Both the position numbers and the translations under genes were made by a program. A DNA stretch of 60,606 nt from Blastococcus mobilis (GTDB lineage Bacteria > Actinomycetota > Actinomycetes > Mycobacteriales > Geodermatophilaceae), in NCBI RefSeq assembly GCF_900188025.1, contig NZ_FZNO01000026.1, positions 1 to 60,606 of the forward strand. Direction: 5' to 3'. The first letter of the stretch is position 1; each line of letters opens with the position of its first letter. The notes under the pieces were generated by a model. That model made no database searches, was not told the origin of the DNA, and saw only the letters and a list, made by a program, of their open reading frames with translations. Below are positions 1 through 60,606 of the stretch, piece by piece.

Positions 1-11
1 CTTCTTGGTCG

Positions 12-599
12 TTGATCCCTCTACCGGAGACCTCGCCTTCTTTCGGCACCGACACGCCAGCCACGGCCCGCGAGCGACTTCTCAAACAGGGCCTAAGGTG
101 CACAGCCACGGGGTGGGCATTTGACCCGTGGCGATGGGGGACTGCTGTGGCGCGGCCACTACTGCGCGGCGATCGTCTCCTCGCCGCCCGGAAGGCCGCC
201 GGCATGACCCCAGAAGACCTCGCCCTGGCGCTGGATCTATCGGGCCCGAGACGGATCAGGGTATGGGAGGCGGGCCTCGAACATCCTCGGCCTCGGTTCG
301 TGCCGCGGTTGGCGGCGGTGCTGGGCGTCGGGCCGTTTCATCTGTTGGACGTCGATCCCGACGATCCGCCTTTGGCCGCTCTTCGGGTGGCGGCCGGTCT
401 GGCCACGAACGAGGTGAGTGCTCCTGGCCTGTCCGTGATGACATACGTGCGTCTGGAAGACGGCCGTCCGGGTGCCGATCCCCCTGCCAGGGTCATCACC
501 GCAATCGCCCAGGTGTTCGGCGTGGACGTCGCCCGTGTGGAGGCCGCCATCCGTCGCTCGCGTAGCGATCATGCCGCGCTGACATCTTCCAGCGGCTGA
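12..599 (+). CDS. XRE-type helix-turn-helix regulator with two HTH-like halves
   Basis: Probable DNA-binding repressor. The middle of the protein (from about residue 50) has a Cro/CI-like helix-turn-helix: an 'RLLAARKAAGMTPEDLALAL' stretch followed by a segment ending in a WE(A)G signature and 'P.P..VPRLAAVLGV'. A second, weaker copy of the pattern follows ('LAALRVAAGL...TYVRLEDGRP...RVITAIAQVFGVD'), so this may be a duplicated HTH. The start is uncertain: TTG at 12 is the first start in the frame, but the gene may begin before the window or at the GTG at 147, which would remove an unremarkable leader. It lies 231 bases upstream of the Tad/T4SS block on the same strand, so it could regulate that block; that is inference. 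The gap 600-830 shows no convincing gene. Confidence 0.6.
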   Translation: MIPLPETSPSFGTDTPATARERLLKQGLRCTATGWAFDPWRWGTAVARPLLRGDRLLAARKAAGMTPEDLALALDLSGPRRIRVWEAGLEHPRPRFVPRLAAVLGVGPFHLLDVDPDDPPLAALRVAAGLATNEVSAPGLSVMTYVRLEDGRPGADPPARVITAIAQVFGVDVARVEAAIRRSRSDHAALTSSSG

Positions 600-830
600 G
601 CAGGGGAGTTGGGTTAAGCAGGAGAAATCCTGGAGGAAGTCCTTGCGCCCACGGGCTCCCGCGGTGGTAATTTCCCGCCACCCTTTGCCGGGGGAGGTAC
701 CCGTGGTCCGCACTCCAGCGTCGTGCATGGTGTCGGCTGCTGTGCCGACGAGCGCCACGGAACGGGGGTCCAACCTCCACCAGGGGGACGGATCTGACTG
801 CTTGGTCCAGGCACCAGGGATCCCGTCACG

Positions 831-1418
831 ATGATCACGCGGCGGACGGGCGGCGCTCTTCTCTGCGTGCTGCTGCCGCTTGCCGCGTGTACGGAGGATG
901 CAAGCTCCCGCGAGCAGCGCCCGCCGGCTGCGGTGACGTCGTCGGCGACGACGCCGTCCGCAACGACCGCGGCGCCCACCCTGGAAGAGTCGGCGTCCCG
1001 GAGCGCGACTGCGGTACTGGAAGAGATGCTGCGCGTGACAGACGCAGCTAAGAAGGCCCCAGCCGCCAAGGACTGGGAGCCAGAGATCCGGCGATACGCG
1101 GGTGACCCGGCTGCTTTCCTCGCAGTCACGTCCGTGCGGGACTACGCCACGCTTGGCCTTCGCCAGGAGGGCGACACGGCGGTGGAGCTGGACGTCACCG
1201 CCGTCGAACTTGAGGCCTCAGAGGGGCCGACGGTGCGCATCACCGGTTGCTACGACGCCGCCAGCACGCGCGTGGTGAAGGTGGAGACCGGTGAGGTCGT
1301 GCCGCCCGGAACCCCGCCCCGCTACGTCTGGGACATCACCGTGACGCAGTACGAGGCTGAGCCGAACTCGCCGTGGCTGGTCAGCGTGCTCGACCCCCTG
1401 ACGACGCGGCCATGTTGA
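831..1418 (+). CDS. Secreted lipoprotein, first gene of the Tad/T4SS block
   Basis: A lipoprotein of 195 residues and unknown function. The N-terminus has two arginines, a hydrophobic stretch and a lipobox (L-A-A-C, Cys about residue 20), followed by a Ser/Thr/Ala-rich linker to about residue 60, typical of actinobacterial lipoproteins tethered outside the membrane. The globular part (from about 'AVLEEMLRVTDAAKK') reads 'Y..LGLRQEGDTAVELDVTAV...V.ITGCYDAS..RVV' and ends in a conserved-looking 'VTQYE.E.NSPWLVS', which suggests a small NTF2/cystatin-like fold of the kind seen beside actinobacterial conjugation genes; the fold is inference. Its end overlaps the next gene by 7 bases, so it is probably translationally coupled to the downstream cluster. 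Confidence 0.7.
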   Translation: MITRRTGGALLCVLLPLAACTEDASSREQRPPAAVTSSATTPSATTAAPTLEESASRSATAVLEEMLRVTDAAKKAPAAKDWEPEIRRYAGDPAAFLAVTSVRDYATLGLRQEGDTAVELDVTAVELEASEGPTVRITGCYDAASTRVVKVETGEVVPPGTPPRYVWDITVTQYEAEPNSPWLVSVLDPLTTRPC

Positions 1419-2320
1419 GGCTCGTGCGCCTGGCCCTGCTGACGGTTCCGGTGTTCCTCGTTGCCAGCGTGTTGAGTGTCGCCAGAGCAGATCCTCCGGT
1501 GGAGTGCGCCAAGAGGGATGCACAGACCGGTATCTGTCTGGTGGCGGCGTCCTCTCCGGGTCAGGCCGGCGGTGAGCATCCGGGCGGTAGCGGCATCGAC
1601 ACGGCCGCTGGACACGAGAGCGGTGGAGCCCGCGTCTCGTCCGAGCCGTGTACCTACCAGGTGGCCGAGCCGCAGCCGCCACCCACCAGCGTGGTGTGGG
1701 CGGGCTTTACGCCGGACGACGGCGTGATGTATCTGAGGGTCTGTCCCCGCGTGGGTGGCCCTGGCATCGAAACGATGTATCACTTCGTGCCGAACGGCGG
1801 CGCCCCGCCTGCTGGTCCGCCTGTCGATCCGCGGGTCCTGGCAGAGCAGGTGATCGCGTCGATGGTCATGGGGGCGCCAGGGATCCGGCTGGCTCCGCCG
1901 CCGGGCTCCACCAGCGGGCTGGTCGGTCTGCCGGTGTGGATGTGGACCGAGCGGGGGGAGCAGCTCCTCGGCCCGATCCGACAGTCGGTGTCGGCCGGTG
2001 GTGTCACGGTCGCGGCGGTGGGCCAGGTGAGCCGGATCGTCTGGGACATGGGGGATGGCACCACGGTGGTCTGTGGCGCCGGGACGCCGTATCCGCCCGG
2101 TGTGGACGGGGAGTCGCCGGACTGCGGCCACGTCTATGCGCGCGCGTCGAGCCGCCACGTTGCCGGTGGCGGCCCCTGGCCGATCACCGCGACGAGCACG
2201 TGGACGATCACCTGGTCCGGTGGCGGCCTGTCGGGCACCGAGACGCTGGAGCTGTCGTCATCGGCGGAGCTGTTCGTCGGTGAGCTGCACGTCCTCAACC
2301 AGGCCGGCGGTAGCGGATGA
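1412..2320 (+). CDS. Secreted PKD-like protein of unknown function in the Tad/T4SS block
   Basis: I chose the ATG at 1412 because it gives a clean signal peptide (hydrophobic core 'LALLTVPVFLVASVLS', then A-R-A-D) and overlaps the preceding lipoprotein by 7 bases; an earlier in-frame start exists at 1373. The mature protein has a Ser/Gly-rich N-terminal part with two cysteines, a middle part ('WAGFTPDDGVMYLRVC') and a C-terminal part with 'WDMGDGT' followed by 'DCGHVYAR' and alternating strand residues ending 'TSTWTITWSGG'. GDG plus H.Y plus W-rich strands is the pattern of PKD-type beta-sandwich domains. Homologues next to SAF and CpaF genes in actinobacteria carry no assigned role. It may be an exported pilus-associated or surface factor; that is inference from context. 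It ends in an ATGA overlap with the SAF-domain gene. Confidence 0.7.
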   Translation: MLRLVRLALLTVPVFLVASVLSVARADPPVECAKRDAQTGICLVAASSPGQAGGEHPGGSGIDTAAGHESGGARVSSEPCTYQVAEPQPPPTSVVWAGFTPDDGVMYLRVCPRVGGPGIETMYHFVPNGGAPPAGPPVDPRVLAEQVIASMVMGAPGIRLAPPPGSTSGLVGLPVWMWTERGEQLLGPIRQSVSAGGVTVAAVGQVSRIVWDMGDGTTVVCGAGTPYPPGVDGESPDCGHVYARASSRHVAGGGPWPITATSTWTITWSGGGLSGTETLELSSSAELFVGELHVLNQAGGSG

Positions 2321-3006
2321 CGCGCACGCAGCCTCCGAGCACTAGCACGCCGGCTCCTACGGCGGCGGCCAACGGGTTGCCCCGGGCGCCGGCGCTGCCG
2401 CCGCCGCGCCGCCGCCGTCGTCCGGCGCTGCTGGCGCTGGCGGTCGCCATGGTGGTACTCGGTGCGCTGGGTGCCGCCTACCTGGCCACCGCGCTTGGGC
2501 AGACGTCTCCGGTGATCGCGGTCGCGCGGGAGGTGCCCTGGGGGCAGCAGATCACCGCCGCCGACCTGGTGGAGGCGCGGGTGTCCGCCGATCCGGCGCT
2601 GCAACCCATCCCGTACGCCGAACGGAATCAGGTGGTCGGCATGGTCGCCGGGACCACCCTGACGCCGGGATCGCTGCTGACTCGTGAAGCCCTGACCGAC
2701 CAGCCGCTTCCGCCTCCCGGTCAGCAGCTGGTCGGCGTCGGCGTGTCGGCGGTGCAGCTGCCGGCGACGCCGCTGCGGCCCGGCGATGACGTGCTGCTGG
2801 TCCCGGTGGCCGGCGGCGGCGACGCGGGGGAGTCGGCGGCATCGGGAACGCCCCGCACCGTGGAAGCGACGGTGGTGCAGGCCGGGTCGCCGGGCACCGA
2901 CGGACTGCGGGTGGTCGACGTGCTCGTCGACGCCGCCGATGGGCCGGACGTCGCGGCCCGCGCCGCTGCCGGCCTGATCGCCATCGTCGTGGTGGCCGGC
3001 GAGTAG
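2317..3006 (+). CDS. SAF-domain protein, CpaB/RcpC-like pilus assembly factor
   Basis: CpaB/RcpC proteins are periplasmic or membrane-anchored assembly factors of Tad pili. This 229-residue protein has a Pro/Ala/Arg-rich cytoplasmic leader, one membrane helix at about residues 35-58 ('LLALAVAMVVLGALGAAYLA') and then an SAF domain ('AREVPWGQQITAADLVEARV.....PIPYAERNQVVGMVA...L.PGSLLT'), the hallmark of CpaB and antifreeze-like folds. The C-terminal half ('VGVGVSAVQLPATPLRPGDDVLLVPV') matches the second RcpC module. Starts inside the preceding gene (ATGA) and is followed after 15 bases by the CpaE-like gene. In Gram-positive hosts there is no outer-membrane secretin, so its job is probably to organise the pilus at the cell wall; inference. 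Confidence 0.85.
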   Translation: MTRTQPPSTSTPAPTAAANGLPRAPALPPPRRRRRPALLALAVAMVVLGALGAAYLATALGQTSPVIAVAREVPWGQQITAADLVEARVSADPALQPIPYAERNQVVGMVAGTTLTPGSLLTREALTDQPLPPPGQQLVGVGVSAVQLPATPLRPGDDVLLVPVAGGGDAGESAASGTPRTVEATVVQAGSPGTDGLRVVDVLVDAADGPDVAARAAAGLIAIVVVAGE

Positions 3007-3021
3007 GCGAGGGCGGCCGCC

Positions 3022-3837
3022 GTGTTGATCGCGCTGTGCTCGGCCAAGGGCGCCCCCGGCGTGACGACCAGCGGGCTGGCGCTGGCGCTGTCCTGGCCGC
3101 GTGGCGTGGTGCTGGCCGAGCTGGATCCGGCGGGTGGCGACGTGCTGGCCGGCTACGGGCGAGCGCAGCTGACCGTGGGCGGGCTGGCGGAGCTGGAGCT
3201 GGTGGCGCGGCGCGGCGGGCTGGCCGGGCAGCTGGACGCTCATCTCGTGCAGCTGGACACCGCCGGCCGGGCGCGGCTGTTGCCCGGCCTGGCCGATCCG
3301 GCCACCGCTCGGCATGTGGACTGGGAGCGGCTGGCCACCGCGCTGGCGTCGGTGGAGGACGGCGCCGTCGATGTGGTGGCGGACTGCGGGCGGCTGCGGG
3401 TCGAGCACTTCCCGGCCGCCGTGGTCCGTCGGGCTGCCGCGGTGGTGATGGTGACCGGTTCGACGCTGCGGGCGGTGCGCGCGGCGGCGCAGGCGGTCAC
3501 CGAACTCCGCAACGAAGGGAACGGGCCGGCCCCGCCGGCGGGAGGGCTGGCGGCGCTCGTCGTGGGGCCGGGGGAGCCGTACGGCGAGCGGGAGATCGGC
3601 GAGGCGCTGGGTGTTCCGGTTGTCGGCGTGCTGCCGCGCGATGCCAGGGCGGCGGCGGTGCTCAGCGACGGCGCACCGGCCGGCCGGCTGTTCAGCCAGT
3701 CGGCCCTGCTGCGGGCCGCCCGCTCCGCGGCGGCCCGGCTGGTCGGGTTCGCCGCAGCGCAGGAGGCCCGGCTGACCCCACCCCCGACGACCCCGGCTGC
3801 GCCGGCGGCGACCGTCGGAGGCGGCCGTGGTCGCTGA
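3022..3837 (+). CDS. CpaE/TadZ-like degenerate MinD/ParA-type protein
   Basis: TadZ/CpaE proteins are atypical MinD-family proteins that place the Tad machine at a cell site. The N-terminus carries a ParA-like P-loop (residues 9-17, KGAPGVTTS): the signature lysine is kept but the second lysine of the usual GK[ST] is a valine, so ATP hydrolysis is doubtful, as in many TadZ proteins. Later motifs are also MinD-like: 'VVLAELDPAGGDVLAGYG' (Asp-rich strand), 'VVADCGRL' (Walker B region) and 'LVVGPGEPYGEREIGEALGVPVVGVLPRD' (A-loop). The start is a GTG preceded by a purine-rich stretch. It overlaps the CpaF gene by 11 bases. A second, more diverged protein of this class is encoded at 13072-14064. 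Confidence 0.85.
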   Translation: MLIALCSAKGAPGVTTSGLALALSWPRGVVLAELDPAGGDVLAGYGRAQLTVGGLAELELVARRGGLAGQLDAHLVQLDTAGRARLLPGLADPATARHVDWERLATALASVEDGAVDVVADCGRLRVEHFPAAVVRRAAAVVMVTGSTLRAVRAAAQAVTELRNEGNGPAPPAGGLAALVVGPGEPYGEREIGEALGVPVVGVLPRDARAAAVLSDGAPAGRLFSQSALLRAARSAAARLVGFAAAQEARLTPPPTTPAAPAATVGGGRGR

Positions 3838-5245
3838 GCCCATGACCGACCGGACGGCCGGGGGCAGGTTCCGGGGAGTGGACGCGCCGCCGGCCCCGGT
3901 GGACTGGGCGCTGGTGCGCCGGCTGCACGAGGCGACGGCGACGGCGCTGGCCGAGGAGCTCAAGCGCCGCCCGGCGCTGAGCGCCGTGGCGCAGCAGGAG
4001 CTGGCCCGCACCCGCATCCAGGACGGGATCGACGAGCTGGTGCGGGAGCGGATGCGCGCCGGGCAGGCGGTGCCGTCGGCGGCCGACGAACTGGCGATCG
4101 CCGAGGCGGTGTTCGCGGCTCAGTTCGGCCTGGGCCGGCTGCAGCCCTATGTGGACGACCCGCAGGTGGAGAACATCGAGGCGCACGGGCACGACAACGT
4201 GTGGGTGGGCTACGCCGACGGGCGCGACGTCCGGGTCGGCCCGGTCGCCGACTCCGACGAGGACCTGGTGCGCCAGCTGCAGCACATCGCCGCCCGGCTG
4301 GGCCGCGCCGAGCGGACGCTGACCACAGCCAGCCCGCTGCTGACCATGCGGCTGCCCGACGGGTTGCGGCTGGCGGCGGTGATCGAGACCGTGCCGCGCC
4401 CGCAGCTCGTGATCCGCCGGCACCGGATCCGCGACGTCGACCTCGACGACCTGGTCGGGCTGCGGGCGATCGACCGGCCGCCGGCGGAGTTTCTGCGGGC
4501 CGCGGTGCGGGCGCGCAAGAACATCGTGGTCACCGGCGGGCAGGGCGCCGGCAAGACCCTGCTGCTGCGGGCGCTGGCCAACGAGCTGCCGGTGAGTGAG
4601 AACCTGGCCACGATCGAGAAGCACTTCGAGCTGCTGCTGCACGAGCTGCCCGACCGGCATCCGCGGGTGGTGCCGTTCGAGGCCCGGGAGGGCACCGGTG
4701 AGCGTGGCCCGGACGGCCGCCGCCTGGGCGAGGTGACGCTGACCGAGCTGGTGGAGCAGGCGCTGGTGATGAACGTCAGCCGGGTGTGGCTGGGGGAGGT
4801 GCGCGGCGAGGAGGCCTGGCCGCTGATCGAGGTGATGGAGGCCGGGGAGGGCGGCTCGTGCTGCACGCTGCACGCCCGCTCGGCCCACCATGCCGTCGAG
4901 CGGCTGGCCAACCTGTGCATGCGCGGCCGCGCCGCGGTCACGCCGGAGCACGCCTACCGGTCGTGCGCGTCTGCGATCGACCTGATCGTGCACATCACCA
5001 CCGTGGACGAGCGGTGGATCGGGGGCGAGCGGCACCGGTTCGTCAGCCAGGTCGTCGAGTGCAACGGCATCGGGGAGGGCGGGCGCCCGGCGGTCACCGA
5101 CGTCTTCGCCCCTGGGCCCGACGGGCGGGCGGTGCCCGAGCACGACCCGGTGGACCTGGCCGACTATCTGCGGGTCGGCTTCGATCCCGATTGGCTGCGG
5201 TCCGGCCACGGGCGCTGGGCCGGCGCGGCCGGAGGCCGGCGATGA
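3827..5245 (+). CDS. CpaF/TadA/VirB11-family secretion ATPase
   Basis: Hexameric cytoplasmic ATPase that powers Tad pilus assembly and, being of the VirB11 superfamily, is the only VirB11-type ATPase in this block, so it may serve the conjugation machinery too (inference). The N-terminal domain (to about 200) has 'GRLQPYVDDPQVENIEAHGHDNVWV', typical of CpaF. Walker A is GGQGAGKT at residues 237-244; the Asp box, 'VSRVWLGEVRGEEAWPLIEVMEAGE' (Walker B equivalent, about 320-345) and the His box 'CCTLHARSA' follow, all intact. Length (472) is normal for CpaF. Start could be GTG 3827 (overlap with the CpaE-like gene) or ATG 3842, five codons later. Its stop overlaps the TadB start. Confidence 0.93.
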   Translation: MVAEPMTDRTAGGRFRGVDAPPAPVDWALVRRLHEATATALAEELKRRPALSAVAQQELARTRIQDGIDELVRERMRAGQAVPSAADELAIAEAVFAAQFGLGRLQPYVDDPQVENIEAHGHDNVWVGYADGRDVRVGPVADSDEDLVRQLQHIAARLGRAERTLTTASPLLTMRLPDGLRLAAVIETVPRPQLVIRRHRIRDVDLDDLVGLRAIDRPPAEFLRAAVRARKNIVVTGGQGAGKTLLLRALANELPVSENLATIEKHFELLLHELPDRHPRVVPFEAREGTGERGPDGRRLGEVTLTELVEQALVMNVSRVWLGEVRGEEAWPLIEVMEAGEGGSCCTLHARSAHHAVERLANLCMRGRAAVTPEHAYRSCASAIDLIVHITTVDERWIGGERHRFVSQVVECNGIGEGGRPAVTDVFAPGPDGRAVPEHDPVDLADYLRVGFDPDWLRSGHGRWAGAAGGRR

Positions 5246-6153
5246 GCGGCACCGTGCTGCTGGTCGGGGCCTGCGGGGCGCTGGTGGTGGGCGGCCTGCT
5301 GGTGGCCGCCCACGCGCTCACCGCCCCGGAACCGCCGGCTCGGCCGCGGCGCCGTCAGCCGCGTCCGACGGCGCAGGCCGGCCGCCCGGCGGTGCGGCGG
5401 CAGCGGGCGCTGTGGCTGGCCGCCGCCGTCGGGGCGGCGGTGGTGTGGCTCGCCTCGGGCTGGCCGGTCGGTGGCGTGCTGGCCGGGCTGGCGGTGATCG
5501 GTGTGCCGTGGCTGCTGGCGCAGTTCTCCGATGGCAACGCCGCGGTGGAGCGGCTGGAGGCGCTGCAGGAGTGGGTGCGCCGCGCCTCCGACGTGCTGGC
5601 CGCGGGCGGCGGGTTGGAGCAGACGCTGATCCGCTCGGCCCGCACCGCGCCCGAGCCGATCGCGGCGGAGGTGGCGGCGCTGGCGGCGCGGCTGCAGGCC
5701 CGGTGGCCGACGTCCCGGGCGCTGCTGGCCTTCGCCGACGACCTCGACGACGCCGCCGGGGACCTGGTCGTCGCCGCGCTGCTGCTGGGTGCGGAGCTGC
5801 GCGGGCCGGGGCTGGCGCGGGTGCTGACCGAGCTGGCGGGAAGCCTCACCGAGGAGGTCACCATGCGCCGCAAGGTGGAGGCCGACCGCGCCAAGCCCCG
5901 CGCCAACGCCCGCTGGCTGCTGCTGATCACCGTCGCCGCGTCCGGGCTGGCCGCGCTCAACGGCGACTACCTGGCTCCCTACGGCACGGGGGTCGGGCAA
6001 CTGGTGCTGGCGGCTATCGCCGGGCTGATCGTCGCCTGCCTGCTGTGGATGCGCCGGCTCACCGCACCTGCGCCGTTGCCCCGCTTCCTGGTCGATCCCG
6101 ACCGCAGCCGGCGGGCTACCGGTCTCGAGCCGACCGAGGTGCCGGTCCGGTGA
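5242..6153 (+). CDS. TadB-like inner-membrane platform protein (type II/IVb pilus, GspF family)
   Basis: TadB and TadC are the polytopic platform proteins on which the CpaF ATPase acts. The ATG at 5242 overlaps the cpaF stop codon (ATGA) and gives an N-terminal membrane segment at once ('VLLVGACGALVVGGLLVAAHAL'); the longer open frame that runs back to 4786 lies inside the cpaF gene and is not real. Helices are visible at about residues 3-25, 53-70 and 74-90, with two close together near the C-terminus ('WLLLITVAASGLAALNG' and 'LVLAAIAGLIVACLLWM'). The cytoplasmic central part contains 'LEALQEWVRRASDVLAAGGGLEQTL', a good match to the TadB/GspF core. 303 residues, usual for actinobacterial TadB. 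Confidence 0.85.
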   Translation: MSGTVLLVGACGALVVGGLLVAAHALTAPEPPARPRRRQPRPTAQAGRPAVRRQRALWLAAAVGAAVVWLASGWPVGGVLAGLAVIGVPWLLAQFSDGNAAVERLEALQEWVRRASDVLAAGGGLEQTLIRSARTAPEPIAAEVAALAARLQARWPTSRALLAFADDLDDAAGDLVVAALLLGAELRGPGLARVLTELAGSLTEEVTMRRKVEADRAKPRANARWLLLITVAASGLAALNGDYLAPYGTGVGQLVLAAIAGLIVACLLWMRRLTAPAPLPRFLVDPDRSRRATGLEPTEVPVR

Positions 6154-7064
6154 GCGGCACCCAGGCGTTGCTGATCGGCTCCGGCGCGCTCGTCGGACTC
6201 GGCGCGTTCCTGCTGCTGCGTGCCGTCCTGGTGATCGAACAGTCGCAGTTGGCCGATGCGCTGGCGCGCCTCGACGGGCGCGCGCCCCCGGTCCCGGTCG
6301 GGCCGATGCCGGAGGGAGGCGACTGGTGGGCGCGGGCAACCGGCTGCGCCGGAAGGTGGGCCGCGGCCCGGCTGCCCGCCGGCGCGTTGCGGGCGCCGTC
6401 CCAGGCGCTGGCGTTGATCGGGTGGACGCCGGAGGGTTATGCCGCCCGCAAGGTCGGCCTGGCCGCCTTCGGCGCGGTGTTCGTTCCGCTGCTGACCGCC
6501 GTGCTCGGCGTGACCGGCGTCCGGCTGCCGGTGGTGGTGTCGGTGGCCGGGTCGCTGGCGCTGGCCGGCGTGCTGTTCCTCGTCGTCGACCTCGTCGTGC
6601 GCGACCAGGCCGCCGAGGCCCGCGGGCAGATGCGCCGGGCGCTGTGCTCCTATCTGGACCTGATCAGCCTGCGCCGCGACGCCAGCGAGGGCCCAACCAT
6701 CGCCCTGGAGCGGGCCGCCGCACTCGGGAACGGGTGGGTGTTCCGGCGGATCACCGACGCGCTGGTCGCCGCCCGGCTGGCCGGCGACCCGCCGTGGGAC
6801 GGGCTGCGCCGGCTGGCCGCCGACACCGGCGTTGGCGAGCTGGCCGACGTCGCCGACATCGCCGCGGTCGCCGCCGTCGAGGGCGCGTCCATCGCCCCGA
6901 CGCTGCGGGCCCGGGCCCAGTCGCTGCGGGTGCAGCTGCTGGCCGAGGAGGAGGCGGCGGCCAACACCACCAGCGAGAAGCTCACCGCCCCCGTCGCGCT
7001 GCTGTCGATCGCCTTTCTGCTGCTGTTCCTCTATCCCGCCCTGGCCCGCCTGATGGCCACCTGA
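6150..7064 (+). CDS. TadC-like inner-membrane platform protein
   Basis: Second GspF-family platform protein. GTG 6150 overlaps the TadB stop. The N-terminal helix ('ALLIGSGALVGLGAFLLLRAVLVI') is followed by an Arg-rich amphipathic region, a helix pair at about residues 105-150, and a C-terminal helix ('LLSIAFLLLFLYPALARLM'). The cytoplasmic segment has 'QMRRALCSYLDLISLRRDAS' and 'LADVADIAAVAAVEGASIAPTLRARAQSLR....EEEAAANTTSEKLTAPV', which is the classic TadC C-terminal motif (E-A-A-A-N...S.KL..P). 304 residues. It is followed by a 30-base gap holding a purine-rich ribosome site for the pilin gene. Confidence 0.87.
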   Translation: MSGTQALLIGSGALVGLGAFLLLRAVLVIEQSQLADALARLDGRAPPVPVGPMPEGGDWWARATGCAGRWAAARLPAGALRAPSQALALIGWTPEGYAARKVGLAAFGAVFVPLLTAVLGVTGVRLPVVVSVAGSLALAGVLFLVVDLVVRDQAAEARGQMRRALCSYLDLISLRRDASEGPTIALERAAALGNGWVFRRITDALVAARLAGDPPWDGLRRLAADTGVGELADVADIAAVAAVEGASIAPTLRARAQSLRVQLLAEEEAAANTTSEKLTAPVALLSIAFLLLFLYPALARLMAT

Positions 7065-7094
7065 CCCTGCGACCCCGACCCGAGAGGAACCCCG

Positions 7095-7292
7095 ATGACG
7101 CCGCTGCTCACCCTCCTGACCATCGTCGGCGCGCAGCTGCGTGACCGGCTGCGCGCGCTGCGGGCGCAGCCGGAGCGGGGCTCGCTGTCGGTCGAGCAGG
7201 TGATCATCACCGTGGCGCTGGTCGGCATCGCCGTCGCCCTGGTGGCGGTGATCGCCGACGCGGTCACCTCCCGGTCGGCCCAGATCCAGTAG
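7095..7292 (+). CDS. Flp/TadE-type small pilin
   Basis: A 65-residue protein with a short basic leader, a prepilin-like cleavage pattern (G followed by S-L-S-V-E, placing Glu at +5) and one hydrophobic helix ('VIITVALVGIAVALVAVIAD'). This architecture is that of Flp-type type IVb pilins, whose processed form polymerises into the pilus fibre. The position right after tadC and before two TadE-like genes fits. Known Flp pilins usually have a Glu-Tyr pair at the start of the mature chain; here the residue after Glu is Gln, so cleavage by a TadV-type peptidase is predicted rather than proved. No prepilin peptidase gene is seen in the window. Preceded by a GAGAGGA ribosome site. Confidence 0.75.
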   Translation: MTPLLTLLTIVGAQLRDRLRALRAQPERGSLSVEQVIITVALVGIAVALVAVIADAVTSRSAQIQ

Positions 7293-7299
7293 CCGCCCC

Positions 7300-7764
7300 G
7301 TGGCTCGCCCCGCCGGCCCGTGTGGCCCTGAAGCCGTGTCCCGGCCCGGCCGTGCCCCCGGCGGCCGGCCCGGCGGTGCGGCGGCCCGGCGACTGTCCGG
7401 GGATCGCGGCGCGGCGTCGGTGGAGCTGGCGGTCGCCTTCCCCGTGGTGCTGCTGCTGGTGCTGACGCTGATCCAGGCGGCCCTGTGGTTCTACGCCCGC
7501 TCCATTGCGCTCGGGGCCGCCCAGGAGGGCGCCCGCGAGGGTCGGGTGCAGCCGGCCTCGACCGCGCGCGCCCAGGCGGCCGCCGAGGGCTTCCTCGACC
7601 AGACCGCCCGCGACCTGCTCACCCGCCGGGACGTGACCGTGAGCGGCTCCCCGACCAGCATCGCGGTGACCGTGACCGGCACCTCGCTCAGCCTCGTCCC
7701 CGGCCTGTCCGGGTGGTCGGTCACCCAGACCGCCGTCGGCCCCGTCGAACGGCCCACCCCATGA
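7300..7764 (+). CDS. TadE-like pseudopilin
   Basis: TadE proteins are minor pilins needed for Flp pilus biogenesis. After a basic, Gly/Arg-rich leader of about 40 residues comes a prepilin-like site (RG followed by A-A-S-V-E) and a long hydrophobic helix ('AVAFPVVLLLVLTLIQAALWFYA'), then the TadE signature 'A..AAQEGAREGR' in which the helix runs into an Ala/Gln-rich segment. The rest is a small soluble domain ('VTVSGSPTSIAVTVTGTSLSLVPG'). GTG start at 7300, eight bases after the Flp-like gene; its stop overlaps the next gene (ATGA). 154 residues, normal for TadE. Confidence 0.82.
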   Translation: MARPAGPCGPEAVSRPGRAPGGRPGGAAARRLSGDRGAASVELAVAFPVVLLLVLTLIQAALWFYARSIALGAAQEGAREGRVQPASTARAQAAAEGFLDQTARDLLTRRDVTVSGSPTSIAVTVTGTSLSLVPGLSGWSVTQTAVGPVERPTP

Positions 7765-8186
7765 AAGCCGAGGCAAGGGAGCGGGGGTCGGTGTCGGTCG
7801 AGCTGGCGCTGCTGGCCCCGGCGCTGCTCGTGCTGCTGTCCTTCGCCGTCGTCACGGGTCGCTCCCAAGTGGCCGAGAATGCCGTCGAGGAAGCCGCCCG
7901 GGCCGCCGCCCGGGAGGCCTCCCTCGCCCGTGACGCCGCCACCGCCGCCGCCCTGGCCGGCGCTCAGGCGGAGCGAACCCTGGCAGCCCAGGACCTGCGC
8001 TGCGAGCGCACCACCGTCGACGTCGACACCGCCGGCTTCAAGGCCCCGCCCGGCCGGCCCGGCGACGTCACCGTGTCGATCACCTGCGTGGTCGGCATGG
8101 CCGACCTGCTGGCCCCCGGCCTGCCCGGATCGGTCACCGTCGAGGCGTCCTTCGCCAGCCCCGTCGACGCCTACCGCGAACGATGA
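7761..8186 (+). CDS. Second TadE/TadF-like pseudopilin
   Basis: Same architecture as the gene before it: short charged leader, RGSVSVE prepilin-like site (Gly then Glu at +5), hydrophobic helix 'LALLAPALLVLLSFAVV', and the A-rich stretch 'AENAVEEAARAAAREASLAR' expected of TadE/TadF. The C-terminal domain contains two cysteines ('DLRCERTTVDVDT' and 'VSITCVVGMADLL') that may form a disulfide outside the cell. ATG 7761 overlaps the previous stop, so the longer frame back to 7485 is a shadow. 141 residues. It presumably acts with the neighbouring TadE and TadG-like proteins as a tip or initiation complex; inference from the family. Confidence 0.82.
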   Translation: MKAEARERGSVSVELALLAPALLVLLSFAVVTGRSQVAENAVEEAARAAAREASLARDAATAAALAGAQAERTLAAQDLRCERTTVDVDTAGFKAPPGRPGDVTVSITCVVGMADLLAPGLPGSVTVEASFASPVDAYRER

Positions 8187-8629
8187 CCCTCCACCATCGC
8201 CACCAGCAGCCGGACGCCGAGCGCGGCGCGATCGGCGTCTTCCTCGCCGTCCTCGTCCCCGGGCTGCTGCTCATCATCGGGCTGGCCGTCGACGGCGGCG
8301 CCAAGGTGGCCGCCACCCAGCGCGCCAACGCCATCGCCGACGAGGCCGCCCGCGCCGGCGGACAGGCCCTCGACGTCTCCGCCGCCCTCACCGGACAGGT
8401 GCGGGTCGACCCGACCGCTGCGGTCGCCGCCGCTCAGGACTACCTCAACCGCAACGACGTGCAAGGCGCGGTGACCGTCGTCGACGGCGACACCCTGTAC
8501 GTGACCACCACCATGACCCAGCCCACCACCTTCCTCGGCCTGATCGGCATCTCCACCCTCACCGTGGAGGGCACGGGCACCGCCGACTTGATCACCGGCA
8601 CCGGCCAGAACGGGGGAGCGGGCCCATGA
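8183..8629 (+). CDS. TadG-like pilus assembly protein (short form)
   Basis: TadG-like proteins share an N-terminal TadE-type membrane helix with an otherwise extracellular chain. Here the leader 'PDAERGAIGVFLAVLVPGLLLIIGLAVDGGAKV' holds an ERGA.. signature and one hydrophobic helix (about residues 19-36), followed by 'ATQRANAIADEAARAGGQALD', the usual TadG-like Ala-rich extension, and a beta-rich tail 'VTVVDGDTLYVTTTMTQPTTFLGLIGISTLTVEGTGTA'. At 148 residues it lacks the von Willebrand domain of long TadG proteins. It overlaps both flanking genes by four bases, so it is made together with the LysM/BTAD protein downstream. Confidence 0.8.
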   Translation: MTLHHRHQQPDAERGAIGVFLAVLVPGLLLIIGLAVDGGAKVAATQRANAIADEAARAGGQALDVSAALTGQVRVDPTAAVAAAQDYLNRNDVQGAVTVVDGDTLYVTTTMTQPTTFLGLIGISTLTVEGTGTADLITGTGQNGGAGP

Positions 8630-11600
8630 CCACACCACCGCGGGCGCTTGACCTGCTGCGCCGGCTGCTCGCCCTCCTGGTGCTGGCGGCCGCAGTCGCC
8701 GGCATTCCGGTCGGGCTGTGGCAGCTCGGCGGCGCATACCTGCCCGACGAGCTGCCCTCCTGGGCGCAGGTGACCACCGCGCTGAGCGGCCCGGACACCG
8801 GCGCCGTCTTCCTCGGCCTACTCGTGGTAATCGGCTGGGCCGCGTGGGCCTGCTTCGCACTGTCGGTGACCGTTGAGCTCGTCAGTCAGTTGCGCGGCCT
8901 GCCGCCGCTGCGGTTGCCCGGCCTGGCGGCTCCGCAGCAGCTGGCCGGCCTGCTCGTGGCCGCCGTCCTCGGTGTCGGCAGCGGACCGCTGCTGGCTGCT
9001 CCCGCCCCGGCCGGCCCCCCAATCGTCGCCGAACAGCCGGTCGGCCACGAGGAGCCGCCGCCAGCACCCGCCCCACCAGCGGACACCCGGCCGACCGCGC
9101 CCGCCGCGGCTGGTCCCATCTACACGGTGGCCCCGCGCGACACCCTCGGCCGCATCGCCGCCCGCTACCTGGGCGACTGGACCCGGTTCGAGGAGATCCT
9201 CGAGCTCAATCGCGGCCGGCCCCAGCCCGACGGCGCGCTCCTCACCGACCCGGGAATGATCCGCCCCGGCTGGGTCCTGGTCCTCCCGCCCGACGCACGC
9301 CTTCCCGAAGCCGCCGCGACCGCCGGCGAGGTGACGGTGCAGCCCGGCGACACCCTGGCCGACCTCGCCGAGCAGCACGGCCTGGAGCACTGGCAGCCGA
9401 TCTTCGACCTCAACGCTGGCGAACCGCTTCCCGGCGGCGGCCGATTCACCGACCCCGATCTGATCCGCCCCGGGCAGGTCCTCGACCTCCCGCCGGCCGA
9501 CCGGGCAGCCGCCGACTCCTCTCCGCCGGCTCCTCCCGAACGGTCGGCCGAGGAAGCGCCGCCGCCCCCGTCGGACGAGGACGGGCCAGCCGCGCCGGCG
9601 GAGTCCTCGCCGACCCCGGCCGCCTCGCCGACATCGGAGAGTCCACCCGCGGAACCGGAGCAGTCGGCAGCCGACGCCGATGCCCTCGATGCCGACGGGG
9701 ACCAGTTCCCATCGGAGCTGGCGGCCGTTCTCGCCGGCAGCGGGGCACTGCTCGCCGCAGGTGTGGGCGCGGCATGGCTGGCGCATCGCCGCCAGCGGCT
9801 GCGCCGCCGCCGTCCCGGCCGACGGCTGGCCCCCCTCCCGAAGGCGCAGTCGGCCACGCAGACGGTCGTGGCATCGGCGGCCGACGCCGGCACGGCCGAC
9901 TACGCCGCGCTCGACCTGGCGCTGCGCGGCCTCGCCGTCCGGATCTCCGCCGATCCGGACGGGCAGCTGCCCGACGTCGTCGCCGCCCGACTCGATGGCG
10001 GCCGGCTCGAGCTGCGACTGCACGCCCCGGCCGACCGTCCCCCGCCCGAACCGTGGACCTCCGACGGCACCGGCCTGTGGTGGTCCCTGCAATTCGACCA
10101 GGACACCGGCGTCGCCTCCGCCGTGGCCCGGACCCGCCTGGCGCCGTACCCGACCCTGGTCACCATCGGCACCGACGACCGGTGGCGCTGGCTGCTGGAC
10201 CTGGAACGCCTCGGCGCCGTGTACGTGACGGGACTGGCCGACCGCCGCGAGGACTTCGCCCGGCACCTGACCGCCGAACTGGCAGTCAACAACTGGTCGG
10301 ACCTGCTCATTGTCACGCCCGTCGGCTTCGGCGACGAACTGGTCGACCTGGCCCCCGAACGGGTCCACCCGGTCGACACCGCCGCCGACCGCGGACTCCA
10401 CACCGCCTTGCGCGAGTCCGCCGAGCGCGACACCGACGACGTGCTGGACGGGCGGCTGCGGGCTGGAGCCGGAGACGGCTGGATGCCACAGGTCGTTCTC
10501 GCCCCCCACGAGCCCGATCATGACGGCGAACTGGCCGAAGCGGCCGCCCTCCTGCGGGTCCGGGCGGATCGGGCAGCGGTCGCTGTGGTGCTCGGGGTCG
10601 CGCCGACTCTGGTCACCGACGAGTGGCTGGTCACGCTGACCGACGATGGGTCACTGCTCGTCCCGGCACTCGGGCTGCAGCTTCCGGCCCCGCAGCTGAC
10701 CGCCCAGCAGGCCCGCGATATCGCCACGCTGTTGGCCTTTGAACGCGACACAGAGGACGAACCCATCCCCGCCGCCGATGGTGAACGGCCCTGGCAGGTC
10801 CACACCGACGCCGCCGGCGCCCTCCGCGCCGACGTGTCACATTCGGACACCACCGCGCCACGGGCCCAGCTGCCTGCCCCGCGGTCGGCCCGACGCCAGC
10901 CCTCCACTGCTGCGGCACTCGACTCGGCGCTGCTGGGGCCGACCGACACCCAGACCGGGACGCCGTCGCCGATCAGCGACGACGCCGAGGCGCCGGGGCG
11001 TTCGGCGCCGGCCGACCTGTGCAGCCGGATCGAGGACGATCTGGAGCAGCTCGACCGCGACCTCGCCGACTGGTGGTCACCCGGCTGTGCCCGCCCGCGG
11101 CTGACCCTGTTCGGACCGGTCACCGTGCGCGCGCACGGCGACGAAGCGGCCGTCGCCAGGTCCGGGCTGCGCCGCCGCTACGAAGAGACGGTCGCCTACC
11201 TCGCCACCCGCCCGCACGGCGCTACCGCCGACGAGGCCGCCACCGCCCTGCAACCGGCCCGAGGCGGCAAGACCGACCCGGTCAGCGCCCGCGCCTACGT
11301 GCACCGGGTCACCGCCGGCGCTCGTGCTTGGCTCGGCAGCGACCCCGCTACCGGCGACAAGCACCTCAGCTCCGGCCACCGCGGCCGATACACGCTGACC
11401 AACGTGCTCGTCGACGCCGACCTGTTCCGGCAACTGCGCGCCCGCGCCGCCGTCCGGGGCGACGACGGCCTGCCCGACCTGCTGGCGGCTCTGCAGCTGG
11501 TGTCGGGGCCGCCGTTCGCGCAGCGCCCGGCCGGCTACGAGTGGCTGGACGGCTTGGACCTCACGCTCACCGCGGCCGTCTGCGACGTCGCCCACCAGGT

Positions 11601-11862
11601 GGTCGCCGTGGCCCTCGCCGACGACGACCTGGCCGCGGCCGTCACCGCCTCGGCCACCGCCCTGCTCGTGGCGCCGGACGACGAGCAGGTCCTGCTGGAT
11701 GCGATGTGGGTGGCCTACCACCAGGGCAATCGCGCCGAAGCCGAGACCTACGTCGCGCGCATCGTGGCCATCCACGACGGTGAGGACGAGATGGACCTGC
11801 CCATGAGCACGGCGGAGACCATCAACCGCGCCCGCCGGCAGTTCCTCGACCGTGCCTCCTGA
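8626..11862 (+). CDS. Large membrane protein with two LysM domains and a C-terminal BTAD-like region
   Basis: A 1,078-residue protein. The ATG at 8626 overlaps the TadG-like stop; the open frame further upstream is a shadow. Domains seen: membrane helices at about residues 10-33, 57-83 and 105-125; LysM 1 at about 165-221 ('YTVAPRDTLGRIAARYLGD...N.G' to 'IRPGWVLVLP'); LysM 2 at about 235-289 ('VTVQPGDTLADLAEQHG' to 'IRPGQVLDLP'); a Pro/Ser/Glu-rich linker to 355; another helix at 364-385 with an Arg-rich stop-transfer; then a large cytoplasmic part whose last 250 residues ('RLTLFGPVTV', 'RARAYVHRVTAGARAWLG', 'LLDAMWVAYHQGNRAEAE') resemble the winged-helix/BTAD arrangement of SARP regulators. 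LysM binds peptidoglycan, so this could sense or anchor to the wall while its cytoplasmic end contacts DNA or partners; that is inference. Homologues are common beside actinobacterial Tad/conjugation genes. Confidence 0.85.
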   Translation: MTTPPRALDLLRRLLALLVLAAAVAGIPVGLWQLGGAYLPDELPSWAQVTTALSGPDTGAVFLGLLVVIGWAAWACFALSVTVELVSQLRGLPPLRLPGLAAPQQLAGLLVAAVLGVGSGPLLAAPAPAGPPIVAEQPVGHEEPPPAPAPPADTRPTAPAAAGPIYTVAPRDTLGRIAARYLGDWTRFEEILELNRGRPQPDGALLTDPGMIRPGWVLVLPPDARLPEAAATAGEVTVQPGDTLADLAEQHGLEHWQPIFDLNAGEPLPGGGRFTDPDLIRPGQVLDLPPADRAAADSSPPAPPERSAEEAPPPPSDEDGPAAPAESSPTPAASPTSESPPAEPEQSAADADALDADGDQFPSELAAVLAGSGALLAAGVGAAWLAHRRQRLRRRRPGRRLAPLPKAQSATQTVVASAADAGTADYAALDLALRGLAVRISADPDGQLPDVVAARLDGGRLELRLHAPADRPPPEPWTSDGTGLWWSLQFDQDTGVASAVARTRLAPYPTLVTIGTDDRWRWLLDLERLGAVYVTGLADRREDFARHLTAELAVNNWSDLLIVTPVGFGDELVDLAPERVHPVDTAADRGLHTALRESAERDTDDVLDGRLRAGAGDGWMPQVVLAPHEPDHDGELAEAAALLRVRADRAAVAVVLGVAPTLVTDEWLVTLTDDGSLLVPALGLQLPAPQLTAQQARDIATLLAFERDTEDEPIPAADGERPWQVHTDAAGALRADVSHSDTTAPRAQLPAPRSARRQPSTAAALDSALLGPTDTQTGTPSPISDDAEAPGRSAPADLCSRIEDDLEQLDRDLADWWSPGCARPRLTLFGPVTVRAHGDEAAVARSGLRRRYEETVAYLATRPHGATADEAATALQPARGGKTDPVSARAYVHRVTAGARAWLGSDPATGDKHLSSGHRGRYTLTNVLVDADLFRQLRARAAVRGDDGLPDLLAALQLVSGPPFAQRPAGYEWLDGLDLTLTAAVCDVAHQVVAVALADDDLAAAVTASATALLVAPDDEQVLLDAMWVAYHQGNRAEAETYVARIVAIHDGEDEMDLPMSTAETINRARRQFLDRAS

Positions 11863-12017
11863 GGCAGGCCGCCGCCCGCACCCCCACAACGAGGGAAGCG
11901 TCCCACCTGGATGGGCCGCAGTCTGGGGGCCGTCCGGGGACTGCTGCCTGGTAGGGATGTCGTACCCGCTGGCCACACTCGCGCGCGCAGGTAGGTTTCG
12001 GGGAGGGAGAGACGCTG

Positions 12018-12497
12018 GTGATCATCGAGCCGATCGCCACTGGCCTCGATCTCGACGAGGTAGAGGTGGCGCTGCTGCGTGCCGCGGTCGGGGACTACGC
12101 CGCCGAGGCCGCGGTTCTGCTGCTGGCCAACGACGGGTACTGGCTGGCTCGGCTGCGCGCCGCCGGCTTGATCACGGTGGAGGCCGAGCCGGTCGGCGGG
12201 CAGCTGTGGGCGCGCATCGAGTGGGCGGAGCTCGACGCTGCCCTCGCCGACGGGCGGCTGCCCGGCAGCGAGGAGGAGCTGGCGGTGCTCCGGGTGGCAG
12301 TCAGCCTCGCCGACGGCCGACCGGTCGACCTCGCCGACGTGGCGGTGGCTCTGGACCGCCGCACACTGGGGCTGGTGCTCGCCGCGCTGGCGCATGCTGC
12401 CGGCAGCCACGACCACCGCGCTCCCGCCCCGACCGGCCCCCGCCCCGACGCCGACCTGCGGCTTGGACCACTGATCGCCTGGCCGGCCCGGCACTGA
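12018..12497 (+). CDS. Hypothetical protein between Tad and T4SS halves
   Basis: 159 residues with a GTG start preceded by a strong GGGAGGGAGA ribosome site. The sequence is soluble, Ala/Leu-rich and helical ('VEVALLRAAVGDYAAEAAVLLLAN', 'ELAVLRVAVSLADGRPVDLADVAVALDRRTLGLVLAALAHAAG'). I do not recognise a family. Two helical repeats separated by a charged turn could be a small protein-protein module. It sits 155 bases after the LysM/BTAD gene, where the run of overlapping genes stops, and six bases before the small HTH gene, so it probably begins a separate little unit (12018-12758). Confidence 0.6.
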   Translation: MIIEPIATGLDLDEVEVALLRAAVGDYAAEAAVLLLANDGYWLARLRAAGLITVEAEPVGGQLWARIEWAELDAALADGRLPGSEEELAVLRVAVSLADGRPVDLADVAVALDRRTLGLVLAALAHAAGSHDHRAPAPTGPRPDADLRLGPLIAWPARH

Positions 12498-12503
12498 CGA
12501 GTC

Positions 12504-12758
12504 ATGCCGTATCCGCCGCGGCCACAGCTGCGCCCGCTGCCCGTTTTCGCCGGAACCGCCCGCACCGGCACCGTGCCCAGCCAGCGGCTGCAGGCCCAGC
12601 TGGAGGCCTTCGTCCTCGCCGAGTACGCCGCCGGCCGCTCCCTGCGGCAGATCGCCGAGCTGATCGACCGTTCCCCCACCGCGGTCCGCCGCGTGCTCGA
12701 CAAGCACGGGGTGCCGCGGCGCGCCGTGGGCGCTCCACGGCAGGCGAACCACACATGA
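12504..12758 (+). CDS. Small helix-turn-helix DNA-binding protein
   Basis: 84 residues. The C-terminal two-thirds contains a clear helix-turn-helix: 'FVLAEYAAGRSLRQIAELI' followed by 'RSPTAVRRVLDKHGVPRR', the Sigma-70 region 4/resolvase-like arrangement (GRSLRQIA as positioning helix, SPTAVRRVL as recognition helix). Short proteins of this form are common in actinobacterial plasmids and ICEs. It lies immediately upstream of a 300-base gap with direct and inverted copies of one motif (12912-13050), which makes it the natural candidate for binding those sites; inference from position only. Tail is 'PRQANHT'. Confidence 0.7.
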   Translation: MPYPPRPQLRPLPVFAGTARTGTVPSQRLQAQLEAFVLAEYAAGRSLRQIAELIDRSPTAVRRVLDKHGVPRRAVGAPRQANHT

Positions 12759-12911
12759 ATACAGCCGACGACTTGGGGACGGTCCGCGCTCGGACATTCA
12801 ACTGAGCACGGTCGACTTGTCACGGCCGTGGTCGGCGGTCTGGCGTCATCCATTGGACGGGGCTGGGGCGCTCGGCGCCCCGCCCGGCATGCGGCGTGGG
12901 TTCTCCGGTGA

Positions 12912-13050
12912 TCCTCCAGTAGCCCACGGTGGGGGGCTAATCCTCCAGTAGCCCTCGGTGTGGGGCCGTCCGTCACCGCCCGCAGCGCCGGCAAATGCTT
13001 GACCTCGGCAGGGGACTCTGTGGAGAGCCCGACTGGAGGACTACTGGAGG
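12912..13050. repeat. Direct and inverted copies of a TCCTCCAGTAG motif
   Basis: Two direct repeats of 20 bases (12912-12931 and 12941-12960, 19 of 20 identical, 29-base period) begin with TCCTCCAGTAG. About 80 bases further the same core appears inverted as CTACTGGAGG at 13041-13050, immediately preceded by a partial copy (ACTGGAGG at 13032-13039). The arrangement, two direct plus two inverted copies between a small HTH gene and a MinD-like gene, looks like an operator, iteron set or partition-type site. The rest of the gap 12759-13071 has no gene. Confidence 0.6.
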
Positions 13051-13071
13051 TCGGGGCGACACGCTCGGCGC

Positions 13072-14064
13072 ATGCAGACCACAGCCCCGCGTCGGGGCTC
13101 GAGGCGCGTCCGGATGGGCCGCAAAGCGCCGCTGTCGGCGCCGATGGCTATCCCGAGCCCCACGAGTCCCCGTGGGACACGGCCGATGACAGTTCCGGCC
13201 ATGCGAGCGGCCGTCATCGCCATCCGCGCTGGCGTCTTCGACGGCGCCGACAATGCGGACGCCGTCGTCGGTGCCGAGGCGTCCAGCGCCGTGATCGCCG
13301 GCACTGCCTGGCGGTCGGATCGCAATCAGCTTCCTTGGACGCGAGCTGACGCCGGCGGACCCGTCGTCCTGGCCGTGGCCGGTCACGCCGGGGCCGGCGC
13401 CTCCACGGTCGCCTTGGCGGTCGCCGAGGGACTGGCGGAGGACTGGCGGGTGCGGCTGGTCGACTACGCCGAGCCGGCCCGGTCGGGGCTGGCGGCGGCC
13501 TCGGCCATCGAACTGGGCACGGACGGCGCCTGGTGGCGGCGCGGTCGCCGCGGTCGACTCGACGTCTTCCGCCTCGCCCGGTGCCCAGCCGACGGAGAGC
13601 TCCCGCCGCTCCCGAAGACCGACGACGCGGAGCGACTGGTGGTGGTCGATGCGGGCGGGTCGCTGACCACCGCGCTGCTTGATTCACCCGGTTCGCTGGT
13701 CCCCGGCGCGCTGGTCGTCGTCACCAGGGTGACGGTGCCGGCAGTGCGGCAGACCGAGCACGTACTAGCCGCCGCCGACGGCGGGGCCGTGGTGGCCGCG
13801 GTGGGCCCGGCGCGGTGGCCGCGGGCCGTGGAGGCCAGCTGCGGACCCCGGCTGGCTGAGCTGCGGTCGCGTCACCGAGTGGTCCGGGTGCCGATCGACC
13901 GACGGCTGGAGACCACCGGGCTGACCGGGGACCGGCTACCCAAGCCGGTAGCGGCCGCCGGCCGGTGGCTGGCCGCGCTGTTGATGCCGGCAGTGCCGCC
14001 GCCACCGCGTCACCGGCGTCGGGCGGAGCCGTCCCGGACGGGCCCGGCGGGGGACTCCCGGTGA
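13072..14064 (+). CDS. Degenerate MinD-like P-loop protein at the head of the T4SS genes
   Basis: MinD/ParA-like fold: a glycine-rich loop 'GHAGAGASTVALAVAEGL', then 'WRVRLVDYAEPARSGLA' (Asp strand), 'RLVVVDAGGSLTTAL' (Walker B position) and 'ALVVVTRVTVPAVRQTEHVL'. The P-loop lysine is replaced by alanine, so nucleotide hydrolysis is doubtful. Such proteins often position conjugation or pilus machines. The start is uncertain: ATG 13072 has no good ribosome site and gives a low-complexity, Arg/Pro-rich leader; in-frame ATGs at 13186 and 13201 are alternatives, and the recognisable fold begins near 13360. The C-terminus overlaps the next gene by four bases (GTGA), tying it to the VirB-like genes. 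Confidence 0.7.
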   Translation: MQTTAPRRGSRRVRMGRKAPLSAPMAIPSPTSPRGTRPMTVPAMRAAVIAIRAGVFDGADNADAVVGAEASSAVIAGTAWRSDRNQLPWTRADAGGPVVLAVAGHAGAGASTVALAVAEGLAEDWRVRLVDYAEPARSGLAAASAIELGTDGAWWRRGRRGRLDVFRLARCPADGELPPLPKTDDAERLVVVDAGGSLTTALLDSPGSLVPGALVVVTRVTVPAVRQTEHVLAAADGGAVVAAVGPARWPRAVEASCGPRLAELRSRHRVVRVPIDRRLETTGLTGDRLPKPVAAAGRWLAALLMPAVPPPPRHRRRAEPSRTGPAGDSR

Positions 14065-14444
14065 CGGAGCCGCGCCGGACCGCACCCGCGGCGCTCCGGG
14101 CGACCTCGACGGTCGCGCTCGTCGCTTCGGGGGTGGTCGTGCTGAACGCTTGGCCTGCCACTGCGGCGCCGATGGAGTTGACCGCGGCGGTCTGCCCTGA
14201 GGCCCCGCCAGGAATGCAGACCTTCGCGGATCAAGTGACCGCGTGGGCGAAGTGGGGGGTGCTGGCGCTGATCGGAATCGGCGCTGTGGTGTCGCTGGGC
14301 TCGATCCTGGTGGGCCGAATCTTCTCCCATCCGCACGCCTCCCGGTACGGAGCGATGGGCGTCGCGGTGGTCGTGATGGTGGCGATCACCTACACGGTCA
14401 TCCTCGTGATTCTGGATTCGATCACCGGCAGCGGGTGCACATGA
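14061..14444 (+). CDS. VirB2/TrbC-like conjugative pilin-type protein
   Basis: 127 residues with the profile of VirB2-class proteins: a signal peptide ('STVALVASGVVVLNAWPATAAPM'), a short exposed segment with one cysteine ('TAAVCPEAPPGMQTFADQVT'), and two membrane helices separated by a short basic loop ('WGVLALIGIGAVVSLGSILV' and 'MGVAVVVMVAITYTVILVIL'), ending in a second cysteine. I chose GTG 14061, which overlaps the preceding stop and starts the signal peptide; the frame is open further back, inside the MinD-like gene. In Gram-positive systems these proteins need not form a pilus. Position directly before VirB8-like, VirB6-like and SCO6880 genes supports the call. Confidence 0.7.
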   Translation: MTEPRRTAPAALRATSTVALVASGVVVLNAWPATAAPMELTAAVCPEAPPGMQTFADQVTAWAKWGVLALIGIGAVVSLGSILVGRIFSHPHASRYGAMGVAVVVMVAITYTVILVILDSITGSGCT

Positions 14445-15262
14445 TGCGCCGTCGGCAGAAGGAACGGGTCGGCGGAGCTGCGCCTGGAGTGTGGAGCCCC
14501 GCGAAGCTGCTCGCGGTGTTGGCTGCGTGCGCGGTAGCCGGGCTGGCGATGCTGGCCGGACTCGTGCTCACAGTCGTCGCCGACCTGACCGACGACCAGC
14601 CTGCCCGACCACAGGGTCAGCCGGACTCGACGAGGACGTCGTCGGCGGCGGTGACCCGACAGGACGCACTCGCCGCCGCGCCGATGCCGACCGCTGACCC
14701 GGACGACGCGCTGCCCGGGCCGGTCTCGAACCAGGCCGCGGGCGTCCTCGAGGTGCCACGCGCCATGAGTGTTGGCCGGGCCGACGTGCCCACCGGCTTT
14801 CCCCAGACTCCCGAGGGTGCGCTGGCGCAGCTGGCGGCGCTGGACGTGACGGCGATGCAGACCGGCTCGATGGACGGTGTGCGGCGGGTGATCGCCGAGT
14901 GGGCCGCCCCGGGCGGGCCCAACCCGGAGTCGTGGTCTGGTGTGGACGGCATGGCGAGCCTGTTGTCGGCGGCGGGCCTGTCGGGTGCGGGGTCTCCGCA
15001 GCTGGCGATCGCCGTCCGCCCGGTGATGGGCTTGATCAAGGGCACCGTGGGCGCGGAGTTCGCGGTGGTGTGCGTGAATCTCGAGTTCACCGTCACCGTG
15101 GAGCAGACCTCGCGGATCGCGATCGCCGACTGCCAGCGCATGGCGTGGGTCGGGGACCGGTGGGTGATCGGCGCCGGGCCGGAGCCGGCGCCGGCGCCGT
15201 CGATCTGGCCGGGCACCGACGCCGCGATCGGGGCCGGCTGGCGGGAGCTGCGCCATGTCTAG
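14441..15262 (+). CDS. VirB8/TcpC-like membrane protein of the T4SS
   Basis: 273 residues: basic cytoplasmic tail, one membrane helix at about residues 22-48 ('LLAVLAACAVAGLAMLAGLVLTVVADL'), a disordered Asp/Pro/Ser-rich linker, then an extracytoplasmic domain of about 150 residues ('GFPQTPEGALAQLAALDVTAMQTGS', 'LKG.VGAEFAVVCVNLEFTVTVEQTSRIAIADCQRMAWVGDRWVIGAGP'). One N-terminal helix plus an NTF2-like outer domain is the VirB8/TcpC architecture that forms the scaffold of conjugation channels. The fold assignment is by pattern, not by a database match. ATG 14441 overlaps the VirB2-like stop; its own stop is 8 bases inside the VirB6-like gene. Confidence 0.65.
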   Translation: MMRRRQKERVGGAAPGVWSPAKLLAVLAACAVAGLAMLAGLVLTVVADLTDDQPARPQGQPDSTRTSSAAVTRQDALAAAPMPTADPDDALPGPVSNQAAGVLEVPRAMSVGRADVPTGFPQTPEGALAQLAALDVTAMQTGSMDGVRRVIAEWAAPGGPNPESWSGVDGMASLLSAAGLSGAGSPQLAIAVRPVMGLIKGTVGAEFAVVCVNLEFTVTVEQTSRIAIADCQRMAWVGDRWVIGAGPEPAPAPSIWPGTDAAIGAGWRELRHV

Positions 15263-16913
15263 GCCCCCGCTGCGCCGGCGCACCGGATTGCCGCGCCCGT
15301 GGGCGCTGGTCGTCGTCCTCGTGCTGGCAGCGGTGGGCTCGCTGGCGACTGCGACTGCGACTGCGGCTCCGGCCTCGGCCGACCCGACGACGGTGGCGTT
15401 CCCCGCAGCTCCGGCGGCGGACGACGGCTCGCTGCCGTGCCTGCCGATCAACCCGTTCTGCGTGATCGGCGAGGCAGCCGGCGCGGTGGTCGCCAACGTG
15501 TGGATCAGCGCCATGTTGTCGCTGTGGGAGGCCGGGCTGTGGCTGCTGGGCCTGGCCTTCTCAGTGATCGACGCCCTGGCCACCCCGGACCTGTCCGCCG
15601 ACGGCCCACTGGCCGCCGTGTATCCGGTGACCTTTGGCATCGGCGCGACCGTGGCGGTGTTGATGGCGCTGGTGCAGCTGGGCGTCGCGGCGGCGCGCCG
15701 GGACGGGCAGACGCTGGGCCGGCTGCTGGTCGGGCTGCTGCAGTTCGGTCTGATCTGGGTCGGCTACGTCAGCGTGGCGGCACTGCTGGTCACCGGCGTC
15801 TCCGGGCTGACCACCGGCCTGCTGCGCAGCCTGCTCGACATCGAGAACATGGCTTCCTTCGATCCGTCGATCAGCGTGGGCCGCGACCTGGTGGACGGCA
15901 CGGTCGCCACCGTCCTCGGCGTCTCCTCGATCTTCCTGCTGGTGCCGGCCAGCGTGGGCTACCTGCTGCTGATGCTGGTCCGCGAGGCGGCGCTGATCGT
16001 GCTGGCAGCGACGTCGGCGATCTCGGCCGGCGGGCTGCTGGCGCAGACGTCGAGCGCCTGGTTCTGGCGCAGCCTGCGCTGGTTTCTCGCCGCGTTGTTG
16101 GTCTCCCCGGTCGCCGTGCTCGTCCTCGGTGTCGGTGTGACCATCACTGAGGGGATCGTCACCGGGGCCGAGGAGACGAGCACCGAGGCTGCGGTCGGTA
16201 TGGCGGTGGTCGGCTGCCTGCTGATCCTGCTCGGCGCGATCTGCCCGCTGGCGCTGTTCCGGCTGCTGGCCTTCGTCGACCCGGGTACCTCCAGCGGCGC
16301 GGCGCTGCGTTCCGCGCTGGCCGCCTCCGGCGGAGTCATGGGCGCACTGGGCAATCTCGGCGGTGGAGGTGGTCCCGCTGCGGGTGCCGCCGCCGTCGCG
16401 GCCTCGGGTGGGGTGGCCGCCTCCGGTGCCGCGGCACAGCTGGCTGGTGACCGCGCGCAGGGCGAGTCAACCGCAGATGGCGCAACCAACGGGCGCTTCG
16501 CCGGCGCGTTGCATGCGCTGACCTCCGGCAGCTCCACGGCCGGCCGGCTGGCCGCCGGGGTGGCCGCCTCGGCCGCCGACGTGCTCTCCGGCGCCGGCGT
16601 CGGGCACTCCGTGCCCTACTACGGGCTGCCGGCACCCGACCGGGCCATCCCCGGCAGCCACGGGCATGCCCCGGCGATGCCGCGTCCGTCCCGGCTCGGA
16701 GGGTCGACCCGTCGGGAGGACAGCGCCCCACCGCCAGGCCCCATGAGCCCGGGTCCGTATGGAGCCGTCGCCGAGGGTGACGACGGCCCGGTCGCCGGTG
16801 CCTGGCCCGCGCAGCAGATCGACGGCACCGTGCCCGGCGGACTGGACGAGGTCGATCCACCAGCGCCCCGGATGCCACGCGCTGACGGTCCTGGGGATGG
16901 CGATTCTCCGTGA
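15255..16913 (+). CDS. VirB6/TrbL-like polytopic membrane protein
   Basis: 552 residues. A signal-anchor ('ALVVVLVLAAVGSLATATAT') and a short exposed part are followed by at least five membrane helices between about residues 85 and 340 (e.g. 'ISAMLSLWEAGLWLLGLAFSVI', 'IFLLVPASVGYLLLMLVREAALIVLAATSAISAGGLL', 'FLAALLVSPVAVLVLGVGVTI', 'VVGCLLILLGAICPLALFRLLAFV'). The last 200 residues are Ala/Gly/Pro-rich and probably cytoplasmic. This is the arrangement of TrbL/VirB6 channel proteins and of the long 'SCO' membrane proteins found just before SCO6880-family genes. The motif 'LREAALIVLAATSAISAGGLL' with 'WFWRSLRWFLAALL' is typical of Gram-positive TrbL-like proteins. Confidence 0.85.
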   Translation: MSRPPLRRRTGLPRPWALVVVLVLAAVGSLATATATAAPASADPTTVAFPAAPAADDGSLPCLPINPFCVIGEAAGAVVANVWISAMLSLWEAGLWLLGLAFSVIDALATPDLSADGPLAAVYPVTFGIGATVAVLMALVQLGVAAARRDGQTLGRLLVGLLQFGLIWVGYVSVAALLVTGVSGLTTGLLRSLLDIENMASFDPSISVGRDLVDGTVATVLGVSSIFLLVPASVGYLLLMLVREAALIVLAATSAISAGGLLAQTSSAWFWRSLRWFLAALLVSPVAVLVLGVGVTITEGIVTGAEETSTEAAVGMAVVGCLLILLGAICPLALFRLLAFVDPGTSSGAALRSALAASGGVMGALGNLGGGGGPAAGAAAVAASGGVAASGAAAQLAGDRAQGESTADGATNGRFAGALHALTSGSSTAGRLAAGVAASAADVLSGAGVGHSVPYYGLPAPDRAIPGSHGHAPAMPRPSRLGGSTRREDSAPPPGPMSPGPYGAVAEGDDGPVAGAWPAQQIDGTVPGGLDEVDPPAPRMPRADGPGDGDSP

Positions 16914-18424
16914 GCGCGCACCGCTACGGCGACTACGCCAAGGACGTTCCGGGATGGTTCCTCGGCATGACCGGCGCCCAGCTGGCCCTGGTCACCCTCG
17001 CCGGCGTGCCGGCGCTGCTGGCCCTGAACGCGCAGGCATGGGCGCCGTTCGCCTTATGGCTGCCGGTGTGGGCCCTGCTGGCCGTAGTGCTGCTGATTCC
17101 CATCCGGGGCCGTGCGGCCGGCCGCTGGTTCGGCGATCTCTGCCTGTACGCGATCGGAGGAGTCATGGGGTGGGCGGTGTTCGGCTCACGAGCCGCGGCC
17201 GGGACGGCCGGCGACCTGTCCGCGGCGGACCTGCCCGGGGTGCTGGCCGGCATCCGTACCCACGATGGACCGCCCTACGGGCAGCTGTTCAGCCGCCCGG
17301 TGATCGTGCAGAACTGCGCGGCGCGCACCTGGGCGGTGGTGGCGCGGATCGCCCATCCCGGTATCGGCCTGGCCGAGCCGGACGACCGGAACGGGATGGG
17401 CGCCGGCCTGGCCGAGCTGTGCGAGCTCGCCGCGCGCACCGAACTGGTCGACGTCCTGGCCCTGCAGGTGCGCACCGTGCCCGATGACGGCGCCGAGCGC
17501 GCCGCGTGGGAACGAGCCCACACCCGCGCGGACGCCGCACCCCTGGCCACCCGGGTGAACGCGCTGCTGGGCGCCTCCCTCACCCCGGCGGCGGTGCGCA
17601 CGGAGGTCTTCGTGACCGTCGTGGTGGGCGAGGGACGGATCGGCCGGGCCGCGAAGGAGTCCGGCGGCGGGGTGGACGGCCGCGCTCGGGTGCTGCACGG
17701 GGTGATGGCCGAGGTCGAGAGTGCGTTGCGCGGCCCGGTCGGCTGCACCTCCGCGACCTGGCTGGACTCGGCCGCACTCGCCGCCGCGGTCCGCACCGGC
17801 TTCGCCCCCGGGGACCGCGGCCCGCTCATCGCCGCCGACCTGGCCGCCGCCGACGGCGCCACGCTGGCGACCGGGGTGCCGATGGCCGCCGCCGGGCCCA
17901 CCCAGGCCCGGGCGGAGGTGCGGCACTACCTGCACGATGCGTGGGCGTCGGTCACCGACACCGTCCTGCTGCCGGACTCCGGTGCGGTGCTGGGCGCGCT
18001 GGCCCCGGTGCTGGTGCCGACCACGGCGGGGGAGCGGCGTTGTCTGACGGTGTTCCTCGCCCCGCTGCCGCTGGCGCGGGCCACCCGGCTGGTCGGCCGG
18101 GAGGAGATGAGCGCCACCACCGGCAACGAGCTGCGCGCCCGGATGGGCTTCCGCCAGCGGGCCCGGCAGCGGCGCGATACCGAGCGGATCGGCGCCGCGG
18201 ACGAGAAGCTGGCCGCCGGCCGGGCCCTGGTCCGCCCCGCCGTCGCCGCCTGCGTCACCGTGCCCGCCACCTGGCCGGTGGCCGAGCACGGCCGACGGCT
18301 GGACGCCTCCATCCGCGCCGCCGGCTACGTGCCGCTGCGGCTGGACCTGGCGCAGGACTCCGGCTTCGCCGCCGCCGCCCTTCCCCTCGGCGTCGGCCTG
18401 CCCAACCGGCGAGGCCGACGATGA
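16910..18424 (+). CDS. SCO6880-family protein (PrgI-like, conjugation)
   Basis: 504 residues. The start 'HRYGDYAKDVPGWFLGMTGAQLALV' is the hallmark of the SCO6880 family: a PrgI-like N-terminus with two close membrane helices (about residues 24-42 and 45-66) followed by a large soluble part equivalent to the N-terminal domain of VirB4 ('GRAAGRWFGDLCLYAIGG', 'VVARIAHPGIGLAEPDDRNGMGAGLAELCELAARTELVDVLALQVRTVPDDG'). It lacks a Walker A, consistent with the ATPase half being the next gene, which begins in an ATGA overlap. Together the two make one functional VirB3/VirB4-like unit. GTG 16910 overlaps the VirB6-like stop. Family membership is secure; the division of labour with VirB4 is inference from known systems. 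Confidence 0.92.
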   Translation: MSAHRYGDYAKDVPGWFLGMTGAQLALVTLAGVPALLALNAQAWAPFALWLPVWALLAVVLLIPIRGRAAGRWFGDLCLYAIGGVMGWAVFGSRAAAGTAGDLSAADLPGVLAGIRTHDGPPYGQLFSRPVIVQNCAARTWAVVARIAHPGIGLAEPDDRNGMGAGLAELCELAARTELVDVLALQVRTVPDDGAERAAWERAHTRADAAPLATRVNALLGASLTPAAVRTEVFVTVVVGEGRIGRAAKESGGGVDGRARVLHGVMAEVESALRGPVGCTSATWLDSAALAAAVRTGFAPGDRGPLIAADLAAADGATLATGVPMAAAGPTQARAEVRHYLHDAWASVTDTVLLPDSGAVLGALAPVLVPTTAGERRCLTVFLAPLPLARATRLVGREEMSATTGNELRARMGFRQRARQRRDTERIGAADEKLAAGRALVRPAVAACVTVPATWPVAEHGRRLDASIRAAGYVPLRLDLAQDSGFAAAALPLGVGLPNRRGRR

Positions 18425-19929
18425 GCCGCCGCGCTTCGCGCCGGGGCCGCGAGGTCGCCGTCCTGCTCGACGACTTCGGCCACCGGCTGCCCACCGCCCC
18501 CGCCGTCCCCGCAACGCAGCGGGAGCGCGGACCCTTCACCGAGCTGGTGCCTCGCCGCGGACCCCGCGGCCGGGGTCGGGGCCGGGCGGCGACGCCGGCG
18601 CCGCTGTCGGTGTGGCGGATGACCTCGGAGCAGACGCCGGTGGTGTGGCCGCTGATCGCCACTCCCGGGCTGCCGCCCACCGGCGCGCAGATGGGCATCG
18701 ACCTGCTGTCGGGTGGGGCGTTCTACTGCGATCCGGTCGGCTGGGTCACCGATGAGGACATTCCGGTCACCAATCCGAACGTCGTCGTCTTCGGCAAGCC
18801 CGGCCGCGGCAAGTCCGCCACCGTCAAGGCCTTCGCGCTGCGGATGCTGGGCTACGGCTACCGCACCCTGATCCTGGGGGACACCAAGGACGAGTACGAG
18901 CCGCTGTGCCGGGCCCTGGGCGTGGAGCCGTTCGTCATCGGCTCCGGCCTGCCCGCCCGGGTCAACCCGTTGGCCTTCGGACCCCTCGGTTCCGGCTGGG
19001 ACCGGCTCGACGCGGCCGAGGCCCGCCGCCGCGAGGCGATCATGTTCGCCCGGTGGCTGGTGCTGCTGCGCGGCCTGGTCGGCTCCCAATCCGTGCCGTT
19101 CGGCCCGGTGGAGGAGACCGCCGTGGGGGAGGCGCTCCGGCTGCTCACCGGCTACCGCTCCGGCGCCACCCGGCTGACCGAGGTCACCATCCCGCAGCTG
19201 TGGCGGGCCCTGGACGAGCCTCCCGACCAGCTGGTCACCGGGTGCCGCTACGCCGACCGGCGGCACTTCCTCGACGCCACCCGCACCCTGCGCGACGCCC
19301 TCGGCGCCCTGGTCAAGGGCTCCCTGGCCGGGCTGTTCGACGACCACACCACCATCGCCGTGGACTGGCGGGCCCCGATCCAGTCGCTGTCGCTGTCCCG
19401 GCTGGAACCGCTCGGCGACCAGGCCGTCGGCATCGCGCTGACCTGCCTGAACTCCTGGGGGCAGGCGATGCGGGAGATCGCCGACCCCGGCGACCTGCGC
19501 ATCGTCATCCGCGACGAGACGTGGCGGCAGATGCGCCTGGGCGCCGAGGCGATGAAGAGCCTGGACGCCAATCTGCGGCTGTCCCGCCGCGACGCCGACG
19601 TGCAGATCCTGCTCGCGCACAAACCGTCGGACATGCTCACCGCCGGCGACGCCACCTCCCAGGCGGTCGCGATCGCCCGCGACCTGCTGCACCTGTGCGA
19701 CGTCAAGGTCCTGCACGGCCAGGACCAGGCCGTCGCCGACGAACTTGGCAGCCTGCTCGGCCTGACCCCGACCGTCCAGCGGGTGGTCACCGGCTGGGCC
19801 GTGGCCGGCAAGGGCCGGGCCCTGTGGCTGGTCGGCGACCGGGCCTACAAGGTGCAGACCGTCCTCACCGCCCCCGAGCTGCGGCTGACCGACACCAACG
19901 AGGCCCTCACCGCCGGACGCCCGGCATGA
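18421..19929 (+). CDS. VirB4-like conjugation ATPase
   Basis: ATPase motor of the T4SS, 502 residues, corresponding to the C-terminal motor half of VirB4. ATG 18421 overlaps the SCO6880 stop; the upstream frame to 17506 lies inside that gene. After an Arg-rich tail comes a segment typical of this family ('PVVWPLIATPGLPPTGAQMGIDLLSGGAFYCDPVGWV..., VTNPNVVVFGKPGRGKSATVK'), with Walker A GKPGRGKS at residues 125-132, 'YRTLILGDTKDEYEPLCRALG' after it, 'LRIVIRDETWRQMRLGAEAMKSLDANLRLSRRDADVQILLAHKPSD' as the Walker B/RecA-like block, and 'LWLVGDRAYKVQTVLT' at the end. All motor motifs are present. Confidence 0.92.
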   Translation: MSRRASRRGREVAVLLDDFGHRLPTAPAVPATQRERGPFTELVPRRGPRGRGRGRAATPAPLSVWRMTSEQTPVVWPLIATPGLPPTGAQMGIDLLSGGAFYCDPVGWVTDEDIPVTNPNVVVFGKPGRGKSATVKAFALRMLGYGYRTLILGDTKDEYEPLCRALGVEPFVIGSGLPARVNPLAFGPLGSGWDRLDAAEARRREAIMFARWLVLLRGLVGSQSVPFGPVEETAVGEALRLLTGYRSGATRLTEVTIPQLWRALDEPPDQLVTGCRYADRRHFLDATRTLRDALGALVKGSLAGLFDDHTTIAVDWRAPIQSLSLSRLEPLGDQAVGIALTCLNSWGQAMREIADPGDLRIVIRDETWRQMRLGAEAMKSLDANLRLSRRDADVQILLAHKPSDMLTAGDATSQAVAIARDLLHLCDVKVLHGQDQAVADELGSLLGLTPTVQRVVTGWAVAGKGRALWLVGDRAYKVQTVLTAPELRLTDTNEALTAGRPA

Positions 19930-21092
19930 GCGGGACCGCAGAGGTGGCCCAGTCCTACGCGCGGGCATGGCTGTGGAAGGCCGCCGTCCCGATCGCTGTT
20001 CCGGTGCTCGCCGCGCTCACCCTGCTGCTGATCCTCCTCGCCCTTCTCGCAGCTCCCGATGCGCCGGCATCCGCGGCGTTCCCGGCCTGCTCGATCGGCG
20101 GCACCGGCGCCACCGCCGCCGGCATCGATCTCGACGCGGGCCAGATGGGCCAGGCGCAGACCATCGTCACCGTCGCCGCAGCCCTGGGGCTGGACCCGCA
20201 CGCGGCCACCGTGGCACTGGCCACCGCGCAGCAGGAGTCCCGGATCCGGATGCTGGCCAACGACGGCAGTAGCCCCGCACTCACGGCCGAGCAGGCCGCG
20301 GTGACCGCCACCAGCCTGACCTACCCGCACGACGGGCTCGGCTCCGACCACGACAGCGTCAACACCTTTCAGCAGCGCTGGATCGCCAGCTGGGGCACCG
20401 TCGCCCAGCTCATGGACCCGGCGTACGCCGCCGAGGCTTTCTACCGACGGCTCCAGGCCGTGCCCGACTGGCGGACCATCCCGCTCACCCTGGCCGCGCA
20501 GGCCGTGCAGATCTCGGCTGCAGGGGGTGCGTACTCCCGCTGGGAGCCGTTCGCCCGCGAGCTGACCGCCATGCTGTGGCCGGCGGCCCAGGCGACCGCG
20601 GCCAACCCGGCCGGCGCGGCGGACGGCGTCTGCCCGGGCCTGCCGGTGCCGGCCGGGTCCTGGGTCCGGCCCACCGCCGGTGCGGTGACCTCCGGCTACG
20701 GGTCCCGCTGGGGCGCCCTGCATGCCGGGGTCGACATCGCCGGGCCCCGCAACAGCCCTGTCTACGCCGCCGCCGACGGCACCGTGGTCAGCGCCGCGTG
20801 CACCAGCGCCTATTGCGACCGGGACGGCAATCTGGGCCTGGCCGGCTACGGCAACCTCATCGAACTGGACCACGGCGGCGGAGTGACCACCCGCTACGGG
20901 CACCTGTCGGCCTACACCGTCACCTCCGGCCAGCGAGTCAGCGCCGGGGCGTTGATCGGTTTTCAGGGCTCCACCGGCAACAGCACCGGTGTCCACCTGC
21001 ACTTCGAGGTCCGCCAGCACGACAGTCCGGTCGACCCGGTGCCGTGGGTGGCCGACCGCGGCGTCGACCTGCACGCACCCAACCCTGGCTGA
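19926..21092 (+). CDS. T4SS cell-wall hydrolase: lysozyme-like domain plus M23 peptidase
   Basis: VirB1-type bifunctional wall enzyme, 388 residues. An N-terminal membrane anchor (about residues 18-45) precedes a lysozyme-like domain ('QAQTIVTVAAALGLDPHAATVALATAQQESRIRMLAND', with 'QQ' and 'E.R' as in soluble lytic transglycosylase families; 'VNTFQQRW...WGTVAQLMDPAYAAEAFYRRL'). The C-terminal half is an M23/LytM metallopeptidase: 'SGYGSRWGALHAGVDIAG' with His 266 and Asp 270 as zinc ligands, 'GYGNLIELDHGGGVTTRYGHLSAYTV', and 'TGVHLHFEVR' holding the catalytic HLH. The two activities cut glycan and peptide to open a path through peptidoglycan for the channel. ATG 19926 overlaps the VirB4 stop. 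Usual order SCO6880-VirB4-hydrolase-VirD4 is kept. Confidence 0.92.
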   Translation: MSGTAEVAQSYARAWLWKAAVPIAVPVLAALTLLLILLALLAAPDAPASAAFPACSIGGTGATAAGIDLDAGQMGQAQTIVTVAAALGLDPHAATVALATAQQESRIRMLANDGSSPALTAEQAAVTATSLTYPHDGLGSDHDSVNTFQQRWIASWGTVAQLMDPAYAAEAFYRRLQAVPDWRTIPLTLAAQAVQISAAGGAYSRWEPFARELTAMLWPAAQATAANPAGAADGVCPGLPVPAGSWVRPTAGAVTSGYGSRWGALHAGVDIAGPRNSPVYAAADGTVVSAACTSAYCDRDGNLGLAGYGNLIELDHGGGVTTRYGHLSAYTVTSGQRVSAGALIGFQGSTGNSTGVHLHFEVRQHDSPVDPVPWVADRGVDLHAPNPG

Positions 21093-21154
21093 GCCACGTC
21101 CACGCCAGCGAACAGAGGAGCAGCTATGCACCCTCCGAACATCGGGCGGCGGCG

Positions 21155-23077
21155 GTGAGCGCCGGCCGCACACGGGGCGACGTGGGCCCGGCCAGCTGGG
21201 AGATCCCGGTCGCCGCCGTTCTGGGATGGCTGACGGCCGCCGCACTGCTGCTCCCGGCCGGCCGCGCCGTCGCGGCGCTCGTGACCGGGGGCGGCTGGGT
21301 GTGGCCGGACGGGTCGGCCGCTCTGGTGTCCTCCGTCGGCGGGCTGCTCACCGGCGACCGCACCGCCGGCCTGGATGCCGCGCAGGCAGCGGCGCTGCCC
21401 TCACCTGTCGCTGTGTACGCCGTCACGGCCGGCGTTCTCGCGCTGTTTCTGGCCGGCAGTGGGGGAGCGGCGTGGGCCGGGTACCGATGGCTGGGTCAGC
21501 AGAGCGGCATGGCCTCCAGCGGCCAGGTCGCCGAGGTGCTCGGCGTCGTGCGGCTGCGCCGGGTCGCCCCCGTCATCCGCCCCGACCTGCGCCCGACCGA
21601 CCGCCCGCTCGGCGTCAGACCGGCGCCCGGGGACCCGCACGAGGTCGGGTGGCGGCTGGGCCGCGCCGCCGTCCCCGCCGCCGGGGACCTGTGGGTGCCC
21701 TTCGACCGCACCACCGGCGTCTACGGCCCTCAGGGCTCGGGAAAGACCCTCGACCTGCTCGCCCCGGCGCTGCTCGACGCGCCCGGCGCTGCCCTGGTGA
21801 CCCTGACCAAGGCCGACGACCTGCTGCTCACCCTCGACACCCGCGCCGCCGGCGACCGACCTGTCGCCGTGCTGGACCCCTTCGGAGCAGTGCCCGGCCT
21901 GCCCGAGCTGGTGTGGGACCCGGTCGCCGGCTGCGTCGACCCCATGACGGCCGAACGCCGCGCCAAGGCCTTCACCGCCGGCACCGTGACCGGCGCGGTC
22001 ACCGGCGGCAGCACCGACAGCGCGGCCCGCTTCTATGCGTTCGAGGCGGCCAAGGTGCTGCAGGCCTACCTGCACGCGGCCGCGCTCACCGGCCGCACGA
22101 TCGAGCACGTCCTGGAGTGGGCCGCCCATCCACAGGCGAATACACAGCCGGCGGACATCCTGCGTGCTCACCGCGATGCCGCGCCGCTGTGGGACGGGCT
22201 GCTGCACGGCGCCCTGCACGGCGACCCGCGCACCGCCGGCAACACCGCCACGACCGTGCAGCAAGCGCTGGCGCTGTTCTTCCAGGCCGACATCCGCCGC
22301 CGCTGCACCCCCGGGCCCGGCCGTCCGATCACCGAGGTTGCCGGTCTGCTCGCTTCCGGCGGCACCCTCTACCTGCTCGGCCGCGACGATCCCTACGCCT
22401 CGGCGTCTCCGCTGCTGACCGCGCTGGCCGAGCACGTCCTCGACGCCGCCCTGCAACTCGCCACCGGCTCGCGGACCGGCCGGCTATGCCCGCCGCTGCT
22501 GGCCTGCCTGGACGAACTGCCCTCCACCGCGCCGCTGCCCACCCTGCGCACCCGCATGGCCAACGACCGGGCCCTGGGCGTCAGCTACATCTACGCCGCC
22601 CAGACCTGGCGGCAGCTGGTGCTGCTCTACGGCGAGGACGAGGCCCGGGCCCTGTTCGGCCTCACCAACGTCGTCATCGCCTTCGGCGGCGGCAAGGACG
22701 GCGGCTTCTACCGCGAGCTCTCCGAACTGATCGGCCGGACCCGCGTGCGCCGCACCTCCTACAGCTACCGGGGAGCCGGCTGGTCGCGGTCCACCCACGG
22801 CGAGGACACCCCGGTGCTGCGCCCGGAGGAGATCCGCCTGTTACCGCCCGGCCGGGCGCTGGTGCTCGCAGAGAACGCGCCGCCGGTGATCGCCCGTCTG
22901 ACCCGGTGCCTCACCGGGCGCCGCGGCACGGCGCTGCTGGCCGCACAGGCCGCCGCCCGCGACCGGGTCGCCGCCGCCCGCGACCTCCACACCGGGGGAG
23001 GGGAGCGCACCAGCCGCGCATCCGAGGCGACCGCCGACGCCGCACGGACCATGCCCGCGAGCTGGGAGTTGTCGTGA
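21155..23077 (+). CDS. VirD4/TraG-type coupling protein
   Basis: Coupling ATPase that brings the relaxase-DNA complex to the channel. GTG 21155 gives a 640-residue protein; the frame is open back to 20576 inside the hydrolase gene. Two membrane helices near the N-terminus ('IPVAAVLGWLTAAALLLPAG' and 'VYAVTAGVLALFLAGSGGAAW') are followed by the motor: Walker A GPQGSGKT at residues 191-198, Walker B with Asp 453 and Glu 454 ('LLACLDEL'), and a TraM-recognition-type stretch 'RALGVSYIYAAQTWRQLVLLYGEDEARALFGLTNVVIAFGGGKD'. It begins 62 bases after the hydrolase, the only gap between 13072 and 24535. The presence of an intact VirD4 shows a DNA substrate is meant for this T4SS, although no relaxase is seen. 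Confidence 0.93.
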   Translation: MSAGRTRGDVGPASWEIPVAAVLGWLTAAALLLPAGRAVAALVTGGGWVWPDGSAALVSSVGGLLTGDRTAGLDAAQAAALPSPVAVYAVTAGVLALFLAGSGGAAWAGYRWLGQQSGMASSGQVAEVLGVVRLRRVAPVIRPDLRPTDRPLGVRPAPGDPHEVGWRLGRAAVPAAGDLWVPFDRTTGVYGPQGSGKTLDLLAPALLDAPGAALVTLTKADDLLLTLDTRAAGDRPVAVLDPFGAVPGLPELVWDPVAGCVDPMTAERRAKAFTAGTVTGAVTGGSTDSAARFYAFEAAKVLQAYLHAAALTGRTIEHVLEWAAHPQANTQPADILRAHRDAAPLWDGLLHGALHGDPRTAGNTATTVQQALALFFQADIRRRCTPGPGRPITEVAGLLASGGTLYLLGRDDPYASASPLLTALAEHVLDAALQLATGSRTGRLCPPLLACLDELPSTAPLPTLRTRMANDRALGVSYIYAAQTWRQLVLLYGEDEARALFGLTNVVIAFGGGKDGGFYRELSELIGRTRVRRTSYSYRGAGWSRSTHGEDTPVLRPEEIRLLPPGRALVLAENAPPVIARLTRCLTGRRGTALLAAQAAARDRVAAARDLHTGGGERTSRASEATADAARTMPASWELS

Positions 23078-23652
23078 CCGCCATCCCCCTGGCGCTCCCG
23101 TTTCCGCGGCCGCCGCGCTGGGTCCGGCACGCCCTGGAGATGCTGCGGCAGGCCGAGCTGTCCGGGCTCGAGCCATCGGCCTACGGACTGCTCGACCGGC
23201 CGTGGGACCCGGCGACCTGCTCTCCCCAGGTGCGCCGGGAGCTGTGGTCGTGGCTCGACGACGTCGCCGGCTGGCTCAACCACACCTACGCCTGGCAGAC
23301 CGCGAACGTCATCCCCGCCTGCTGGCCGGCCCACCCGGCACTGGTCCGCGAGCTGGCCGTCCTCACCTGCCTGCGCGCCGCGGCGGCCGACGCCACGGTC
23401 CCGCATCCGATGGAGGAGTGGCACCGCTACGCCCTGCCCGGCTTCTACGCCCGGATGAACGAGCGCCAGGGCCTCGGCTGCCCGCCCGGTCGACACGTCG
23501 ACTGGCCCGCCCGCTCCTGGGACGCCGACTACCGCACTCCGTCCGCCGCCGCGGAGCGGCGCCGCCGCTTCGACGCCGACGCCGGCGACCAGCCGTCAGC
23601 CGGGGCACCGGGCCCAGTCATACCGGACGACGACGAAGGAGCCATCCCGTGA
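23074..23652 (+). CDS. DUF4913-like small accessory protein
   Basis: 192 residues, start GTG 23074 overlapping the VirD4 stop. The central part matches the pattern of a small actinobacterial family found beside conjugation genes (DUF4913-type): 'LNHTYAWQTANVIPACWPAHPALVRELAVLTCLR', then 'PMEEWHRYALPGFYARMNERQGLGCPPGRHVDW', with conserved W, CW..HP and H positions. The role of the family is unknown; linkage to TraG/VirD4 genes suggests part of the transfer or relaxosome machinery (inference). The C-terminal 25 residues are acidic and disordered. Confidence 0.65.
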   Translation: MTAIPLALPFPRPPRWVRHALEMLRQAELSGLEPSAYGLLDRPWDPATCSPQVRRELWSWLDDVAGWLNHTYAWQTANVIPACWPAHPALVRELAVLTCLRAAAADATVPHPMEEWHRYALPGFYARMNERQGLGCPPGRHVDWPARSWDADYRTPSAAAERRRRFDADAGDQPSAGAPGPVIPDDDEGAIP

Positions 23653-24242
23653 ACGCTGCTTCCCGCGCGGACCGGTCGGACGGCGACTGGATCACCCTGC
23701 ACGGCGGCGTGCGGGTCAGCCGGCAGTGGATGACCCGCCACACCCCCGAGCTGCTAACCGCATGGCGCGAGGCCGCCACCGAGGCCCGGCGGCACGCCAT
23801 CGCCGCCGAGATCCTGCGCATCGCCACCGAGCTGGAGAGCGAGCCGGTCGGCCGCGACCGCGAGCCCGGAGGCTCGGCGTGGGAGGCCATCGCCGAACGG
23901 ATCGACCCGCGTCTCCTGCTCGGTCCGGACTGGCGGCCGCTGTCCGCCGCCCTCACCCGCGCCGCGGCCGCCGGCTACGACGTCCCCGCTCTGTTGCCCG
24001 CACTCGCCGCCGCGCCGCTGCCCGACCGGCACCCGGCGCGGGAGCTGCACTGGCGACTGCTCGACGACTGCCCGGCCGCCCTGCCCGTGCCCGACGCGGA
24101 AGGCCGACCAGCGACACCGCCGGCCGGATCACCGGCCCTCCACAGCACGGCCGGCGATCCACAGATCCCCGGCCACATCCCACTTCCCGGCCGCGGCGAC
24201 CCAGCCTCGGCTCAGCCCTGCAGCGAAGGAGACCCGCCGTGA
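23649..24242 (+). CDS. Small protein resembling the C-terminal region of actinobacterial relaxases
   Basis: 197 residues. 'LLLGPDWRPLSAALTRAAAAGYDVPALLPALAAAPLPDRHPARELHWRLLDDCP' is a recurring segment near the end of long MobF/TraA-type relaxases of actinobacteria, here encoded alone without a relaxase HUH or helicase domain. The N-terminal third ('DWITLHGGVRVSRQWMTRHTPELLTAWREAATEARRHAIAAEI') is unfamiliar. The C-terminal 60 residues are Pro-rich. It overlaps both neighbours by four bases. It might be a helper of a relaxase encoded elsewhere, or the surviving end of one; my recognition of the segment is from memory and would need a profile search. Confidence 0.55.
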   Translation: MNAASRADRSDGDWITLHGGVRVSRQWMTRHTPELLTAWREAATEARRHAIAAEILRIATELESEPVGRDREPGGSAWEAIAERIDPRLLLGPDWRPLSAALTRAAAAGYDVPALLPALAAAPLPDRHPARELHWRLLDDCPAALPVPDAEGRPATPPAGSPALHSTAGDPQIPGHIPLPGRGDPASAQPCSEGDPP

Positions 24243-24535
24243 CCGCCGATGCAGTCATCGACCCGCTCAGCTACGCCGCCTCCCTGCTCGACGCCGTCGG
24301 CGCCGACCGAAAGCAGGTCTCCGCACACATCGCCCTGGAGTGCCTGCAGGCCGCCGAGCTCCTCGAGCTGGCCGGTGGGCTCGCCCACCCGATCCCGCTC
24401 ATCGACGACGACCCCCGCGCCAGCATCCGCGCCGCCATGGGCGCGCTCGGCCTGCTCGACCAGGAGACCTTCGCGACCAGCTACGTCCTCGACGCGGCCC
24501 GCGCAGCCCGTCGCGCCCTGCGACAGCTGCGCTGA
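24239..24535 (+). CDS. Small hypothetical protein of the T4SS operon
   Basis: 98 residues, GTG start overlapping the previous stop. Helical and soluble: 'DPLSYAASLLDAVGADRKQVSAHIALECLQAAELLELA' then 'RASIRAAMGALGLLDQETFATSYVLDAARAARRALRQLR'. No family recognised. The acid/base pattern and position after the relaxase-like fragment suggest a partner protein, possibly a relaxosome or immunity-type factor, but nothing in the sequence proves this. Three bases separate it from the next gene. Confidence 0.6.
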   Translation: MTADAVIDPLSYAASLLDAVGADRKQVSAHIALECLQAAELLELAGGLAHPIPLIDDDPRASIRAAMGALGLLDQETFATSYVLDAARAARRALRQLR

Positions 24536-24537
24536 CC

Positions 24538-25872
24538 ATGGCCACCAGCCTGCAGCAGCTGCTCGACGCGCTCACCGAACGCACCACGGCCTCGACCACC
24601 GTCGCGGCGATCGAGGACGTCACCGGAGCGCTGGCCCACCTCGGCCGCGCCCTCGCTGGCATGACCCAGGACGGGCTCACCGCTGGCGTCAGCCACCGGC
24701 AGCAAACCGCCGCCGAGCTGGCCGCGGCCTGCACGACGGTGGGCCGGCTGTGGCCGCGCACCGGCGGACCGCTGACCGACCTCGCCGGCGTCGCCGCCGA
24801 CCTCATCGGCCGCGACCGCGCCACCATGGGTCGCGCCCACCGGTGGGCGGTCACCGTCGCACTCGCCGAAGCCGCCGACCACGGCGCCCGGCTGGCGCAC
24901 CGGTTGCTGCCGCAGGCCGCGGTCGCCGAGCTGGCCGCCGTCCGCCGGATGGCCGCAGCCGTCGAGCGCGACGCCCAGGCCGACCCGCCGACGGCCAGCG
25001 GCGCGGCCGTCCTCGATCGCCTGGTACCCCGACCCGCCCGCCCCCGACGCGGCGAGGAGCCGACCGCCGTCGATGCCGCAGCGGCGCTCACCGCGGCGCT
25101 CGACCGAGCCCTGCGCACCGACGGCCTGGCCCTGCGGGACTTCCGCGCCGCCGTCGCCGCCGCCGAGATCGCCAGCGACTACGCCGCGTCCGTCGTCGCC
25201 GTTGCGGCGGGCGACGAAAGTATGCGGCCCCTGCTGGCGGCGGTCGCGTGGGAACTCGGCCGGATCAGCATGACCTTCGACGACGGTCACCAAGCCAGGC
25301 CCACCGACCCCCACGGCGTCGTCTCCTGGGCCCGCACCCTCGCCGACACGCTTCGCAACGACCTCGGTTCCCACGCCGACCTAAGCGCGCTCCGCGACCG
25401 TGCCGACCTCCCGCGCCTGACCCGCACGGTTCAACAGGTGACCAACCAGCTTCCCGTCCTCGCCGACCGACTCGCCGTCGCCGTCGACCGCTGGTCAAGG
25501 AACGGGCAGCTCTACGCCGCCGCCCGCGACCTGCCGCGCATGGACAACATGCCCGAAGACCGGGTCCGGGACGTCATCGCCGGCCGCCGAGTACAGGCCC
25601 GCGGCGCCGACCTCGACCGTCTCGGTCGCGCCCTCACCTCCGCCACTGCGCTGGCAAGCAGCCTGGCCGACGCCGTCAACCGCGCTGCGCCTGCCGAGCC
25701 TCAGAGCCAGCGCCACCTCGCCGGTCTCTACGCCGAGCGGGCCCGAGCGCCCGGCTCCGGCGAGCGACTGCTCAGCCACGCCGACAACGTGGCCCAGGCC
25801 ATCGCACGATCCCGGTGTGCGCAAAGAATCAACCCCCCGGCGCCAGGCGGAGGCGGCCCTCCCTCCTACTGA
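24538..25872 (+). CDS. Long helical hypothetical protein at the end of the T4SS operon
   Basis: 444 residues, ATG start three bases after the previous stop. It is almost wholly alpha-helical and Ala/Arg/Asp-rich, with repeated heptad-like Leu/Ala patterns ('TTVAAIEDVTGALAHLGRALAGM', 'RVQARGADLDRLGRALTSATALASSLADAVNRAA'). No membrane segment, no catalytic motif. I do not recognise it; bioinformatically similar 'hypothetical' helical proteins follow TraG in other actinobacterial elements. It ends by overlapping (7 bases, tail to tail) the convergent DUF5710 gene, so this is the end of the plus-strand block. Confidence 0.65.
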   Translation: MATSLQQLLDALTERTTASTTVAAIEDVTGALAHLGRALAGMTQDGLTAGVSHRQQTAAELAAACTTVGRLWPRTGGPLTDLAGVAADLIGRDRATMGRAHRWAVTVALAEAADHGARLAHRLLPQAAVAELAAVRRMAAAVERDAQADPPTASGAAVLDRLVPRPARPRRGEEPTAVDAAAALTAALDRALRTDGLALRDFRAAVAAAEIASDYAASVVAVAAGDESMRPLLAAVAWELGRISMTFDDGHQARPTDPHGVVSWARTLADTLRNDLGSHADLSALRDRADLPRLTRTVQQVTNQLPVLADRLAVAVDRWSRNGQLYAAARDLPRMDNMPEDRVRDVIAGRRVQARGADLDRLGRALTSATALASSLADAVNRAAPAEPQSQRHLAGLYAERARAPGSGERLLSHADNVAQAIARSRCAQRINPPAPGGGGPPSY

Positions 25873-26699
25873 CCTGCGAGGGCTCCTCGAATACGTGCCC
25901 AGCGCGTCCGGCGGGGCGGCTCGGGACCTGGTCCCTCCTCGTCGTTGCATCGGTCAGCCGAGGCCGTGTGACCAGCACTCTCACGTACGCCCCCCGCAGC
26001 CGAGAGTGACAGCCCGACCGCCAGGCGCGCTGTGCTCTCCTCACTCCGACGCCCGGGGGCAGGGAGCTCGACTGCCTTGATTCCGGCGTTCGTCAGAATG
26101 CTGAGGTCGAGCCGCCACTCATGAGCCGACCGCATCTCCCATAGTGCGAATGCCCGGTCGATGTGGGCGTCAGACTCGCCGGCCGACCAGCCGTTGACCG
26201 CCCGAAGGTGGGCCTTCGCCTCGGCGGAGGCGCCGGTGACCTCGGCGAAGCCGAAGTGTGTCGCCCGGTGGCACGACCAGCACAGCGCGATCAGACGCCG
26301 CAGCGTCTGGGTGAAGCTGTCCTCGTCGTACTCCCAGCGCTCATGGGCCTCGAGGCGCTGGCGGTCACGCCCGCGCGGAACGCCGCAGACCTCGCAGCGG
26401 TGACCGGCCCGCCGGTAGACCATGGACCGGAGCGCGTCCCACTGAGCTGCGTCGACGCAGCTGCGGACGTTGGTGAACCAGCAGGTCGACGGCACGAGGT
26501 CGACGAACAGGCCTTGGCCGAAGCCGCGGTCCTCCCCGGGCAAGAGCTCGGGTATCCGGGATTCCCAGCGCGCGAGCTTCGGTAGCAGTGCCACGTGGGG
26601 CGCGTACCAGCGGCGCACGTCGGGCTCCCATCGGGCGCCGGCGGCCTTGGCGGCGTCCTTCTCGGCGTATGGCACATCGAGCCACAAGCGCTCGGGCAT
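25866..26699 (-). CDS. DUF5710 protein with HNH-like zinc motifs
   Basis: 277 residues. The N-terminus 'RLWLDVPYAEKDAAKAAGARW.P..RRWYAP' is a textbook DUF5710 domain, found at the ends of proteins that handle DNA on plasmids and ICEs. The middle holds 'HRCEVCG' and 'EAHERWEYDE', then 'ALCWSCHRATHFG', i.e. two CxxC pairs and H residues arranged as in HNH nucleases. The tail is Arg/Pro-rich. Whether it is an active nuclease cannot be judged from sequence alone. Convergent with the T4SS operon and marking its right boundary; the region 26700-27034 upstream has no clear gene. Confidence 0.75.
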   Translation of the reverse strand: MPERLWLDVPYAEKDAAKAAGARWEPDVRRWYAPHVALLPKLARWESRIPELLPGEDRGFGQGLFVDLVPSTCWFTNVRSCVDAAQWDALRSMVYRRAGHRCEVCGVPRGRDRQRLEAHERWEYDEDSFTQTLRRLIALCWSCHRATHFGFAEVTGASAEAKAHLRAVNGWSAGESDAHIDRAFALWEMRSAHEWRLDLSILTNAGIKAVELPAPGRRSEESTARLAVGLSLSAAGGVRESAGHTASADRCNDEEGPGPEPPRRTRWARIRGALAGQ

Positions 26700-27034
26700 C
26701 GAGACTCCCGTTTTGCTCGGGAGCGCTGACTATGCAGCCAGGTACCGACATGACCGTGGGCCGCACGCGCGCCGTGGTGTCGCGGTGGATGCCAGGGAGG
26801 TCGCGGCTAACCCATGAGATGCCGATACGACGCCGGAGACGGCCAAGGCGACCGGTAGGACCCGCGGCCCAAGCGCGCAACTCACCTGCGGCGGCCGTCA
26901 CCCTTGGGCACCCGCTACCGGTCTGCCCCGATAGCCGATCCTTGCGGTGATTCCCCGCTGTACCGATCGAGACGTTCTGGGCTTCCGGTGGCGGTTCGAG
27001 CTATGAGATGGGACCGCGCGGGTCGGACGTCCGC

Positions 27035-27243
27035 TCAGGCAAGAGAACCGAACACGTCGGTCACGCTGATCGCTTCGTCGCTGTCGAAGTTGCCCAAGCC
27101 GTCGAGGACCTCGAGCAGGCAGCGCTCTTCGTAGCGGAAGTGGTCCCCATGACGGCTTCTATGCCGTCGAGGCGGCGCAGCTTCTCCTCGGTCGTCGCCT
27201 TCTGGTCCATGGCCCCCTGCAAAGCTCCGATCACCGACCTCAC
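27035..27243 (-). pseudogene. Frameshifted remnant of a hemerythrin-like protein
   Basis: Two frames must be joined. From 27243 one frame reads 'ALQGAMDQKATTEEKLRRLDGIEAVMG'; the continuing sense is in the next frame ('DHFRYEERCLLEVLDGLGN', then '...AISVTDVFGSLA' and a stop at 27037-27035). The join falls in a run of Gs, as if one G were lost. 'H.RYEE..LL..LD.LG' is the metal-binding helix pattern of bacterial hemerythrin-like proteins. A stop codon lies just upstream in frame, so the N-terminal half is also missing. Low confidence in family, good confidence that it is not an intact gene. Confidence 0.4.
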
Positions 27244-27371
27244 CGCCCCGTGACCGCGGACCCGGGTCTCACGTCAGGGAGGCGGCGCTCAACGAAGCCG
27301 GTACCCAGCGGCCAGCGTGCCCAGATGGTCCGCGCCGTCGTCCCGCGGGCGGCCGGTCCCTGGATCGGGTT

Positions 27372-27701
27372 TCAGGCTCGGTCCGGCTGGGCGGGCGGCA
27401 GCCCGAACAGCGACCGGTCGGCGGCGGCGACCAGGTCGAGCTCGGCGGGATGGGCGCGCAGGACGTGGCGGACGAAGGGACAGTAGGGCTGCAGCCGCAG
27501 CCGGCGCTGGCGGGCGGCGATCAAGACACCCCGGATCAGGATGGTGCCCAGCCCCCGGCCGTGCCTGCTCGGGTCGACCTCGGTGTAGGGCAGGGTCATG
27601 GCGTCGTCGGCCACGTGATAGCTGGCCCAGCCGAGGACCTCATCGTCGATCCGCAGCTGGAAGCGGGCGAGGTCGGGACGGTCGACCACGGTGATCCTCA
27701 T
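27372..27701 (-). CDS. GNAT-fold protein (YjdJ/GCN5-related small acetyltransferase)
   Basis: 109 residues, ATG start. The short GNAT type with few extra elements: 'RFQLRIDDEVLGWASYHVADDAMTLPYTEVDPSRHGRGLGTILIRGVLIAARQRRLRLQPYCPFVRHVLRAHPA'. The R-H-G-R-G-L-G motif is the acetyl-CoA pyrophosphate-binding loop, and 'PYCPFV' is the usual end segment of this subfamily. Substrate unknown. Transcribed away from the T4SS block; no operon partner visible. Downstream gap 27244-27371 has nothing. Confidence 0.85.
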   Translation of the reverse strand: MRITVVDRPDLARFQLRIDDEVLGWASYHVADDAMTLPYTEVDPSRHGRGLGTILIRGVLIAARQRRLRLQPYCPFVRHVLRAHPAELDLVAAADRSLFGLPPAQPDRA

Positions 27702-27900
27702 GACCTGCTGCTCCTGTCCGCCGGGAAGCCTGGCTGGGCGTGCGGGGCGGTCACCGAGCCGGTGCGGCCACCGGCACAGTGCGGGGCGAGCGCCGGAAAT
27801 GCGCGGCCGTCCCGCGGCTGCCGCCCGACTGCCGCTGCGCCGGCTGACGCTGGCGAGGGCGTCGCCGCGTTGGGGACCGGCCCTCCGCGGAGAGGGCGGG

Positions 27901-29592
27901 TCAGGCGGGCGGCCGGTCGAGGACGTAGGAACCGGGTGCGGGCTGCAGCGGCGGATGGAGGCCGCTGCCGAGCTGGGCGGGCGCGGGCACCTGGTCGCCG
28001 GAGCGCGCGATGGTCCACGGCGCCCAGGCCTGCCACCAGCTGCCGGTGTGTCGTTCGGCCGCGGCCCGCCAGTCTTCTGGGTCCGGCTCCGGGGCCCCGC
28101 CGGTCCAGTAGCAGGCCCTCGGGTTACCCGGCGGGGTGATGAGGCTCTGGAGGTGGCCGCCGGAGCTGAGCAGGAAGGTGGCGGGGCCCGACAGCAGCTG
28201 GGTGGTCCGGTAGCAGCCGGTCCACGGCGTGAGCTGGTCGTCGGCCGCGGCGAGGACGAGCGTGGGCAGCGTGATCTCGCCCAGGTCCACCGGGGTGCCG
28301 AGCACCGTCAGCGCGCCGGGCCGGAGGAGGCTGTTGTCCCGGAAGATCTGCAGGAACTGCGCGTGCAGCGCGGCCGGCAGGTTGGTGCCGTCGGCGTACC
28401 AGGCCAGGAGGTCCGACGCCGGCGGGTCCTCGCCCATCAGCCACTGGTGCACCAGGGAGTGAAACACCAGCTCGTCGGGGTGTATCCAGCTGAAGGCCGA
28501 CTGCATCGTCCGCGCGGGGATCACCCCGCGCGGCCGGGAGACGCGCCGGCCGGCGCCGAGACGGCGCCCCGCGAACGCGGCGATCGGCGCCGGTGCGGCG
28601 AAGTCCAGCAGGGTGGCGGCGTAGCCGGCGCTGTGCACGCTGTGGTCGGCGATCGCGGCCAGGTGGGTGAGCAGCGTGGTCAGCAGGATTCCGCCGGCGC
28701 AGAAGCCCATCGTGTTTACGTCCGGCGAACCGGTGATCTCCCGGGCCACCCCGATCGCGCGGCGGATGCGCTCGGCGTAGGTGTCGAGGGTCCAGCCGGC
28801 GTGCTGCCGGGTCGGGTTGCGCCAGCTGATCAGGAACACCTGCAGCCCCTGGCCGACGGCGTACTCGGTGAAGCTGCGCCCGGGCCGCAGGTCCAGGAAG
28901 TAGAAGCGGCCGATCGGCGGCGGCACGATCACCAGCGGCCGCTGCCGCACCTGCTGCGTCGACGGCTTGTACTGCAGAAGTTCGACGACGTCGTCCCGGT
29001 ACACCACCGCCCCCCGGGTCGCCCCCAGGTTCCGGCCGACGGCGAACTCCGCACGGTCGGTGTGCGCGGGCAACCCACCGTGGTGCCGCAGATCCTCGAC
29101 CAGGTGTCCCATGCCCTGCAGGACGCTGCGGCCGCCGGTGTCGATCGCCCGCCGTAGCGCTGCCGGATTGCCCAGCAGCGTGTTGGTCGGCGCCATGCCG
29201 CCGGTCAGCGCGTGCAGCGCGAACCGGGCCCGCTCGACCGCGTGCCAGTCGGCGCCCTCGGCCTCGTACTGGTCGACCATTCGGGCCAGCGACGAACCCC
29301 ACGCCAGATAGGCCTGGCCCAGCCGCCGGTAGCCGGGGTGCTCGCGCCACGCCGGATCGGTGAAGCGCTCGTCGTGCTCCGACGGCGCCAGCCGGTCGGT
29401 GCCCCGCAGGATCGCGGCGAAGTCCCGGCCGAGACGGACGGTCTCCCGGGCCAGAGGGCGCGGCCGGGCCATGGCGCGGACCAGGCCGCCGGCGACGCCG
29501 CGGGCGGAGGGGAGAGCGACGACCTCGGCCGCCTCCGGCGGAGGGACCGGCTGGGGAGCTCGCTCGTCGGGGGAAGCGACGGACGCAGACAC
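27901..29592 (-). CDS. phaC: Poly(3-hydroxyalkanoate) synthase (class I-type PhaC)
   Basis: Polymerises hydroxyacyl-CoA into storage polyester at the granule surface. 563 residues, the normal length for class I/II synthases. The N-terminal domain ('FTDPAWREHPGYRRLGQAYLAW') is typical; the alpha/beta-hydrolase core carries the lipase-box variant G-F-C-A-G-G with Cys 298 as nucleophile, Asp 452 ('DDQLTPW') and His 480 ('SSGGHLQSL') completing the triad, and 'PIGRFYFLDLRPGRSFTEYAVGQGL' and 'SWRNP' as PhaC signatures. Start is an ATG at 29592. No phaA/phaB or phasin gene lies beside it, so it stands alone; the 199-base gap downstream shows nothing. Confidence 0.93.
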   Translation of the reverse strand: MSASVASPDERAPQPVPPPEAAEVVALPSARGVAGGLVRAMARPRPLARETVRLGRDFAAILRGTDRLAPSEHDERFTDPAWREHPGYRRLGQAYLAWGSSLARMVDQYEAEGADWHAVERARFALHALTGGMAPTNTLLGNPAALRRAIDTGGRSVLQGMGHLVEDLRHHGGLPAHTDRAEFAVGRNLGATRGAVVYRDDVVELLQYKPSTQQVRQRPLVIVPPPIGRFYFLDLRPGRSFTEYAVGQGLQVFLISWRNPTRQHAGWTLDTYAERIRRAIGVAREITGSPDVNTMGFCAGGILLTTLLTHLAAIADHSVHSAGYAATLLDFAAPAPIAAFAGRRLGAGRRVSRPRGVIPARTMQSAFSWIHPDELVFHSLVHQWLMGEDPPASDLLAWYADGTNLPAALHAQFLQIFRDNSLLRPGALTVLGTPVDLGEITLPTLVLAAADDQLTPWTGCYRTTQLLSGPATFLLSSGGHLQSLITPPGNPRACYWTGGAPEPDPEDWRAAAERHTGSWWQAWAPWTIARSGDQVPAPAQLGSGLHPPLQPAPGSYVLDRPPA

Positions 29593-29985
29593 AGGGCCTC
29601 CTGGTCTCGGATGGCGGACGCTATCGAGTTCTCGACACCGTCAACAGGGCGCTTCGATTCCGTTCCGGCACGTGACCGTCACACGTGACAGGTGGTCGGC
29701 GCGGCCATTGCCGCGAGGGTTCGGTTCACCACGCATGGTTCCGGCCGCCGCCGCAGGAGCAGACCGAGGAGCTTCTCGCGACTTTCCGGCGGCCGGGGTG
29801 GGCGAGGCCGCAACAGTGGGCCATGACCGTGCAGGTGGGCCATGAGCGAGGACGGCGCATCCCGACGCGAGTCCGGGCCGGTGATCGAGGCTGTGGCCAC
29901 GTCCGGGGCCGACCTCGACCAACCCGAGCGCCCCATCCCGTCGAGCGCCCCATCCCGCTCTCGACGACGATCCAGGCCGACCTGA
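29593..29985. other. 393-base stretch without a recognisable gene
   Basis: Upstream side of phaC. The frames here are short, low in recognisable motifs and Arg/Pro-rich in all readings, as expected from out-of-frame GC-rich DNA. The promoter of phaC presumably lies near 29593-29650 but I see no clear -35/-10 pair. Confidence 0.4.
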
Positions 29986-30443
29986 TCACCGACCAGCTGG
30001 TAGGAGCCGGGGACCGGCCGAGGTCGTCAAGAGGAGCGGACTTCGCTCTCCCGAGCAGCTGCCGCTGAAGAGCAGTTGCTCGAGCAGGTCCGGTGCCGAG
30101 ACGAGCGCGAGACCGAGCAGTGCCATGGGGAGCGCCCAGGCGGCGACCGCCGCGAGCTGGCGGGATGAGCGGATGGCCACCCCGAGGACGACCAGGGCGG
30201 CGAACACGGTGAAGGCGACCACGACCGGGGCGTCTGCGGGGTAGTTGGCCAGCGCCGGTAGGCGTCGGCCCCCAGTAGGCCGATGACTGCGGCCGTGACG
30301 ACGGCACCCCGGCGGCCCGGGCGCCCGACCCAGGAGAAGGCGGCGCCCACAACCTTGCCGGCAACCACGGCCAGGACGACCCAGGTGGTGATCTGCGCGC
30401 TGTTCAGGGAGTACGGCATCCCGGGATAGTCAATGCCGTACAT
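29986..30443 (-). pseudogene. Frameshifted small integral membrane protein
   Basis: The sense is split over two frames. The first reads 'MYGIDYPGMPYSLNSAQITTW' then 'VVLAVVAGKVVGAAFSWVG' and 'AVVTAAVIGLLGADAYRR'; the second continues 'ALANYPADAPVVVAFTVFAALVVLGVAIR' and 'LAAVAAWALPMALLGLALV'. Together they would form a protein of about 150 residues with four membrane helices. The join is near 30250, where one base appears to be missing. I do not recognise the family. Either a decayed gene or a sequencing/assembly slip. Confidence 0.5.
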
Positions 30444-30479
30444 GATCTTCCTGCCGCCGTAGAAGGCCGGCACCGCGGG

Positions 30480-30695
30480 CGATCAGCGCCGGGCGCCCCG
30501 GAAGCACCGCCTGCCGGAGCGTTCACGCAGGGCGGCCTGCAGACCGAGATCGGAGGAGGTTTCGACCCGGTGGACCCGGTCGGGGCGAGGTCAACCGACC
30601 CTTCACCAAGCCGACCATGCTGACAGTAAGCAGGTCCGACCAGCCGTTGACCGCCAGCTCGGCAGCGAGGTGCCGGGCGAGGTCCTCGCGTCGCT
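30480..30695 (-). pseudogene. Fragment of a second LysM/BTAD-type gene
   Basis: Reading the minus strand from 30693: 'RREDLARHLAAELAVN' then 'GWSDLLTVSMVGL' matches 'RREDFARHLTAELAVN' then 'NWSDLLIVTPVGF' in the protein of 8626-11862 (encoded at about 10246-10335): 22 of 29 residues identical. The match continues in two other frames ('VDLAP', then 'VHRVETSSDLGLQAALRERS' against 'VHPVDTAADRGLHTALRESA'), so at least two frameshifts have happened. The fragment is cut off on its upstream side by the STAS gene (stop at 30695). It is a relic of another copy of the Tad/T4SS-linked protein, and probably of a second element. Confidence 0.7.
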
Positions 30696-31024
30696 CAGGC
30701 GGCAGGCTGGAACAGCCCGGTGGCGCCGGCGATCTGCATGACACGGTGCGCGGGCCGAGTGACGCCGCGCAGCACCGGCAGCCGACCGGCCTGCCGGCCG
30801 GGGTGGGTCTGGCGGATCAGGAAGCTCAGCCCCGCCGAGGACAGAAACGTGACCCCGGCCAGGTCGACCGCAGTGATCAGCGGCGCGGCCGGATGCTTTT
30901 CCCGGAACGCGTCGACCACCTCGGCGTCGATCTCCCCGGACATCCGCAGCACCCGCTGGTCGTCCTCGACCTCGACGCTGATGAAACCGGGGAGAGACTT
31001 ACCCGCGCACCGCAGTTCCGGCAT
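30695..31024 (-). CDS. STAS-domain protein (anti-sigma-factor antagonist type)
   Basis: 109 residues from the ATG at 31024; the frame is open further to 31183 but the extra part is low-information. 'ISVEVEDDQRVLRMSGEIDAEVVDAFRE' and 'ITAVDLAGVTFLSSAGLSFLIRQ' form the STAS fold, with the usual Ser-Ser-Ala-Gly stretch after the D-L-A-G-V-T-F-L-S strand, where the phosphorylated serine of SpoIIAA/RsbV proteins lies. Such proteins release sigma factors by binding an RsbW-type kinase, but no kinase or sigma gene is nearby. The C-terminus 'MQIAGATGLFQPA' is usual for the family. Its end abuts the LysM/BTAD fragment. Confidence 0.85.
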   Translation of the reverse strand: MPELRCAGKSLPGFISVEVEDDQRVLRMSGEIDAEVVDAFREKHPAAPLITAVDLAGVTFLSSAGLSFLIRQTHPGRQAGRLPVLRGVTRPAHRVMQIAGATGLFQPAA

Positions 31025-32467
31025 GCCCCGATAGTGCCTGGCCGCCCACCAACAATCAATACAGATCGGAACTCTTTCCATACCGAGCGTGACGAGTTGG
31101 CACAGCCGACGGTGGCCACAACGTGAGCCTCGGACCGCGAGGGACACCGAGGGGACACGACGACGGCGAGGCGAAGCCGGCACCTCAAGCGGTCCGCGCC
31201 AGCCGTCACTTCAGGTGCTGACCCGCCTTCGCATCGTCAGTCACGTCGTGGAGTCGGTGTAGGGCCTGCGGGCATCGCGGTTTGAACTTCTTTACCTCGA
31301 CGCACGCCAGGGACCCGACGAACTACCGGGCGGCGTCGGCCGCGTCCCCCTGCGCCGGACTCAGCTGCGGTCGCCGACTCCGTCCGGCCCTGCCCGTTTC
31401 GCCGCGGCTGTTGTTGGCGGGGGTCGTGCTGCTGGTGGTGGTCATCTGGACCCTCCCGGTACCGGAGCCGAAACCGGATCGGGAGGGACCACGGAACAGG
31501 GTGTCCTGCCACCCATTCCCCCGGCCCGTCCGGCACAGAGCTCTGCTCCGGGGCCGGGAGCGACGGCGGGGGAGGACCGGACCAAGACTGCTTCCGCAGC
31601 GCAGCGCCCGCAGGGCGGAAGGATCTTGGTCCGGTCGGGAGGAGACGGCGCGGGAGGCCCCTACGCTGAGCTGCCGGACGGGTCGGGGGACCAGCGAGCA
31701 CAGCCCGCTGCAGGCGGACCTTGACGACGGCGCAGCCGGCGCCACGCGCAGCGTGGCCCGAAGGTGCTCCTGGCCTGCCCCACCGGCCCCGGCGCGACGA
31801 CGTGGGCGGCGCGGCCACCGGGTCAGGGAACCTCGATCACCCGACCCCTCGCGGAGGCCCCTGGCGGACCGATCACCGGCCCCGCGGTCTCGCCGTGCTC
31901 CGGGTGCGGTGTCGAGCGCCATGAGCCGAGCCTGGCCAGGTCAGCGCTCGCCCGACGGAGGAACCACCTGCACCACGAACCGCACGCTGAGGCCGATGGT
32001 GTCCCGCTCGGCCCCCTGACGCTCGCCCTTGCGAGCGAGTCGTTCGGGGTCCGCGAAGGCTGTTCGGTGAGCACAGCACCGTGGGGGGGCTCGGCGCCGG
32101 AATGCCGCCCGCACCTGCGGGACCGTGCGGGCTCAGTCTCAGGCTCGCCGGGTGCGAGGTCTGGCAGCAGGTGGCGGGTGCCTGGCAGGTCAGCAGCGGA
32201 CCTCCAGTGGTTCTCCAGTCCGTGTGGGCGCTGGTCGCGCGGCTGTCGCCGGCCTACCGGAGAACGGCTGCAGAAGCGCGGGCGGCTCAGGCCGGTCAGC
32301 AGCCCGTGCCGCGGAGTAGGGCCGGGCAGCGGCCGGAGAACAACTGAAGCAGGCCCCGGGAGCCTGCTTATCGGGACGGATCGAATCCCGCTGGGCCGCG
32401 CGTTGCGATGCGGCGTGCTGGGCGGGCGCCCGTCGATGCTGTTCTCCAAGCGCGGAGGTGCGCGACC
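31025..32467. other. 1.4-kb region with no confident gene, one long hairpin
   Basis: All frames here are Arg/Pro/Ser-rich and broken; none shows a domain. The only strong structure is the inverted repeat at 31575-31636 (listed separately). A short hairpin at 32348-32368 (arms AGCAGGC and GCCTGCT, loop CCCGGGA, then TTATC) follows the end of a short 88-codon frame (32081-32347) and could be a terminator. The region is probably decayed DNA or a former mobile element. Confidence 0.4.
31575..31636. repeat. Long imperfect inverted repeat (hairpin of about 62 bases)
   Basis: Outer arms GACCGGACCAAG (31575-31586) and CTTGGTCCGGTC (31625-31636) pair perfectly over 12 bases. After small bulges (4 and 3 bases) inner arms CTTCCGC (31591-31597) and GCGGAAG (31615-31621) pair over 7 bases, leaving a 17-base loop. 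No T-run follows, so it is not a plain intrinsic terminator. Could be a recombination, RNA or insertion-element-end structure. Confidence 0.6.
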
Positions 32468-32645
32468 GTGACTGACGACGATGTTCGAACGGCGGCGGCC
32501 GAGCTGCTGACTTTGGCGGAGGCGGCGCCGTTCTGCGCACTCCGGTGGCCACCCTGCGCTATGGCGGCACTTGGGCGTCGGGCCCGATGGCTTCCGCCTC
32601 GGCCGCCGCGTCGTGTACCGGCGCGAGGACATCAACCGACTGGGT
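32468..32645 (+). pseudogene. Frameshifted excisionase/MerR-type HTH gene
   Basis: Three frames must be joined. GTG 32468 reads 'TDDDVRTAAAELLTLAEAA', the next frame gives 'VLRTPVATLRY', and the third 'LGVGPDGFRLGRRVVYRREDIN'. Joined, this is the classic plasmid/ICE excisionase-like helix-turn-helix: LLTL.EAA.VLRTPVATLRYWRHLG.GP..FRLGRRVVYRR.D. Two single-base indels (near 32520 and 32565) break it. Excisionases of this form normally stand next to an integrase; none is intact here, but an integrase stub exists at 41.5 kb. Confidence 0.65.
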
Positions 32646-32868
32646 TGGCAACCGAGCAACAAGCCCAGTCCCCGCGGCGATAGCCCCCGCCTCCGGAGAG
32701 CGGGGCGACGTGGAATGGCCGTCGTTGCTTCGGGCTCCGGGCACACGGTGAGGTCTTGTCGCCAGCCCCGGCTGTGGACAACGACGGCCATCCACAGAAG
32801 CCGAACAGGACGGGCTCCGGCAGGCGCCGGAACGGCGACGCTGCTTCCACGCACGGAGAGGAGGAGCG

Positions 32869-33526
32869 ATGGGATGGATGGGCCCGGTCGTGGACGGCCA
32901 GGAGCACGAGGGCTGGGTGGTGCCGGTGTTCGCCGACGGCGCGCAGGGCGCCGGCGCCAGCAGCGCCCGCGGTGTGCTGGTGGCCCGCCGGCCCGACGAC
33001 GGGCCGGGCAACGGCGACCGGGTGCGGCTGACCTACCGCGACGGCTCCACCGCCGAGGGCGTCTGGCAGGACGGCACGGTCATCGGTGGCGACGGGATCG
33101 TGCCCTCCCACAGCGGCGGCCAGGACCCGCCTGGAGGTGATCGACCAGGCGGAGCAGTGGCGCCCCGATGCCGCGGTCGTCGGCTGGGCCGCCGGCTGCA
33201 CCTGCGGCTGGCGCGGCACCCCCTGGACCCGCGTACCAGCGGAGCTGGCCGACCCCGCGGCGCGGCGACTGGCCACCGCCGGCCCGTGGGCCGATCTGGA
33301 GGCCGCCGAAGAGCACCGGGTGATGACCGAATGGCGCCGCCACATCGCCGGATGGCAAGCCCTCGAGGACGTCGAGGCGGCCGCCGCCCGGCAGGCCGCC
33401 GCCGCCCGCGCGCTGGACCAGGCGGTGCGCGCCGCACTCGCCGCCGGGGCCTCGTGGGCCGACATCGGCCGGGTCACCGGCCTGACCGGCCGGTCGGCCG
33501 CCGAGCGGTGGTCCGCCCGTGGCTGA
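32869..33526 (+). pseudogene. Probably frameshifted plasmid-type hypothetical gene
   Basis: The ATG at 32869 has a GGAGAGGAGGAGC ribosome site and opens 'GWMGPVVDGQEHEGWVVPVF' and 'DRVRLTYRDGSTAEGVWQDG'. Near 33125 the sense moves to another frame: 'ARTRLEVIDQAEQWRP', 'CTCGWRGTPWTRV', 'EHRVMTEWRRHIAGW' and an end 'ALAAGASWADIGRVTGLTGRSAAERW', which is a helix-turn-helix-like motif (ASWADIGRVTG, RSAAERW) seen in small DNA-binding proteins. If joined this is about 218 residues. Alternatively two coupled genes (the second from GTG 33086) exist, but that start has no ribosome site. Its end overlaps the next gene by 8 bases. Confidence 0.5.
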
Positions 33527-34208
33527 GCAGGCGACCGGCCGCCCCGGAGCGAGCGACGAAACCCCGGTAGGGCAGCGCACCGTGCTCGTCGTCGACCTCG
33601 ACGGCGAGCCGCTGGCGCCGCTGCGCGCCCTGGAGGAAATCCTGCTGTGCCTGGGCACCTGGGAGGACGACGACCGGCAGGGTCCGGGCACCGACACCGA
33701 GCCGCTGCGGGTGTCGGCGCCGCTGGCCGGTCGGGTCGCCCTCGCCGCCGCGCAGCGCCTGCTCACCGCTCTGGCGCCCACCCAGTCCCGGGGACCCGGG
33801 TGCGGCCGGCTGCTCGCCCCGGACGGCCGCTACGAGCACGCGCCGCTGACCGCGCTCACCCTGCCCGCCGCCGACATCAACGTCCTCTCCGCCACCGCGG
33901 ACGCACTCGGCCACCCTCGGCTGAACGCCAACATCGCCGAGCTGGTCGACGACCACGCCGAGCAGCTCGGCGGCGGCTACCGCCGGACCGACCGCACAGA
34001 CCTGGTCTCGCTCCTCGCACGGCTGGCCGGCCTGCTCGACCTCGCCCCCAGCGACGACACCCGCCTGCTCACCGCCCGGCTGCGGGCCACCCCGCCCGGC
34101 ACCGACTGCGTGCTGACCGACGCCGAGGAAGCCGCCCACGCCCGCACCGCCGACCGCATGAACCACATGTGGGCGCACGGCTCCGGCATCGACCGCTACC
34201 TCTACTGA
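33519..34208 (+). CDS. Hypothetical protein of plasmid/ICE type
   Basis: 229 residues, GTG 33519 inside the end of the preceding gene. Soluble; 'VLVVDLDGEPLAPLRALEEILLCLGTW', 'RVALAAAQRLLTALAPTQ' and 'RTDLVSLLARLAGLLDLAPSDDTRLLTARLRA' are the most ordered parts, and the end 'ADRMNHMWAHGSGIDRYLY' may be a conserved tail. No family recognised. It and its broken neighbour read like accessory genes of a conjugative element. Gap 34209-34435 holds nothing clear. Confidence 0.6.
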   Translation: MAEQATGRPGASDETPVGQRTVLVVDLDGEPLAPLRALEEILLCLGTWEDDDRQGPGTDTEPLRVSAPLAGRVALAAAQRLLTALAPTQSRGPGCGRLLAPDGRYEHAPLTALTLPAADINVLSATADALGHPRLNANIAELVDDHAEQLGGGYRRTDRTDLVSLLARLAGLLDLAPSDDTRLLTARLRATPPGTDCVLTDAEEAAHARTADRMNHMWAHGSGIDRYLY

Positions 34209-34435
34209 ACCCGCGGCCGCCCGGGCCGCCGCCCGGGACCGCTGCTGTGAGCATCTGGCGCACCGGTCACAGCGGGCTTGACCCCGCTGTGATCTCGGCT
34301 GCCCCAGGGTGCTTCTCCGGGTCGGCGACACGTCGCGTGAAGGTCCGGCCTGGCCGCCGAGGTGTGGGGCGGGTGTGGCCGGCACGCCGGTGGCCCGGGC
34401 GCCGTAGCGACGTCCGGGCCACCGACGTGCAGGAA

Positions 34436-35866
34436 CTACCGCGGGTCGGTCCACAGCCGGCCGCGGGAGGCCGCGAGCAGCAGGGCCGCCAGCAATCCCG
34501 CGGCACCGGCTGCGACCGGGGCGGCCGCGCTGTGCCGGTCGAGGGTGGACGCGGCCTGCGTGGCCAGCGACTGCCCCGCACAGGGATCCCAGGCCGAACC
34601 GTCCCCGGTCGGCGCACCAGCCGGCTGGGGACCGCTCATGGGACCGGCTTCCGCGCGGGCACCACCAGGGGTGGTGTCGCCGGTGGAGCCGCCCGTGGCG
34701 TCGGTGCACTCGTGCCCGCAACCGGCCGCCCCCTCGGCGGTGCCGGTCCCGGTGCCAGAGGTGGTCCCGTCACCGCCGGCGTTCGGCGTCGCGGTCCCAT
34801 CCTCCGGCTGGGTTCCGTCATCGGCGCCGGCACCACCGGTCCCGGTGCCGTCATCGGTGCCGGTGCCGGTGCCGGTACCGGGCAGGGCGCCCGCGTCCAG
34901 CGGCAGGCTGATGCCAATGACGTTGTCGTCCCGCGTGCCCTCACCGTCGCCGTCGATGCTGACAACGGCCACCGTGCCGGCGCTCTCACCGTCGCCCCCC
35001 AGCAGATCGGCGAGGTCCACATCGACGGTGTTGCCGGTGAGCGCACCGTCAGCGCCCGTGCCGGTGCGGTCGCCGAGTTCGGGGACCAGGTTGCCGAGGT
35101 CGACGGGCAGGCTTTCTGTCGGCTCGCCGTCCACGGAGGGGTGCCGCCCGGCCGAGCCGTCCTCGAGGAGGTCACCGACGTGAATGTTCACGTCGTTGTC
35201 CGACAGCAGCGCTCCGCCGGCGCCCGGCACCGGCACGTCCACCGTGCTGGGGGCATCGCCGTCGAGGCTGACCGGCACCTCCAGCACGGTGTCCCGGGCG
35301 GTCGCCCCGCTGTCCCCGATCGTGACCGTGTCGGCCAGGTCCAGGACGAGCCCAGCGTCGGTCGGTCCGGAGGTGACCGGGCCGTCGAGGTCGACGTGGA
35401 CCTCACCGCCGGTCAGCGGATCGCCGTCCAGCACGCCCCCGACGTTCCCGGTGACGATCGGCGCGGTCACCGTCGTCCCGGCCGAACCACCACCGGAGGT
35501 GTTCATCGGCACGGTGACGGTCAGCCCATCGGCCGGATCCGGAGCCCGGTCCTCGGCCTCGGTGACCCGGACCGGCGCACTCAGCCCGCCGGTCCCCGCA
35601 TCATCGTGGACGGTCGTTCCTGGCGCGGTGTCGGTGTCGACCGGCAGCCGCAGCCCGTCCTCGGCGCCGACGGCCAGGTCCTGCCCCGTTCCGGTCACGA
35701 CGGGCGCCTCGGCGACGGCACCGTCCTGCACCGGCACAGTGGCGGTGACGCCGAGCAGGTCGGCGGTCAAGTCGTTCTCGTCGGCGGCGGCGACGCCCAC
35801 ACCGGCGGCCAGGAAGCCACCGGTGAGCAGCGCCGTCCGCAAGCCGCGCTTCACCCATCCATTCAT
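34436..35866 (-). CDS. Secreted Asp/Gly/Thr-rich surface protein with C-terminal anchor
   Basis: 476 residues from ATG 35866, which has an AGGAGAG ribosome site. A signal peptide ('RTALLTGGFLAAGVGVAAAD') leads to an acidic beta-rich chain made of loosely repeated units: 'VTATVPVQD', 'VTVTVPMNTSGG', 'TTVTAPIVTGNVGG', 'GEVHVDLDGPVTSG', 'NTVDVDLADLLGGDGE', 'GISLPLDAG'. A Thr/Gly/Asp-rich stalk follows ('GTGTGTGTDDGTGTGG'), then a Cys pair ('GCGHECTDA', 'WDPCAGQ') and a C-terminal helix with a basic tail ('AAPVAAGAAGLLAALLLAASRGRLW'). No sortase LPxTG. It looks like a wall-spanning surface or spore-coat-like protein. Function unknown. Same strand as the next secreted gene, 84 bases away. Confidence 0.75.
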   Translation of the reverse strand: MNGWVKRGLRTALLTGGFLAAGVGVAAADENDLTADLLGVTATVPVQDGAVAEAPVVTGTGQDLAVGAEDGLRLPVDTDTAPGTTVHDDAGTGGLSAPVRVTEAEDRAPDPADGLTVTVPMNTSGGGSAGTTVTAPIVTGNVGGVLDGDPLTGGEVHVDLDGPVTSGPTDAGLVLDLADTVTIGDSGATARDTVLEVPVSLDGDAPSTVDVPVPGAGGALLSDNDVNIHVGDLLEDGSAGRHPSVDGEPTESLPVDLGNLVPELGDRTGTGADGALTGNTVDVDLADLLGGDGESAGTVAVVSIDGDGEGTRDDNVIGISLPLDAGALPGTGTGTGTDDGTGTGGAGADDGTQPEDGTATPNAGGDGTTSGTGTGTAEGAAGCGHECTDATGGSTGDTTPGGARAEAGPMSGPQPAGAPTGDGSAWDPCAGQSLATQAASTLDRHSAAAPVAAGAAGLLAALLLAASRGRLWTDPR

Positions 35867-35950
35867 CGTTGCTCTCTCCTGAAAGTCCCGAGTGCGGCCC
35901 TCGACGGGCCGATGACATGCCGTGCCGGCACCAGACCGGCCGGGCCACAC

Positions 35951-36835
35951 TCAGTCCGGGGAGAAGCAGGGATCGGCAGCGCTGCCCACAGGAACGTGAG
36001 CCCCGGCCGCCGGGCAGATCCCCGCGGCCGCAAGCTCGGCGTCCAACGGCGTGTGCGTGAGGTCGGCGGGCATCGGATCCGAGCCGTTCGAGGCGCCCGC
36101 GGCGACCCCGCCGCCGGTGGAGGGAACGGCCGGCACCGGAACCGGCAGGGGCCAGGCGGGCGCGGAGGCCGGCGCGCCCGCCTTCGCCGCCACGGTGGAC
36201 GGGTCGGCCCCGAAGGCCGCTGCCGCGGCGGTGGTCGCCCTCGGCGACACGGGACCGAGGGCGGTGTCGCCGGGTGTGACCTGGGGCGCTGAGACGGCGC
36301 TGTCGCTGACGACCGGGCCGGCGATCTCGGTTCGCTCACCCGCGGGGGCCGGGACGGTCGCCGCAAGGAGGACCCCTCGGGCCGGGGCGAAGATGGCTTC
36401 CCGGACCGAGGCGAGGATGGCGTCCCGGATCGGTGCGACGACCGGCCGCGCAACGTCGCGGACGGCGTCGGTGACCGGTGCGGCAACCGGACGCACCATC
36501 TCAGCGACCGGCGTGGTCACGGCACCGACCGAGTCAGTGACCGGTGCGGCCGCGGCAGTGGCAGCGGCAGCGGCAGTCTCGGGTACCGCGACCGCCGTAC
36601 CGGCAACCTGATGAACCGCCTCGGCGACAGGCAGGGCCGGCGACGGGGCGAGTGCGTCAACGGTCTGTGCCGCCGTCCCCCACAGGCTCTCGCGGGGAGT
36701 GACCTCCTCCGCCGACGCGACTGACGTCCCCGCGAGCCAGAGGCCGATGCCGAGCCCGGTGAGGACGGTGCTACGGCACGCCCAACGGCGAAGCCGGCGG
36801 CGCGGGGGCGCGGTGACGGCCACGTGTTCGCTCAT
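35951..36835 (-). CDS. Secreted Ala/Pro/Val-rich protein
   Basis: 294 residues. Basic leader, then a hydrophobic helix and AXA site ('TGLGIGLWLAGTSVASAEE'), so it is exported. The mature chain is an amphipathic Ala/Val/Pro repeat array: 'PVAEMVRPVAAPVTDAVRDVARPVVAPIRDAI' shows an about 11-residue period of V/A-x-P-V-x-D/E, which could form long helices or a polyproline-spaced array. It ends in 'AAAGICPAAGAHVPVGSAADPCFSPD' with two cysteines. It lies just upstream of the Asp/Gly-rich secreted gene and shares the Cys-containing C-terminal theme, so the pair may be co-expressed. No family recognised. Confidence 0.7.
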   Translation of the reverse strand: MSEHVAVTAPPRRRLRRWACRSTVLTGLGIGLWLAGTSVASAEEVTPRESLWGTAAQTVDALAPSPALPVAEAVHQVAGTAVAVPETAAAAATAAAAPVTDSVGAVTTPVAEMVRPVAAPVTDAVRDVARPVVAPIRDAILASVREAIFAPARGVLLAATVPAPAGERTEIAGPVVSDSAVSAPQVTPGDTALGPVSPRATTAAAAAFGADPSTVAAKAGAPASAPAWPLPVPVPAVPSTGGGVAAGASNGSDPMPADLTHTPLDAELAAAGICPAAGAHVPVGSAADPCFSPD

Positions 36836-36865
36836 CGCCGCCCCTCGCTCTACGGGTTCACCCAG

Positions 36866-37388
36866 TCACTTCAGGTTAGAACCCGGCTTGAGAGGGTGGC
36901 GACCGCAGACGGTTGGCCCGTTCGGGTGGTCTCTGCCGGCGCTGGTCACCGACTGTGAGGACAGAGCGAGCGCAGGTTCTGGTGCGACTGGGAGCGGGAC
37001 GTCGGTGAGGAAGGCGCGGACGGTGTCCAGGTAGGTGTCCGGGAGGTCCTGGTAGCTGTCGTGTCTACCGCGGAGGTAGATCAGCCGCGCCTCGGGCAGG
37101 GTCTCGAGGTAGGTGACGGCGGACGACCAGTCTGGTAGTCGCAGGATCCCTGACCACCAGTGCGGGGACGGGGAGGCCGGCGAGCCGGAAACGCAGGTCG
37201 GGCAGAGATGGGGCGGGTGGCCGACTGCGGATACTGCAGCCGGTAGAACCGGGTGCCGCTGGGCGGCCGTGCGAGAGCTTGTCCGGAGCAGTGCAGGGCG
37301 GGCTCGCCGCGTCCTCGGGCAGGTCCCCGGCGGCCAGGAGTCCCACCACGGCACCACCGCCTCGTAGACGTGCCGACCCATTACCCAT
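36866..37388 (-). pseudogene. Broken alpha/beta hydrolase
   Basis: The end is clear: 'YLETLPEARLIYLRGRHDSY' followed by 'QDLPDTYLDTVRAFLTD' is the last strand, the catalytic-His turn and the final helix of an alpha/beta hydrolase. Just upstream the sense moves between frames: 'LPDLRFRLAGLPVPALVVRD' sits in the neighbouring frame, as expected of the strand before it. The catalytic-serine part is not recoverable. At least two frameshifts and loss of the N-terminal half. Confidence 0.5.
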
Positions 37389-37522
37389 GTGTCGGCGGGC
37401 CGGTTAGAAGGTGGTTACCTCATCACAGGGAAGTCGTCCCGGGGATGGGATACCAAAGTGTCCAGGGTTTCCCCGTCAAGGCCGGCAGCCAGTCAGCCAC
37501 CCAGCTGTCCGCTGACGTGCCC

Positions 37523-38332
37523 TCAGGTACTCGGGTCCGGCGAGCTGACCAGAGTGCCCGTGCGGCGATGTGTGGGTGGCTTCCACGCGGACCTGTCCCG
37601 TCCCACGGGTGGCCGGTCCGGCTGGTCGCATGGTGGGACCCGGGGGAGGGAACCGCCGCGGCCGGGAAGCAGATCGGCCGGGTCCAGGACGATCGAGCGG
37701 AAGATGCCGTCGATCACGGCGGGGGCGAGGTCGGGCCGGCGGGTCCGGATGCTCTCCGCGACGGATGACATGACCATCACACACGGCGTGCTGGCGGGTG
37801 AGCCCAGGTAGTACTGGGAGGTGGCTCCGGCCATTGGGGTCCACGGCATGCCCATCGCCCGCACCACCCGGAGGATCCGGTCGTCCAGGACGGTGACCAG
37901 GCCCTCGACGCCGCAGTTCAGGGAGTACTGGTGGACGCCGTGGCACAGCGCGACGATGACCTCGGCACCGGCTGCGCCGCTGCGGAAGCGCCGGTCCACC
38001 GCCAGGCTCGCGACGTCCCAGACCGGCCGGCTGGAGAGACCCGCCGCCCTGAGGCTGTTCACCACGTCCAGATGCCAGGGCTCGCCCGCCACGTCGACCA
38101 GCGTCTTCACCGGGGCGGTGGCGTCGGGGAGGATCAATCGAGCGACACCGAGGGCCGAACCGCCCTCTTCGTCGATCACCGTGACGAAGCGCGACCGCCC
38201 CTGGTAGTGGCCGTACTCCTGTTCCATCACCTCCGGCGTGTTGCCGAACGCCTGCAGGAACACCCGTGCCTCGACCGCCCGTGCGGCGTCCCGCTCGGCT
38301 GAGGAGTGGGCGACGAGGAGACGGAGCGGCAC
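37523..38332 (-). CDS. FeeM/acyl-homoserine-lactone-synthase-like GNAT protein
   Basis: 269 residues from GTG 38332. The sequence is that of an N-acyl amino acid/AHL synthase-like GNAT: 'AARAVEARVFLQAFGNTPEVM', 'EYGHYQGRSRFVTVIDEEGGSALGVARLILPD', 'PVWDVASLAVDRRFR' (the core strand and V-loop), 'HQYSLNCGVEGLVTVLDDRILRVVRAMGMPW'. These enzymes join an acyl chain from acyl-ACP or CoA to an amine. Substrate unknown. Only one base separates its start from the stop of the AdoMet-decarboxylase-like gene upstream, so they are almost certainly co-translated. The last 30 residues look disordered. Confidence 0.7.
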   Translation of the reverse strand: MPLRLLVAHSSAERDAARAVEARVFLQAFGNTPEVMEQEYGHYQGRSRFVTVIDEEGGSALGVARLILPDATAPVKTLVDVAGEPWHLDVVNSLRAAGLSSRPVWDVASLAVDRRFRSGAAGAEVIVALCHGVHQYSLNCGVEGLVTVLDDRILRVVRAMGMPWTPMAGATSQYYLGSPASTPCVMVMSSVAESIRTRRPDLAPAVIDGIFRSIVLDPADLLPGRGGSLPRVPPCDQPDRPPVGRDRSAWKPPTHRRTGTLVSSPDPST

Positions 38333-38333
38333 C

Positions 38334-38765
38334 TCAGAAGGACTTCGCGACGACGGTGTCCGCGTCGAGGAACGCGCGGGTGAAGGACACGGCGGTGTCC
38401 ACGTCGAACGCCTTGCACGTGTACATGTCCACCGAGAAGAACAGCTGCGGCCGCTCCCAGGCGTAGAAGTGGGCCCCCGACGTTTCCCAGTGGATCCAGC
38501 CGGCCCAGCCGTACAGGTCCGAGCGGTGCGTCACCGGCTCGATCAGTTGCACCATGTCAACCTCGCGGGATAGTGCCGAGAGGTACGCCCGGATCTCCGT
38601 GGCGCCGACGGGACGGGCGGGGATGCCTTCGATGACCAGCCGCTGACGGACGATCTCGGGAGCGAGGTCGCGCCAGTCGTAGGGCCCTGCGGCGCGGGAC
38701 CCGCCATCGGGGCCTTCGAGGCGGCGAGGGTGGAGGCGTTCACTCGCGGGCGAGGACGGCGTCAC
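38334..38765 (-). CDS. S-adenosylmethionine-decarboxylase-like protein
   Basis: The C-terminal part 'SGAHFYAWERPQLFFSVDMYTCKAFD' matches the pyruvoyl AdoMetDC core ('SH..IHTWPE..YA.VD.FTC'), with the aromatic/Trp-Glu run, the D-M-Y-T-C signature and a preceding E-T-S-G that would hold the autocleavage serine. The extra residues between Ser and His differ from classical SpeH, so the substrate may not be AdoMet; members of this family are known to have changed substrate. 'RSDLYGWAGWIHWE' precedes. I used GTG 38765 (144 codons); the frame is open to GTG 38819. Its product with the FeeM-like enzyme is a decarboxylated amine plus acyl donor pair; inference. Confidence 0.6.
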   Translation of the reverse strand: MTPSSPASERLHPRRLEGPDGGSRAAGPYDWRDLAPEIVRQRLVIEGIPARPVGATEIRAYLSALSREVDMVQLIEPVTHRSDLYGWAGWIHWETSGAHFYAWERPQLFFSVDMYTCKAFDVDTAVSFTRAFLDADTVVAKSF

Positions 38766-38861
38766 GTACGCAGCGTACCGGGAGGATAACGGAGAGCCTC
38801 GGCACGAGGCGTGAGTCACGGCGGGGGCACCGGACGGGATCCGGGACGTCCCGCCGTCGGG

Positions 38862-41213
38862 TCAGGCCGGAGCGGCGCCCCGGCTGAGCCGGGGGACCAG
38901 CGTCTCGTCGACCAGCGCGGAGTCGGCGGCGACCAGCCACCGCAGGAACTCCTCGACCGGCATGGGGTGGGCGATCGCGTAGCCCTGGGCGACGTCGCAA
39001 CCGAGGCGGGCCAGCGTGGCGCTCGTCGCGACGGTCTCAACGCCCTCGGCTACCAGGCGCAGACCGAGGTCGTGGGCGAGCGCGACGGTGTGCTGCACGA
39101 TGGCCGCCGCGCGGGGATCGCGATCGACATCAGCCGTCAGACTCTGGTCGAGCTTGAGCTCGTCGGCGGGCAGGTGCCGCAAGTAGGCCAGTGAGCTGTA
39201 CCCGGTGCCGTAGTCGTCGATCGACGTCCGGACCCCGATCCGGCGCAGATCGGCGAGCACCGTCCGGCCGCGCTCCGGATCGGCCATGAGGGTGTCCTCG
39301 ACCAGCTCCAGGGTCAGCGCCAGCGCCGGCAGCCCGTGCCGACGGAGCGCTGCCGCGACCTTGTCCGGCAGGTCCAGGTCGGTCACGTTGGCCGCCGAGA
39401 GGTTCACCGAGACCGGCACCTTGTGGTCCGCCCACCAGCGGCCGGCCGCCGCGAGCGCCAGCTCGAGGACCCGGTCGGTCAGCGGCCGCAGCAGTCCGGC
39501 CTGCTCGGCGGCGGGCAGCAGGTGACCGGGAGAGAGCAGCCCCCGGGTGGGGTGGTGCCAGCGGACCAGGGCCTCGGCCCCCACAATGCCGCCGTGGCGC
39601 AGGTCCATCTGTGGCTGCAGGAAGACGGCGAGCTCGTCCTCGGCGAGCGCGGTCCGGAGCTCCTCCATGGTCCGCAGCCGGTCGCTGCCGGCGGTCCCCG
39701 TGACGGGGTCGGGGACGTAGACGTGCACCCCCTCCCGTGCGCTCTTGGCGGTATACATGGCGACGTCCGCGCAGTGCAGCAGCTCCTCCACCGTGGCCGC
39801 CGGGGCCGGGGTGGTGGAGACGCCGATGCTGACGCCGACGTGCAGCCGGACGCCGGTCACGGTGAACGGCTCGAGCAGCAGCTCGCGCAGCCGGTCGGCG
39901 AGGGCCTGCGCGTCCTGGACCCCCGCGGCCGGCAGCAGGACGGCGAACTCGTCGCCACCGAGCCGGGCCAGCATGTCGTCAGCGCGCAGCGAGCCGCGCA
40001 GCCGCGGGCCGATCTGGCGCAGCAGGTCGTCACCGGCACGGTGCCCCAGGCTGTCGTTGACTTCCTTGAACCCGTCGAGGTCGAGCAGAAGGAGTGCCGC
40101 AGGGCAGCTCGCGGTGGCCGCGGCGACGACCCGCTGGGCCCGCTCGAGCAGCGCACGGCGATTGGCGAGGCCGGTGAGCTCGTCGGTCCGGGACTCCTGC
40201 TTGACCTGGTTGAACCCGCGGACCTCGTGGAAGGTCACGGCGATGCGCGCGATGCCGGCCAGCACGCAGCCGATGGCCAGCCAGGCGGAGATGGCCGGCA
40301 TCGGGGGGGACCAGCCCGGGCTCAGGACGACGAGACTGGCCACGATGCAGACCAGCGGCACGGCCAGCAACCGCGAGCCGATGCGGGAGCCGCTGCGGTC
40401 GACCGGCGCGGGGCGGTTGCGCGCCCCCGACGCCGCGGCCGCGGCGCAGACCACGCACGCCAGCCAGCCCAGCTCCAGCGGCCCGCCGTCGACGTACGTG
40501 CCGTGGACCTTCCAGACGAACAGGATGATGTCCGAGGCGCAGATGAAGCACAGCCCCAAGAGCACCGTGAAGAGGGTGCGGTCCAGGCGGGCCCCGAGGA
40601 TGGAGCCGACAACCATGAGCACGGCGATGAGCAGGACGGTTGTTGTCGGGGCCACCAGGTCGACGGCCGCCACCGCCGTCTCACCGGGGGCCGGGTAGAG
40701 GTGGGGGCCCAGCACGAACGCGACCCCGGCAGCGAGGCTGCCGAGCGCAGCGATGACCCCGTCGAGCCACATGCTGGGGTGGAACCGGGGCACGCGAGCG
40801 CGGATCAACCCGACGACGTGCACGTAGAGGATGAGATAGCCGGCCACGAGGATGACGGTGGACAGCGCTGACGGCGGTTCATTGCCCTGGAGGCCGGCGG
40901 AGAGCACGCGCAGGGCGTTGCCGATCGCACCCAGCGTCAACGAGACGCCGAGGGCGGCCCAGGCGATCCGCTCGGTCCGCACCCGGCGCGCCGCCGCCAA
41001 GCACGCCCAGGCGGCGGTCAGGTAGGGCAGGTTGAAGAGGACGACGTCGTACGCCCGGTCCCACGCCGCGCCGTCGGGACGATCCCCGATGCCGGTGGCG
41101 AACAGCCCGGCCAGGCCGATGGTCAGAAACAGCGCGCGGACCGGACGCCGCTGCGCGGTCGCCGGATGTCCATGCTCTGCCACGATCCAGACATCGACTT
41201 CTGGCTCAGGCAT
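38862..41213 (-). CDS. Membrane GGDEF/EAL cyclic-di-GMP protein
   Basis: 783 residues from the ATG at 41213 (an earlier ATG at 41282 is possible). Seven to nine membrane helices fill the first half ('LFLTIGLAGLFATGIGD', 'LLIAVLMVVGSILGARL', 'LFTVLLGLCFICASDIILFVW', 'LLAVPLVCIVASLVVL'). Then a GGDEF domain with an intact LGGDEF signature (about residue 420) and the usual 'DELTGLANRRALLERAQ' start, then an EAL domain with 'GAEALVRWHHP', 'LNLSAANV'-type strand, 'IDDYGTGYSSLAYLRHLPADELKLDQS' and 'GVET', all with catalytic acids present. Diguanylate cyclase and phosphodiesterase domains are thus both plausibly active. It is upstream of the decarboxylase-like and FeeM-like genes on the same strand (96-base gap). 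Confidence 0.92.
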   Translation of the reverse strand: MPEPEVDVWIVAEHGHPATAQRRPVRALFLTIGLAGLFATGIGDRPDGAAWDRAYDVVLFNLPYLTAAWACLAAARRVRTERIAWAALGVSLTLGAIGNALRVLSAGLQGNEPPSALSTVILVAGYLILYVHVVGLIRARVPRFHPSMWLDGVIAALGSLAAGVAFVLGPHLYPAPGETAVAAVDLVAPTTTVLLIAVLMVVGSILGARLDRTLFTVLLGLCFICASDIILFVWKVHGTYVDGGPLELGWLACVVCAAAAASGARNRPAPVDRSGSRIGSRLLAVPLVCIVASLVVLSPGWSPPMPAISAWLAIGCVLAGIARIAVTFHEVRGFNQVKQESRTDELTGLANRRALLERAQRVVAAATASCPAALLLLDLDGFKEVNDSLGHRAGDDLLRQIGPRLRGSLRADDMLARLGGDEFAVLLPAAGVQDAQALADRLRELLLEPFTVTGVRLHVGVSIGVSTTPAPAATVEELLHCADVAMYTAKSAREGVHVYVPDPVTGTAGSDRLRTMEELRTALAEDELAVFLQPQMDLRHGGIVGAEALVRWHHPTRGLLSPGHLLPAAEQAGLLRPLTDRVLELALAAAGRWWADHKVPVSVNLSAANVTDLDLPDKVAAALRRHGLPALALTLELVEDTLMADPERGRTVLADLRRIGVRTSIDDYGTGYSSLAYLRHLPADELKLDQSLTADVDRDPRAAAIVQHTVALAHDLGLRLVAEGVETVATSATLARLGCDVAQGYAIAHPMPVEEFLRWLVAADSALVDETLVPRLSRGAAPA

Positions 41214-41454
41214 GCGTAGCCAATTCCGCCTGATCTCACCGGAACGGGTTAAGCCTGGATGCACGGCGATCGCCGCAGGCATCCGCCTCGTCGCCTCACC
41301 GTGCGACGTCGCCGGCGCAGGCGTGCCCCGAAACTGGTGTCCCTGATGCCGCCGTGATCGCCGTCGGGGCCGCGGCGGTGGCCATCAGCCCCAGAAAGTC
41401 GTCCCCATGCGCTCGGCTGCTTCCTTGGCCAGCGCGACCAGGACGCGGCCTTAA

Positions 41455-41670
41455 GGTATCCGTGGTCGTCGCATCTGCGCGTGCCGGAGCAGCTTCACGA
41501 CGACCCGGGGGTGGGCGCCCTCGGCGAGGAGCAGCGTCGCCGAGGTGTGCCGGCCGTCGCGCAGGCGGACCTCCGCACGCCGGCGTCCTGCAGCCCGGTC
41601 TTCAGGCTCGCCAGTCCGACTTGCGTTCGTCCGAGCCGCTGATGCACGGTTTACGCCGGTAGATCCCGCC
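41455..41670 (-). pseudogene. C-terminal stub of a tyrosine-recombinase integrase
   Basis: In minus-strand frame 'VRLRDGRHTSATLLLAEGAH' followed by 'PRVVVKLLRHAQM' is the box II region of phage/ICE integrases (HDLRHT.AT.L..G.....V..LGH). The segment before it is in another frame: 'VGLASLKTGLQDAGVR' is the helix that normally leads into it. One frameshift lies near 41575. The catalytic Tyr region and the N-terminal half are missing. It is a relic of an integrative element whose excisionase relic may be the one at 32.5 kb. Confidence 0.6.
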
Positions 41671-42130
41671 ACGACCCACCGGCAGACCGTCACCGCATGG
41701 CCCAGACTCTGGCGCACATGACGGGAGGTCGTTGTCCACAAGGCCGGTGGCGGAGCGGGTTTCTCCTGCCCGCGCTGTAGAACTCGGTCGTCACGGGCCC
41801 GGCCCGCATGGGGCCAGATCACTGCGGAGCGACTCGAGGACCCCAGGCTGGGTTTACCGCAGGCTGGAGGGAAACCGGAGGCATCTGCCACTGGGACAGC
41901 GGGCAACCCGCCGTCCAGCGCCCTGTCGTCGCGGTCGTCTGTGGGAGCCGTCGACACACCCCGACCCGGGCGTCACCGGCATCGCCGGGGTCTTCCCTTC
42001 TGGGCCGGCGTCTGCGACCGGCCCGGCCCGCCCCGGCTCCGCCCGAACAGGGACGGTCACTGGCACACCCTGTGACACTCACTCGAACGGTCACGAATCC
42101 CTTCGCGACTGCCGATAGAGGGATTCATGA

Positions 42131-42146
42131 CGTGCAACGTTGCACG
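42131..42146. promoter_or_regulatory. 16-base perfect palindrome, operator-like
   Basis: CGTGCAACGTTGCACG is fully self-complementary. Such lengths and the central CG are common in LacI/TetR-type operators (GTGCAACGTTGCAC core). No gene with a start nearby is intact, so it may be the leftover operator of a lost gene. Confidence 0.4.
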
Positions 42147-42226
42147 GGCTGGCACGACTGCTCCCGGCTTGGCGACCGCATCAAGGGGCCGACACCGAGC
42201 ACCTGCGCCCGACGCGGTGGACGAAC

Positions 42227-42266
42227 TGGTCGACACCGTGGCCGTCTGGTCGACACCGTGGCCGTC
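42227..42266. repeat. 20-base perfect tandem duplication
   Basis: The unit at 42227-42246 (TGGTCGACACCGTGGCCGTC) is repeated exactly at 42247-42266. Two copies only, so a local slippage duplication rather than an array. Confidence 0.7.
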
Positions 42267-42420
42267 TCGCCGCACTCCCTTGCGTACGGTCGGCATGCCG
42301 CCCGACCAGCCGAGTATCCGCGGCTCAGGCCTCCGGCCAGACCTCAGCCAGAGCCGCAAGAGGTGCAGGCGCTCGTCCCGGAGCCCGGTGCTGCGGGCGC
42401 GCCGGGAGCGCTGTGACCAC

Positions 42421-42667
42421 GTGATGATCTCCCCCGTCTTCCCCACCCCGTCCAAACCCGGCTACGGCCCGCCCCTGAGCCTGGATGAGCTCGCCGCACC
42501 GATCCCGACGGCACCCCCGGCCTACGCCCTCGGCGGCATCTAGCCCGCCGACGTCGGCGGCTGCCTGGCCGCCAGCGCCCGCGGGGTCGCCGTCATGGGC
42601 CCCGGTCATGCGCGACCCGGAAATTGTCGCCGATTACCTCGCCGCACTGCAGGAGACGGCCACATGA
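42421..42667 (+). pseudogene. C-terminal remnant of thiamine-phosphate synthase (thiE-like)
   Basis: The reading 'SPVFPTPSKPGYGPPLSLDE' then 'PTAPPAYALGGI' leads into a TAG codon (42541-42543), after which the same frame continues 'PADVGGCLAASARGVAVMG' and '[21 protein letters not shown]' to a stop. This is the last third of ThiE (phosphate-binding 'GPVF.T.SK.G.GP.G' and 'ALGGI....V....A.GA.GVAVMG' motifs). The N-terminal two-thirds are missing and a nonsense codon interrupts the rest. Its stop overlaps the thiD-like start (ATGA), the natural thiE-thiD arrangement. Confidence 0.7.
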
Positions 42668-43496
42668 CCCCGCCCGTGGCGCTGACCATCGCCGGCTCCG
42701 ACTCCAGCGGAGGCGCCGGCATCCAGGCCGACTCCAAGACCTTCCAAGCCCTCGGCGTCTTCGGCGCCACGGCGATCACCGCCCTCACCGCCCAGAACAC
42801 CCAAGGAGTGCGCGGCATCCATCCGGTGCCCGCCGACTTCGTCACCGCCCAAATCCACGCCGTCCTCGACGACCTACCCGTGGTGAAGACCGGAATGCTC
42901 GCCACCGCCGAGATCGTCACAGCTGTCGCCGAGCTGGCCGCGACCGGCCGACTGCCCCAGCTCGTCATCGACCCGGTCATGGTGGCCTCCAGCGGCGACC
43001 GGCTGCTGGAACCACTGGCCGAACGCCTCTACCTGCAGGCCCTGCTCCCCCACGCGGCCGTGATCACCCTCAACCTCCGCGAGGCCGAGGTGCTACTCGG
43101 CACTGCCATCGACACGCTGGACGACCAGCGCGAACCGGCCAGCGCCCTCGGCCCGCCGCCGTCGTCGTCAAGGGCGGCCACGCCAGCAGCGACCGCCCGG
43201 AGCAGGCCATCGACATCGTGTGGGACGGCACCTCGCTGCACGAACTACGGGCGGACAGGATCGACACTGTCAACAACCACGGCACCGGCTGCACCTTCGC
43301 CTCCGCCACTGCCGCGCTTCTCGCCAGGGGCGGCAGCGTGCAGGACGCGCTCGCGGCCGCCAAGTCCTTCGTCACCCGGGCCGTCGCCGGCAGCGCCACC
43401 TGGCGGCTCGGCCACGGGCACGGCGCCCTCGACCACTCCGGCGCCAGCTGGCCCGTGCATGCCTCGCGCTCCCGTTGCGCGATTGCCGCGGCATAG
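42664..43496 (+). pseudogene. thiD: Frameshifted hydroxymethylpyrimidine (phosphate) kinase, thiD-like
   Basis: ThiD phosphorylates HMP-P for thiamine synthesis. From ATG 42664: '[28 protein letters not shown]', '[20 protein letters not shown]', 'AAVITLNLREAEVLLG', all canonical. Near 43150, after 'SALG', the sense jumps to another frame and continues 'AAVVVKGGHASSDRPEQAID' and 'INTVNNHGTGCTFASATAAL'-like motif ('TVNNHGTGCTFASATAALLA'), with the HGTGCT catalytic anion hole, ending at 43496. One base seems lost within a run of CCG triplets. Otherwise well conserved, so either a recent mutation or a sequence error. If an error, the gene is functional. Confidence 0.8.
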
Positions 43497-43639
43497 CGGT
43501 GCCACGGCAGGGCCGAACCCCGGAGCCCGCCCCGAAGCGAGTCCGGGCTGGAAGGAATCCCGTCGCCCGCTTCCTCGCAACTCAGGCCGATTAAGGGACA
43601 GTTCGATGCGCACCGCTGTCACCTTGCCGGCCGTTCCGC

Positions 43640-43800
43640 AGAAGGAAGGTCCACCGGCGACGCCGACTGGTGGCAGACCCCGCTGTGGCAGTACGCCGTC
43701 TTCTACAGCCGGGCGCGGGCGAGCGGCTGGCGGTGTCGGTGGAGGAGATCTCCCGGCGGGTCGCCGCCCGGCAAGGCTTTGAAGCGACCCCCCGTCAGGC
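43640..43800 (+). pseudogene. Short remnant of a hypothetical protein gene
   Basis: Minor evidence only: one frame gives 'DADWWQTPLWQYAVFYSRA' and the next frame 'GERLAVSVEEISRRVAARQGF', which together resemble the conserved centre of a widespread small actinobacterial hypothetical (DWW..PLW.YA......RAAA.....VEEI.R..A.R.G). No start or end is left. The rest of 43497-44133 shows nothing else. Confidence 0.3.
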
Positions 43801-44133
43801 GGAGCTGAAAGTCGACCCGACCGGCAATCACGTGGAAGCGGCCAGGGGTCAGTTGCAGGCGTCGTCGACAGCGCGCCGACGGCGAGTCGTCGCCCAGCCG
43901 TGCGGCATCCGGGTCTTGGCAGAGCACGCGCTTTGCCGGCAAGGCCAAAGTGGCAGGGGTCGGCGACTCGTCTCACCCATGCCAGTCTCCCGGACGCTGA
44001 CCGCTGGGCGCCCGCAGGACCGTTGCTGGTCAGGGCAGTGCAGCAAGCGGGTGCGCCATCCCGATCATTTTTCCTGGGCCTATGGGGTGCTGTTCCCTGG
44101 TCACCCGGGAAAGCTCGGACAGAGGCTCTCCGC

Positions 44134-44721
44134 ATGACACGTATCTGGGGCGCCTTCGCCCGCATCCCCGTCCCTGTCATCGTCGCGTTGCTGGTCGTCG
44201 GTGGCGCGCTAATCCCGGTGCACGAGGCAGTTGTGGAATCTCTGTACGGCGACGGACGCCAGGAGTGGCCGCAGTGGCTCGGCCGCGTCACCGTGCTGTG
44301 GTATTGGGCCTTCCTTCCGACGGCTGTGCTGGCGCTGTGGGCGCGGCGCCGGATGCACCAAGGGTCCACCGGGCATGTCGGTGCCTGGCTGAATTTCATC
44401 GGTGGCCCGCTGCAGTACGCCGTGGTCACCCTCGGTGCGGTGTTCCAGGGATTGCTCGGGCGCGGTGACCTGCCGACCGGGTTCATGGCGGTCGAGTGGC
44501 TTGGCTACCTCATCATGCCCGGGATCGTCCTGGCCGGGATTGCAATGCTGCGAGACCCCGGGCTGCCCCGCTGGCAGGGGGCCCTGGTCGTGATCCTCGC
44601 CCCGGCCGCCTGGCTGCCATTCGGTGGGCTCGCGGTGGGTGCGGCACTGGCCGGGTTGCTGCTCACCGCGGGTCGGCGGCACCCCTCCCTGGACAGCGCG
44701 GTGCCCGCGCCCTCACCCTGA
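44134..44721 (+). CDS. Integral membrane protein of unknown family
   Basis: 195 residues, ATG 44134 within a run of overlapping frames. Five hydrophobic helices: 'VPVIVALLVVGGALIPVHEAVV', 'VTVLWYWAFLPTAVLALWA', 'LNFIGGPLQYAVVTLGAVFQGLLG', 'WLGYLIMPGIVLAGIAML', 'GALVVILAPAAWLPFGGLAVGAALAGLLLTA'. I do not recognise it. Its stop is 5 bases before the kinase start, so it probably belongs with the following two-component system and may be the membrane partner of its sensing. Confidence 0.7.
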   Translation: MTRIWGAFARIPVPVIVALLVVGGALIPVHEAVVESLYGDGRQEWPQWLGRVTVLWYWAFLPTAVLALWARRRMHQGSTGHVGAWLNFIGGPLQYAVVTLGAVFQGLLGRGDLPTGFMAVEWLGYLIMPGIVLAGIAMLRDPGLPRWQGALVVILAPAAWLPFGGLAVGAALAGLLLTAGRRHPSLDSAVPAPSP

Positions 44722-44725
44722 GCCC

Positions 44726-46771
44726 GTGCGGACGCTCGCCGCTGCTGCCGCGGCCGCGACGGTGCTGGGTGTAGCCCTGCTCGTCGCGGCGGACGGCGCG
44801 GCCGCCAGCATGAGCTGGGGCCTGGCACAGAACGTGATCGTCGCCCTCGCCCTGGTCGGCGTCGGGAACCTCCTCGCGCGGCGGCCGGAAGGGCGCCGGA
44901 TCGGCCTGCTGCTCTTGGTCACGGGGACCGCGATGGCGCTGTCGCTCATGGCCGGCGGCTGGGCCGCCGTCGACGGCCCGGGCGGGGAACTCGTCGGGTG
45001 GGCGGCGGATGGTTGGCTCTGGGCATTCAGCGTCGTCCCGTTGACGACCGTGCTCTTCGCAGTCTTCCCCGACGGTCGAGCGCCGACGCCGCGGTGGCGC
45101 CCGGTGGTCTGGCTGGGCTGGGCGGCCACGCTGGGTCTCGCCGTCGGCTCGGCGGTCGGTTCGGACATGCTTGCGGCGGCGGCCGGAGGAGTGATGTGGA
45201 CGGCAGCTGGCATCGGCGGGCTGGCGGCGCTGGCCGTCCGGTGGCACGGCGCGCAGGGGATCGCACGGCAGCAGCTGAAGTACCTACTCCTAGCGGGGCT
45301 GCTGGTGCTCATCCTCTACTCGGTCGCCGATGTCCTGCCCTACCACGTGCGCCAGGCAGCATTTCTCGCCATCCCGCTGTTGCTGCTGGGCGCGGTGGCC
45401 CTCGCGGTCGTGCGGTACCGCCTCTACGACATCGACCTGGTGATCCGGCGGACGACGGTGTTCGTCGGGGTCGCGGTCCTCGTCTTTGCGACCTACCTCG
45501 GGGTGGCCGCCGCCTTCGGCGCGACGAGGTCCGAGCGGGCTGCGCTGATCGCCGCCGTCGTCGTAGCGGCTGTCGCCGAGCCGGCGCGCCGTCGTCTGAG
45601 TCGGGCTACGACTCGGCTGCTTTTCGGCCACCGCGACGAGCCCCTCGCGGCGCTGGCGTTATTGCGCGACCGGTTGCGGGACGCCGCGGACGACGCACAG
45701 CTAGGGGCGTCGGTCACGACCGCCGTGACGCGGCTGATGCGGACGCGAACGGTGGCCCTGTACCTGCTCGCCGACGGCGAGATCCGGGAGGCGGCCCGAG
45801 TTGGGGAGCCGGACCACGAAGCCGTCCAGCTGCCGCTCGTGCACCAGTCGGAGCTGCTGGGCAGACTCGCAGTCGGGCTTCGCCAGCCCGGAGTCCCCTT
45901 CGGTCGCGACGACATGCTGCTGCTGATCGAGCTGAGCCACCAGGTGGCGGCGGCAGCGCACGCCGTCCGCCTGCGCGCGGAGCTACGGTTGGTCGCCGAC
46001 CGGGCGCAGCGGGCCGCTGCGGTCGAACGCGAACGGCTGCACCGGGATCTGCATGACCGGCTGGGCCCGATCTTGGTGGGCACCGGCCTGGCGGTCGACG
46101 GTCTGCGCCGCTCCGCCGATGACCTTGGTGACGCGGCGCGGGGACTGGACGAGATCGCGGCCCAGTTGCGCGCGGCCTCGGGAGAGGTGCGCCGGATCAT
46201 CGACCGGATCCAACCCGCCGCGCTGCTTCAACTCGGTCTCCTCGACGCCGTCCGCGAACACCTTCAGCGGCTGGGCCGCCTGCCGGAGGCCCCGTCGTTC
46301 ACACTTCTGGGCCACGACGTGCAGCGGCTGCCTCCGGTCGTCGCGGAGGCGGCCTACTTCCTGGTGCTGGAGGCGGTGACGAACGTGGTGCGCCACGCCT
46401 CGGCAACGCGCGCAACCGTGCGGTTCGTTCGTGCCGGCGATGTCCTCGCTGTCGAGGTGACAGATGACGGCGCCGGACTGCCACAACCCTACGTCGCCGG
46501 CGTCGGCATCGGCTCGATGCGGCGCCGCGCCCTGGAAGCTGGTGGCACCTGCACCGTCGAGCCCGGGCCGGAACGCGGAACCCGCGTCCGAGCCGAGTTC
46601 CGTCTGGAGGAGGCTCTGTGGCCGACGCCCGCGCCATCCGAGTCGTCGTCGCCGACGACCATTCCGTCTTCCGTCTCGGTATGCGCCGCCTCCTCGACGC
46701 CGTTCCCGGCATCGAAGTCGTCGGTGAAGCCGCCGATGGCGAGGCGGTCGTCGCCGCAGCCGTCGAGTTGA
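44726..46771 (+). CDS. Sensor histidine kinase (HisKA_3 type) with large membrane sensor
   Basis: 681 residues from GTG 44726. Eight or so membrane helices occupy the first 300 residues, a GAF-like region follows ('ASVTTAVTRLMRTRTVALYLLADGEIREAARVG', 'PLVHQSELLGRLAVGLRQPG'), then a HisKA_3 dimerisation box 'ERERLHRDLHDRLGP' with phospho-acceptor His 443, and an ATPase domain ('EAVTNVVRHA', 'DDGAGLPQPYVAGVGIGSMRRRALEAGG', 'GTRVRAEF'). It controls the response regulator gene that begins at 46618. Oddity: the kinase frame has no stop at the expected point and continues 50 codons into the regulator gene in another frame; the sensible end is about 46617, so a stop may have been lost. The signal sensed is unknown. 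Confidence 0.88.
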   Translation: MRTLAAAAAAATVLGVALLVAADGAAASMSWGLAQNVIVALALVGVGNLLARRPEGRRIGLLLLVTGTAMALSLMAGGWAAVDGPGGELVGWAADGWLWAFSVVPLTTVLFAVFPDGRAPTPRWRPVVWLGWAATLGLAVGSAVGSDMLAAAAGGVMWTAAGIGGLAALAVRWHGAQGIARQQLKYLLLAGLLVLILYSVADVLPYHVRQAAFLAIPLLLLGAVALAVVRYRLYDIDLVIRRTTVFVGVAVLVFATYLGVAAAFGATRSERAALIAAVVVAAVAEPARRRLSRATTRLLFGHRDEPLAALALLRDRLRDAADDAQLGASVTTAVTRLMRTRTVALYLLADGEIREAARVGEPDHEAVQLPLVHQSELLGRLAVGLRQPGVPFGRDDMLLLIELSHQVAAAAHAVRLRAELRLVADRAQRAAAVERERLHRDLHDRLGPILVGTGLAVDGLRRSADDLGDAARGLDEIAAQLRAASGEVRRIIDRIQPAALLQLGLLDAVREHLQRLGRLPEAPSFTLLGHDVQRLPPVVAEAAYFLVLEAVTNVVRHASATRATVRFVRAGDVLAVEVTDDGAGLPQPYVAGVGIGSMRRRALEAGGTCTVEPGPERGTRVRAEFRLEEALWPTPAPSESSSPTTIPSSVSVCAASSTPFPASKSSVKPPMARRSSPQPSS

Positions 46772-47259
46772 ACCCAGACGTGGTCGTCATGGACCTGGAC
46801 ATGCCGGGCGGAGGAGGCATTGCGGCGACCGAGCGGATCCTTCGCACCGCTCCCCGAGTCCGGATCCTCGTGCTCACGATGCACGCGGTCTCCACACGGG
46901 TCGGCGAGGCCGTTCGCGCCGGCGCGCGCGGCTACATCGTCAAGGACGCGCCGCCCCAGGACATCCTGCGCGCCATCGAGGCGGTACACGCCAACCAGGC
47001 CATCTTCGATCCCGCGATCACCGAAGCGCTCATCGAACCCGGCCGAAACCCTCGCCGTCCCCTATTCCCGCAGCTCACCGAGCGGGAATTCGACGTGCTG
47101 GAAGGGATGTCCGACGGAGCCACCAACGACGCCATCGCCCTCCAGTTGGGGATCAGCGTCAAGACGGTACAGAACCACGTCTCCAGCGTGCTCCTGAAGC
47201 TGGGCGTGGCCAGCCGCGCCGCCGCGGTCGCCCTCGCCCGCGATGCCGGCATCAGCTGA
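46618..47259 (+). CDS. NarL/FixJ-family response regulator
   Basis: 213 residues, GTG 46618 directly at the sensible end of the kinase. Receiver domain with the acidic pocket ('VVVADDHSVFRLGMRRLL'), phospho-acceptor Asp 59 in 'VVMDLDMPG', switch Thr/Ser in 'ILVLTMHA' and Lys in 'YIVKDAPP'. LuxR-type helix-turn-helix from about residue 150: 'LTEREFDVLEGMSDGATNDAIALQLGISVKTVQNHVSSVLLKLG'. Typical of actinobacterial kinase-regulator pairs. Target unknown. The downstream stretch 47260-47703 has no confident gene. Confidence 0.93.
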   Translation: MADARAIRVVVADDHSVFRLGMRRLLDAVPGIEVVGEAADGEAVVAAAVELNPDVVVMDLDMPGGGGIAATERILRTAPRVRILVLTMHAVSTRVGEAVRAGARGYIVKDAPPQDILRAIEAVHANQAIFDPAITEALIEPGRNPRRPLFPQLTEREFDVLEGMSDGATNDAIALQLGISVKTVQNHVSSVLLKLGVASRAAAVALARDAGIS

Positions 47260-47703
47260 CCATCGCAGCGGCTCGGACGCCGCCACCGAGAGGAGCTGGC
47301 GGCCGACCGCAAGCGGCTCGGCCAGGTCCTTGCCGCCGCCGATCCCACCATCGCCGACCTGGAGGCACCGCCACGCTCGAGGACGAGGAGTCCCTTCACC
47401 GGTCTCACCCGCCGCGTGCACGCCGTGAGCGAAGCCCTCACGTCCCGCTACAGCGTGGGCGTGCACGAGCACTTCGCCGGCTCCACGGCAGCCACCGCCG
47501 GCTGGACCCGCGACGACCACGAACGGGCAGCCGACCAAAGGGCGCAACCTGCTGCGCCAGCTCTTTGCGCACGGAGGCGGGAGCCGCTCCAGCGAGGACC
47601 AGGTACTCGACCTCATGGCCGAGCTGTGTGGGCACACACCCTCGTCGCTAGGGGATCGGTGAGCGGGCGGGAGCTCACCGGCCGCCGGTTGCCGATGGGC
47701 GTA

Positions 47704-47874
47704 TCAGGCAGGCTCGGGCACACCGCCGGTGTCGCCGCCGGGATCATCAGGTGTCGATTCGATCGGCGCGGGCGGAAGGGGCTCCGGTGCGTCCGGGAGC
47801 AGCTCGGCCGGATCGTTGGGCACCGGCTCATTCGGATCGATGATCGGATCCGGTTCTGGGAGGGGCTCGACCAT
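47704..47874 (-). CDS. Small Pro/Glu/Asp-rich protein (tentative)
   Basis: A 56-residue reading 'MVEPLPEPDPIIDPNEPVPN' followed by 'DPAELLPDAPEPLPPAPIES' with strongly repeated P-[DE] spacing. Short acidic proline-rich proteins of this kind are annotated beside actinobacterial genes, but low complexity makes a chance open frame possible. No ribosome site of note. It immediately precedes the truncated IS1634 transposase on the other strand. Confidence 0.35.
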   Translation of the reverse strand: MVEPLPEPDPIIDPNEPVPNDPAELLPDAPEPLPPAPIESTPDDPGGDTGGVPEPA

Positions 47875-47903
47875 GCGATGAGTCAACCAGCGCATCGTGC
47901 CGA

Positions 47904-48885
47904 TTGCCGATCCCGGTGCGGGTGTGGTCCTGGCTGGGCAACACCGCCGACTCCGCGCTGATCCGCCAGGCCAAGGCCGACCTGCGGGAATGGAACCTGG
48001 GCCGGGTCGTCTGGGTCGGCGACCGGGGGTTCACCTCCGCGGCCAACCGAGCCGACCTGCGCCGCGGCGGGCACGCCTACATCCTCGGGGAGAAGCTGCG
48101 CTCGGGGTCGGTGGAGGCCACCGCGGCGCTGGCCCGGCCCGGCCGCCACGCCACGGTCGCCGGCAACCTGCAGGTCGAGGAAGTCAAGATCGCCGAGGGT
48201 GAACGCTTCATCGTCTGCTTCAACCCCGACCAGGCCGGTCGTGACACCGCTCTGCGCGAGGTGATAAGCGGCAAGCTGGAGGCGCTGATCCGCGGCTCCG
48301 ACGCCCTGTCGGCCACCAAGCGGCCGAGCTTGCCGGGCGGATCAGCGCCTCCCCCGGCCCCCTACCGCTACCTGCGCGGCACCCCGGCCGGGCTGCTGCG
48401 CGTGGACCGGGCCAAGGCCGTCGCCGAGGCCAAGCTGGACGGCAAGTACCTGCTGCGCTGCTCCGACCCGTCGATGAGTGCCGCCGACATCGCGCTGGGC
48501 TACAAGCAGCTCATCGCACGTCGAACGCGGCTGGCGGGACCTGAAGACCCACCTGGAGCTACGGCCGGTCTACCACCGCCTGGAGCACCGCATCCGCGCC
48601 CACGTGCTGCTGTGCTGGCTGGCCCTGCTGCTGGTCCGCATCGTCGAGATCCGCACCGGGCGTACCTGGACCGACGTCCGCGACGACCTGCAAGACCTGC
48701 ACGTCGGGGTGTTCACTGGCCCGGTCGGCACCTTCACCCAGACCAGCACTCCCACCCCCGGCGCCCGCGACGCCCTCACCGCCCTCGGCGTTCCACCGCC
48801 GAAGAAGATCCTCGACCTACGCCTGCGGCCCCCGCCGAACTGGCCGACGACGCCCCCCACCAGCGAGGACCTCGCCGTGAGCTGA
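47904..48885 (+). pseudogene. Truncated, frameshifted IS1634-family transposase
   Basis: IS4-superfamily DDE transposase. From 47904: 'PVRVWSWLGNTADSALIRQA', 'LREWNLGRVVWVGDRGFTSAANR' (second catalytic Asp in 'VGDRGF'), 'VEEVKIAEGERFIVCFNPDQAGRD', 'YRYLRGTPAGLLRVDRAKAVAEAKLDGKYLLRCSDP', then a frame change at about 48515 to 'ERGWRDLKTHLELRPVYHRLEHRIRAHVLLCWLALLLVRIVE' (the catalytic Glu-containing YREKW-like helix region), ending at 48885. The N-terminal half with the first Asp is missing and the frame is broken, so it is inactive. No terminal repeats could be assigned. Gap 48886-49207 has nothing. Confidence 0.8.
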
Positions 48886-49207
48886 CCGGCGGCCCGGCCA
48901 GCCGGGACCCGCGGGCCCACGCTGCCTTGTGACACGCCCCGTCACCGGCGGAACCTAGAACCCGCAGGTCAACGTATGGATTCACGCCACCAGGCGATCC
49001 CTCAGCTGTGGAACCCGAGCCCTCGGCACCCGGGGTCGTGGCCCGGGACGTGCTCGACTCCACGGGACGAGCGATCACAACGGCGATGGCAACGCCGATC
49101 CACCGGGTCTGCTCGGCGCGGACCTGCAGCGGAGGAGGCCCCCGGGATCCGGCGACGGAAGGCCCGGTCAGTACAGCCGCCCGCCCGGGTGTACCGACCG
49201 GTGCGGT

Positions 49208-49867
49208 TCAAACGGTCTCGGGAACCCGCAGGTCGGCAAGGACGAGGTCGAACTCGGCGACTTCCAGGATCTCCGGGCCTATCTTCCGCGCGAACTCCTC
49301 GCGCCGTGTCGTGAACAGACCCATCTTCCGCGCGAACTCCTCGCGCAGTGTCGTGAACTGGTCCCGGGTGTGATCCATCGCCCCGCGGCTCTCGAAGACG
49401 ACGGACCCCGCGCAATGTCCCGTCCGACGGTCGACCAGGAGGCTGTTGCTGCAGAAGCCCTGGATCTCCTCCCACGACGGCATCAGGCTCGACTTGTAGG
49501 CATCAATCATCCCCTCGAGGTTCCCCGGGTCGGCGCGAACCCAGGTCACCCGGGCGCAGGTCCCGTCCCCCATCCGGGACCGGTGGAGGACGGCGATCTC
49601 CCACTCCTGTACCTCGGGCTCGCCACCGAAGATCTGCACCATGCGCTCGCGCATCGGGTGGACGCGGTCCGCGCTGGCCCGCATCGATAGCTCGTCGCCC
49701 CAGGCCGACGTGGCGATACAGCGGCCGGTCTCACGATCCGCGAGCATCGACAGGCCGATGAAGCCGTTCATCTCCTGCAACTGCGGCAGGATCTCGTCGC
49801 GCATGTGGGCGACGGCGTCCTCGAGTCTCGTGGCGTTGCCGCGGATGGTGGTGGATCGGGCGTACAT
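49208..49867 (-). CDS. ABM-like (dimeric alpha/beta-barrel) protein with in-frame tandem duplication
   Basis: 219 residues. It reads as two ABM/antibiotic-monooxygenase-type domains in tandem: 'MYARSTTIRGNATRLEDAVAHMRDEILPQLQEMNGFIGLSMLADRETGRCIATSAWGDEL' and 'CARVTWVRADPGNLEGMIDAYKSSLMPSWEEIQGFCSNSLLVDRRTGHCAGSVVFESR'. The C-terminal region has a 14-residue tandem duplication ('FTTLREEFARKMG' then 'FTTRREEFARKIG') from the 42-base repeat at 49281-49364; the repeat is in frame so the gene stays open. Function unknown; the fold is used for small-molecule oxidation or heme handling. Ends with 'LADLRVPETV'. Confidence 0.75.
   Translation of the reverse strand: MYARSTTIRGNATRLEDAVAHMRDEILPQLQEMNGFIGLSMLADRETGRCIATSAWGDELSMRASADRVHPMRERMVQIFGGEPEVQEWEIAVLHRSRMGDGTCARVTWVRADPGNLEGMIDAYKSSLMPSWEEIQGFCSNSLLVDRRTGHCAGSVVFESRGAMDHTRDQFTTLREEFARKMGLFTTRREEFARKIGPEILEVAEFDLVLADLRVPETV
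49281..49364. repeat. 42-base tandem duplication inside the ABM-like gene
   Basis: Units 49281-49322 and 49323-49364 match over nearly their full length (first 24 bases identical, scattered differences later). 42 bases is 14 codons, so the frame is kept and one extra turn of helix 'REEFARK' is encoded. Confidence 0.8.
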
Positions 49868-50032
49868 GCCACCGCTCCTCTCTGCTGCTGGCGACGGCGC
49901 CCCTGCGACACTGTCGCGCCGCTCACTGTCCTCGTCTCGCGGTGGAGAGAACAGGCCCGCGTGGAGTGTCGATGACGGACGCCGGCCCGGCAGCCACGAT
50001 CCCGACAGTTCCCCGCGGGCCCGGATGAACTG

Positions 50033-50346
50033 TCACTGGGATCGGGCGAGCCGCGGAAGACAGAGCCGCGCCCGCATCGTCGCGGCGGAGCCGGGCGGCG
50101 GCCCGACCCGCGACCAGTACCTCGGCCAGGTCTCGCCGTCCGCCGGCCTGTGCACCGACAGTCCGGTGGTCGCCGTCCACGCCGCGCAGGCGGCCTCGTA
50201 CCGCTGCACGGGCCGGCGACCCACCCACAGTGCTCCTCGGTGCCGGCGACGGAGACCGGGCCGTCCCACCAGTCTCGAGGATCGAAGCGACGCAGCTCGT
50301 CGGGGATCGTGCCGGCCCCGGCGCTCCTCGGCAGCGCACGACGCAT
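50033..50346 (-). pseudogene. Frameshifted phage-like hypothetical gene
   Basis: Starts at the ATG 50346 ('RRALPRSAGAGTIPDELRRF', 'DPRDWWDGPVSVAGTEEHCG') and overlaps the stop of the terminase-like gene upstream (ATGA). Near 50215 the sense moves frame and continues 'RYEAACAAWTATTGLSVHRPA' and 'GETWPRYWSRVGPPPGSAAT', ending at 50033. No family recognised; the position directly after a terminase-small-subunit-like gene suggests phage origin. Confidence 0.4.
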
Positions 50347-50712
50347 CAGGCTCCGCCGACGCTGTAGACGCCGCGGACGCCGGTGCGCCGCTGCGGTCGG
50401 CCCGGTGGCCGGCGGACGCCGACGTTGTCGTCGGGCAGGCGAAGCGCGCTGATCAGCCGGGCGAGGGCGATGCGCTGCTGGCGGGCCTCGACCGCGGCCG
50501 GGTGAGCGCGGAGCCCCCGGGGGCTGTCGATCGTGGGGACGTCGCGGCGGACCTCGTGGTCGAGCAGGTCGACGGTGCGTACGGCTTCGGCGAGCAGGGC
50601 GCTCGTGTTCGTCCAGCTCGTAGCGGTCGACGACGCTGTCCCACAACCGGCGGCCGGGGGGGCAGGCCAGCGGGGCGGCCTGGTCTCGCTCAAGGATCGC
50701 CTTGCGGGACAG
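50346..50712 (-). pseudogene. Frameshifted terminase-small-subunit-like (P27 type) gene
   Basis: Near the upstream end one frame gives 'SRKAILERDQAAPLACPPGR' and 'RLWDSVVDRYELDEHE', then at about 50600 the sense moves to 'SALLAEAVRTVDLLDHEVRR' and 'HPAAVEARQQRIALARLISA', ending 'RRTGVRGVYSVGGA'. 'P.....AHPAAVEARQQRIALARL..ALRLPD' with the RRTGVRGVY tail is the profile of short phage P27-like terminase small subunits and related actinobacterial hypotheticals. Inactive because of the frame change. Family call moderate. Confidence 0.45.
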
Positions 50713-50843
50713 GGGGGACAGGGCTGAGGTCGTCAGTGACTCAGCCGTGAAGCGCCTAGCCCATAGCGCCCTAACCGGTCGTGAGCAGCAGACCTGCGTT
50801 AGCGTCCCGCCCGTCGCAAGGCGACCAGTGCCAGACTCCTGTC

Positions 50844-51284
50844 ATGGGCGCCGTGTTCGTCTTCTACCGAGGCGAGTTCTACGGAACCGCGGTCTCCGTC
50901 AAGGAGACAGTGGACGAAGCAATCGAACTTATGGAAATGATGGAAGCCGAGGACCCCGACGACGATTACGACGGCGCGTACCTCGATGACGGCACCGTGC
51001 TGCGACGGGTGGTCCCAGAAGAGCCCGACGTCCATCTCGACCTCGAGCCCACCGAAGAGCGGGATCTTGTCGGACTACTCGAGAAGATCAACGCCTACCA
51101 GCACGGTAGAGGCCGTCCCGCTGACGTCACCGACCCCATCGCCTTCGCAAACGACGAGTTCCGGGAGTCCTGGGAAGAAGACCGCCTGCGCCGGCCACGG
51201 TGGCTGTCGCGCTGGCGACATCGGGCGGGGCCGAAACAGGTGCAAGCCACTTCGCCGACCGCAGATCCGGATTCGGGTCCCTGA
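50844..51284 (+). CDS. Hypothetical acidic protein
   Basis: 146 residues from ATG 50844 ('GAVFVFYRGEFYGTAVSVKE'); the frame is open further upstream but with no sense. A very acidic middle part ('IELMEMMEAEDPDDDYDGAYLDD') and a basic tail ('WEEDRLRRPRWLSRWRHRAG'). No family recognised. Codon use is less GC3-extreme in the middle than in its neighbours, which may point to transfer; that is a visual impression. Confidence 0.6.
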   Translation: MGAVFVFYRGEFYGTAVSVKETVDEAIELMEMMEAEDPDDDYDGAYLDDGTVLRRVVPEEPDVHLDLEPTEERDLVGLLEKINAYQHGRGRPADVTDPIAFANDEFRESWEEDRLRRPRWLSRWRHRAGPKQVQATSPTADPDSGP

Positions 51285-51289
51285 GCCGG

Positions 51290-51665
51290 TTGCGGGCCGC
51301 TGACCCGGCGCAGGCGGGTGAGGCAGAAGCCCTTGATGTCGGTGACGTAGCCGCCGTCGGCGGTGTGTCCGCTGCCGTCGATCTCGAAGTTGGCGAAACA
51401 GCACGCCATGCAGAGCGTCGGCGCCGGAGGCCCCCAGCCGCTTGATCAGCGACATCTTGCCCTGCGGGCGCATGACGGTCTTTCCCCAGCCGGAGCTGAT
51501 GAGGTCGACACCGTGCTGCGACACGATCTACATGCTGATGGCCTCGTTCATCGGCGGCAGGATCACTGCTCCGACCTCGGAGCGTCTGCGGCGGCGGCGA
51601 TGGCCCGGTTGACGGCGGCTGATGTCTTCAACGGCCAGGTAGTCGCGGACGTCGTACATCCTGCG
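51290..51665 (-). pseudogene. Remnant of an unidentified gene
   Basis: Pieces of sense in different frames on the minus strand: 'MYDVRDYLAVEDISRR' and 'SEVGAVILPPMNEAISM', then 'QHGVDLISSGWGKTVMRPQ' and 'KMSLIKRLGASGADAL', then 'CCFANFEIDGSGHTADGGYV' and 'TDIKGFCLTRLRRVSG'. The style is coherent but at least two frame changes are needed and I do not know the family. Treat as decayed. Confidence 0.3.
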
Positions 51666-51801
51666 GCGCCTGTAGGTCGCCCTCAAGGACAGCTCGGAGC
51701 AAGCCTCAGACCAGCCGTCGACACCGATCAGCGATCCCCTGCGGGACGCCGATCGCCGCTTCGGGTGGAGCTGCTGGACTGCGAGGCCGTAGGGCCGCAC
51801 G

Positions 51802-52407
51802 ATGCGAGCTGTGAACGGACCCCGGCCGGTGTGGCTCCTGCTGGCGATGGCGGCGCTGCTGGCCGCCACGCCTGTGCTGGCTGCCTGCGGCGCCGGCGGG
51901 CCGGGCAGCGCGCCCTACGTCGCGGAGTTCGGCCTCGGAGCTGATACGCCTGAGGCGCGGGAATACGAGCTCACGCCGGTGCCCGGACCCCGTGTTCAGG
52001 TTCTCCCGGAGCCGTCGCATGCGCCGCGAATGACGCTGCCCGATCCTGGGGAGGGCTTCGAGCTGTCCTACACGCCCTCGCCGGCGCCTGCGCCCGACTC
52101 CGGTGGCCAGTCGCCTCTCGAGTCGGCTTTCCGGTCGTCGATCGCCTGGGTAAACGAAGGGCAGTACCTCGCGGTGATCACCCACGGCAGTGGTAGCTGC
52201 CCCAGCGGGCCGGACAGCATCGAGGTCGCCGCGGAGCAAGAGATCGAGATTCGTCTAGGGCCGCTGTTCCCCGGGCGGGACCCCTGTACTGCAGACATGA
52301 GCCCGCACGTCACGGTGGTGGAGCTGCCGCAGGGGATCACGCCGACGAAGCAGCTGGTGGCCCGCTTCGGGGACCACGAGGCGACCATCGAGGCCGCGAG
52401 TCGCTGA
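51802..52407 (+). CDS. Secreted lipoprotein of unknown function
   Basis: 201 residues, ATG start. N-terminal helix and lipobox L-A-A-C ('LLAMAALLAATPVLAACGAGG', Cys about 29), Ser/Pro-rich linker, and a domain with 'SPLESAFRSSIAWVNEGQYLAVITHGSGSCPSGPDSIEVAAEQEIEIRLG' and 'HVTVVELPQGITPTKQLVARF', including a Cys pair. Short actinobacterial secreted proteins with 'HGSGSCP..P' and 'LP.GI' motifs are often of unknown role. No obvious operon. Gap 52408-52775 has nothing clear. Confidence 0.7.
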   Translation: MRAVNGPRPVWLLLAMAALLAATPVLAACGAGGPGSAPYVAEFGLGADTPEAREYELTPVPGPRVQVLPEPSHAPRMTLPDPGEGFELSYTPSPAPAPDSGGQSPLESAFRSSIAWVNEGQYLAVITHGSGSCPSGPDSIEVAAEQEIEIRLGPLFPGRDPCTADMSPHVTVVELPQGITPTKQLVARFGDHEATIEAASR

Positions 52408-52775
52408 CCCGGCCCGCCGGACCGCTCGTCGACGCTGCGGCCTGCTCAGCGCGTGCGTAGTGAAATCTGCCCCTACACGTCGGCGGGCTCCGCCCACCCG
52501 TCGGCTTGGAGTCGTTGAGCCGAGTCGTCTCGCAAGCCGATCCCTGTGCCGTGACGGGGGACCAAGGCCACAGGCCTGTCTCTGAGGGCGGCCTATGGGC
52601 GACCCGAGGCCACGGCGACGGACGCGTCAGCCAGTCGACGGGCGGCCCGCCGCGCCTGGCGGCAAGAGTCGAAACGTCCCGGAGGGGACGGCTGGCTCGA
52701 AGACCGTCTCGAGCGGTCGAACCTCCCCAGCGACCTGGCGGCCTCGTCATCGCGTGGCCTGGCGTCGGACCTCGC

Positions 52776-53291
52776 TCAGCCCTGGGTACTGGAGGCCGTG
52801 GTGAGCCGGTCGGCGAACCTGCGCCGCGCGTCCTCCAGCGCATTGATGGCCTTCTCCCGGCGCTCCCAGCCGCGGGTCTCGGCCGACTTGTCGGGTGCCA
52901 GGGCCTCGTAGATCTCGAAGAAGTGCCAGATCTCGGCGATCTGGTGCATCGGCACGTCCTCCAGCTCCTGGAGATGGAGCTGCCGCGGGTCGGTCGCGGG
53001 GACGCACAGCAGCTTGGCGTCCGGGCCCAGGCGGTCGTGTACCCAGAACACGGCGATGACCCGGGCGCGGACGAGGCAACCGGGGAAGGTCGGCTCGGCA
53101 AGGAGCAGGAGGGCGTCGATGGGGTCGCCGTCCTCGGCCAGCGTCTCGGGTACGAACCCGTAGTCGCCCGGATAGCCGGTCGCGGTGAAGAGCATTCGGT
53201 CGAGCCGGATCCGGCCGAGCTGCTGGTCGTACTCGTACTTGTTCCGGGATCCCTTGGGGATCTCGACGATCACATCGACTTCCACGGACAC
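52776..53291 (-). CDS. ppa: Inorganic pyrophosphatase (family I)
   Basis: Hydrolyses pyrophosphate released in biosynthesis. 171 residues, normal for family I. 'VIVEIPKGSRNKYEYD' (substrate Lys/Arg/Tyr), 'YPGDYGFVPETLAEDGDPIDALLL' with the D-G-D-P-I-D metal-binding signature, 'VIAVFWVHDRLGPDAKLLCVPATDPR' and 'WHFFEIYEAL.....AETRGWERREKAINALEDARRRF' as typical C-terminal helix. All catalytic acids are in place. Transcribed toward 52776; upstream is the 53292-53562 gap, which holds a hairpin. Confidence 0.95.
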   Translation of the reverse strand: MSVEVDVIVEIPKGSRNKYEYDQQLGRIRLDRMLFTATGYPGDYGFVPETLAEDGDPIDALLLLAEPTFPGCLVRARVIAVFWVHDRLGPDAKLLCVPATDPRQLHLQELEDVPMHQIAEIWHFFEIYEALAPDKSAETRGWERREKAINALEDARRRFADRLTTASSTQG

Positions 53292-53418
53292 GCCCTCCCC
53301 GGCGGTAGGACCCCAGAGCTCGGAGTGGCCAGGCAGCGGACGGTGTTCGTCTCGATGCTGGGTCCGTCATCGCCAGGCGACCCTGACCCGGCGCCCGTCG
53401 TGCGTCAACCCGGCCAAG

Positions 53419-53452
53419 GGCTGTCCTTGAGTGGGCCGCTAAGGGACAGCCC
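53419..53452. repeat. Inverted repeat with a related copy at 43585
   Basis: GGGCTGTCCTT and AAGGGACAGCCC face each other around a 10-base loop (one extra base on one side). A 65-base stretch beginning at the right arm (53434-53500) resembles 43585-43652 at roughly 70% identity by eye (shared 'AAGGGACAG', 'GATGCGC', and a purine-rich end). It may be an insertion-element end or a terminator. Confidence 0.45.
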
Positions 53453-53562
53453 GATGCGCTGCAGCCGTTACCTCGCTGAGCGTTCGGCAGGAGGAACCCC
53501 GAGCGGGACGACCGCGCGCTTCGCGGCATGAGGACACGGCCGAGGCCGTTCCCTCGCCTGGC

Positions 53563-54674
53563 CTAGTGCTCCGTAACTGGCGTGGCTTGTGTCTTGCGCC
53601 GCCGCGGATTGGTGGCCTTGGCGATGACGGTGTCGGGGTCCTTGGTCCAGGTGAACGGGGCGCAGCGGTCGTTCCACGCGTGGATGAAGCGCTCGATGGC
53701 GGCGATGAGGTCGGCGACGGTGGGAAAGCTGCCGCGGCGCAGCGCCTGGCGGGTGATGATCGAGAAGAACGCCTCGGCCAGGTTCAGCCAGGACCCCGAG
53801 GTGGGCGTGAAGTGCAGGGTTACCCGCGTGTGGCGGGCCAGCCAGGCGCGCACCGCCGGGTGCTTGTGGGTGGCGTAGTTGTCGACCACCACGTGCAGCT
53901 CGCGGCGCGGATAGGCGGCGGCGACCTGCTGGAGGAACGCGAGGAACTCCTGGTGGCGGTGCCGCTCGGTGCAGGCGTCGGTCACCTTGCCGGTGGCCAC
54001 CTCCAGCGCGGCGAACAGCGTGGTGGTGCCGTGCCGGACGTAGTCGAAGGTCTGCCGCTCCGCCGATCCAGGCCGGACCGGCAGCACCGGCGCGGTGCGC
54101 TCGAGGGCCTGCAGCTGCGGCTTCTCGTCCACGCAGAGCACCACCGCCTTCGCCGGCGGATGCAGATACAGCCCGACGACGTCGCGGATCTTGCCCTCCA
54201 GCTGCGGATCGGTGGAGAACTTGAACGTCTCCGCCCGCCACGGCTGCACGCCGAAGCGGTGCCAGATCCGGGCGACGGTGGCGTGCGAGAGCGGCGTGCC
54301 CTCCGCCGCCAGCGCCGCGGCCAGCAACCGCGAGGACCAGTGCGTGGCGCCGAACTGGGTGGGCGGTGCGGTCAGGGTCAACTCCAGCACCCGATCGCGC
54401 AGCGCCTCCGGCAACGGCGACTCCGAGCCCGGCCGCGGCAGGTCCTCCAGCCCGGCCAGTCCGAACTCCGCATAGCGCCGCCGCCAGGTGACCACCGTCG
54501 GCTCGGCACAGCCCACCCGCGCGGCGATCTGCTTGCCGGCATCCCCTCACCGGCCAGCAGCACGATCCGCGCCCGCTCCACCACCCGGGCCGGCGCGCCC
54601 TTGCTCCGCGCCCGCCGCCGCAGCTCCCGCCGATCAGCGTCCGGAATCTCCACCGTGCGCACGTGCGCGGCCAT
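53563..54674 (-). pseudogene. IS630 transposase, frameshifted near its N-terminus
   Basis: Two frames. From 54674: 'VRTVEIPDADRRELRRRARS', 'RVVERARIVLLAGEG' (helix-turn-helix start); after a one-base slip at about 54535 the sense continues 'AGKQIAARVGCAEPTVVTWRRRYAEFGLAGLEDLPRPG', 'FGVQPWRAETFKFS', then the DDE core: 'VVLCVDEKPQLQALERTAP' (first Asp), 'ELHVVVDNYATHKHPAVRAWL' (second Asp), 'SGSWLNLAEAFFSIITRQALRRGSF' (Glu). Stops with 'VTEH' and a TAG that spans the target-site TA. The slip may be a mutation, a sequence error or a programmed frameshift of the kind known in some IS630 elements; the local GGGG run fits but does not prove it. Confidence 0.85.
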
Positions 54675-54729
54675 GAGAAATGGTCCACCCTGACCGGCGA
54701 AGCCATCAAGAACCGCTGCGACGGAGCAC
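53566..54729. mobile_element. IS630-family insertion sequence, 1,164 bp, TA target duplication
   Basis: Terminal inverted repeats: GTGCTCCGT starts at 53566 and ACGGAGCAC ends at 54729; both ends are flanked by TA (53564-53565, 54730-54731), the target dinucleotide duplicated by IS630/Tc1-type transposition; a C on the left and a G on the right complete CTAG. The transposase stop codon TAG (53565-53563 on the minus strand) lies in the duplicated TA plus flank. Insertion is between the pyrophosphatase side and the gene at 54746. Confidence 0.9.
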
Positions 54730-54745
54730 TAGCTGAATTAGGGCG

Positions 54746-55567
54746 CTACTTGCCGACGTCCGGCTCCGTGTACCCGAGCGCGTACGCGGCGAGCCCAGTG
54801 GTGTACTCGGTGACCGCCTTGTGCAGCGCCTTGAGCCGGTTCGCGAGCGAACCCCACGGCCGGTCAGCCGCCATCTCTGCGATCTCGACCTCCAAGACGA
54901 GGTCCGGGTACAGCTGCACCTGCTGCCCGCGCGACCACGGGTCGACGACGAAAGTGGCGATGTCGCCTGCTTCGTCGATGACGGGCCGCTCGACGCGGCG
55001 CGACCGGGTGATCTCCGACCCCGGCGGCGCCTTCACGGCGAGTCCGCCCTCGACGACGCAGGCGCCCACGAGGTGCATCGTGCGGTGGCGGTCAATCCGC
55101 GCGAGGTCGTTCAGCACCCTGAGGCAGTTCAGGTCCTGGCGCTGCGCCTGGTAGGGCTGGATGCGCTCGAGCATTTGGCGGTGCTCGTCGCTCAGGTGCT
55201 TGAGTCGGTACACGTTGCGACCCCAGTCGGCCGGCGTGCTGTAGATCGGGAATTGCAGTTGCGACGCGCCTGGTGGAGGGTTCTGCGCGCTGTGGATGAC
55301 CGCGACCTCGTACAGGCAGTTGTCGAGCGTCGCGCGAAGCTCGTACAGGAACTCGCCGATGAGCAGCGGCAACCGCTTCGGAAGCGGCCGCTCGCGCCGA
55401 ATCCCGACGACGCCCGAACCGGCGTCGTCGACCTCGACGAACACCCGGTAGGGGTGGTCTGCGAGGAACGCCGCCCACGCCTCGCCGAACGCGTGCAGGT
55501 GTTCGGCAGCGCGATCGAGCCGAGCCCAGCACGAGTCGAAGCGCTCCCAGCCTGGCGGTCCGCCCAC
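54746..55567 (-). CDS. Hypothetical protein
   Basis: 273 residues, well formed and soluble, with 'ERFDSCWARLDRAAEHLHAFGEAWAAFLAD', 'RVFVEVDDAGSGVVGIRRERPLPKRLPLLIGEFLYELRATLDNCLYEVAVIHS' and 'QFPIYSTPADWGRNVYRLKHLSDEHRQMLERIQPYQ', 'LNCLRVLNDLARIDRHRTMHLVGACVVEGG'. The helical central part with 'LR..LDNCLYE' and 'ND..RIDRHR' resembles AbiV/HEPN-like or restriction-associated proteins but I cannot assign it. Its stop is 15 bases from the IS630 right end. Upstream gap 55568-56064 has no gene. Confidence 0.65.
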   Translation of the reverse strand: MGGPPGWERFDSCWARLDRAAEHLHAFGEAWAAFLADHPYRVFVEVDDAGSGVVGIRRERPLPKRLPLLIGEFLYELRATLDNCLYEVAVIHSAQNPPPGASQLQFPIYSTPADWGRNVYRLKHLSDEHRQMLERIQPYQAQRQDLNCLRVLNDLARIDRHRTMHLVGACVVEGGLAVKAPPGSEITRSRRVERPVIDEAGDIATFVVDPWSRGQQVQLYPDLVLEVEIAEMAADRPWGSLANRLKALHKAVTEYTTGLAAYALGYTEPDVGK

Positions 55568-56064
55568 GTCTCGGGAGGCTACGGCTGGGCGGACCGGAGC
55601 AGCGCCCGCCTCAGGGGAGTGGGTTGGTTGTGCTGAAGCATCCGCTCATTGGCGCGCGCGCGTCTCGCAAGCCGAAGCGCGTTACGGGTACGGACCCGAC
55701 GACTCAGTCTGACCTGCGACCTTCGGCTGGAGGCGTCACGCGTCCCGCAAAACCATGGTCGCGGGCAGCCAACGCGCGCATTACGGCAGGAGTCTCATAT
55801 TCGGCTGGTACGTGGGGGAGCAGGTCGTCGTCTCGTCCAAGGTTGGGTGAAGTGCGGGGCTCCGCGCGTTCACACTCGCCGACGAAAGTGCTGGAGGAGC
55901 CTCTGCTTGTCCTCGGGTCGACGCGGGACAGCAGAGATCGGTCGCGGCCGCCCGGCGCCTGCCGCGAGGCTGGCGGATCGATGTCCACGGGATCTCCAAT
56001 GTCAGGGCTTTGGGTACGCCTTGGGCTTTCTGCCGTCCGCCGCCGGGCCGGGGGTTGTTCCGTG

Positions 56065-56724
56065 TCAGCTCTCGATGAGTCCGGTTCGGATCGCGTAGCG
56101 GGTGAGCTCGGTGCGGTCGCGCATCTCGAGCTTCTGCAGGATGTTCGCGCGGTGCCGCTCGACGGTCTTGATGCTGATCACCAGGAGCGCGGCGATCTCC
56201 TTCGACGACCGGCCCTCGGCGATCAGCTTGACGATCTCGGACTCGCGTTCGGTGAGGATGCTGCCGGGCAGCCGCTCCCCGCGGCGGGCCCGTTGCAGGT
56301 ATTCGCGCATCAGCGCCGTGAGGGCGTCCGGGTAGATGAAGGGTTCGCCGCGCATCGCGGCGCGGCAGGCCTCGACGAGGTCCCGGTCGGCGACGGACTT
56401 GAGCACGTAGCCGCTTGCCCCGGCCTTCAGCGCCTCGAAGAAGTACTGGTCGTTGTCGTACATCGACAGCAGCAGGATCCGGGGTGCCGCCGGGCGCCGG
56501 GAGATCTCCCGCGCCGCCTGCAGGCCGGTCATCCGCGGCATGGCGACGTCGAGGATCGCGAGATCGATCTCGTGCGTGCGGGCGAGTGCGACGGCTTCGG
56601 CGCCGTCGCCGGCCTCGGCGACCACGGTGAGGTCGGGCTCGCTCTCCAGGATCAGCCGCACGCCGCGGCGGACCAGCGCGTGGTCGTCGGCGAGCAGGAT
56701 GCGGGTCGGCCCGGCGGCGTTCAT
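56065..56724 (-). CDS. NarL/FixJ-family response regulator
   Basis: 219 residues. Receiver domain 'ILLADDHALVRRGVRLILES' with phospho-acceptor Asp 59 ('LAILDVAMPRM'), 'ILLLSMYDNDQYFFEALKAGASGYVLKS' and LuxR-type helix-turn-helix 'LTERESEIVKLIAEGRSSKEIAALLVISIKTVERHRANILQKLEM'. The start ATG overlaps the end of the kinase gene upstream by four bases, so they are co-translated. Closest in type to DegU/NreC regulators; target unknown. Confidence 0.95.
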   Translation of the reverse strand: MNAAGPTRILLADDHALVRRGVRLILESEPDLTVVAEAGDGAEAVALARTHEIDLAILDVAMPRMTGLQAAREISRRPAAPRILLLSMYDNDQYFFEALKAGASGYVLKSVADRDLVEACRAAMRGEPFIYPDALTALMREYLQRARRGERLPGSILTERESEIVKLIAEGRSSKEIAALLVISIKTVERHRANILQKLEMRDRTELTRYAIRTGLIES

Positions 56725-57752
56725 GCGTCGTCCCGACGTCCCGGCACGGGGACGAACAGTTGCAGCTCGGTCCCGCCCTCCTGGTGGGGTGTCACGGTCA
56801 GGCTCCCCTCGACGAGCATCGCCCGCTCGCGCATGCCTCGCATCCCGGCTCCCTCCGGGCGTCCGCCGACGCCGCGTCCGTTGTCGGTGATCCGTAACAG
56901 CACTGCGTCCCCCCGCGGGGTCTGCATGAGCTCGACGCACACCCGGTCGGCCGCGGCGTGCCGCGCCACGTTGGTCAGGGCCTCCTGCGCCACCCGGTAG
57001 ACGACCAGCTCCGCCTGGGCACCCAGGTCGGGCAGGTTCGAGCTGAATCGGCGGCACACGTCGGCGTCGGTCAGCCGTGCGTGCTCGGTGACCAGTGAGG
57101 TCAACGCACTGACCAGGCCCAGGTCGTCGAGAACACCGGGACGGAGCCGGCGGGCGACCTGCCGCACCTCGTCGAGGCTCGCCCGTGCGGTCTCCTGCAC
57201 CAGCTGCACCTCACACCGCACATCGGCTGGGACCCGGGCGGCCACCCGCTGGAGGCCGAGCAGGACCGCTGTGAGTCCCTGACCCACCTCGTCGTGCAGT
57301 TCCTGGGCCACCCGGTGTCGCTCCCCCTCTTGGGCGGCCAGTGCCAGCGCGCTGCTGGAGCTCCGCTCGGCCTCGAGGCGGGCGAGCATCGCGTTGAAAC
57401 TGCTGATGAGGTCGGAGACCGCCCCGTAGCCGAGGTCCGGCAGCCGCTGACCGGGTCGGAGCAGGTCCACCCCCTCCATCAGGTGCCGGAGGCGGTCCAG
57501 CGGGGCGAGGGTGGCTCGCAGCAGCGCGCCGTTGGCCAGCAGCATCACGCCGAGCCCGACTGCCAGCACGATCGCCTCGGTGGCAAGGACCGGCGCCGAC
57601 ACCGTCGCCGGCGACGCCGCCAGGACGGCGGTGCCGGCTGTGAACACCGCACCGTTGATGAGGCAGACCCGCCAGAACAGCGGGACGCCGCCCCCGCGGG
57701 GACCCCGCGATCCTCGGCCCACCACCCACCGTCCTTCCCGCACCACTCCCAC
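56721..57752 (-). CDS. Sensor histidine kinase (HisKA_3 with HAMP)
   Basis: 343 residues. Two membrane helices near the N-terminus ('VCLINGAVFTAGTAVLAA' and 'ATEAIVLAVGLGVMLLANGALL'), a HAMP-like linker ('RATLAPLDRLRHLMEGVDLLRPGQRL'), the HisKA_3 box 'RHRVAQELHDEVGQGL' with His 153, and an HATPase domain ('RVAQEALTNVARHA', 'ITDNGRGVGGRPEGAGMRGMRERAMLVEG'). The extracytoplasmic loop is very short, so the signal may be sensed in or near the membrane. It overlaps its response regulator (ATGA). The two-component system stands alone in this neighbourhood. Confidence 0.93.
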   Translation of the reverse strand: MGVVREGRWVVGRGSRGPRGGGVPLFWRVCLINGAVFTAGTAVLAASPATVSAPVLATEAIVLAVGLGVMLLANGALLRATLAPLDRLRHLMEGVDLLRPGQRLPDLGYGAVSDLISSFNAMLARLEAERSSSSALALAAQEGERHRVAQELHDEVGQGLTAVLLGLQRVAARVPADVRCEVQLVQETARASLDEVRQVARRLRPGVLDDLGLVSALTSLVTEHARLTDADVCRRFSSNLPDLGAQAELVVYRVAQEALTNVARHAAADRVCVELMQTPRGDAVLLRITDNGRGVGGRPEGAGMRGMRERAMLVEGSLTVTPHQEGGTELQLFVPVPGRRDDA

Positions 57753-57949
57753 TCATGCGCTCGACCGAGGGTCGGGCATGGCCGTCGCCGCGCCAAGGGC
57801 TGCGCCGAGAGATGGAGAGAAGCCCCCATCGAACGATCGTGATCACCGCGGGAAAGTGGGTGCTGCCACGGATTCCGCGACGGGGGAGGCGGCGGCGACC
57901 ATGCGAGGAAACGGAGCGGCTGCCAGCTGACGAGCCGGGAGGAGGCCGT

Positions 57950-58204
57950 GTGCATCATGTGGCCAAGGACCTGGCCGCCCTCCCGGGCGCGCTTCTCATC
58001 TGCCGCGTCCTCGCACGGGCCGGCGTGCTGATCGGGCTCGCCTCCATCCCGCTGTTCGTGCTCGCCGGGGCCGTCCTCGGGCCGCACACCCCGGGTTTCG
58101 ATCTCGTCGACAACCCGACCGCCGACCCCCCGCGTGCGCGGCTCGCCGGAACGCGACGCCGTCGATCGCTGGGGAGGGAGGGGACGTGTCGGTCGCCGAC
58201 CTGA
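57950..58204 (+). CDS. Small membrane protein upstream of the antiporter (tentative)
   Basis: 84 residues from GTG 57950, with a GGGAGGAGG ribosome site. One hydrophobic helix ('VLIGLASIPLFVLAGAVLG') inside a basic protein ('RVLARAGV', 'RARLAGTRRRRSLG'). Ends 19 bases inside the antiporter gene, so it may be a leader gene or a translation-coupling frame. Unrecognised. Gap 57753-57949 has nothing else. Confidence 0.45.
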   Translation: MHHVAKDLAALPGALLICRVLARAGVLIGLASIPLFVLAGAVLGPHTPGFDLVDNPTADPPRARLAGTRRRRSLGREGTCRSPT

Positions 58205-59835
58205 ACGTGGTTGTGCTGGCGGTGACCGCCCTCCTGCTGGTTGCTGTCGCGGCCGTGCGGCTGTCCAGCCGAGCCGGGCTGCCGACTCTGCTGATCTACC
58301 TGGGCCTGGGCGTGATCGTCGGCGAGGCCGGCTTCGGTCTCGAGTTCGAGGACGCCGAACTCACGCAGGTGGTCGGCCTCGTGCTGCTCGGCGTCATCCT
58401 GGCCGAGGGTGGGCTGACCACGCGGTGGTCGACCATCCGCCCGGTCTTGGGGGCATCGCTGCTGCTGGCGACGCTGGGCGTGGCCCTCAGCGTGGCGGTC
58501 ACGGCCGCCGTGACGTACGCGCTGCTGGACGTGAACCTGCGGACCGCCATCCTCCTGGGAGCCGTCGTCTCCTCCACCGACGCCGCGGCGGTGTTCTCGG
58601 TGCTGCGACGGCTGCCGCTGCGGCGACGCCTGGGCGCCACCTTGGAGGCGGAATCCGGGTTCAACGACCCACTGGCCATCATCCTGGTGACCCTCGTCGT
58701 CTCCGACGGGTGGGAGCAGTCCAATCCGCTGGTGGCTCTGGCCCAGGTGTTCTACCAACTCGCGATCGGAGCCGTCGTGGGGCTCCTGGTGGCCAGAGTC
58801 GGCGAGAGCGTGCTGCGCCGCAGTGCGCTGCCGTCAGTAGGGCTGTACCCGATCGCCACCGTCGCGATCGTCATGCTCGCGTTCGCTGCCGCAGGCGTCG
58901 TGGCCGCATCCTCGTTCATGGCGGTGTACGTCGCGGCCTTGTGGCTGGGCAACGCCCGCCTGCCGCACCGCAACGCCACTCTCGGCTTCGCCGAGGGCCT
59001 AGCGTGGCTGTCCCAGATCAGTTTGTTCGTGCTGCTGGGGTTGCTGGCCAGCCCGCAACGGCTGCCCGCCGCGCTGCTGCCCGCTCTCATCGTCGGCGGA
59101 GCACTGCTGCTGCTCGCCCGCCCGTTGTCCGTGGTGGTGTGCGCGACGCCGTTCCAGGTGCCTTGGCGGGAGCAGGCGTTCATGTCCTGGGCGGGGCTGC
59201 GCGGGGCGGTGCCGATCGTGCTGGCGACGATCCCTGTCAGCGCCCGGCTCCCGGCCGCGCAGCAGATCTTCGACATCGTCTTCGTCCTGGTGGTTCTCTT
59301 CACCCTCGTGCAGGCACCCACGCTGCCGCCGCTGGCTCGTCGTCTGGGCGTGTGCGACGAGGAAGACACCGCCGAGGTGGCCATCGAGTCGGCCCCGCTG
59401 GGCAGCATCGATGCCGATCTGCTGGAGTTCTCCGTGCCAGCGGGCTCCAAGCTGCACGGGGTGGCGATGTGGGAACTCCGCCTGCCGCCGGGGGCCGTGG
59501 TCTCGGTGATCCTGCGCGACGGGCACACGCTCGTCCCCGACCGGCAGACGACCCTTCGCCACGGCGACCAGCTGCTGCTGATCGTGCCGAGCAAGGCCCG
59601 GCGTCAGGCCGAACGCCGCCTGCGGGCGGTGCACCGCGCCGGCCGGCTCGCCAGCTGGCTAGGTGAGCAGGGCGAGACCGATCCGCAGCCGATCGAAGGT
59701 CGAATCCCGCAGGTTCAGGGCCGGTGGGACCGCGCTGTCCGGCGCCTGCGCGCCGCCGCGTCGCGCCGGGCGGGCCTAGCGTCGGCCGGTCGACGCGCGG
59801 CTGACATCGAGCCGTCACCCCGGTTGCCGCCGTAG
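58186..59835 (+). CDS. CPA1-family K+(Na+)/H+ antiporter with TrkA-C domain
   Basis: 549 residues. A 12-13 helix antiporter body with the CPA1 signatures 'LIYLGLGVIVGEAGFGLEFED', 'GAVVSSTDAAAVFSVLRR' and 'LEAESGFNDPLAIILVTLVV' (the ND motif that carries ions), 'LSQISLFVLLGLLASP' and 'FMSWAGLRGAVPIVLATIPV'. The cytosolic C-terminus is a TrkA_C-like regulatory domain ('EFSVPAGSKLHGVAMWELRLPPGAVVSVILRDGHTLVPDRQTTLRHGDQLLLIVP'). This is the potassium/proton antiporter form (NhaP2/CvrA type), used for pH or osmotic balance. ATG/GTG start: GTG 58186 with a GGGGAGGGAGG ribosome site just upstream. Gap 59836-60249 downstream has no gene. Confidence 0.93.
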   Translation: MSVADLNVVVLAVTALLLVAVAAVRLSSRAGLPTLLIYLGLGVIVGEAGFGLEFEDAELTQVVGLVLLGVILAEGGLTTRWSTIRPVLGASLLLATLGVALSVAVTAAVTYALLDVNLRTAILLGAVVSSTDAAAVFSVLRRLPLRRRLGATLEAESGFNDPLAIILVTLVVSDGWEQSNPLVALAQVFYQLAIGAVVGLLVARVGESVLRRSALPSVGLYPIATVAIVMLAFAAAGVVAASSFMAVYVAALWLGNARLPHRNATLGFAEGLAWLSQISLFVLLGLLASPQRLPAALLPALIVGGALLLLARPLSVVVCATPFQVPWREQAFMSWAGLRGAVPIVLATIPVSARLPAAQQIFDIVFVLVVLFTLVQAPTLPPLARRLGVCDEEDTAEVAIESAPLGSIDADLLEFSVPAGSKLHGVAMWELRLPPGAVVSVILRDGHTLVPDRQTTLRHGDQLLLIVPSKARRQAERRLRAVHRAGRLASWLGEQGETDPQPIEGRIPQVQGRWDRAVRRLRAAASRRAGLASAGRRAADIEPSPRLPP

Positions 59836-60249
59836 GCCGAGGACCAGTGCCACGTGAGCGCGACTGCCGAAGCTGAAGCAGCGCCTGGCAGACGGTTCTC
59901 GCGACCCCCAGGAGAGGAACTGCGGTGTATCCCGATAGCCGAACCCTCAACGCCCCTGGCTTTGCCGGGGGCGGCTCGGACAGGCCCGTCCCGCAGGGGA
60001 TCCTCCTGCGGAACCGCCAGCGAGGCAGACGGCGGCAGCGCATTGGGCTGTCTCAAACGGCCAACTCAGAGCCAGTCTCGGCCGGCACGCCGCGGCTCTC
60101 GGCCACCACTAAGCCCGGATGCACCGCGACGAGCGGCCACTGCCTTGAGTGATCTTGGTTTCGGAGTGGGGAAGCGTTCGGCGCGCTGAGGGCAGGGTGG
60201 TCCCGCCGGGCTGGCCGGCCTCTCCGGTCTCCGGTCGTAGGTGCGGGGG
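59836..60249. other. 414-base stretch without a gene
   Basis: No domain sense in any frame. A perfect 7-base-arm hairpin at 59991-60011 (CCGCAGG and CCTGCGG) has no T-run after it. The end of the IS1380 element should lie in the right part. Confidence 0.35.
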
Positions 60250-60606
60250 TCAGGCTGGTCGCGGGAGTGCGGTGATGGCTGTCATCGCGGTGTCGAACTC
60301 GGTCTGCCAGGGCCAGCGTTCGGGAGCGCGGAGGCGTCGTCGGCGGCCGGAGTGAACGAGTCGAGCGGGCATGGTGAACAGCGTCGTGCGCAGCGTCGCG
60401 GCGGTGGCCCGGGCCAGTCGTCCGCCGGCGAGGAGACCGACGGCGCGACCGAGGTTGTGGGCCAGCACGGTGAGCGCGAGCCAGGCGGCGTTGGCCATGA
60501 ACCGGCCCGAGGGCAGGTGCGCCAGGCCGGCGGACTTGAGCTCGGCGATGCTCTGTTCGACCACGGCGTGCCGGCGGTGGTCGGCCTCGACCTCGACCAG
60601 CGGCAG
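60250..60606 (-). mobile_element. IS1380-family transposase, 3' part, runs off the window
   Basis: The minus-strand frame is open from the window edge to the stop at 60250: 'LPLVEVEADHRRHAVVEQS', 'IAELKSAGLAHLPSGRFMANAAWLALTVLAHNLGRAVG', 'RATAATLRTTLFTMPARLV', ending 'TALPRPA'. 'VVEQ.I..LK...LAHLPSGRF.ANAAWL.L...A.NL.RA' is the IS1380 transposase C-terminal signature. The N-terminus with the first catalytic Asp lies beyond the window. The gap 60050-60249 should contain the element's inverted terminal repeat; I could not identify it without the other end. Confidence 0.85.

Follow-up and report, generated by a model that had tools for sequence, protein, structure and literature searches.

The window, by which we mean the whole stretch of 60,606 nucleotides analysed here, is an entire contig of Blastococcus mobilis, and the block under study begins at the contig edge. 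The closest SCO6880 relatives of this genome are found in Blastococcus and its kin. A complete Tad/Flp pilus module (831-11862, forward strand) precedes a type IV secretion system (T4SS) of the monoderm SCO6880 type (13186-25872, forward strand). Two further conserved genes head the block, one at 831 for a lipoprotein and one at 1412 for a secreted protein. The first run of genes reads as follows.

831..1418, +, lipoprotein, first gene of the block (lipobox read in the sequence; 75% identity over 78% of its length in Klenkia)
1412..2320, +, secreted protein (conserved in Tad modules at both T4SS-linked and unlinked loci)
2317..3006, +, CpaB-like protein with SAF domain (Pfam PF08666, 9e-06)
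3022..3837, +, CpaE/TadZ-like MinD-family protein (position and sequence; Pfam scan without match)
3842..5245, +, CpaF/TadA motor ATPase (PF00437, T2SSE, 6.5e-24; best structure matches are CpaF)
5242..6153, +, TadB-like protein, T2SSF (PF00482, 3.6e-08)
6150..7064, +, TadC-like membrane protein (synteny; 91-93% in some relatives)
7095..7292, +, Flp prepilin (sequence; G|SLSVE, which we take to be the prepilin processing motif)
7300..7764, +, TadE-like minor pilin (PF07811, 2.2e-12)
7761..8186, +, second TadE-like minor pilin (PF07811, 4.6e-08 on the longer ORF 7485-8186)
8183..8629, +, TadG/Rv3654c-like protein (weak TIGR03816, E 0.005; synteny with Tad-domain genes of pNOCA01 and pINDO)
8626..11862, +, LysM membrane protein that closes the Tad run (PF01476, 6.2e-11)

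The full Tad set proposed by an earlier, sequence-only reading of this DNA is borne out, with CpaB/SAF, CpaF, TadB and both TadE proteins recovered by Pfam and the CpaE-, TadC-, Flp- and TadG-like proteins placed by position, synteny and sequence. Present together are a CpaF motor, a TadB/TadC platform, an Flp with cleavage motif and TadE-type minor pilins (TadC and Flp by synteny and sequence). The last gene had been described as a LysM/BTAD protein; Pfam returned the LysM domain and otherwise a weak TPR match only, and the BTAD label is that of the earlier reading. A homologue of this LysM protein was found in 20/20 SCO6880-linked Tad regions read. The secreted protein at 1412-2320 was considered as a tip adhesin, and the fold search gave no usable match; PF06170, PF25199 and similar matches below cut-off were regarded as chance. 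A prepilin peptidase gene is not always part of a Tad locus, and the secretin RcpA/CpaC is not expected in a monoderm. Since no A24 peptidase match (TadV/CpaA) was obtained on the window's contig, Flp would be processed by a prepilin peptidase of the host, whose genome holds two A24 peptidase matches elsewhere (contigs C45 and C64).

The second run and its surroundings are as follows.

12018-12497 and 12504-12758, +, two small ORFs between the runs (third-position substitution pattern against Klenkia)
13186..14064, +, second MinD-like protein (sequence, synteny)
14061..14444, +, VirB2-like small membrane protein (position and topology; GTG start)
14441..15262, +, VirB8-like protein with one membrane helix and an NTF2-like domain (AlphaFold2 pLDDT 91)
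15255..16913, +, VirB6-like polytopic membrane protein (synteny with the annotated T4SS protein on pCHL and pA-N39; Pfam scan without match)
16910..18424, +, SCO6880-family protein (NCBIfam NF042935, 416 bits)
18421..19929, +, VirB4-type ATPase, 502 aa (weak VirB4 model matches; 4ag5, 2.6e-05)
19926..21092, +, membrane-anchored M23 peptidase (PF01551, 1.3e-30)
21089..23077, +, VirD4-type coupling protein, exact start uncertain (NF045973, 2.6e-11, under the model cut-off)
23074..25872, +, four proteins with no function assigned (gene models; common to type A elements)
25866..26699, -, DUF5710 gene (PF18974), the last gene common to the window and the mobile elements

The conjugation core named in the sequence-only reading also stands. 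SCO6880 is clear at 416 bits and M23 is found by Pfam, VirB4 and VirD4 are weak matches, the VirB8-like protein is placed by fold, and the VirB2- and VirB6-like proteins take their labels only from synteny and membrane topology. SCO6880 adjoins VirB4, VirD4, the VirB8-like protein and, by synteny only, the VirB6-like one, the arrangement of a monoderm SCO6880-type T4SS. Foldseek matches of the VirB8-like domain were weak (none below E 0.0099) and are presumably NTF2-like. An equation of SCO6880 with VirB3 or the N-terminal part of VirB4 found no meaningful match among solved structures and remains a guess.

The block had also been described as one near-continuous operon from 831 to 25872. This description is correct inside two runs of mostly overlapping genes, 831-11862 (with four small gaps of 4 to 30 bases) and 13186-25872, and fails between 11862 and 13186, where 1.3 kb, including gaps of 155 and 427 bases, separates the runs. 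Given this stretch with its two ORFs and gaps, the T4SS run may possibly have a second promoter of its own. By eye, the ORF at 12504-12758 is helix-turn-helix-like.

Comparison with relatives indicates that the block belongs to a mobile element, with horizontal movement seen in relatives only. A Klenkia and a Blastococcus share 67 kb, the block included, at 99.8-99.98% identity, and another 4 kb at 94%; flanks common to the Klenkia and another Blastococcus are mostly 81-90% identical. Four near-identical copies and one further locus (G015 C4) have a tyrosine integrase upstream of CpaF; the window's contig ends before that point. A tRNA-Pro is located where the chromosomal DNA common to the Klenkia and another Blastococcus starts. 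We do not claim it as integration site, because the integrase occupies a central position within the shared stretch and the searched stretches yielded no further copy of the tRNA halves.

Tad-T4SS linkage was counted in 50 genomes that had been picked by SCO6880 similarity, i.e. by nearness to the window. For 68 of 87 SCO6880 places a same-strand CpaF is found no more than 60 kb upstream, among the CpaF matches listed (150 of 222 CpaF-like matches in these genomes); a hand estimate from the 222 matches puts the chance expectation at about 3%. In the Geodermatophilaceae (family assigned by titles and similarity, with G002, titled Bacillus, counted in), 44 of the 48 SCO6880 places of the window's score class (390-450 bits) are linked in this way, 25 to a CpaF of type A and 19 to one of type B. 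Excluded from this count were four places of the same genomes (at 541, 557 and 568 bits, plus one fragment), none of them linked. One geodermatophilaceous locus (G001 C29) lacks CpaF although its contig has room; outside the family 11/35 places are unlinked. Linked CpaF make up 68/78 of the upper score group versus 0/72 of the other listed CpaF-like ATPases in the same 50 genomes, the split having been placed at E 2.7e-47 after the list was seen. Within the genomes searched, Tad-T4SS linkage is frequent, has one direction and is limited to a single CpaF group.

In a class-wide sample (75 of 78 rows, without three second fragments of split genes in G125, G143 and G158; CpaF limit E 1e-45) only 4/75 SCO6880 places are linked, the window included. 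The SCO6880 T4SS family as a whole therefore does not need Tad. The co-occurrence check proposed for the two gene sets is accordingly negative for the class, where linkage is rare, and positive for the window's T4SS group, where it is usual. Whole-plasmid searches found CpaF elsewhere on the same replicon in pCHL and pA-N39 (about 111 kb each), which are thereby ruled out as Tad-less elements, and found no CpaF in pPA12743CP and pSMg1-2, where a T4SS is present.

Tad and channel genes are also mosaic. Tad types A and B are only 35-46% alike, yet sit beside related channel genes (VirB2 to M23, 76-90%). The channel tree requires at least two exchanges; channel and Tad trees comprise 46 loci with known pairing (some near-copies omitted), chosen because Tad was paired, and speak to exchange, not to retention. 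Linkage is present on both sides of a channel-gene exchange between elements with different Tad modules. What is new here, as these alignments read, is one kind of channel paired with two unlike Tad modules. Most close relatives likewise combine the machine with a Tad pilus, though the pilus differs among them, and this suggests that the pilus helps donors to hold their mates.

Our preferred reading, with a probability of roughly 0.6, makes the block the transfer region of a conjugative element of actinobacteria; its two machines would be linked yet physically distinct, and the Tad pilus would be the mating-pair apparatus. This reading builds on gene content, on frequent linkage in the window's T4SS group, on the mobility of relatives and on Tad/channel mosaicism. 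The pilus, we infer, is made, retracts and serves mating. Flp and TadE pilins, a TadB/C platform, a CpaF motor and CpaE for positioning would form a pilus that captures a recipient and pulls it close, bringing it within reach of the short T4SS channel; the T4SS (VirB2/8/6, SCO6880, VirB4, M23, VirD4) would then move relaxase-bound single-stranded DNA. The LysM protein may act as cell-wall anchor or sensor.

The window's own copy could be a relic, or be repurposed, e.g. for protein delivery, its cognate relaxase being gone. We hold this rather unlikely, and it is compatible with the preferred reading. In relatives a convergent MobF relaxase (50 rows used, all of at least 250 bits) lies within 40 kb downstream of 40/54 T4SS places, counted in the 32 of the 50 genomes that were searched for it. 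In the window, DNA homology to the relatives' elements (blastn) stops at 26754, ahead of the relaxase place; the genome holds no MobF of the cognate 250-bit class (best 178 bits), and no TrwC match was obtained on the contig. As the genome is without a cognate-class MobF, this copy may no longer transfer itself. Against a relic, every block gene is open in the window, with dN/dS of 0.15-0.53 versus Klenkia, and in an assembly of 88 contigs with the block at a contig edge the remainder may simply be unassembled.

Clearly unlikely, in our view, is a Tad pilus that merely travels on the element as cargo, a trait for host adhesion or biofilm with no part in transfer. Tad loci elsewhere do serve adherence, as described in PMC5696575; in some elements Tad and T4SS lie 46-48 kb apart, nine unlinked Tad modules carry the LysM homologue with no T4SS within the 20 kb read, and the Klenkia copy has TadB, LysM and one downstream gene broken (three near-identical copies are whole). 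However, cargo should often be lost, yet same-strand upstream CpaF is retained at 44/48 places; the genes mostly overlap, Tad consistently opens the transfer region, and two unlike Tad types sit beside related channels. A pilus for DNA uptake, carried to aid natural transformation as in Micrococcus luteus, whose transformation needs Flp pili (PMC4322843, cited in PMC5696575), is very improbable: it leaves the tie to the T4SS and to the relatives' relaxase unexplained, and the Pfam scan showed no competence gene among those block proteins that it covered.

Slightly less probable still is that CpaF acts as the missing VirB11 of the T4SS, with the remaining Tad proteins secondary. CpaF and VirB11 do belong to the same T2SSE family, and the contig, on which no VirB11 ATPase of the Gram-negative-type T4SS was found, encodes CpaF as its sole T2SSE-family ATPase. 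By its scores the ATPase at 3842..5245 resembles CpaF more closely than VirB11: 109 bits over residues 30-406 versus CpaF chains and 85 bits over 215-386 versus VirB11, and profile scores of 164 bits (TIGR03819) versus 130 bits (VirB11), both below their own cut-offs. The other Tad genes are retained with CpaF in 20 SCO6880-linked regions, CpaF can fall to 35% identity beside channel proteins that are 76-90% identical, and Gram-positive T4SS are universally without VirB11 according to a 2025 review (PMC12857230). The earlier proposal that the two machines work together thus keeps its main part, as comparative data (frequent, directional linkage, present on both sides of a channel exchange) support well that they belong together, and loses the idea of CpaF in the stead of a needed VirB11.

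Little is known of how donor cells in monoderms capture their recipients and keep hold of them, because most descriptions of Gram-positive T4SS include no pilus. If a Tad pilus moves together with the transfer genes, a large actinobacterial group would have an answer that can be tested, and two Tad types with one channel kind amount to a natural swap experiment. Tentatively, and at somewhat less than even odds, a clade of actinobacterial conjugative elements would regularly form mating pairs by means of a retractile Tad pilus, a plug-in exchanged between elements and joined to two channel kinds. If true, this would be, as far as we know, the first pilus-assisted single-strand DNA conjugation in monoderms outside Patescibacteria.

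Among known systems, the linear plasmids of Cutibacterium acnes carry a Tad/Flp locus together with VirB4-, TcpC- and FtsK-like genes on one actinobacterial plasmid, and a putative pilin was detected (PMC5696575); apart from linearity, the likeness to the window rests on gene content as described there. Its authors called the functional link of tad locus and conjugation genes unclear (PMC5696575), a question on which comparative evidence now bears. We found no transfer test for such Tad-plus-T4SS elements in print. pTC1 (Paenarthrobacter), pNOCA01 (Nocardioides JS614) and pINDO-MA30-4 (Ornithinimicrobium) share the order Tad, LysM, T4SS; unlike the window's element they are free plasmids with an integrase or other inserts inside, the CpaF of pNOCA01 and pTC1 is just 32-33% identical to the window's, and several genes of pINDO-MA30-4 are annotated in pieces. 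Plasmids of Streptomyces and Kitasatospora hold related Tad-LysM modules near a different conjugation set, as do two genomes from a family of the same class. In the plasmids the module is the same (CpaF-TadB-TadC-Flp-TadE-LysM), whereas the nearby set includes NlpC/P60 and replication-relaxation genes, and no SCO6880 is annotated in the stretches read. R64/TP114 (IncI) and the ICE PAPI-1 differ in having Gram-negative hosts, a pilus of the PilS/PilV class instead of Tad/Flp and a different T4SS class. What they have in common with the window is a type IV filament encoded by the element along with its T4SS (PMC9045228, PMC5297154): mating of TP114 depends on its type IV pilus in broth and not on solid support (PMC9045228), and PAPI-1 transfer uses one as well (PMC5297154). 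With these as precedent, the Tad pilus beside the T4SS may play a role like that of the TP114 and PAPI-1 type IVb pili.

The genome of Blastococcus mobilis comprises 5.09 Mb in 88 contigs, and the window is the whole of one of them (C53, 60,606 bases). The closest relatives of its SCO6880 protein come from Blastococcus, Geodermatophilus and Modestobacter, with identities of up to 92%. The block consists of the following parts:

831-11862, Tad/Flp module: lipoprotein, secreted protein, CpaB (SAF), CpaE-like, CpaF, TadB, TadC, Flp, two TadE-like proteins, TadG-like, LysM membrane protein
End of the Tad/Flp module: the LysM membrane protein, 1078 residues
13186-25872, monoderm T4SS: MinD-like, VirB2-like, VirB8-like, VirB6-like, SCO6880, VirB4, M23 peptidase, VirD4, four unknown proteins

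In both runs most adjacent genes share 4 to 8 bases; four short gaps (4-30 bases) interrupt the Tad run (831-11862), and the two runs are separated by a stretch with two small plus-strand ORFs and gaps of 155 and 427 bases. All block genes are open, and their dN/dS values of 0.15-0.53 against the copy in Klenkia terrae indicate that they are under constraint.

A confident predicted model (pLDDT 91) strengthened the VirB8 assignment. The top matches in the fold search, which we take to be NTF2-like entries, were weak (E 0.0099 and up), and the TraM fragment 3wz3 ranked 44th. The window's VirB4 (region 16910-19929) has only 502 residues, with a Walker A motif at 125-132, and the neighboring SCO6880 is of similar length. 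SCO6880 might have originated as a split-off N-terminal part of a VirB3/VirB4 protein; a structure search for this relationship gave no match. The secreted protein (1412-2320) carries conserved cysteines and tryptophans, and many Tad modules of the window's kind begin with it or have it close to their start. We found 36 homologues across 56 regions, and its model had no good match among solved structures. CpaF matches CpaF structures best (109 bits, residues 30-406, versus 85 bits over residues 215-386 for VirB11 structures), and the profile scores likewise place CpaF above VirB11. Because of this ranking, and because Gram-positive T4SS universally lack VirB11 according to the accessible text of a 2025 review (PMC12857230), the suggestion of the sequence-only reading that CpaF acts as the VirB11-type ATPase of the T4SS is not supported.

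In 50 genomes picked for SCO6880 similarity, the CpaF-like matches listed (150 of 222) included a same-strand CpaF no more than 60 kb upstream for 68 of 87 SCO6880 places, and no more than 30 kb upstream for 61 of these; by a hand estimate from all 222 matches, about 3% would be expected by chance. With a score cut chosen after the list was seen, 68/78 CpaF proteins of the upper group were linked, as against 0/72 of the other listed CpaF-like ATPases in the same genomes. Within Geodermatophilaceae, linkage held for 44 of the 48 places in the window's score class (390-450 bits). Two of the unlinked ones lie on short contigs (genomes G005 and G016; 20.8 and 41.9 kb), one is an incomplete gene where its contig ends (G034 C7), and one, unlinked though its contig has room (G001 C29), is a real exception. 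Four further places outside the score class in Geodermatophilaceae genomes were all unlinked; the remaining families contributed 24 linked places out of 35. The window's gene order also recurs in pTC1, pNOCA01 and pINDO-MA30-4, but with inserts: in pNOCA01 (NC_008697.1 24370-27630) an integrase and two other genes separate TadB from TadC within the Tad operon. Two plasmids that appeared Tad-less in the first search, pCHL and pA-N39, do have a CpaF at another place on their replicon, and no CpaF was found on pPA12743CP or pSMg1-2. In an even draw of 148 genomes from the class, only 4 of 75 SCO6880 places were linked, the window included, and two more had CpaF downstream; the link therefore marks certain lineages of the SCO6880-type T4SS, not the whole T4SS. 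For nine unlinked Tad modules that include a LysM homologue, the 20 kb read contained no T4SS.

Two CpaF/Tad types are paired with this T4SS. Gene by gene against the window, type A (Klenkia) is 75-95% identical in the Tad genes, 78-92% in the channel genes from VirB2 to M23 and 81% in VirD4. Type B (contig C72 of genome G002) reaches 76-90% in the channel genes and 67% in VirD4, versus 35-46% in the Tad genes where found and 28% in the secreted protein; the window's lipoprotein, Flp and TadG had no match in this element, and the Flp-like prepilins seen in type B regions differ in sequence from the window's. In the CpaF tree each type forms one group with full support. When SCO6880 and VirB4 were combined in one tree, nine of the type B loci grouped in a separate clade (100/100) and nine others fell within the type A clade, in a set of eleven rows that includes two of type A, so channel and Tad module have been reassorted at least twice. 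As the loci were selected for known pairing, the trees show exchange and not retention; the evidence for retention is the 44/48 linkage. A related Tad-LysM module also lies near another conjugation set on Streptomyces and Kitasatospora plasmids, in one further genome (L151) and in two genomes of another family of the same class (L147, L150). The simplest reading of these sequences is that the elements profit from some Tad pilus, without this pilus being tightly fitted to the channel. The single genome of Blastococcus aggregatus (G015) holds six SCO6880 loci; every one of them is linked to a separate CpaF, of type A at four loci and of type B at the other two. Four type B elements (G007 C17, L024; G011 C1, L028; G012 C1, L031; G030 C7, L060) have 46-48 kb between CpaF and SCO6880, perhaps cargo inserted into an otherwise fixed backbone.

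Sequence comparison of relatives indicates that the element containing the block moves. Klenkia terrae and Blastococcus aggregatus share 67 kb including the block at 99.8-99.98% identity and 4 kb more at 94%, and the flanks common to Klenkia and another Blastococcus are mostly 81-90% identical. Stray contamination, an error of the type documented for one C. acnes plasmid in the available part of PMC5696575, is an unlikely source of the Klenkia copy, since that copy sits inside a 4.73-Mb contig (G024 C4). The Klenkia copy carries damaged genes: TadB and LysM each lie in two frames, and about 1.5 kb interrupts one gene downstream; the same genes are whole in three near-identical Blastococcus-type copies. 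These four copies, and also G015 C4, carry a tyrosine integrase upstream of CpaF. A convergent MobF relaxase (rows of 250 bits or more) lies up to 40 kb downstream of 40/54 SCO6880 places in 32 genomes. In the window, homology to the relatives' elements ends at 26754, short of the relaxase position, and the window genome lacks a MobF of the cognate class (250 bits or more); thus, the window copy may be unable to initiate its own transfer, or the rest of the element is unassembled. The genes after position 26754 include those for an acetyltransferase, PhaC, a STAS and a GGDEF-EAL protein. The elements in a record named Bacillus sp. AZ43 (SPQJ01; L019, L047) are near-identical to Geodermatophilaceae ones, and the name looks wrong.

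Most likely, the pilus works in parallel with the T4SS. Flp prepilins would be processed by a host peptidase (candidates on contigs C45 and C64), Flp fibres would capture a cell, CpaF-powered dynamics would pull it in, M23 would open the cell wall and the T4SS would transfer the DNA. Our literature search, covering mostly journals outside subscription, returned one paper stating that an actinobacterial plasmid, that of C. acnes, has both a tad locus and conjugation genes, where the accessible text calls the functional link unclear (PMC5696575); the search returned no report of cross-family Tad-T4SS linkage, Tad module exchange or a mating test. Two known systems serve as models for the proposed parallel pilus: TP114, whose type IV pilus the consulted sections describe as required for transfer in broth and dispensable on solid support (PMC9045228), and PAPI-1, whose pilus is a conjugative type IVb pilus as far as the accessible portion goes (PMC5297154). 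A pilus plus a T4SS on one element is an already known kind of system, and the Tad/SCO6880 pairing is a variant of it.
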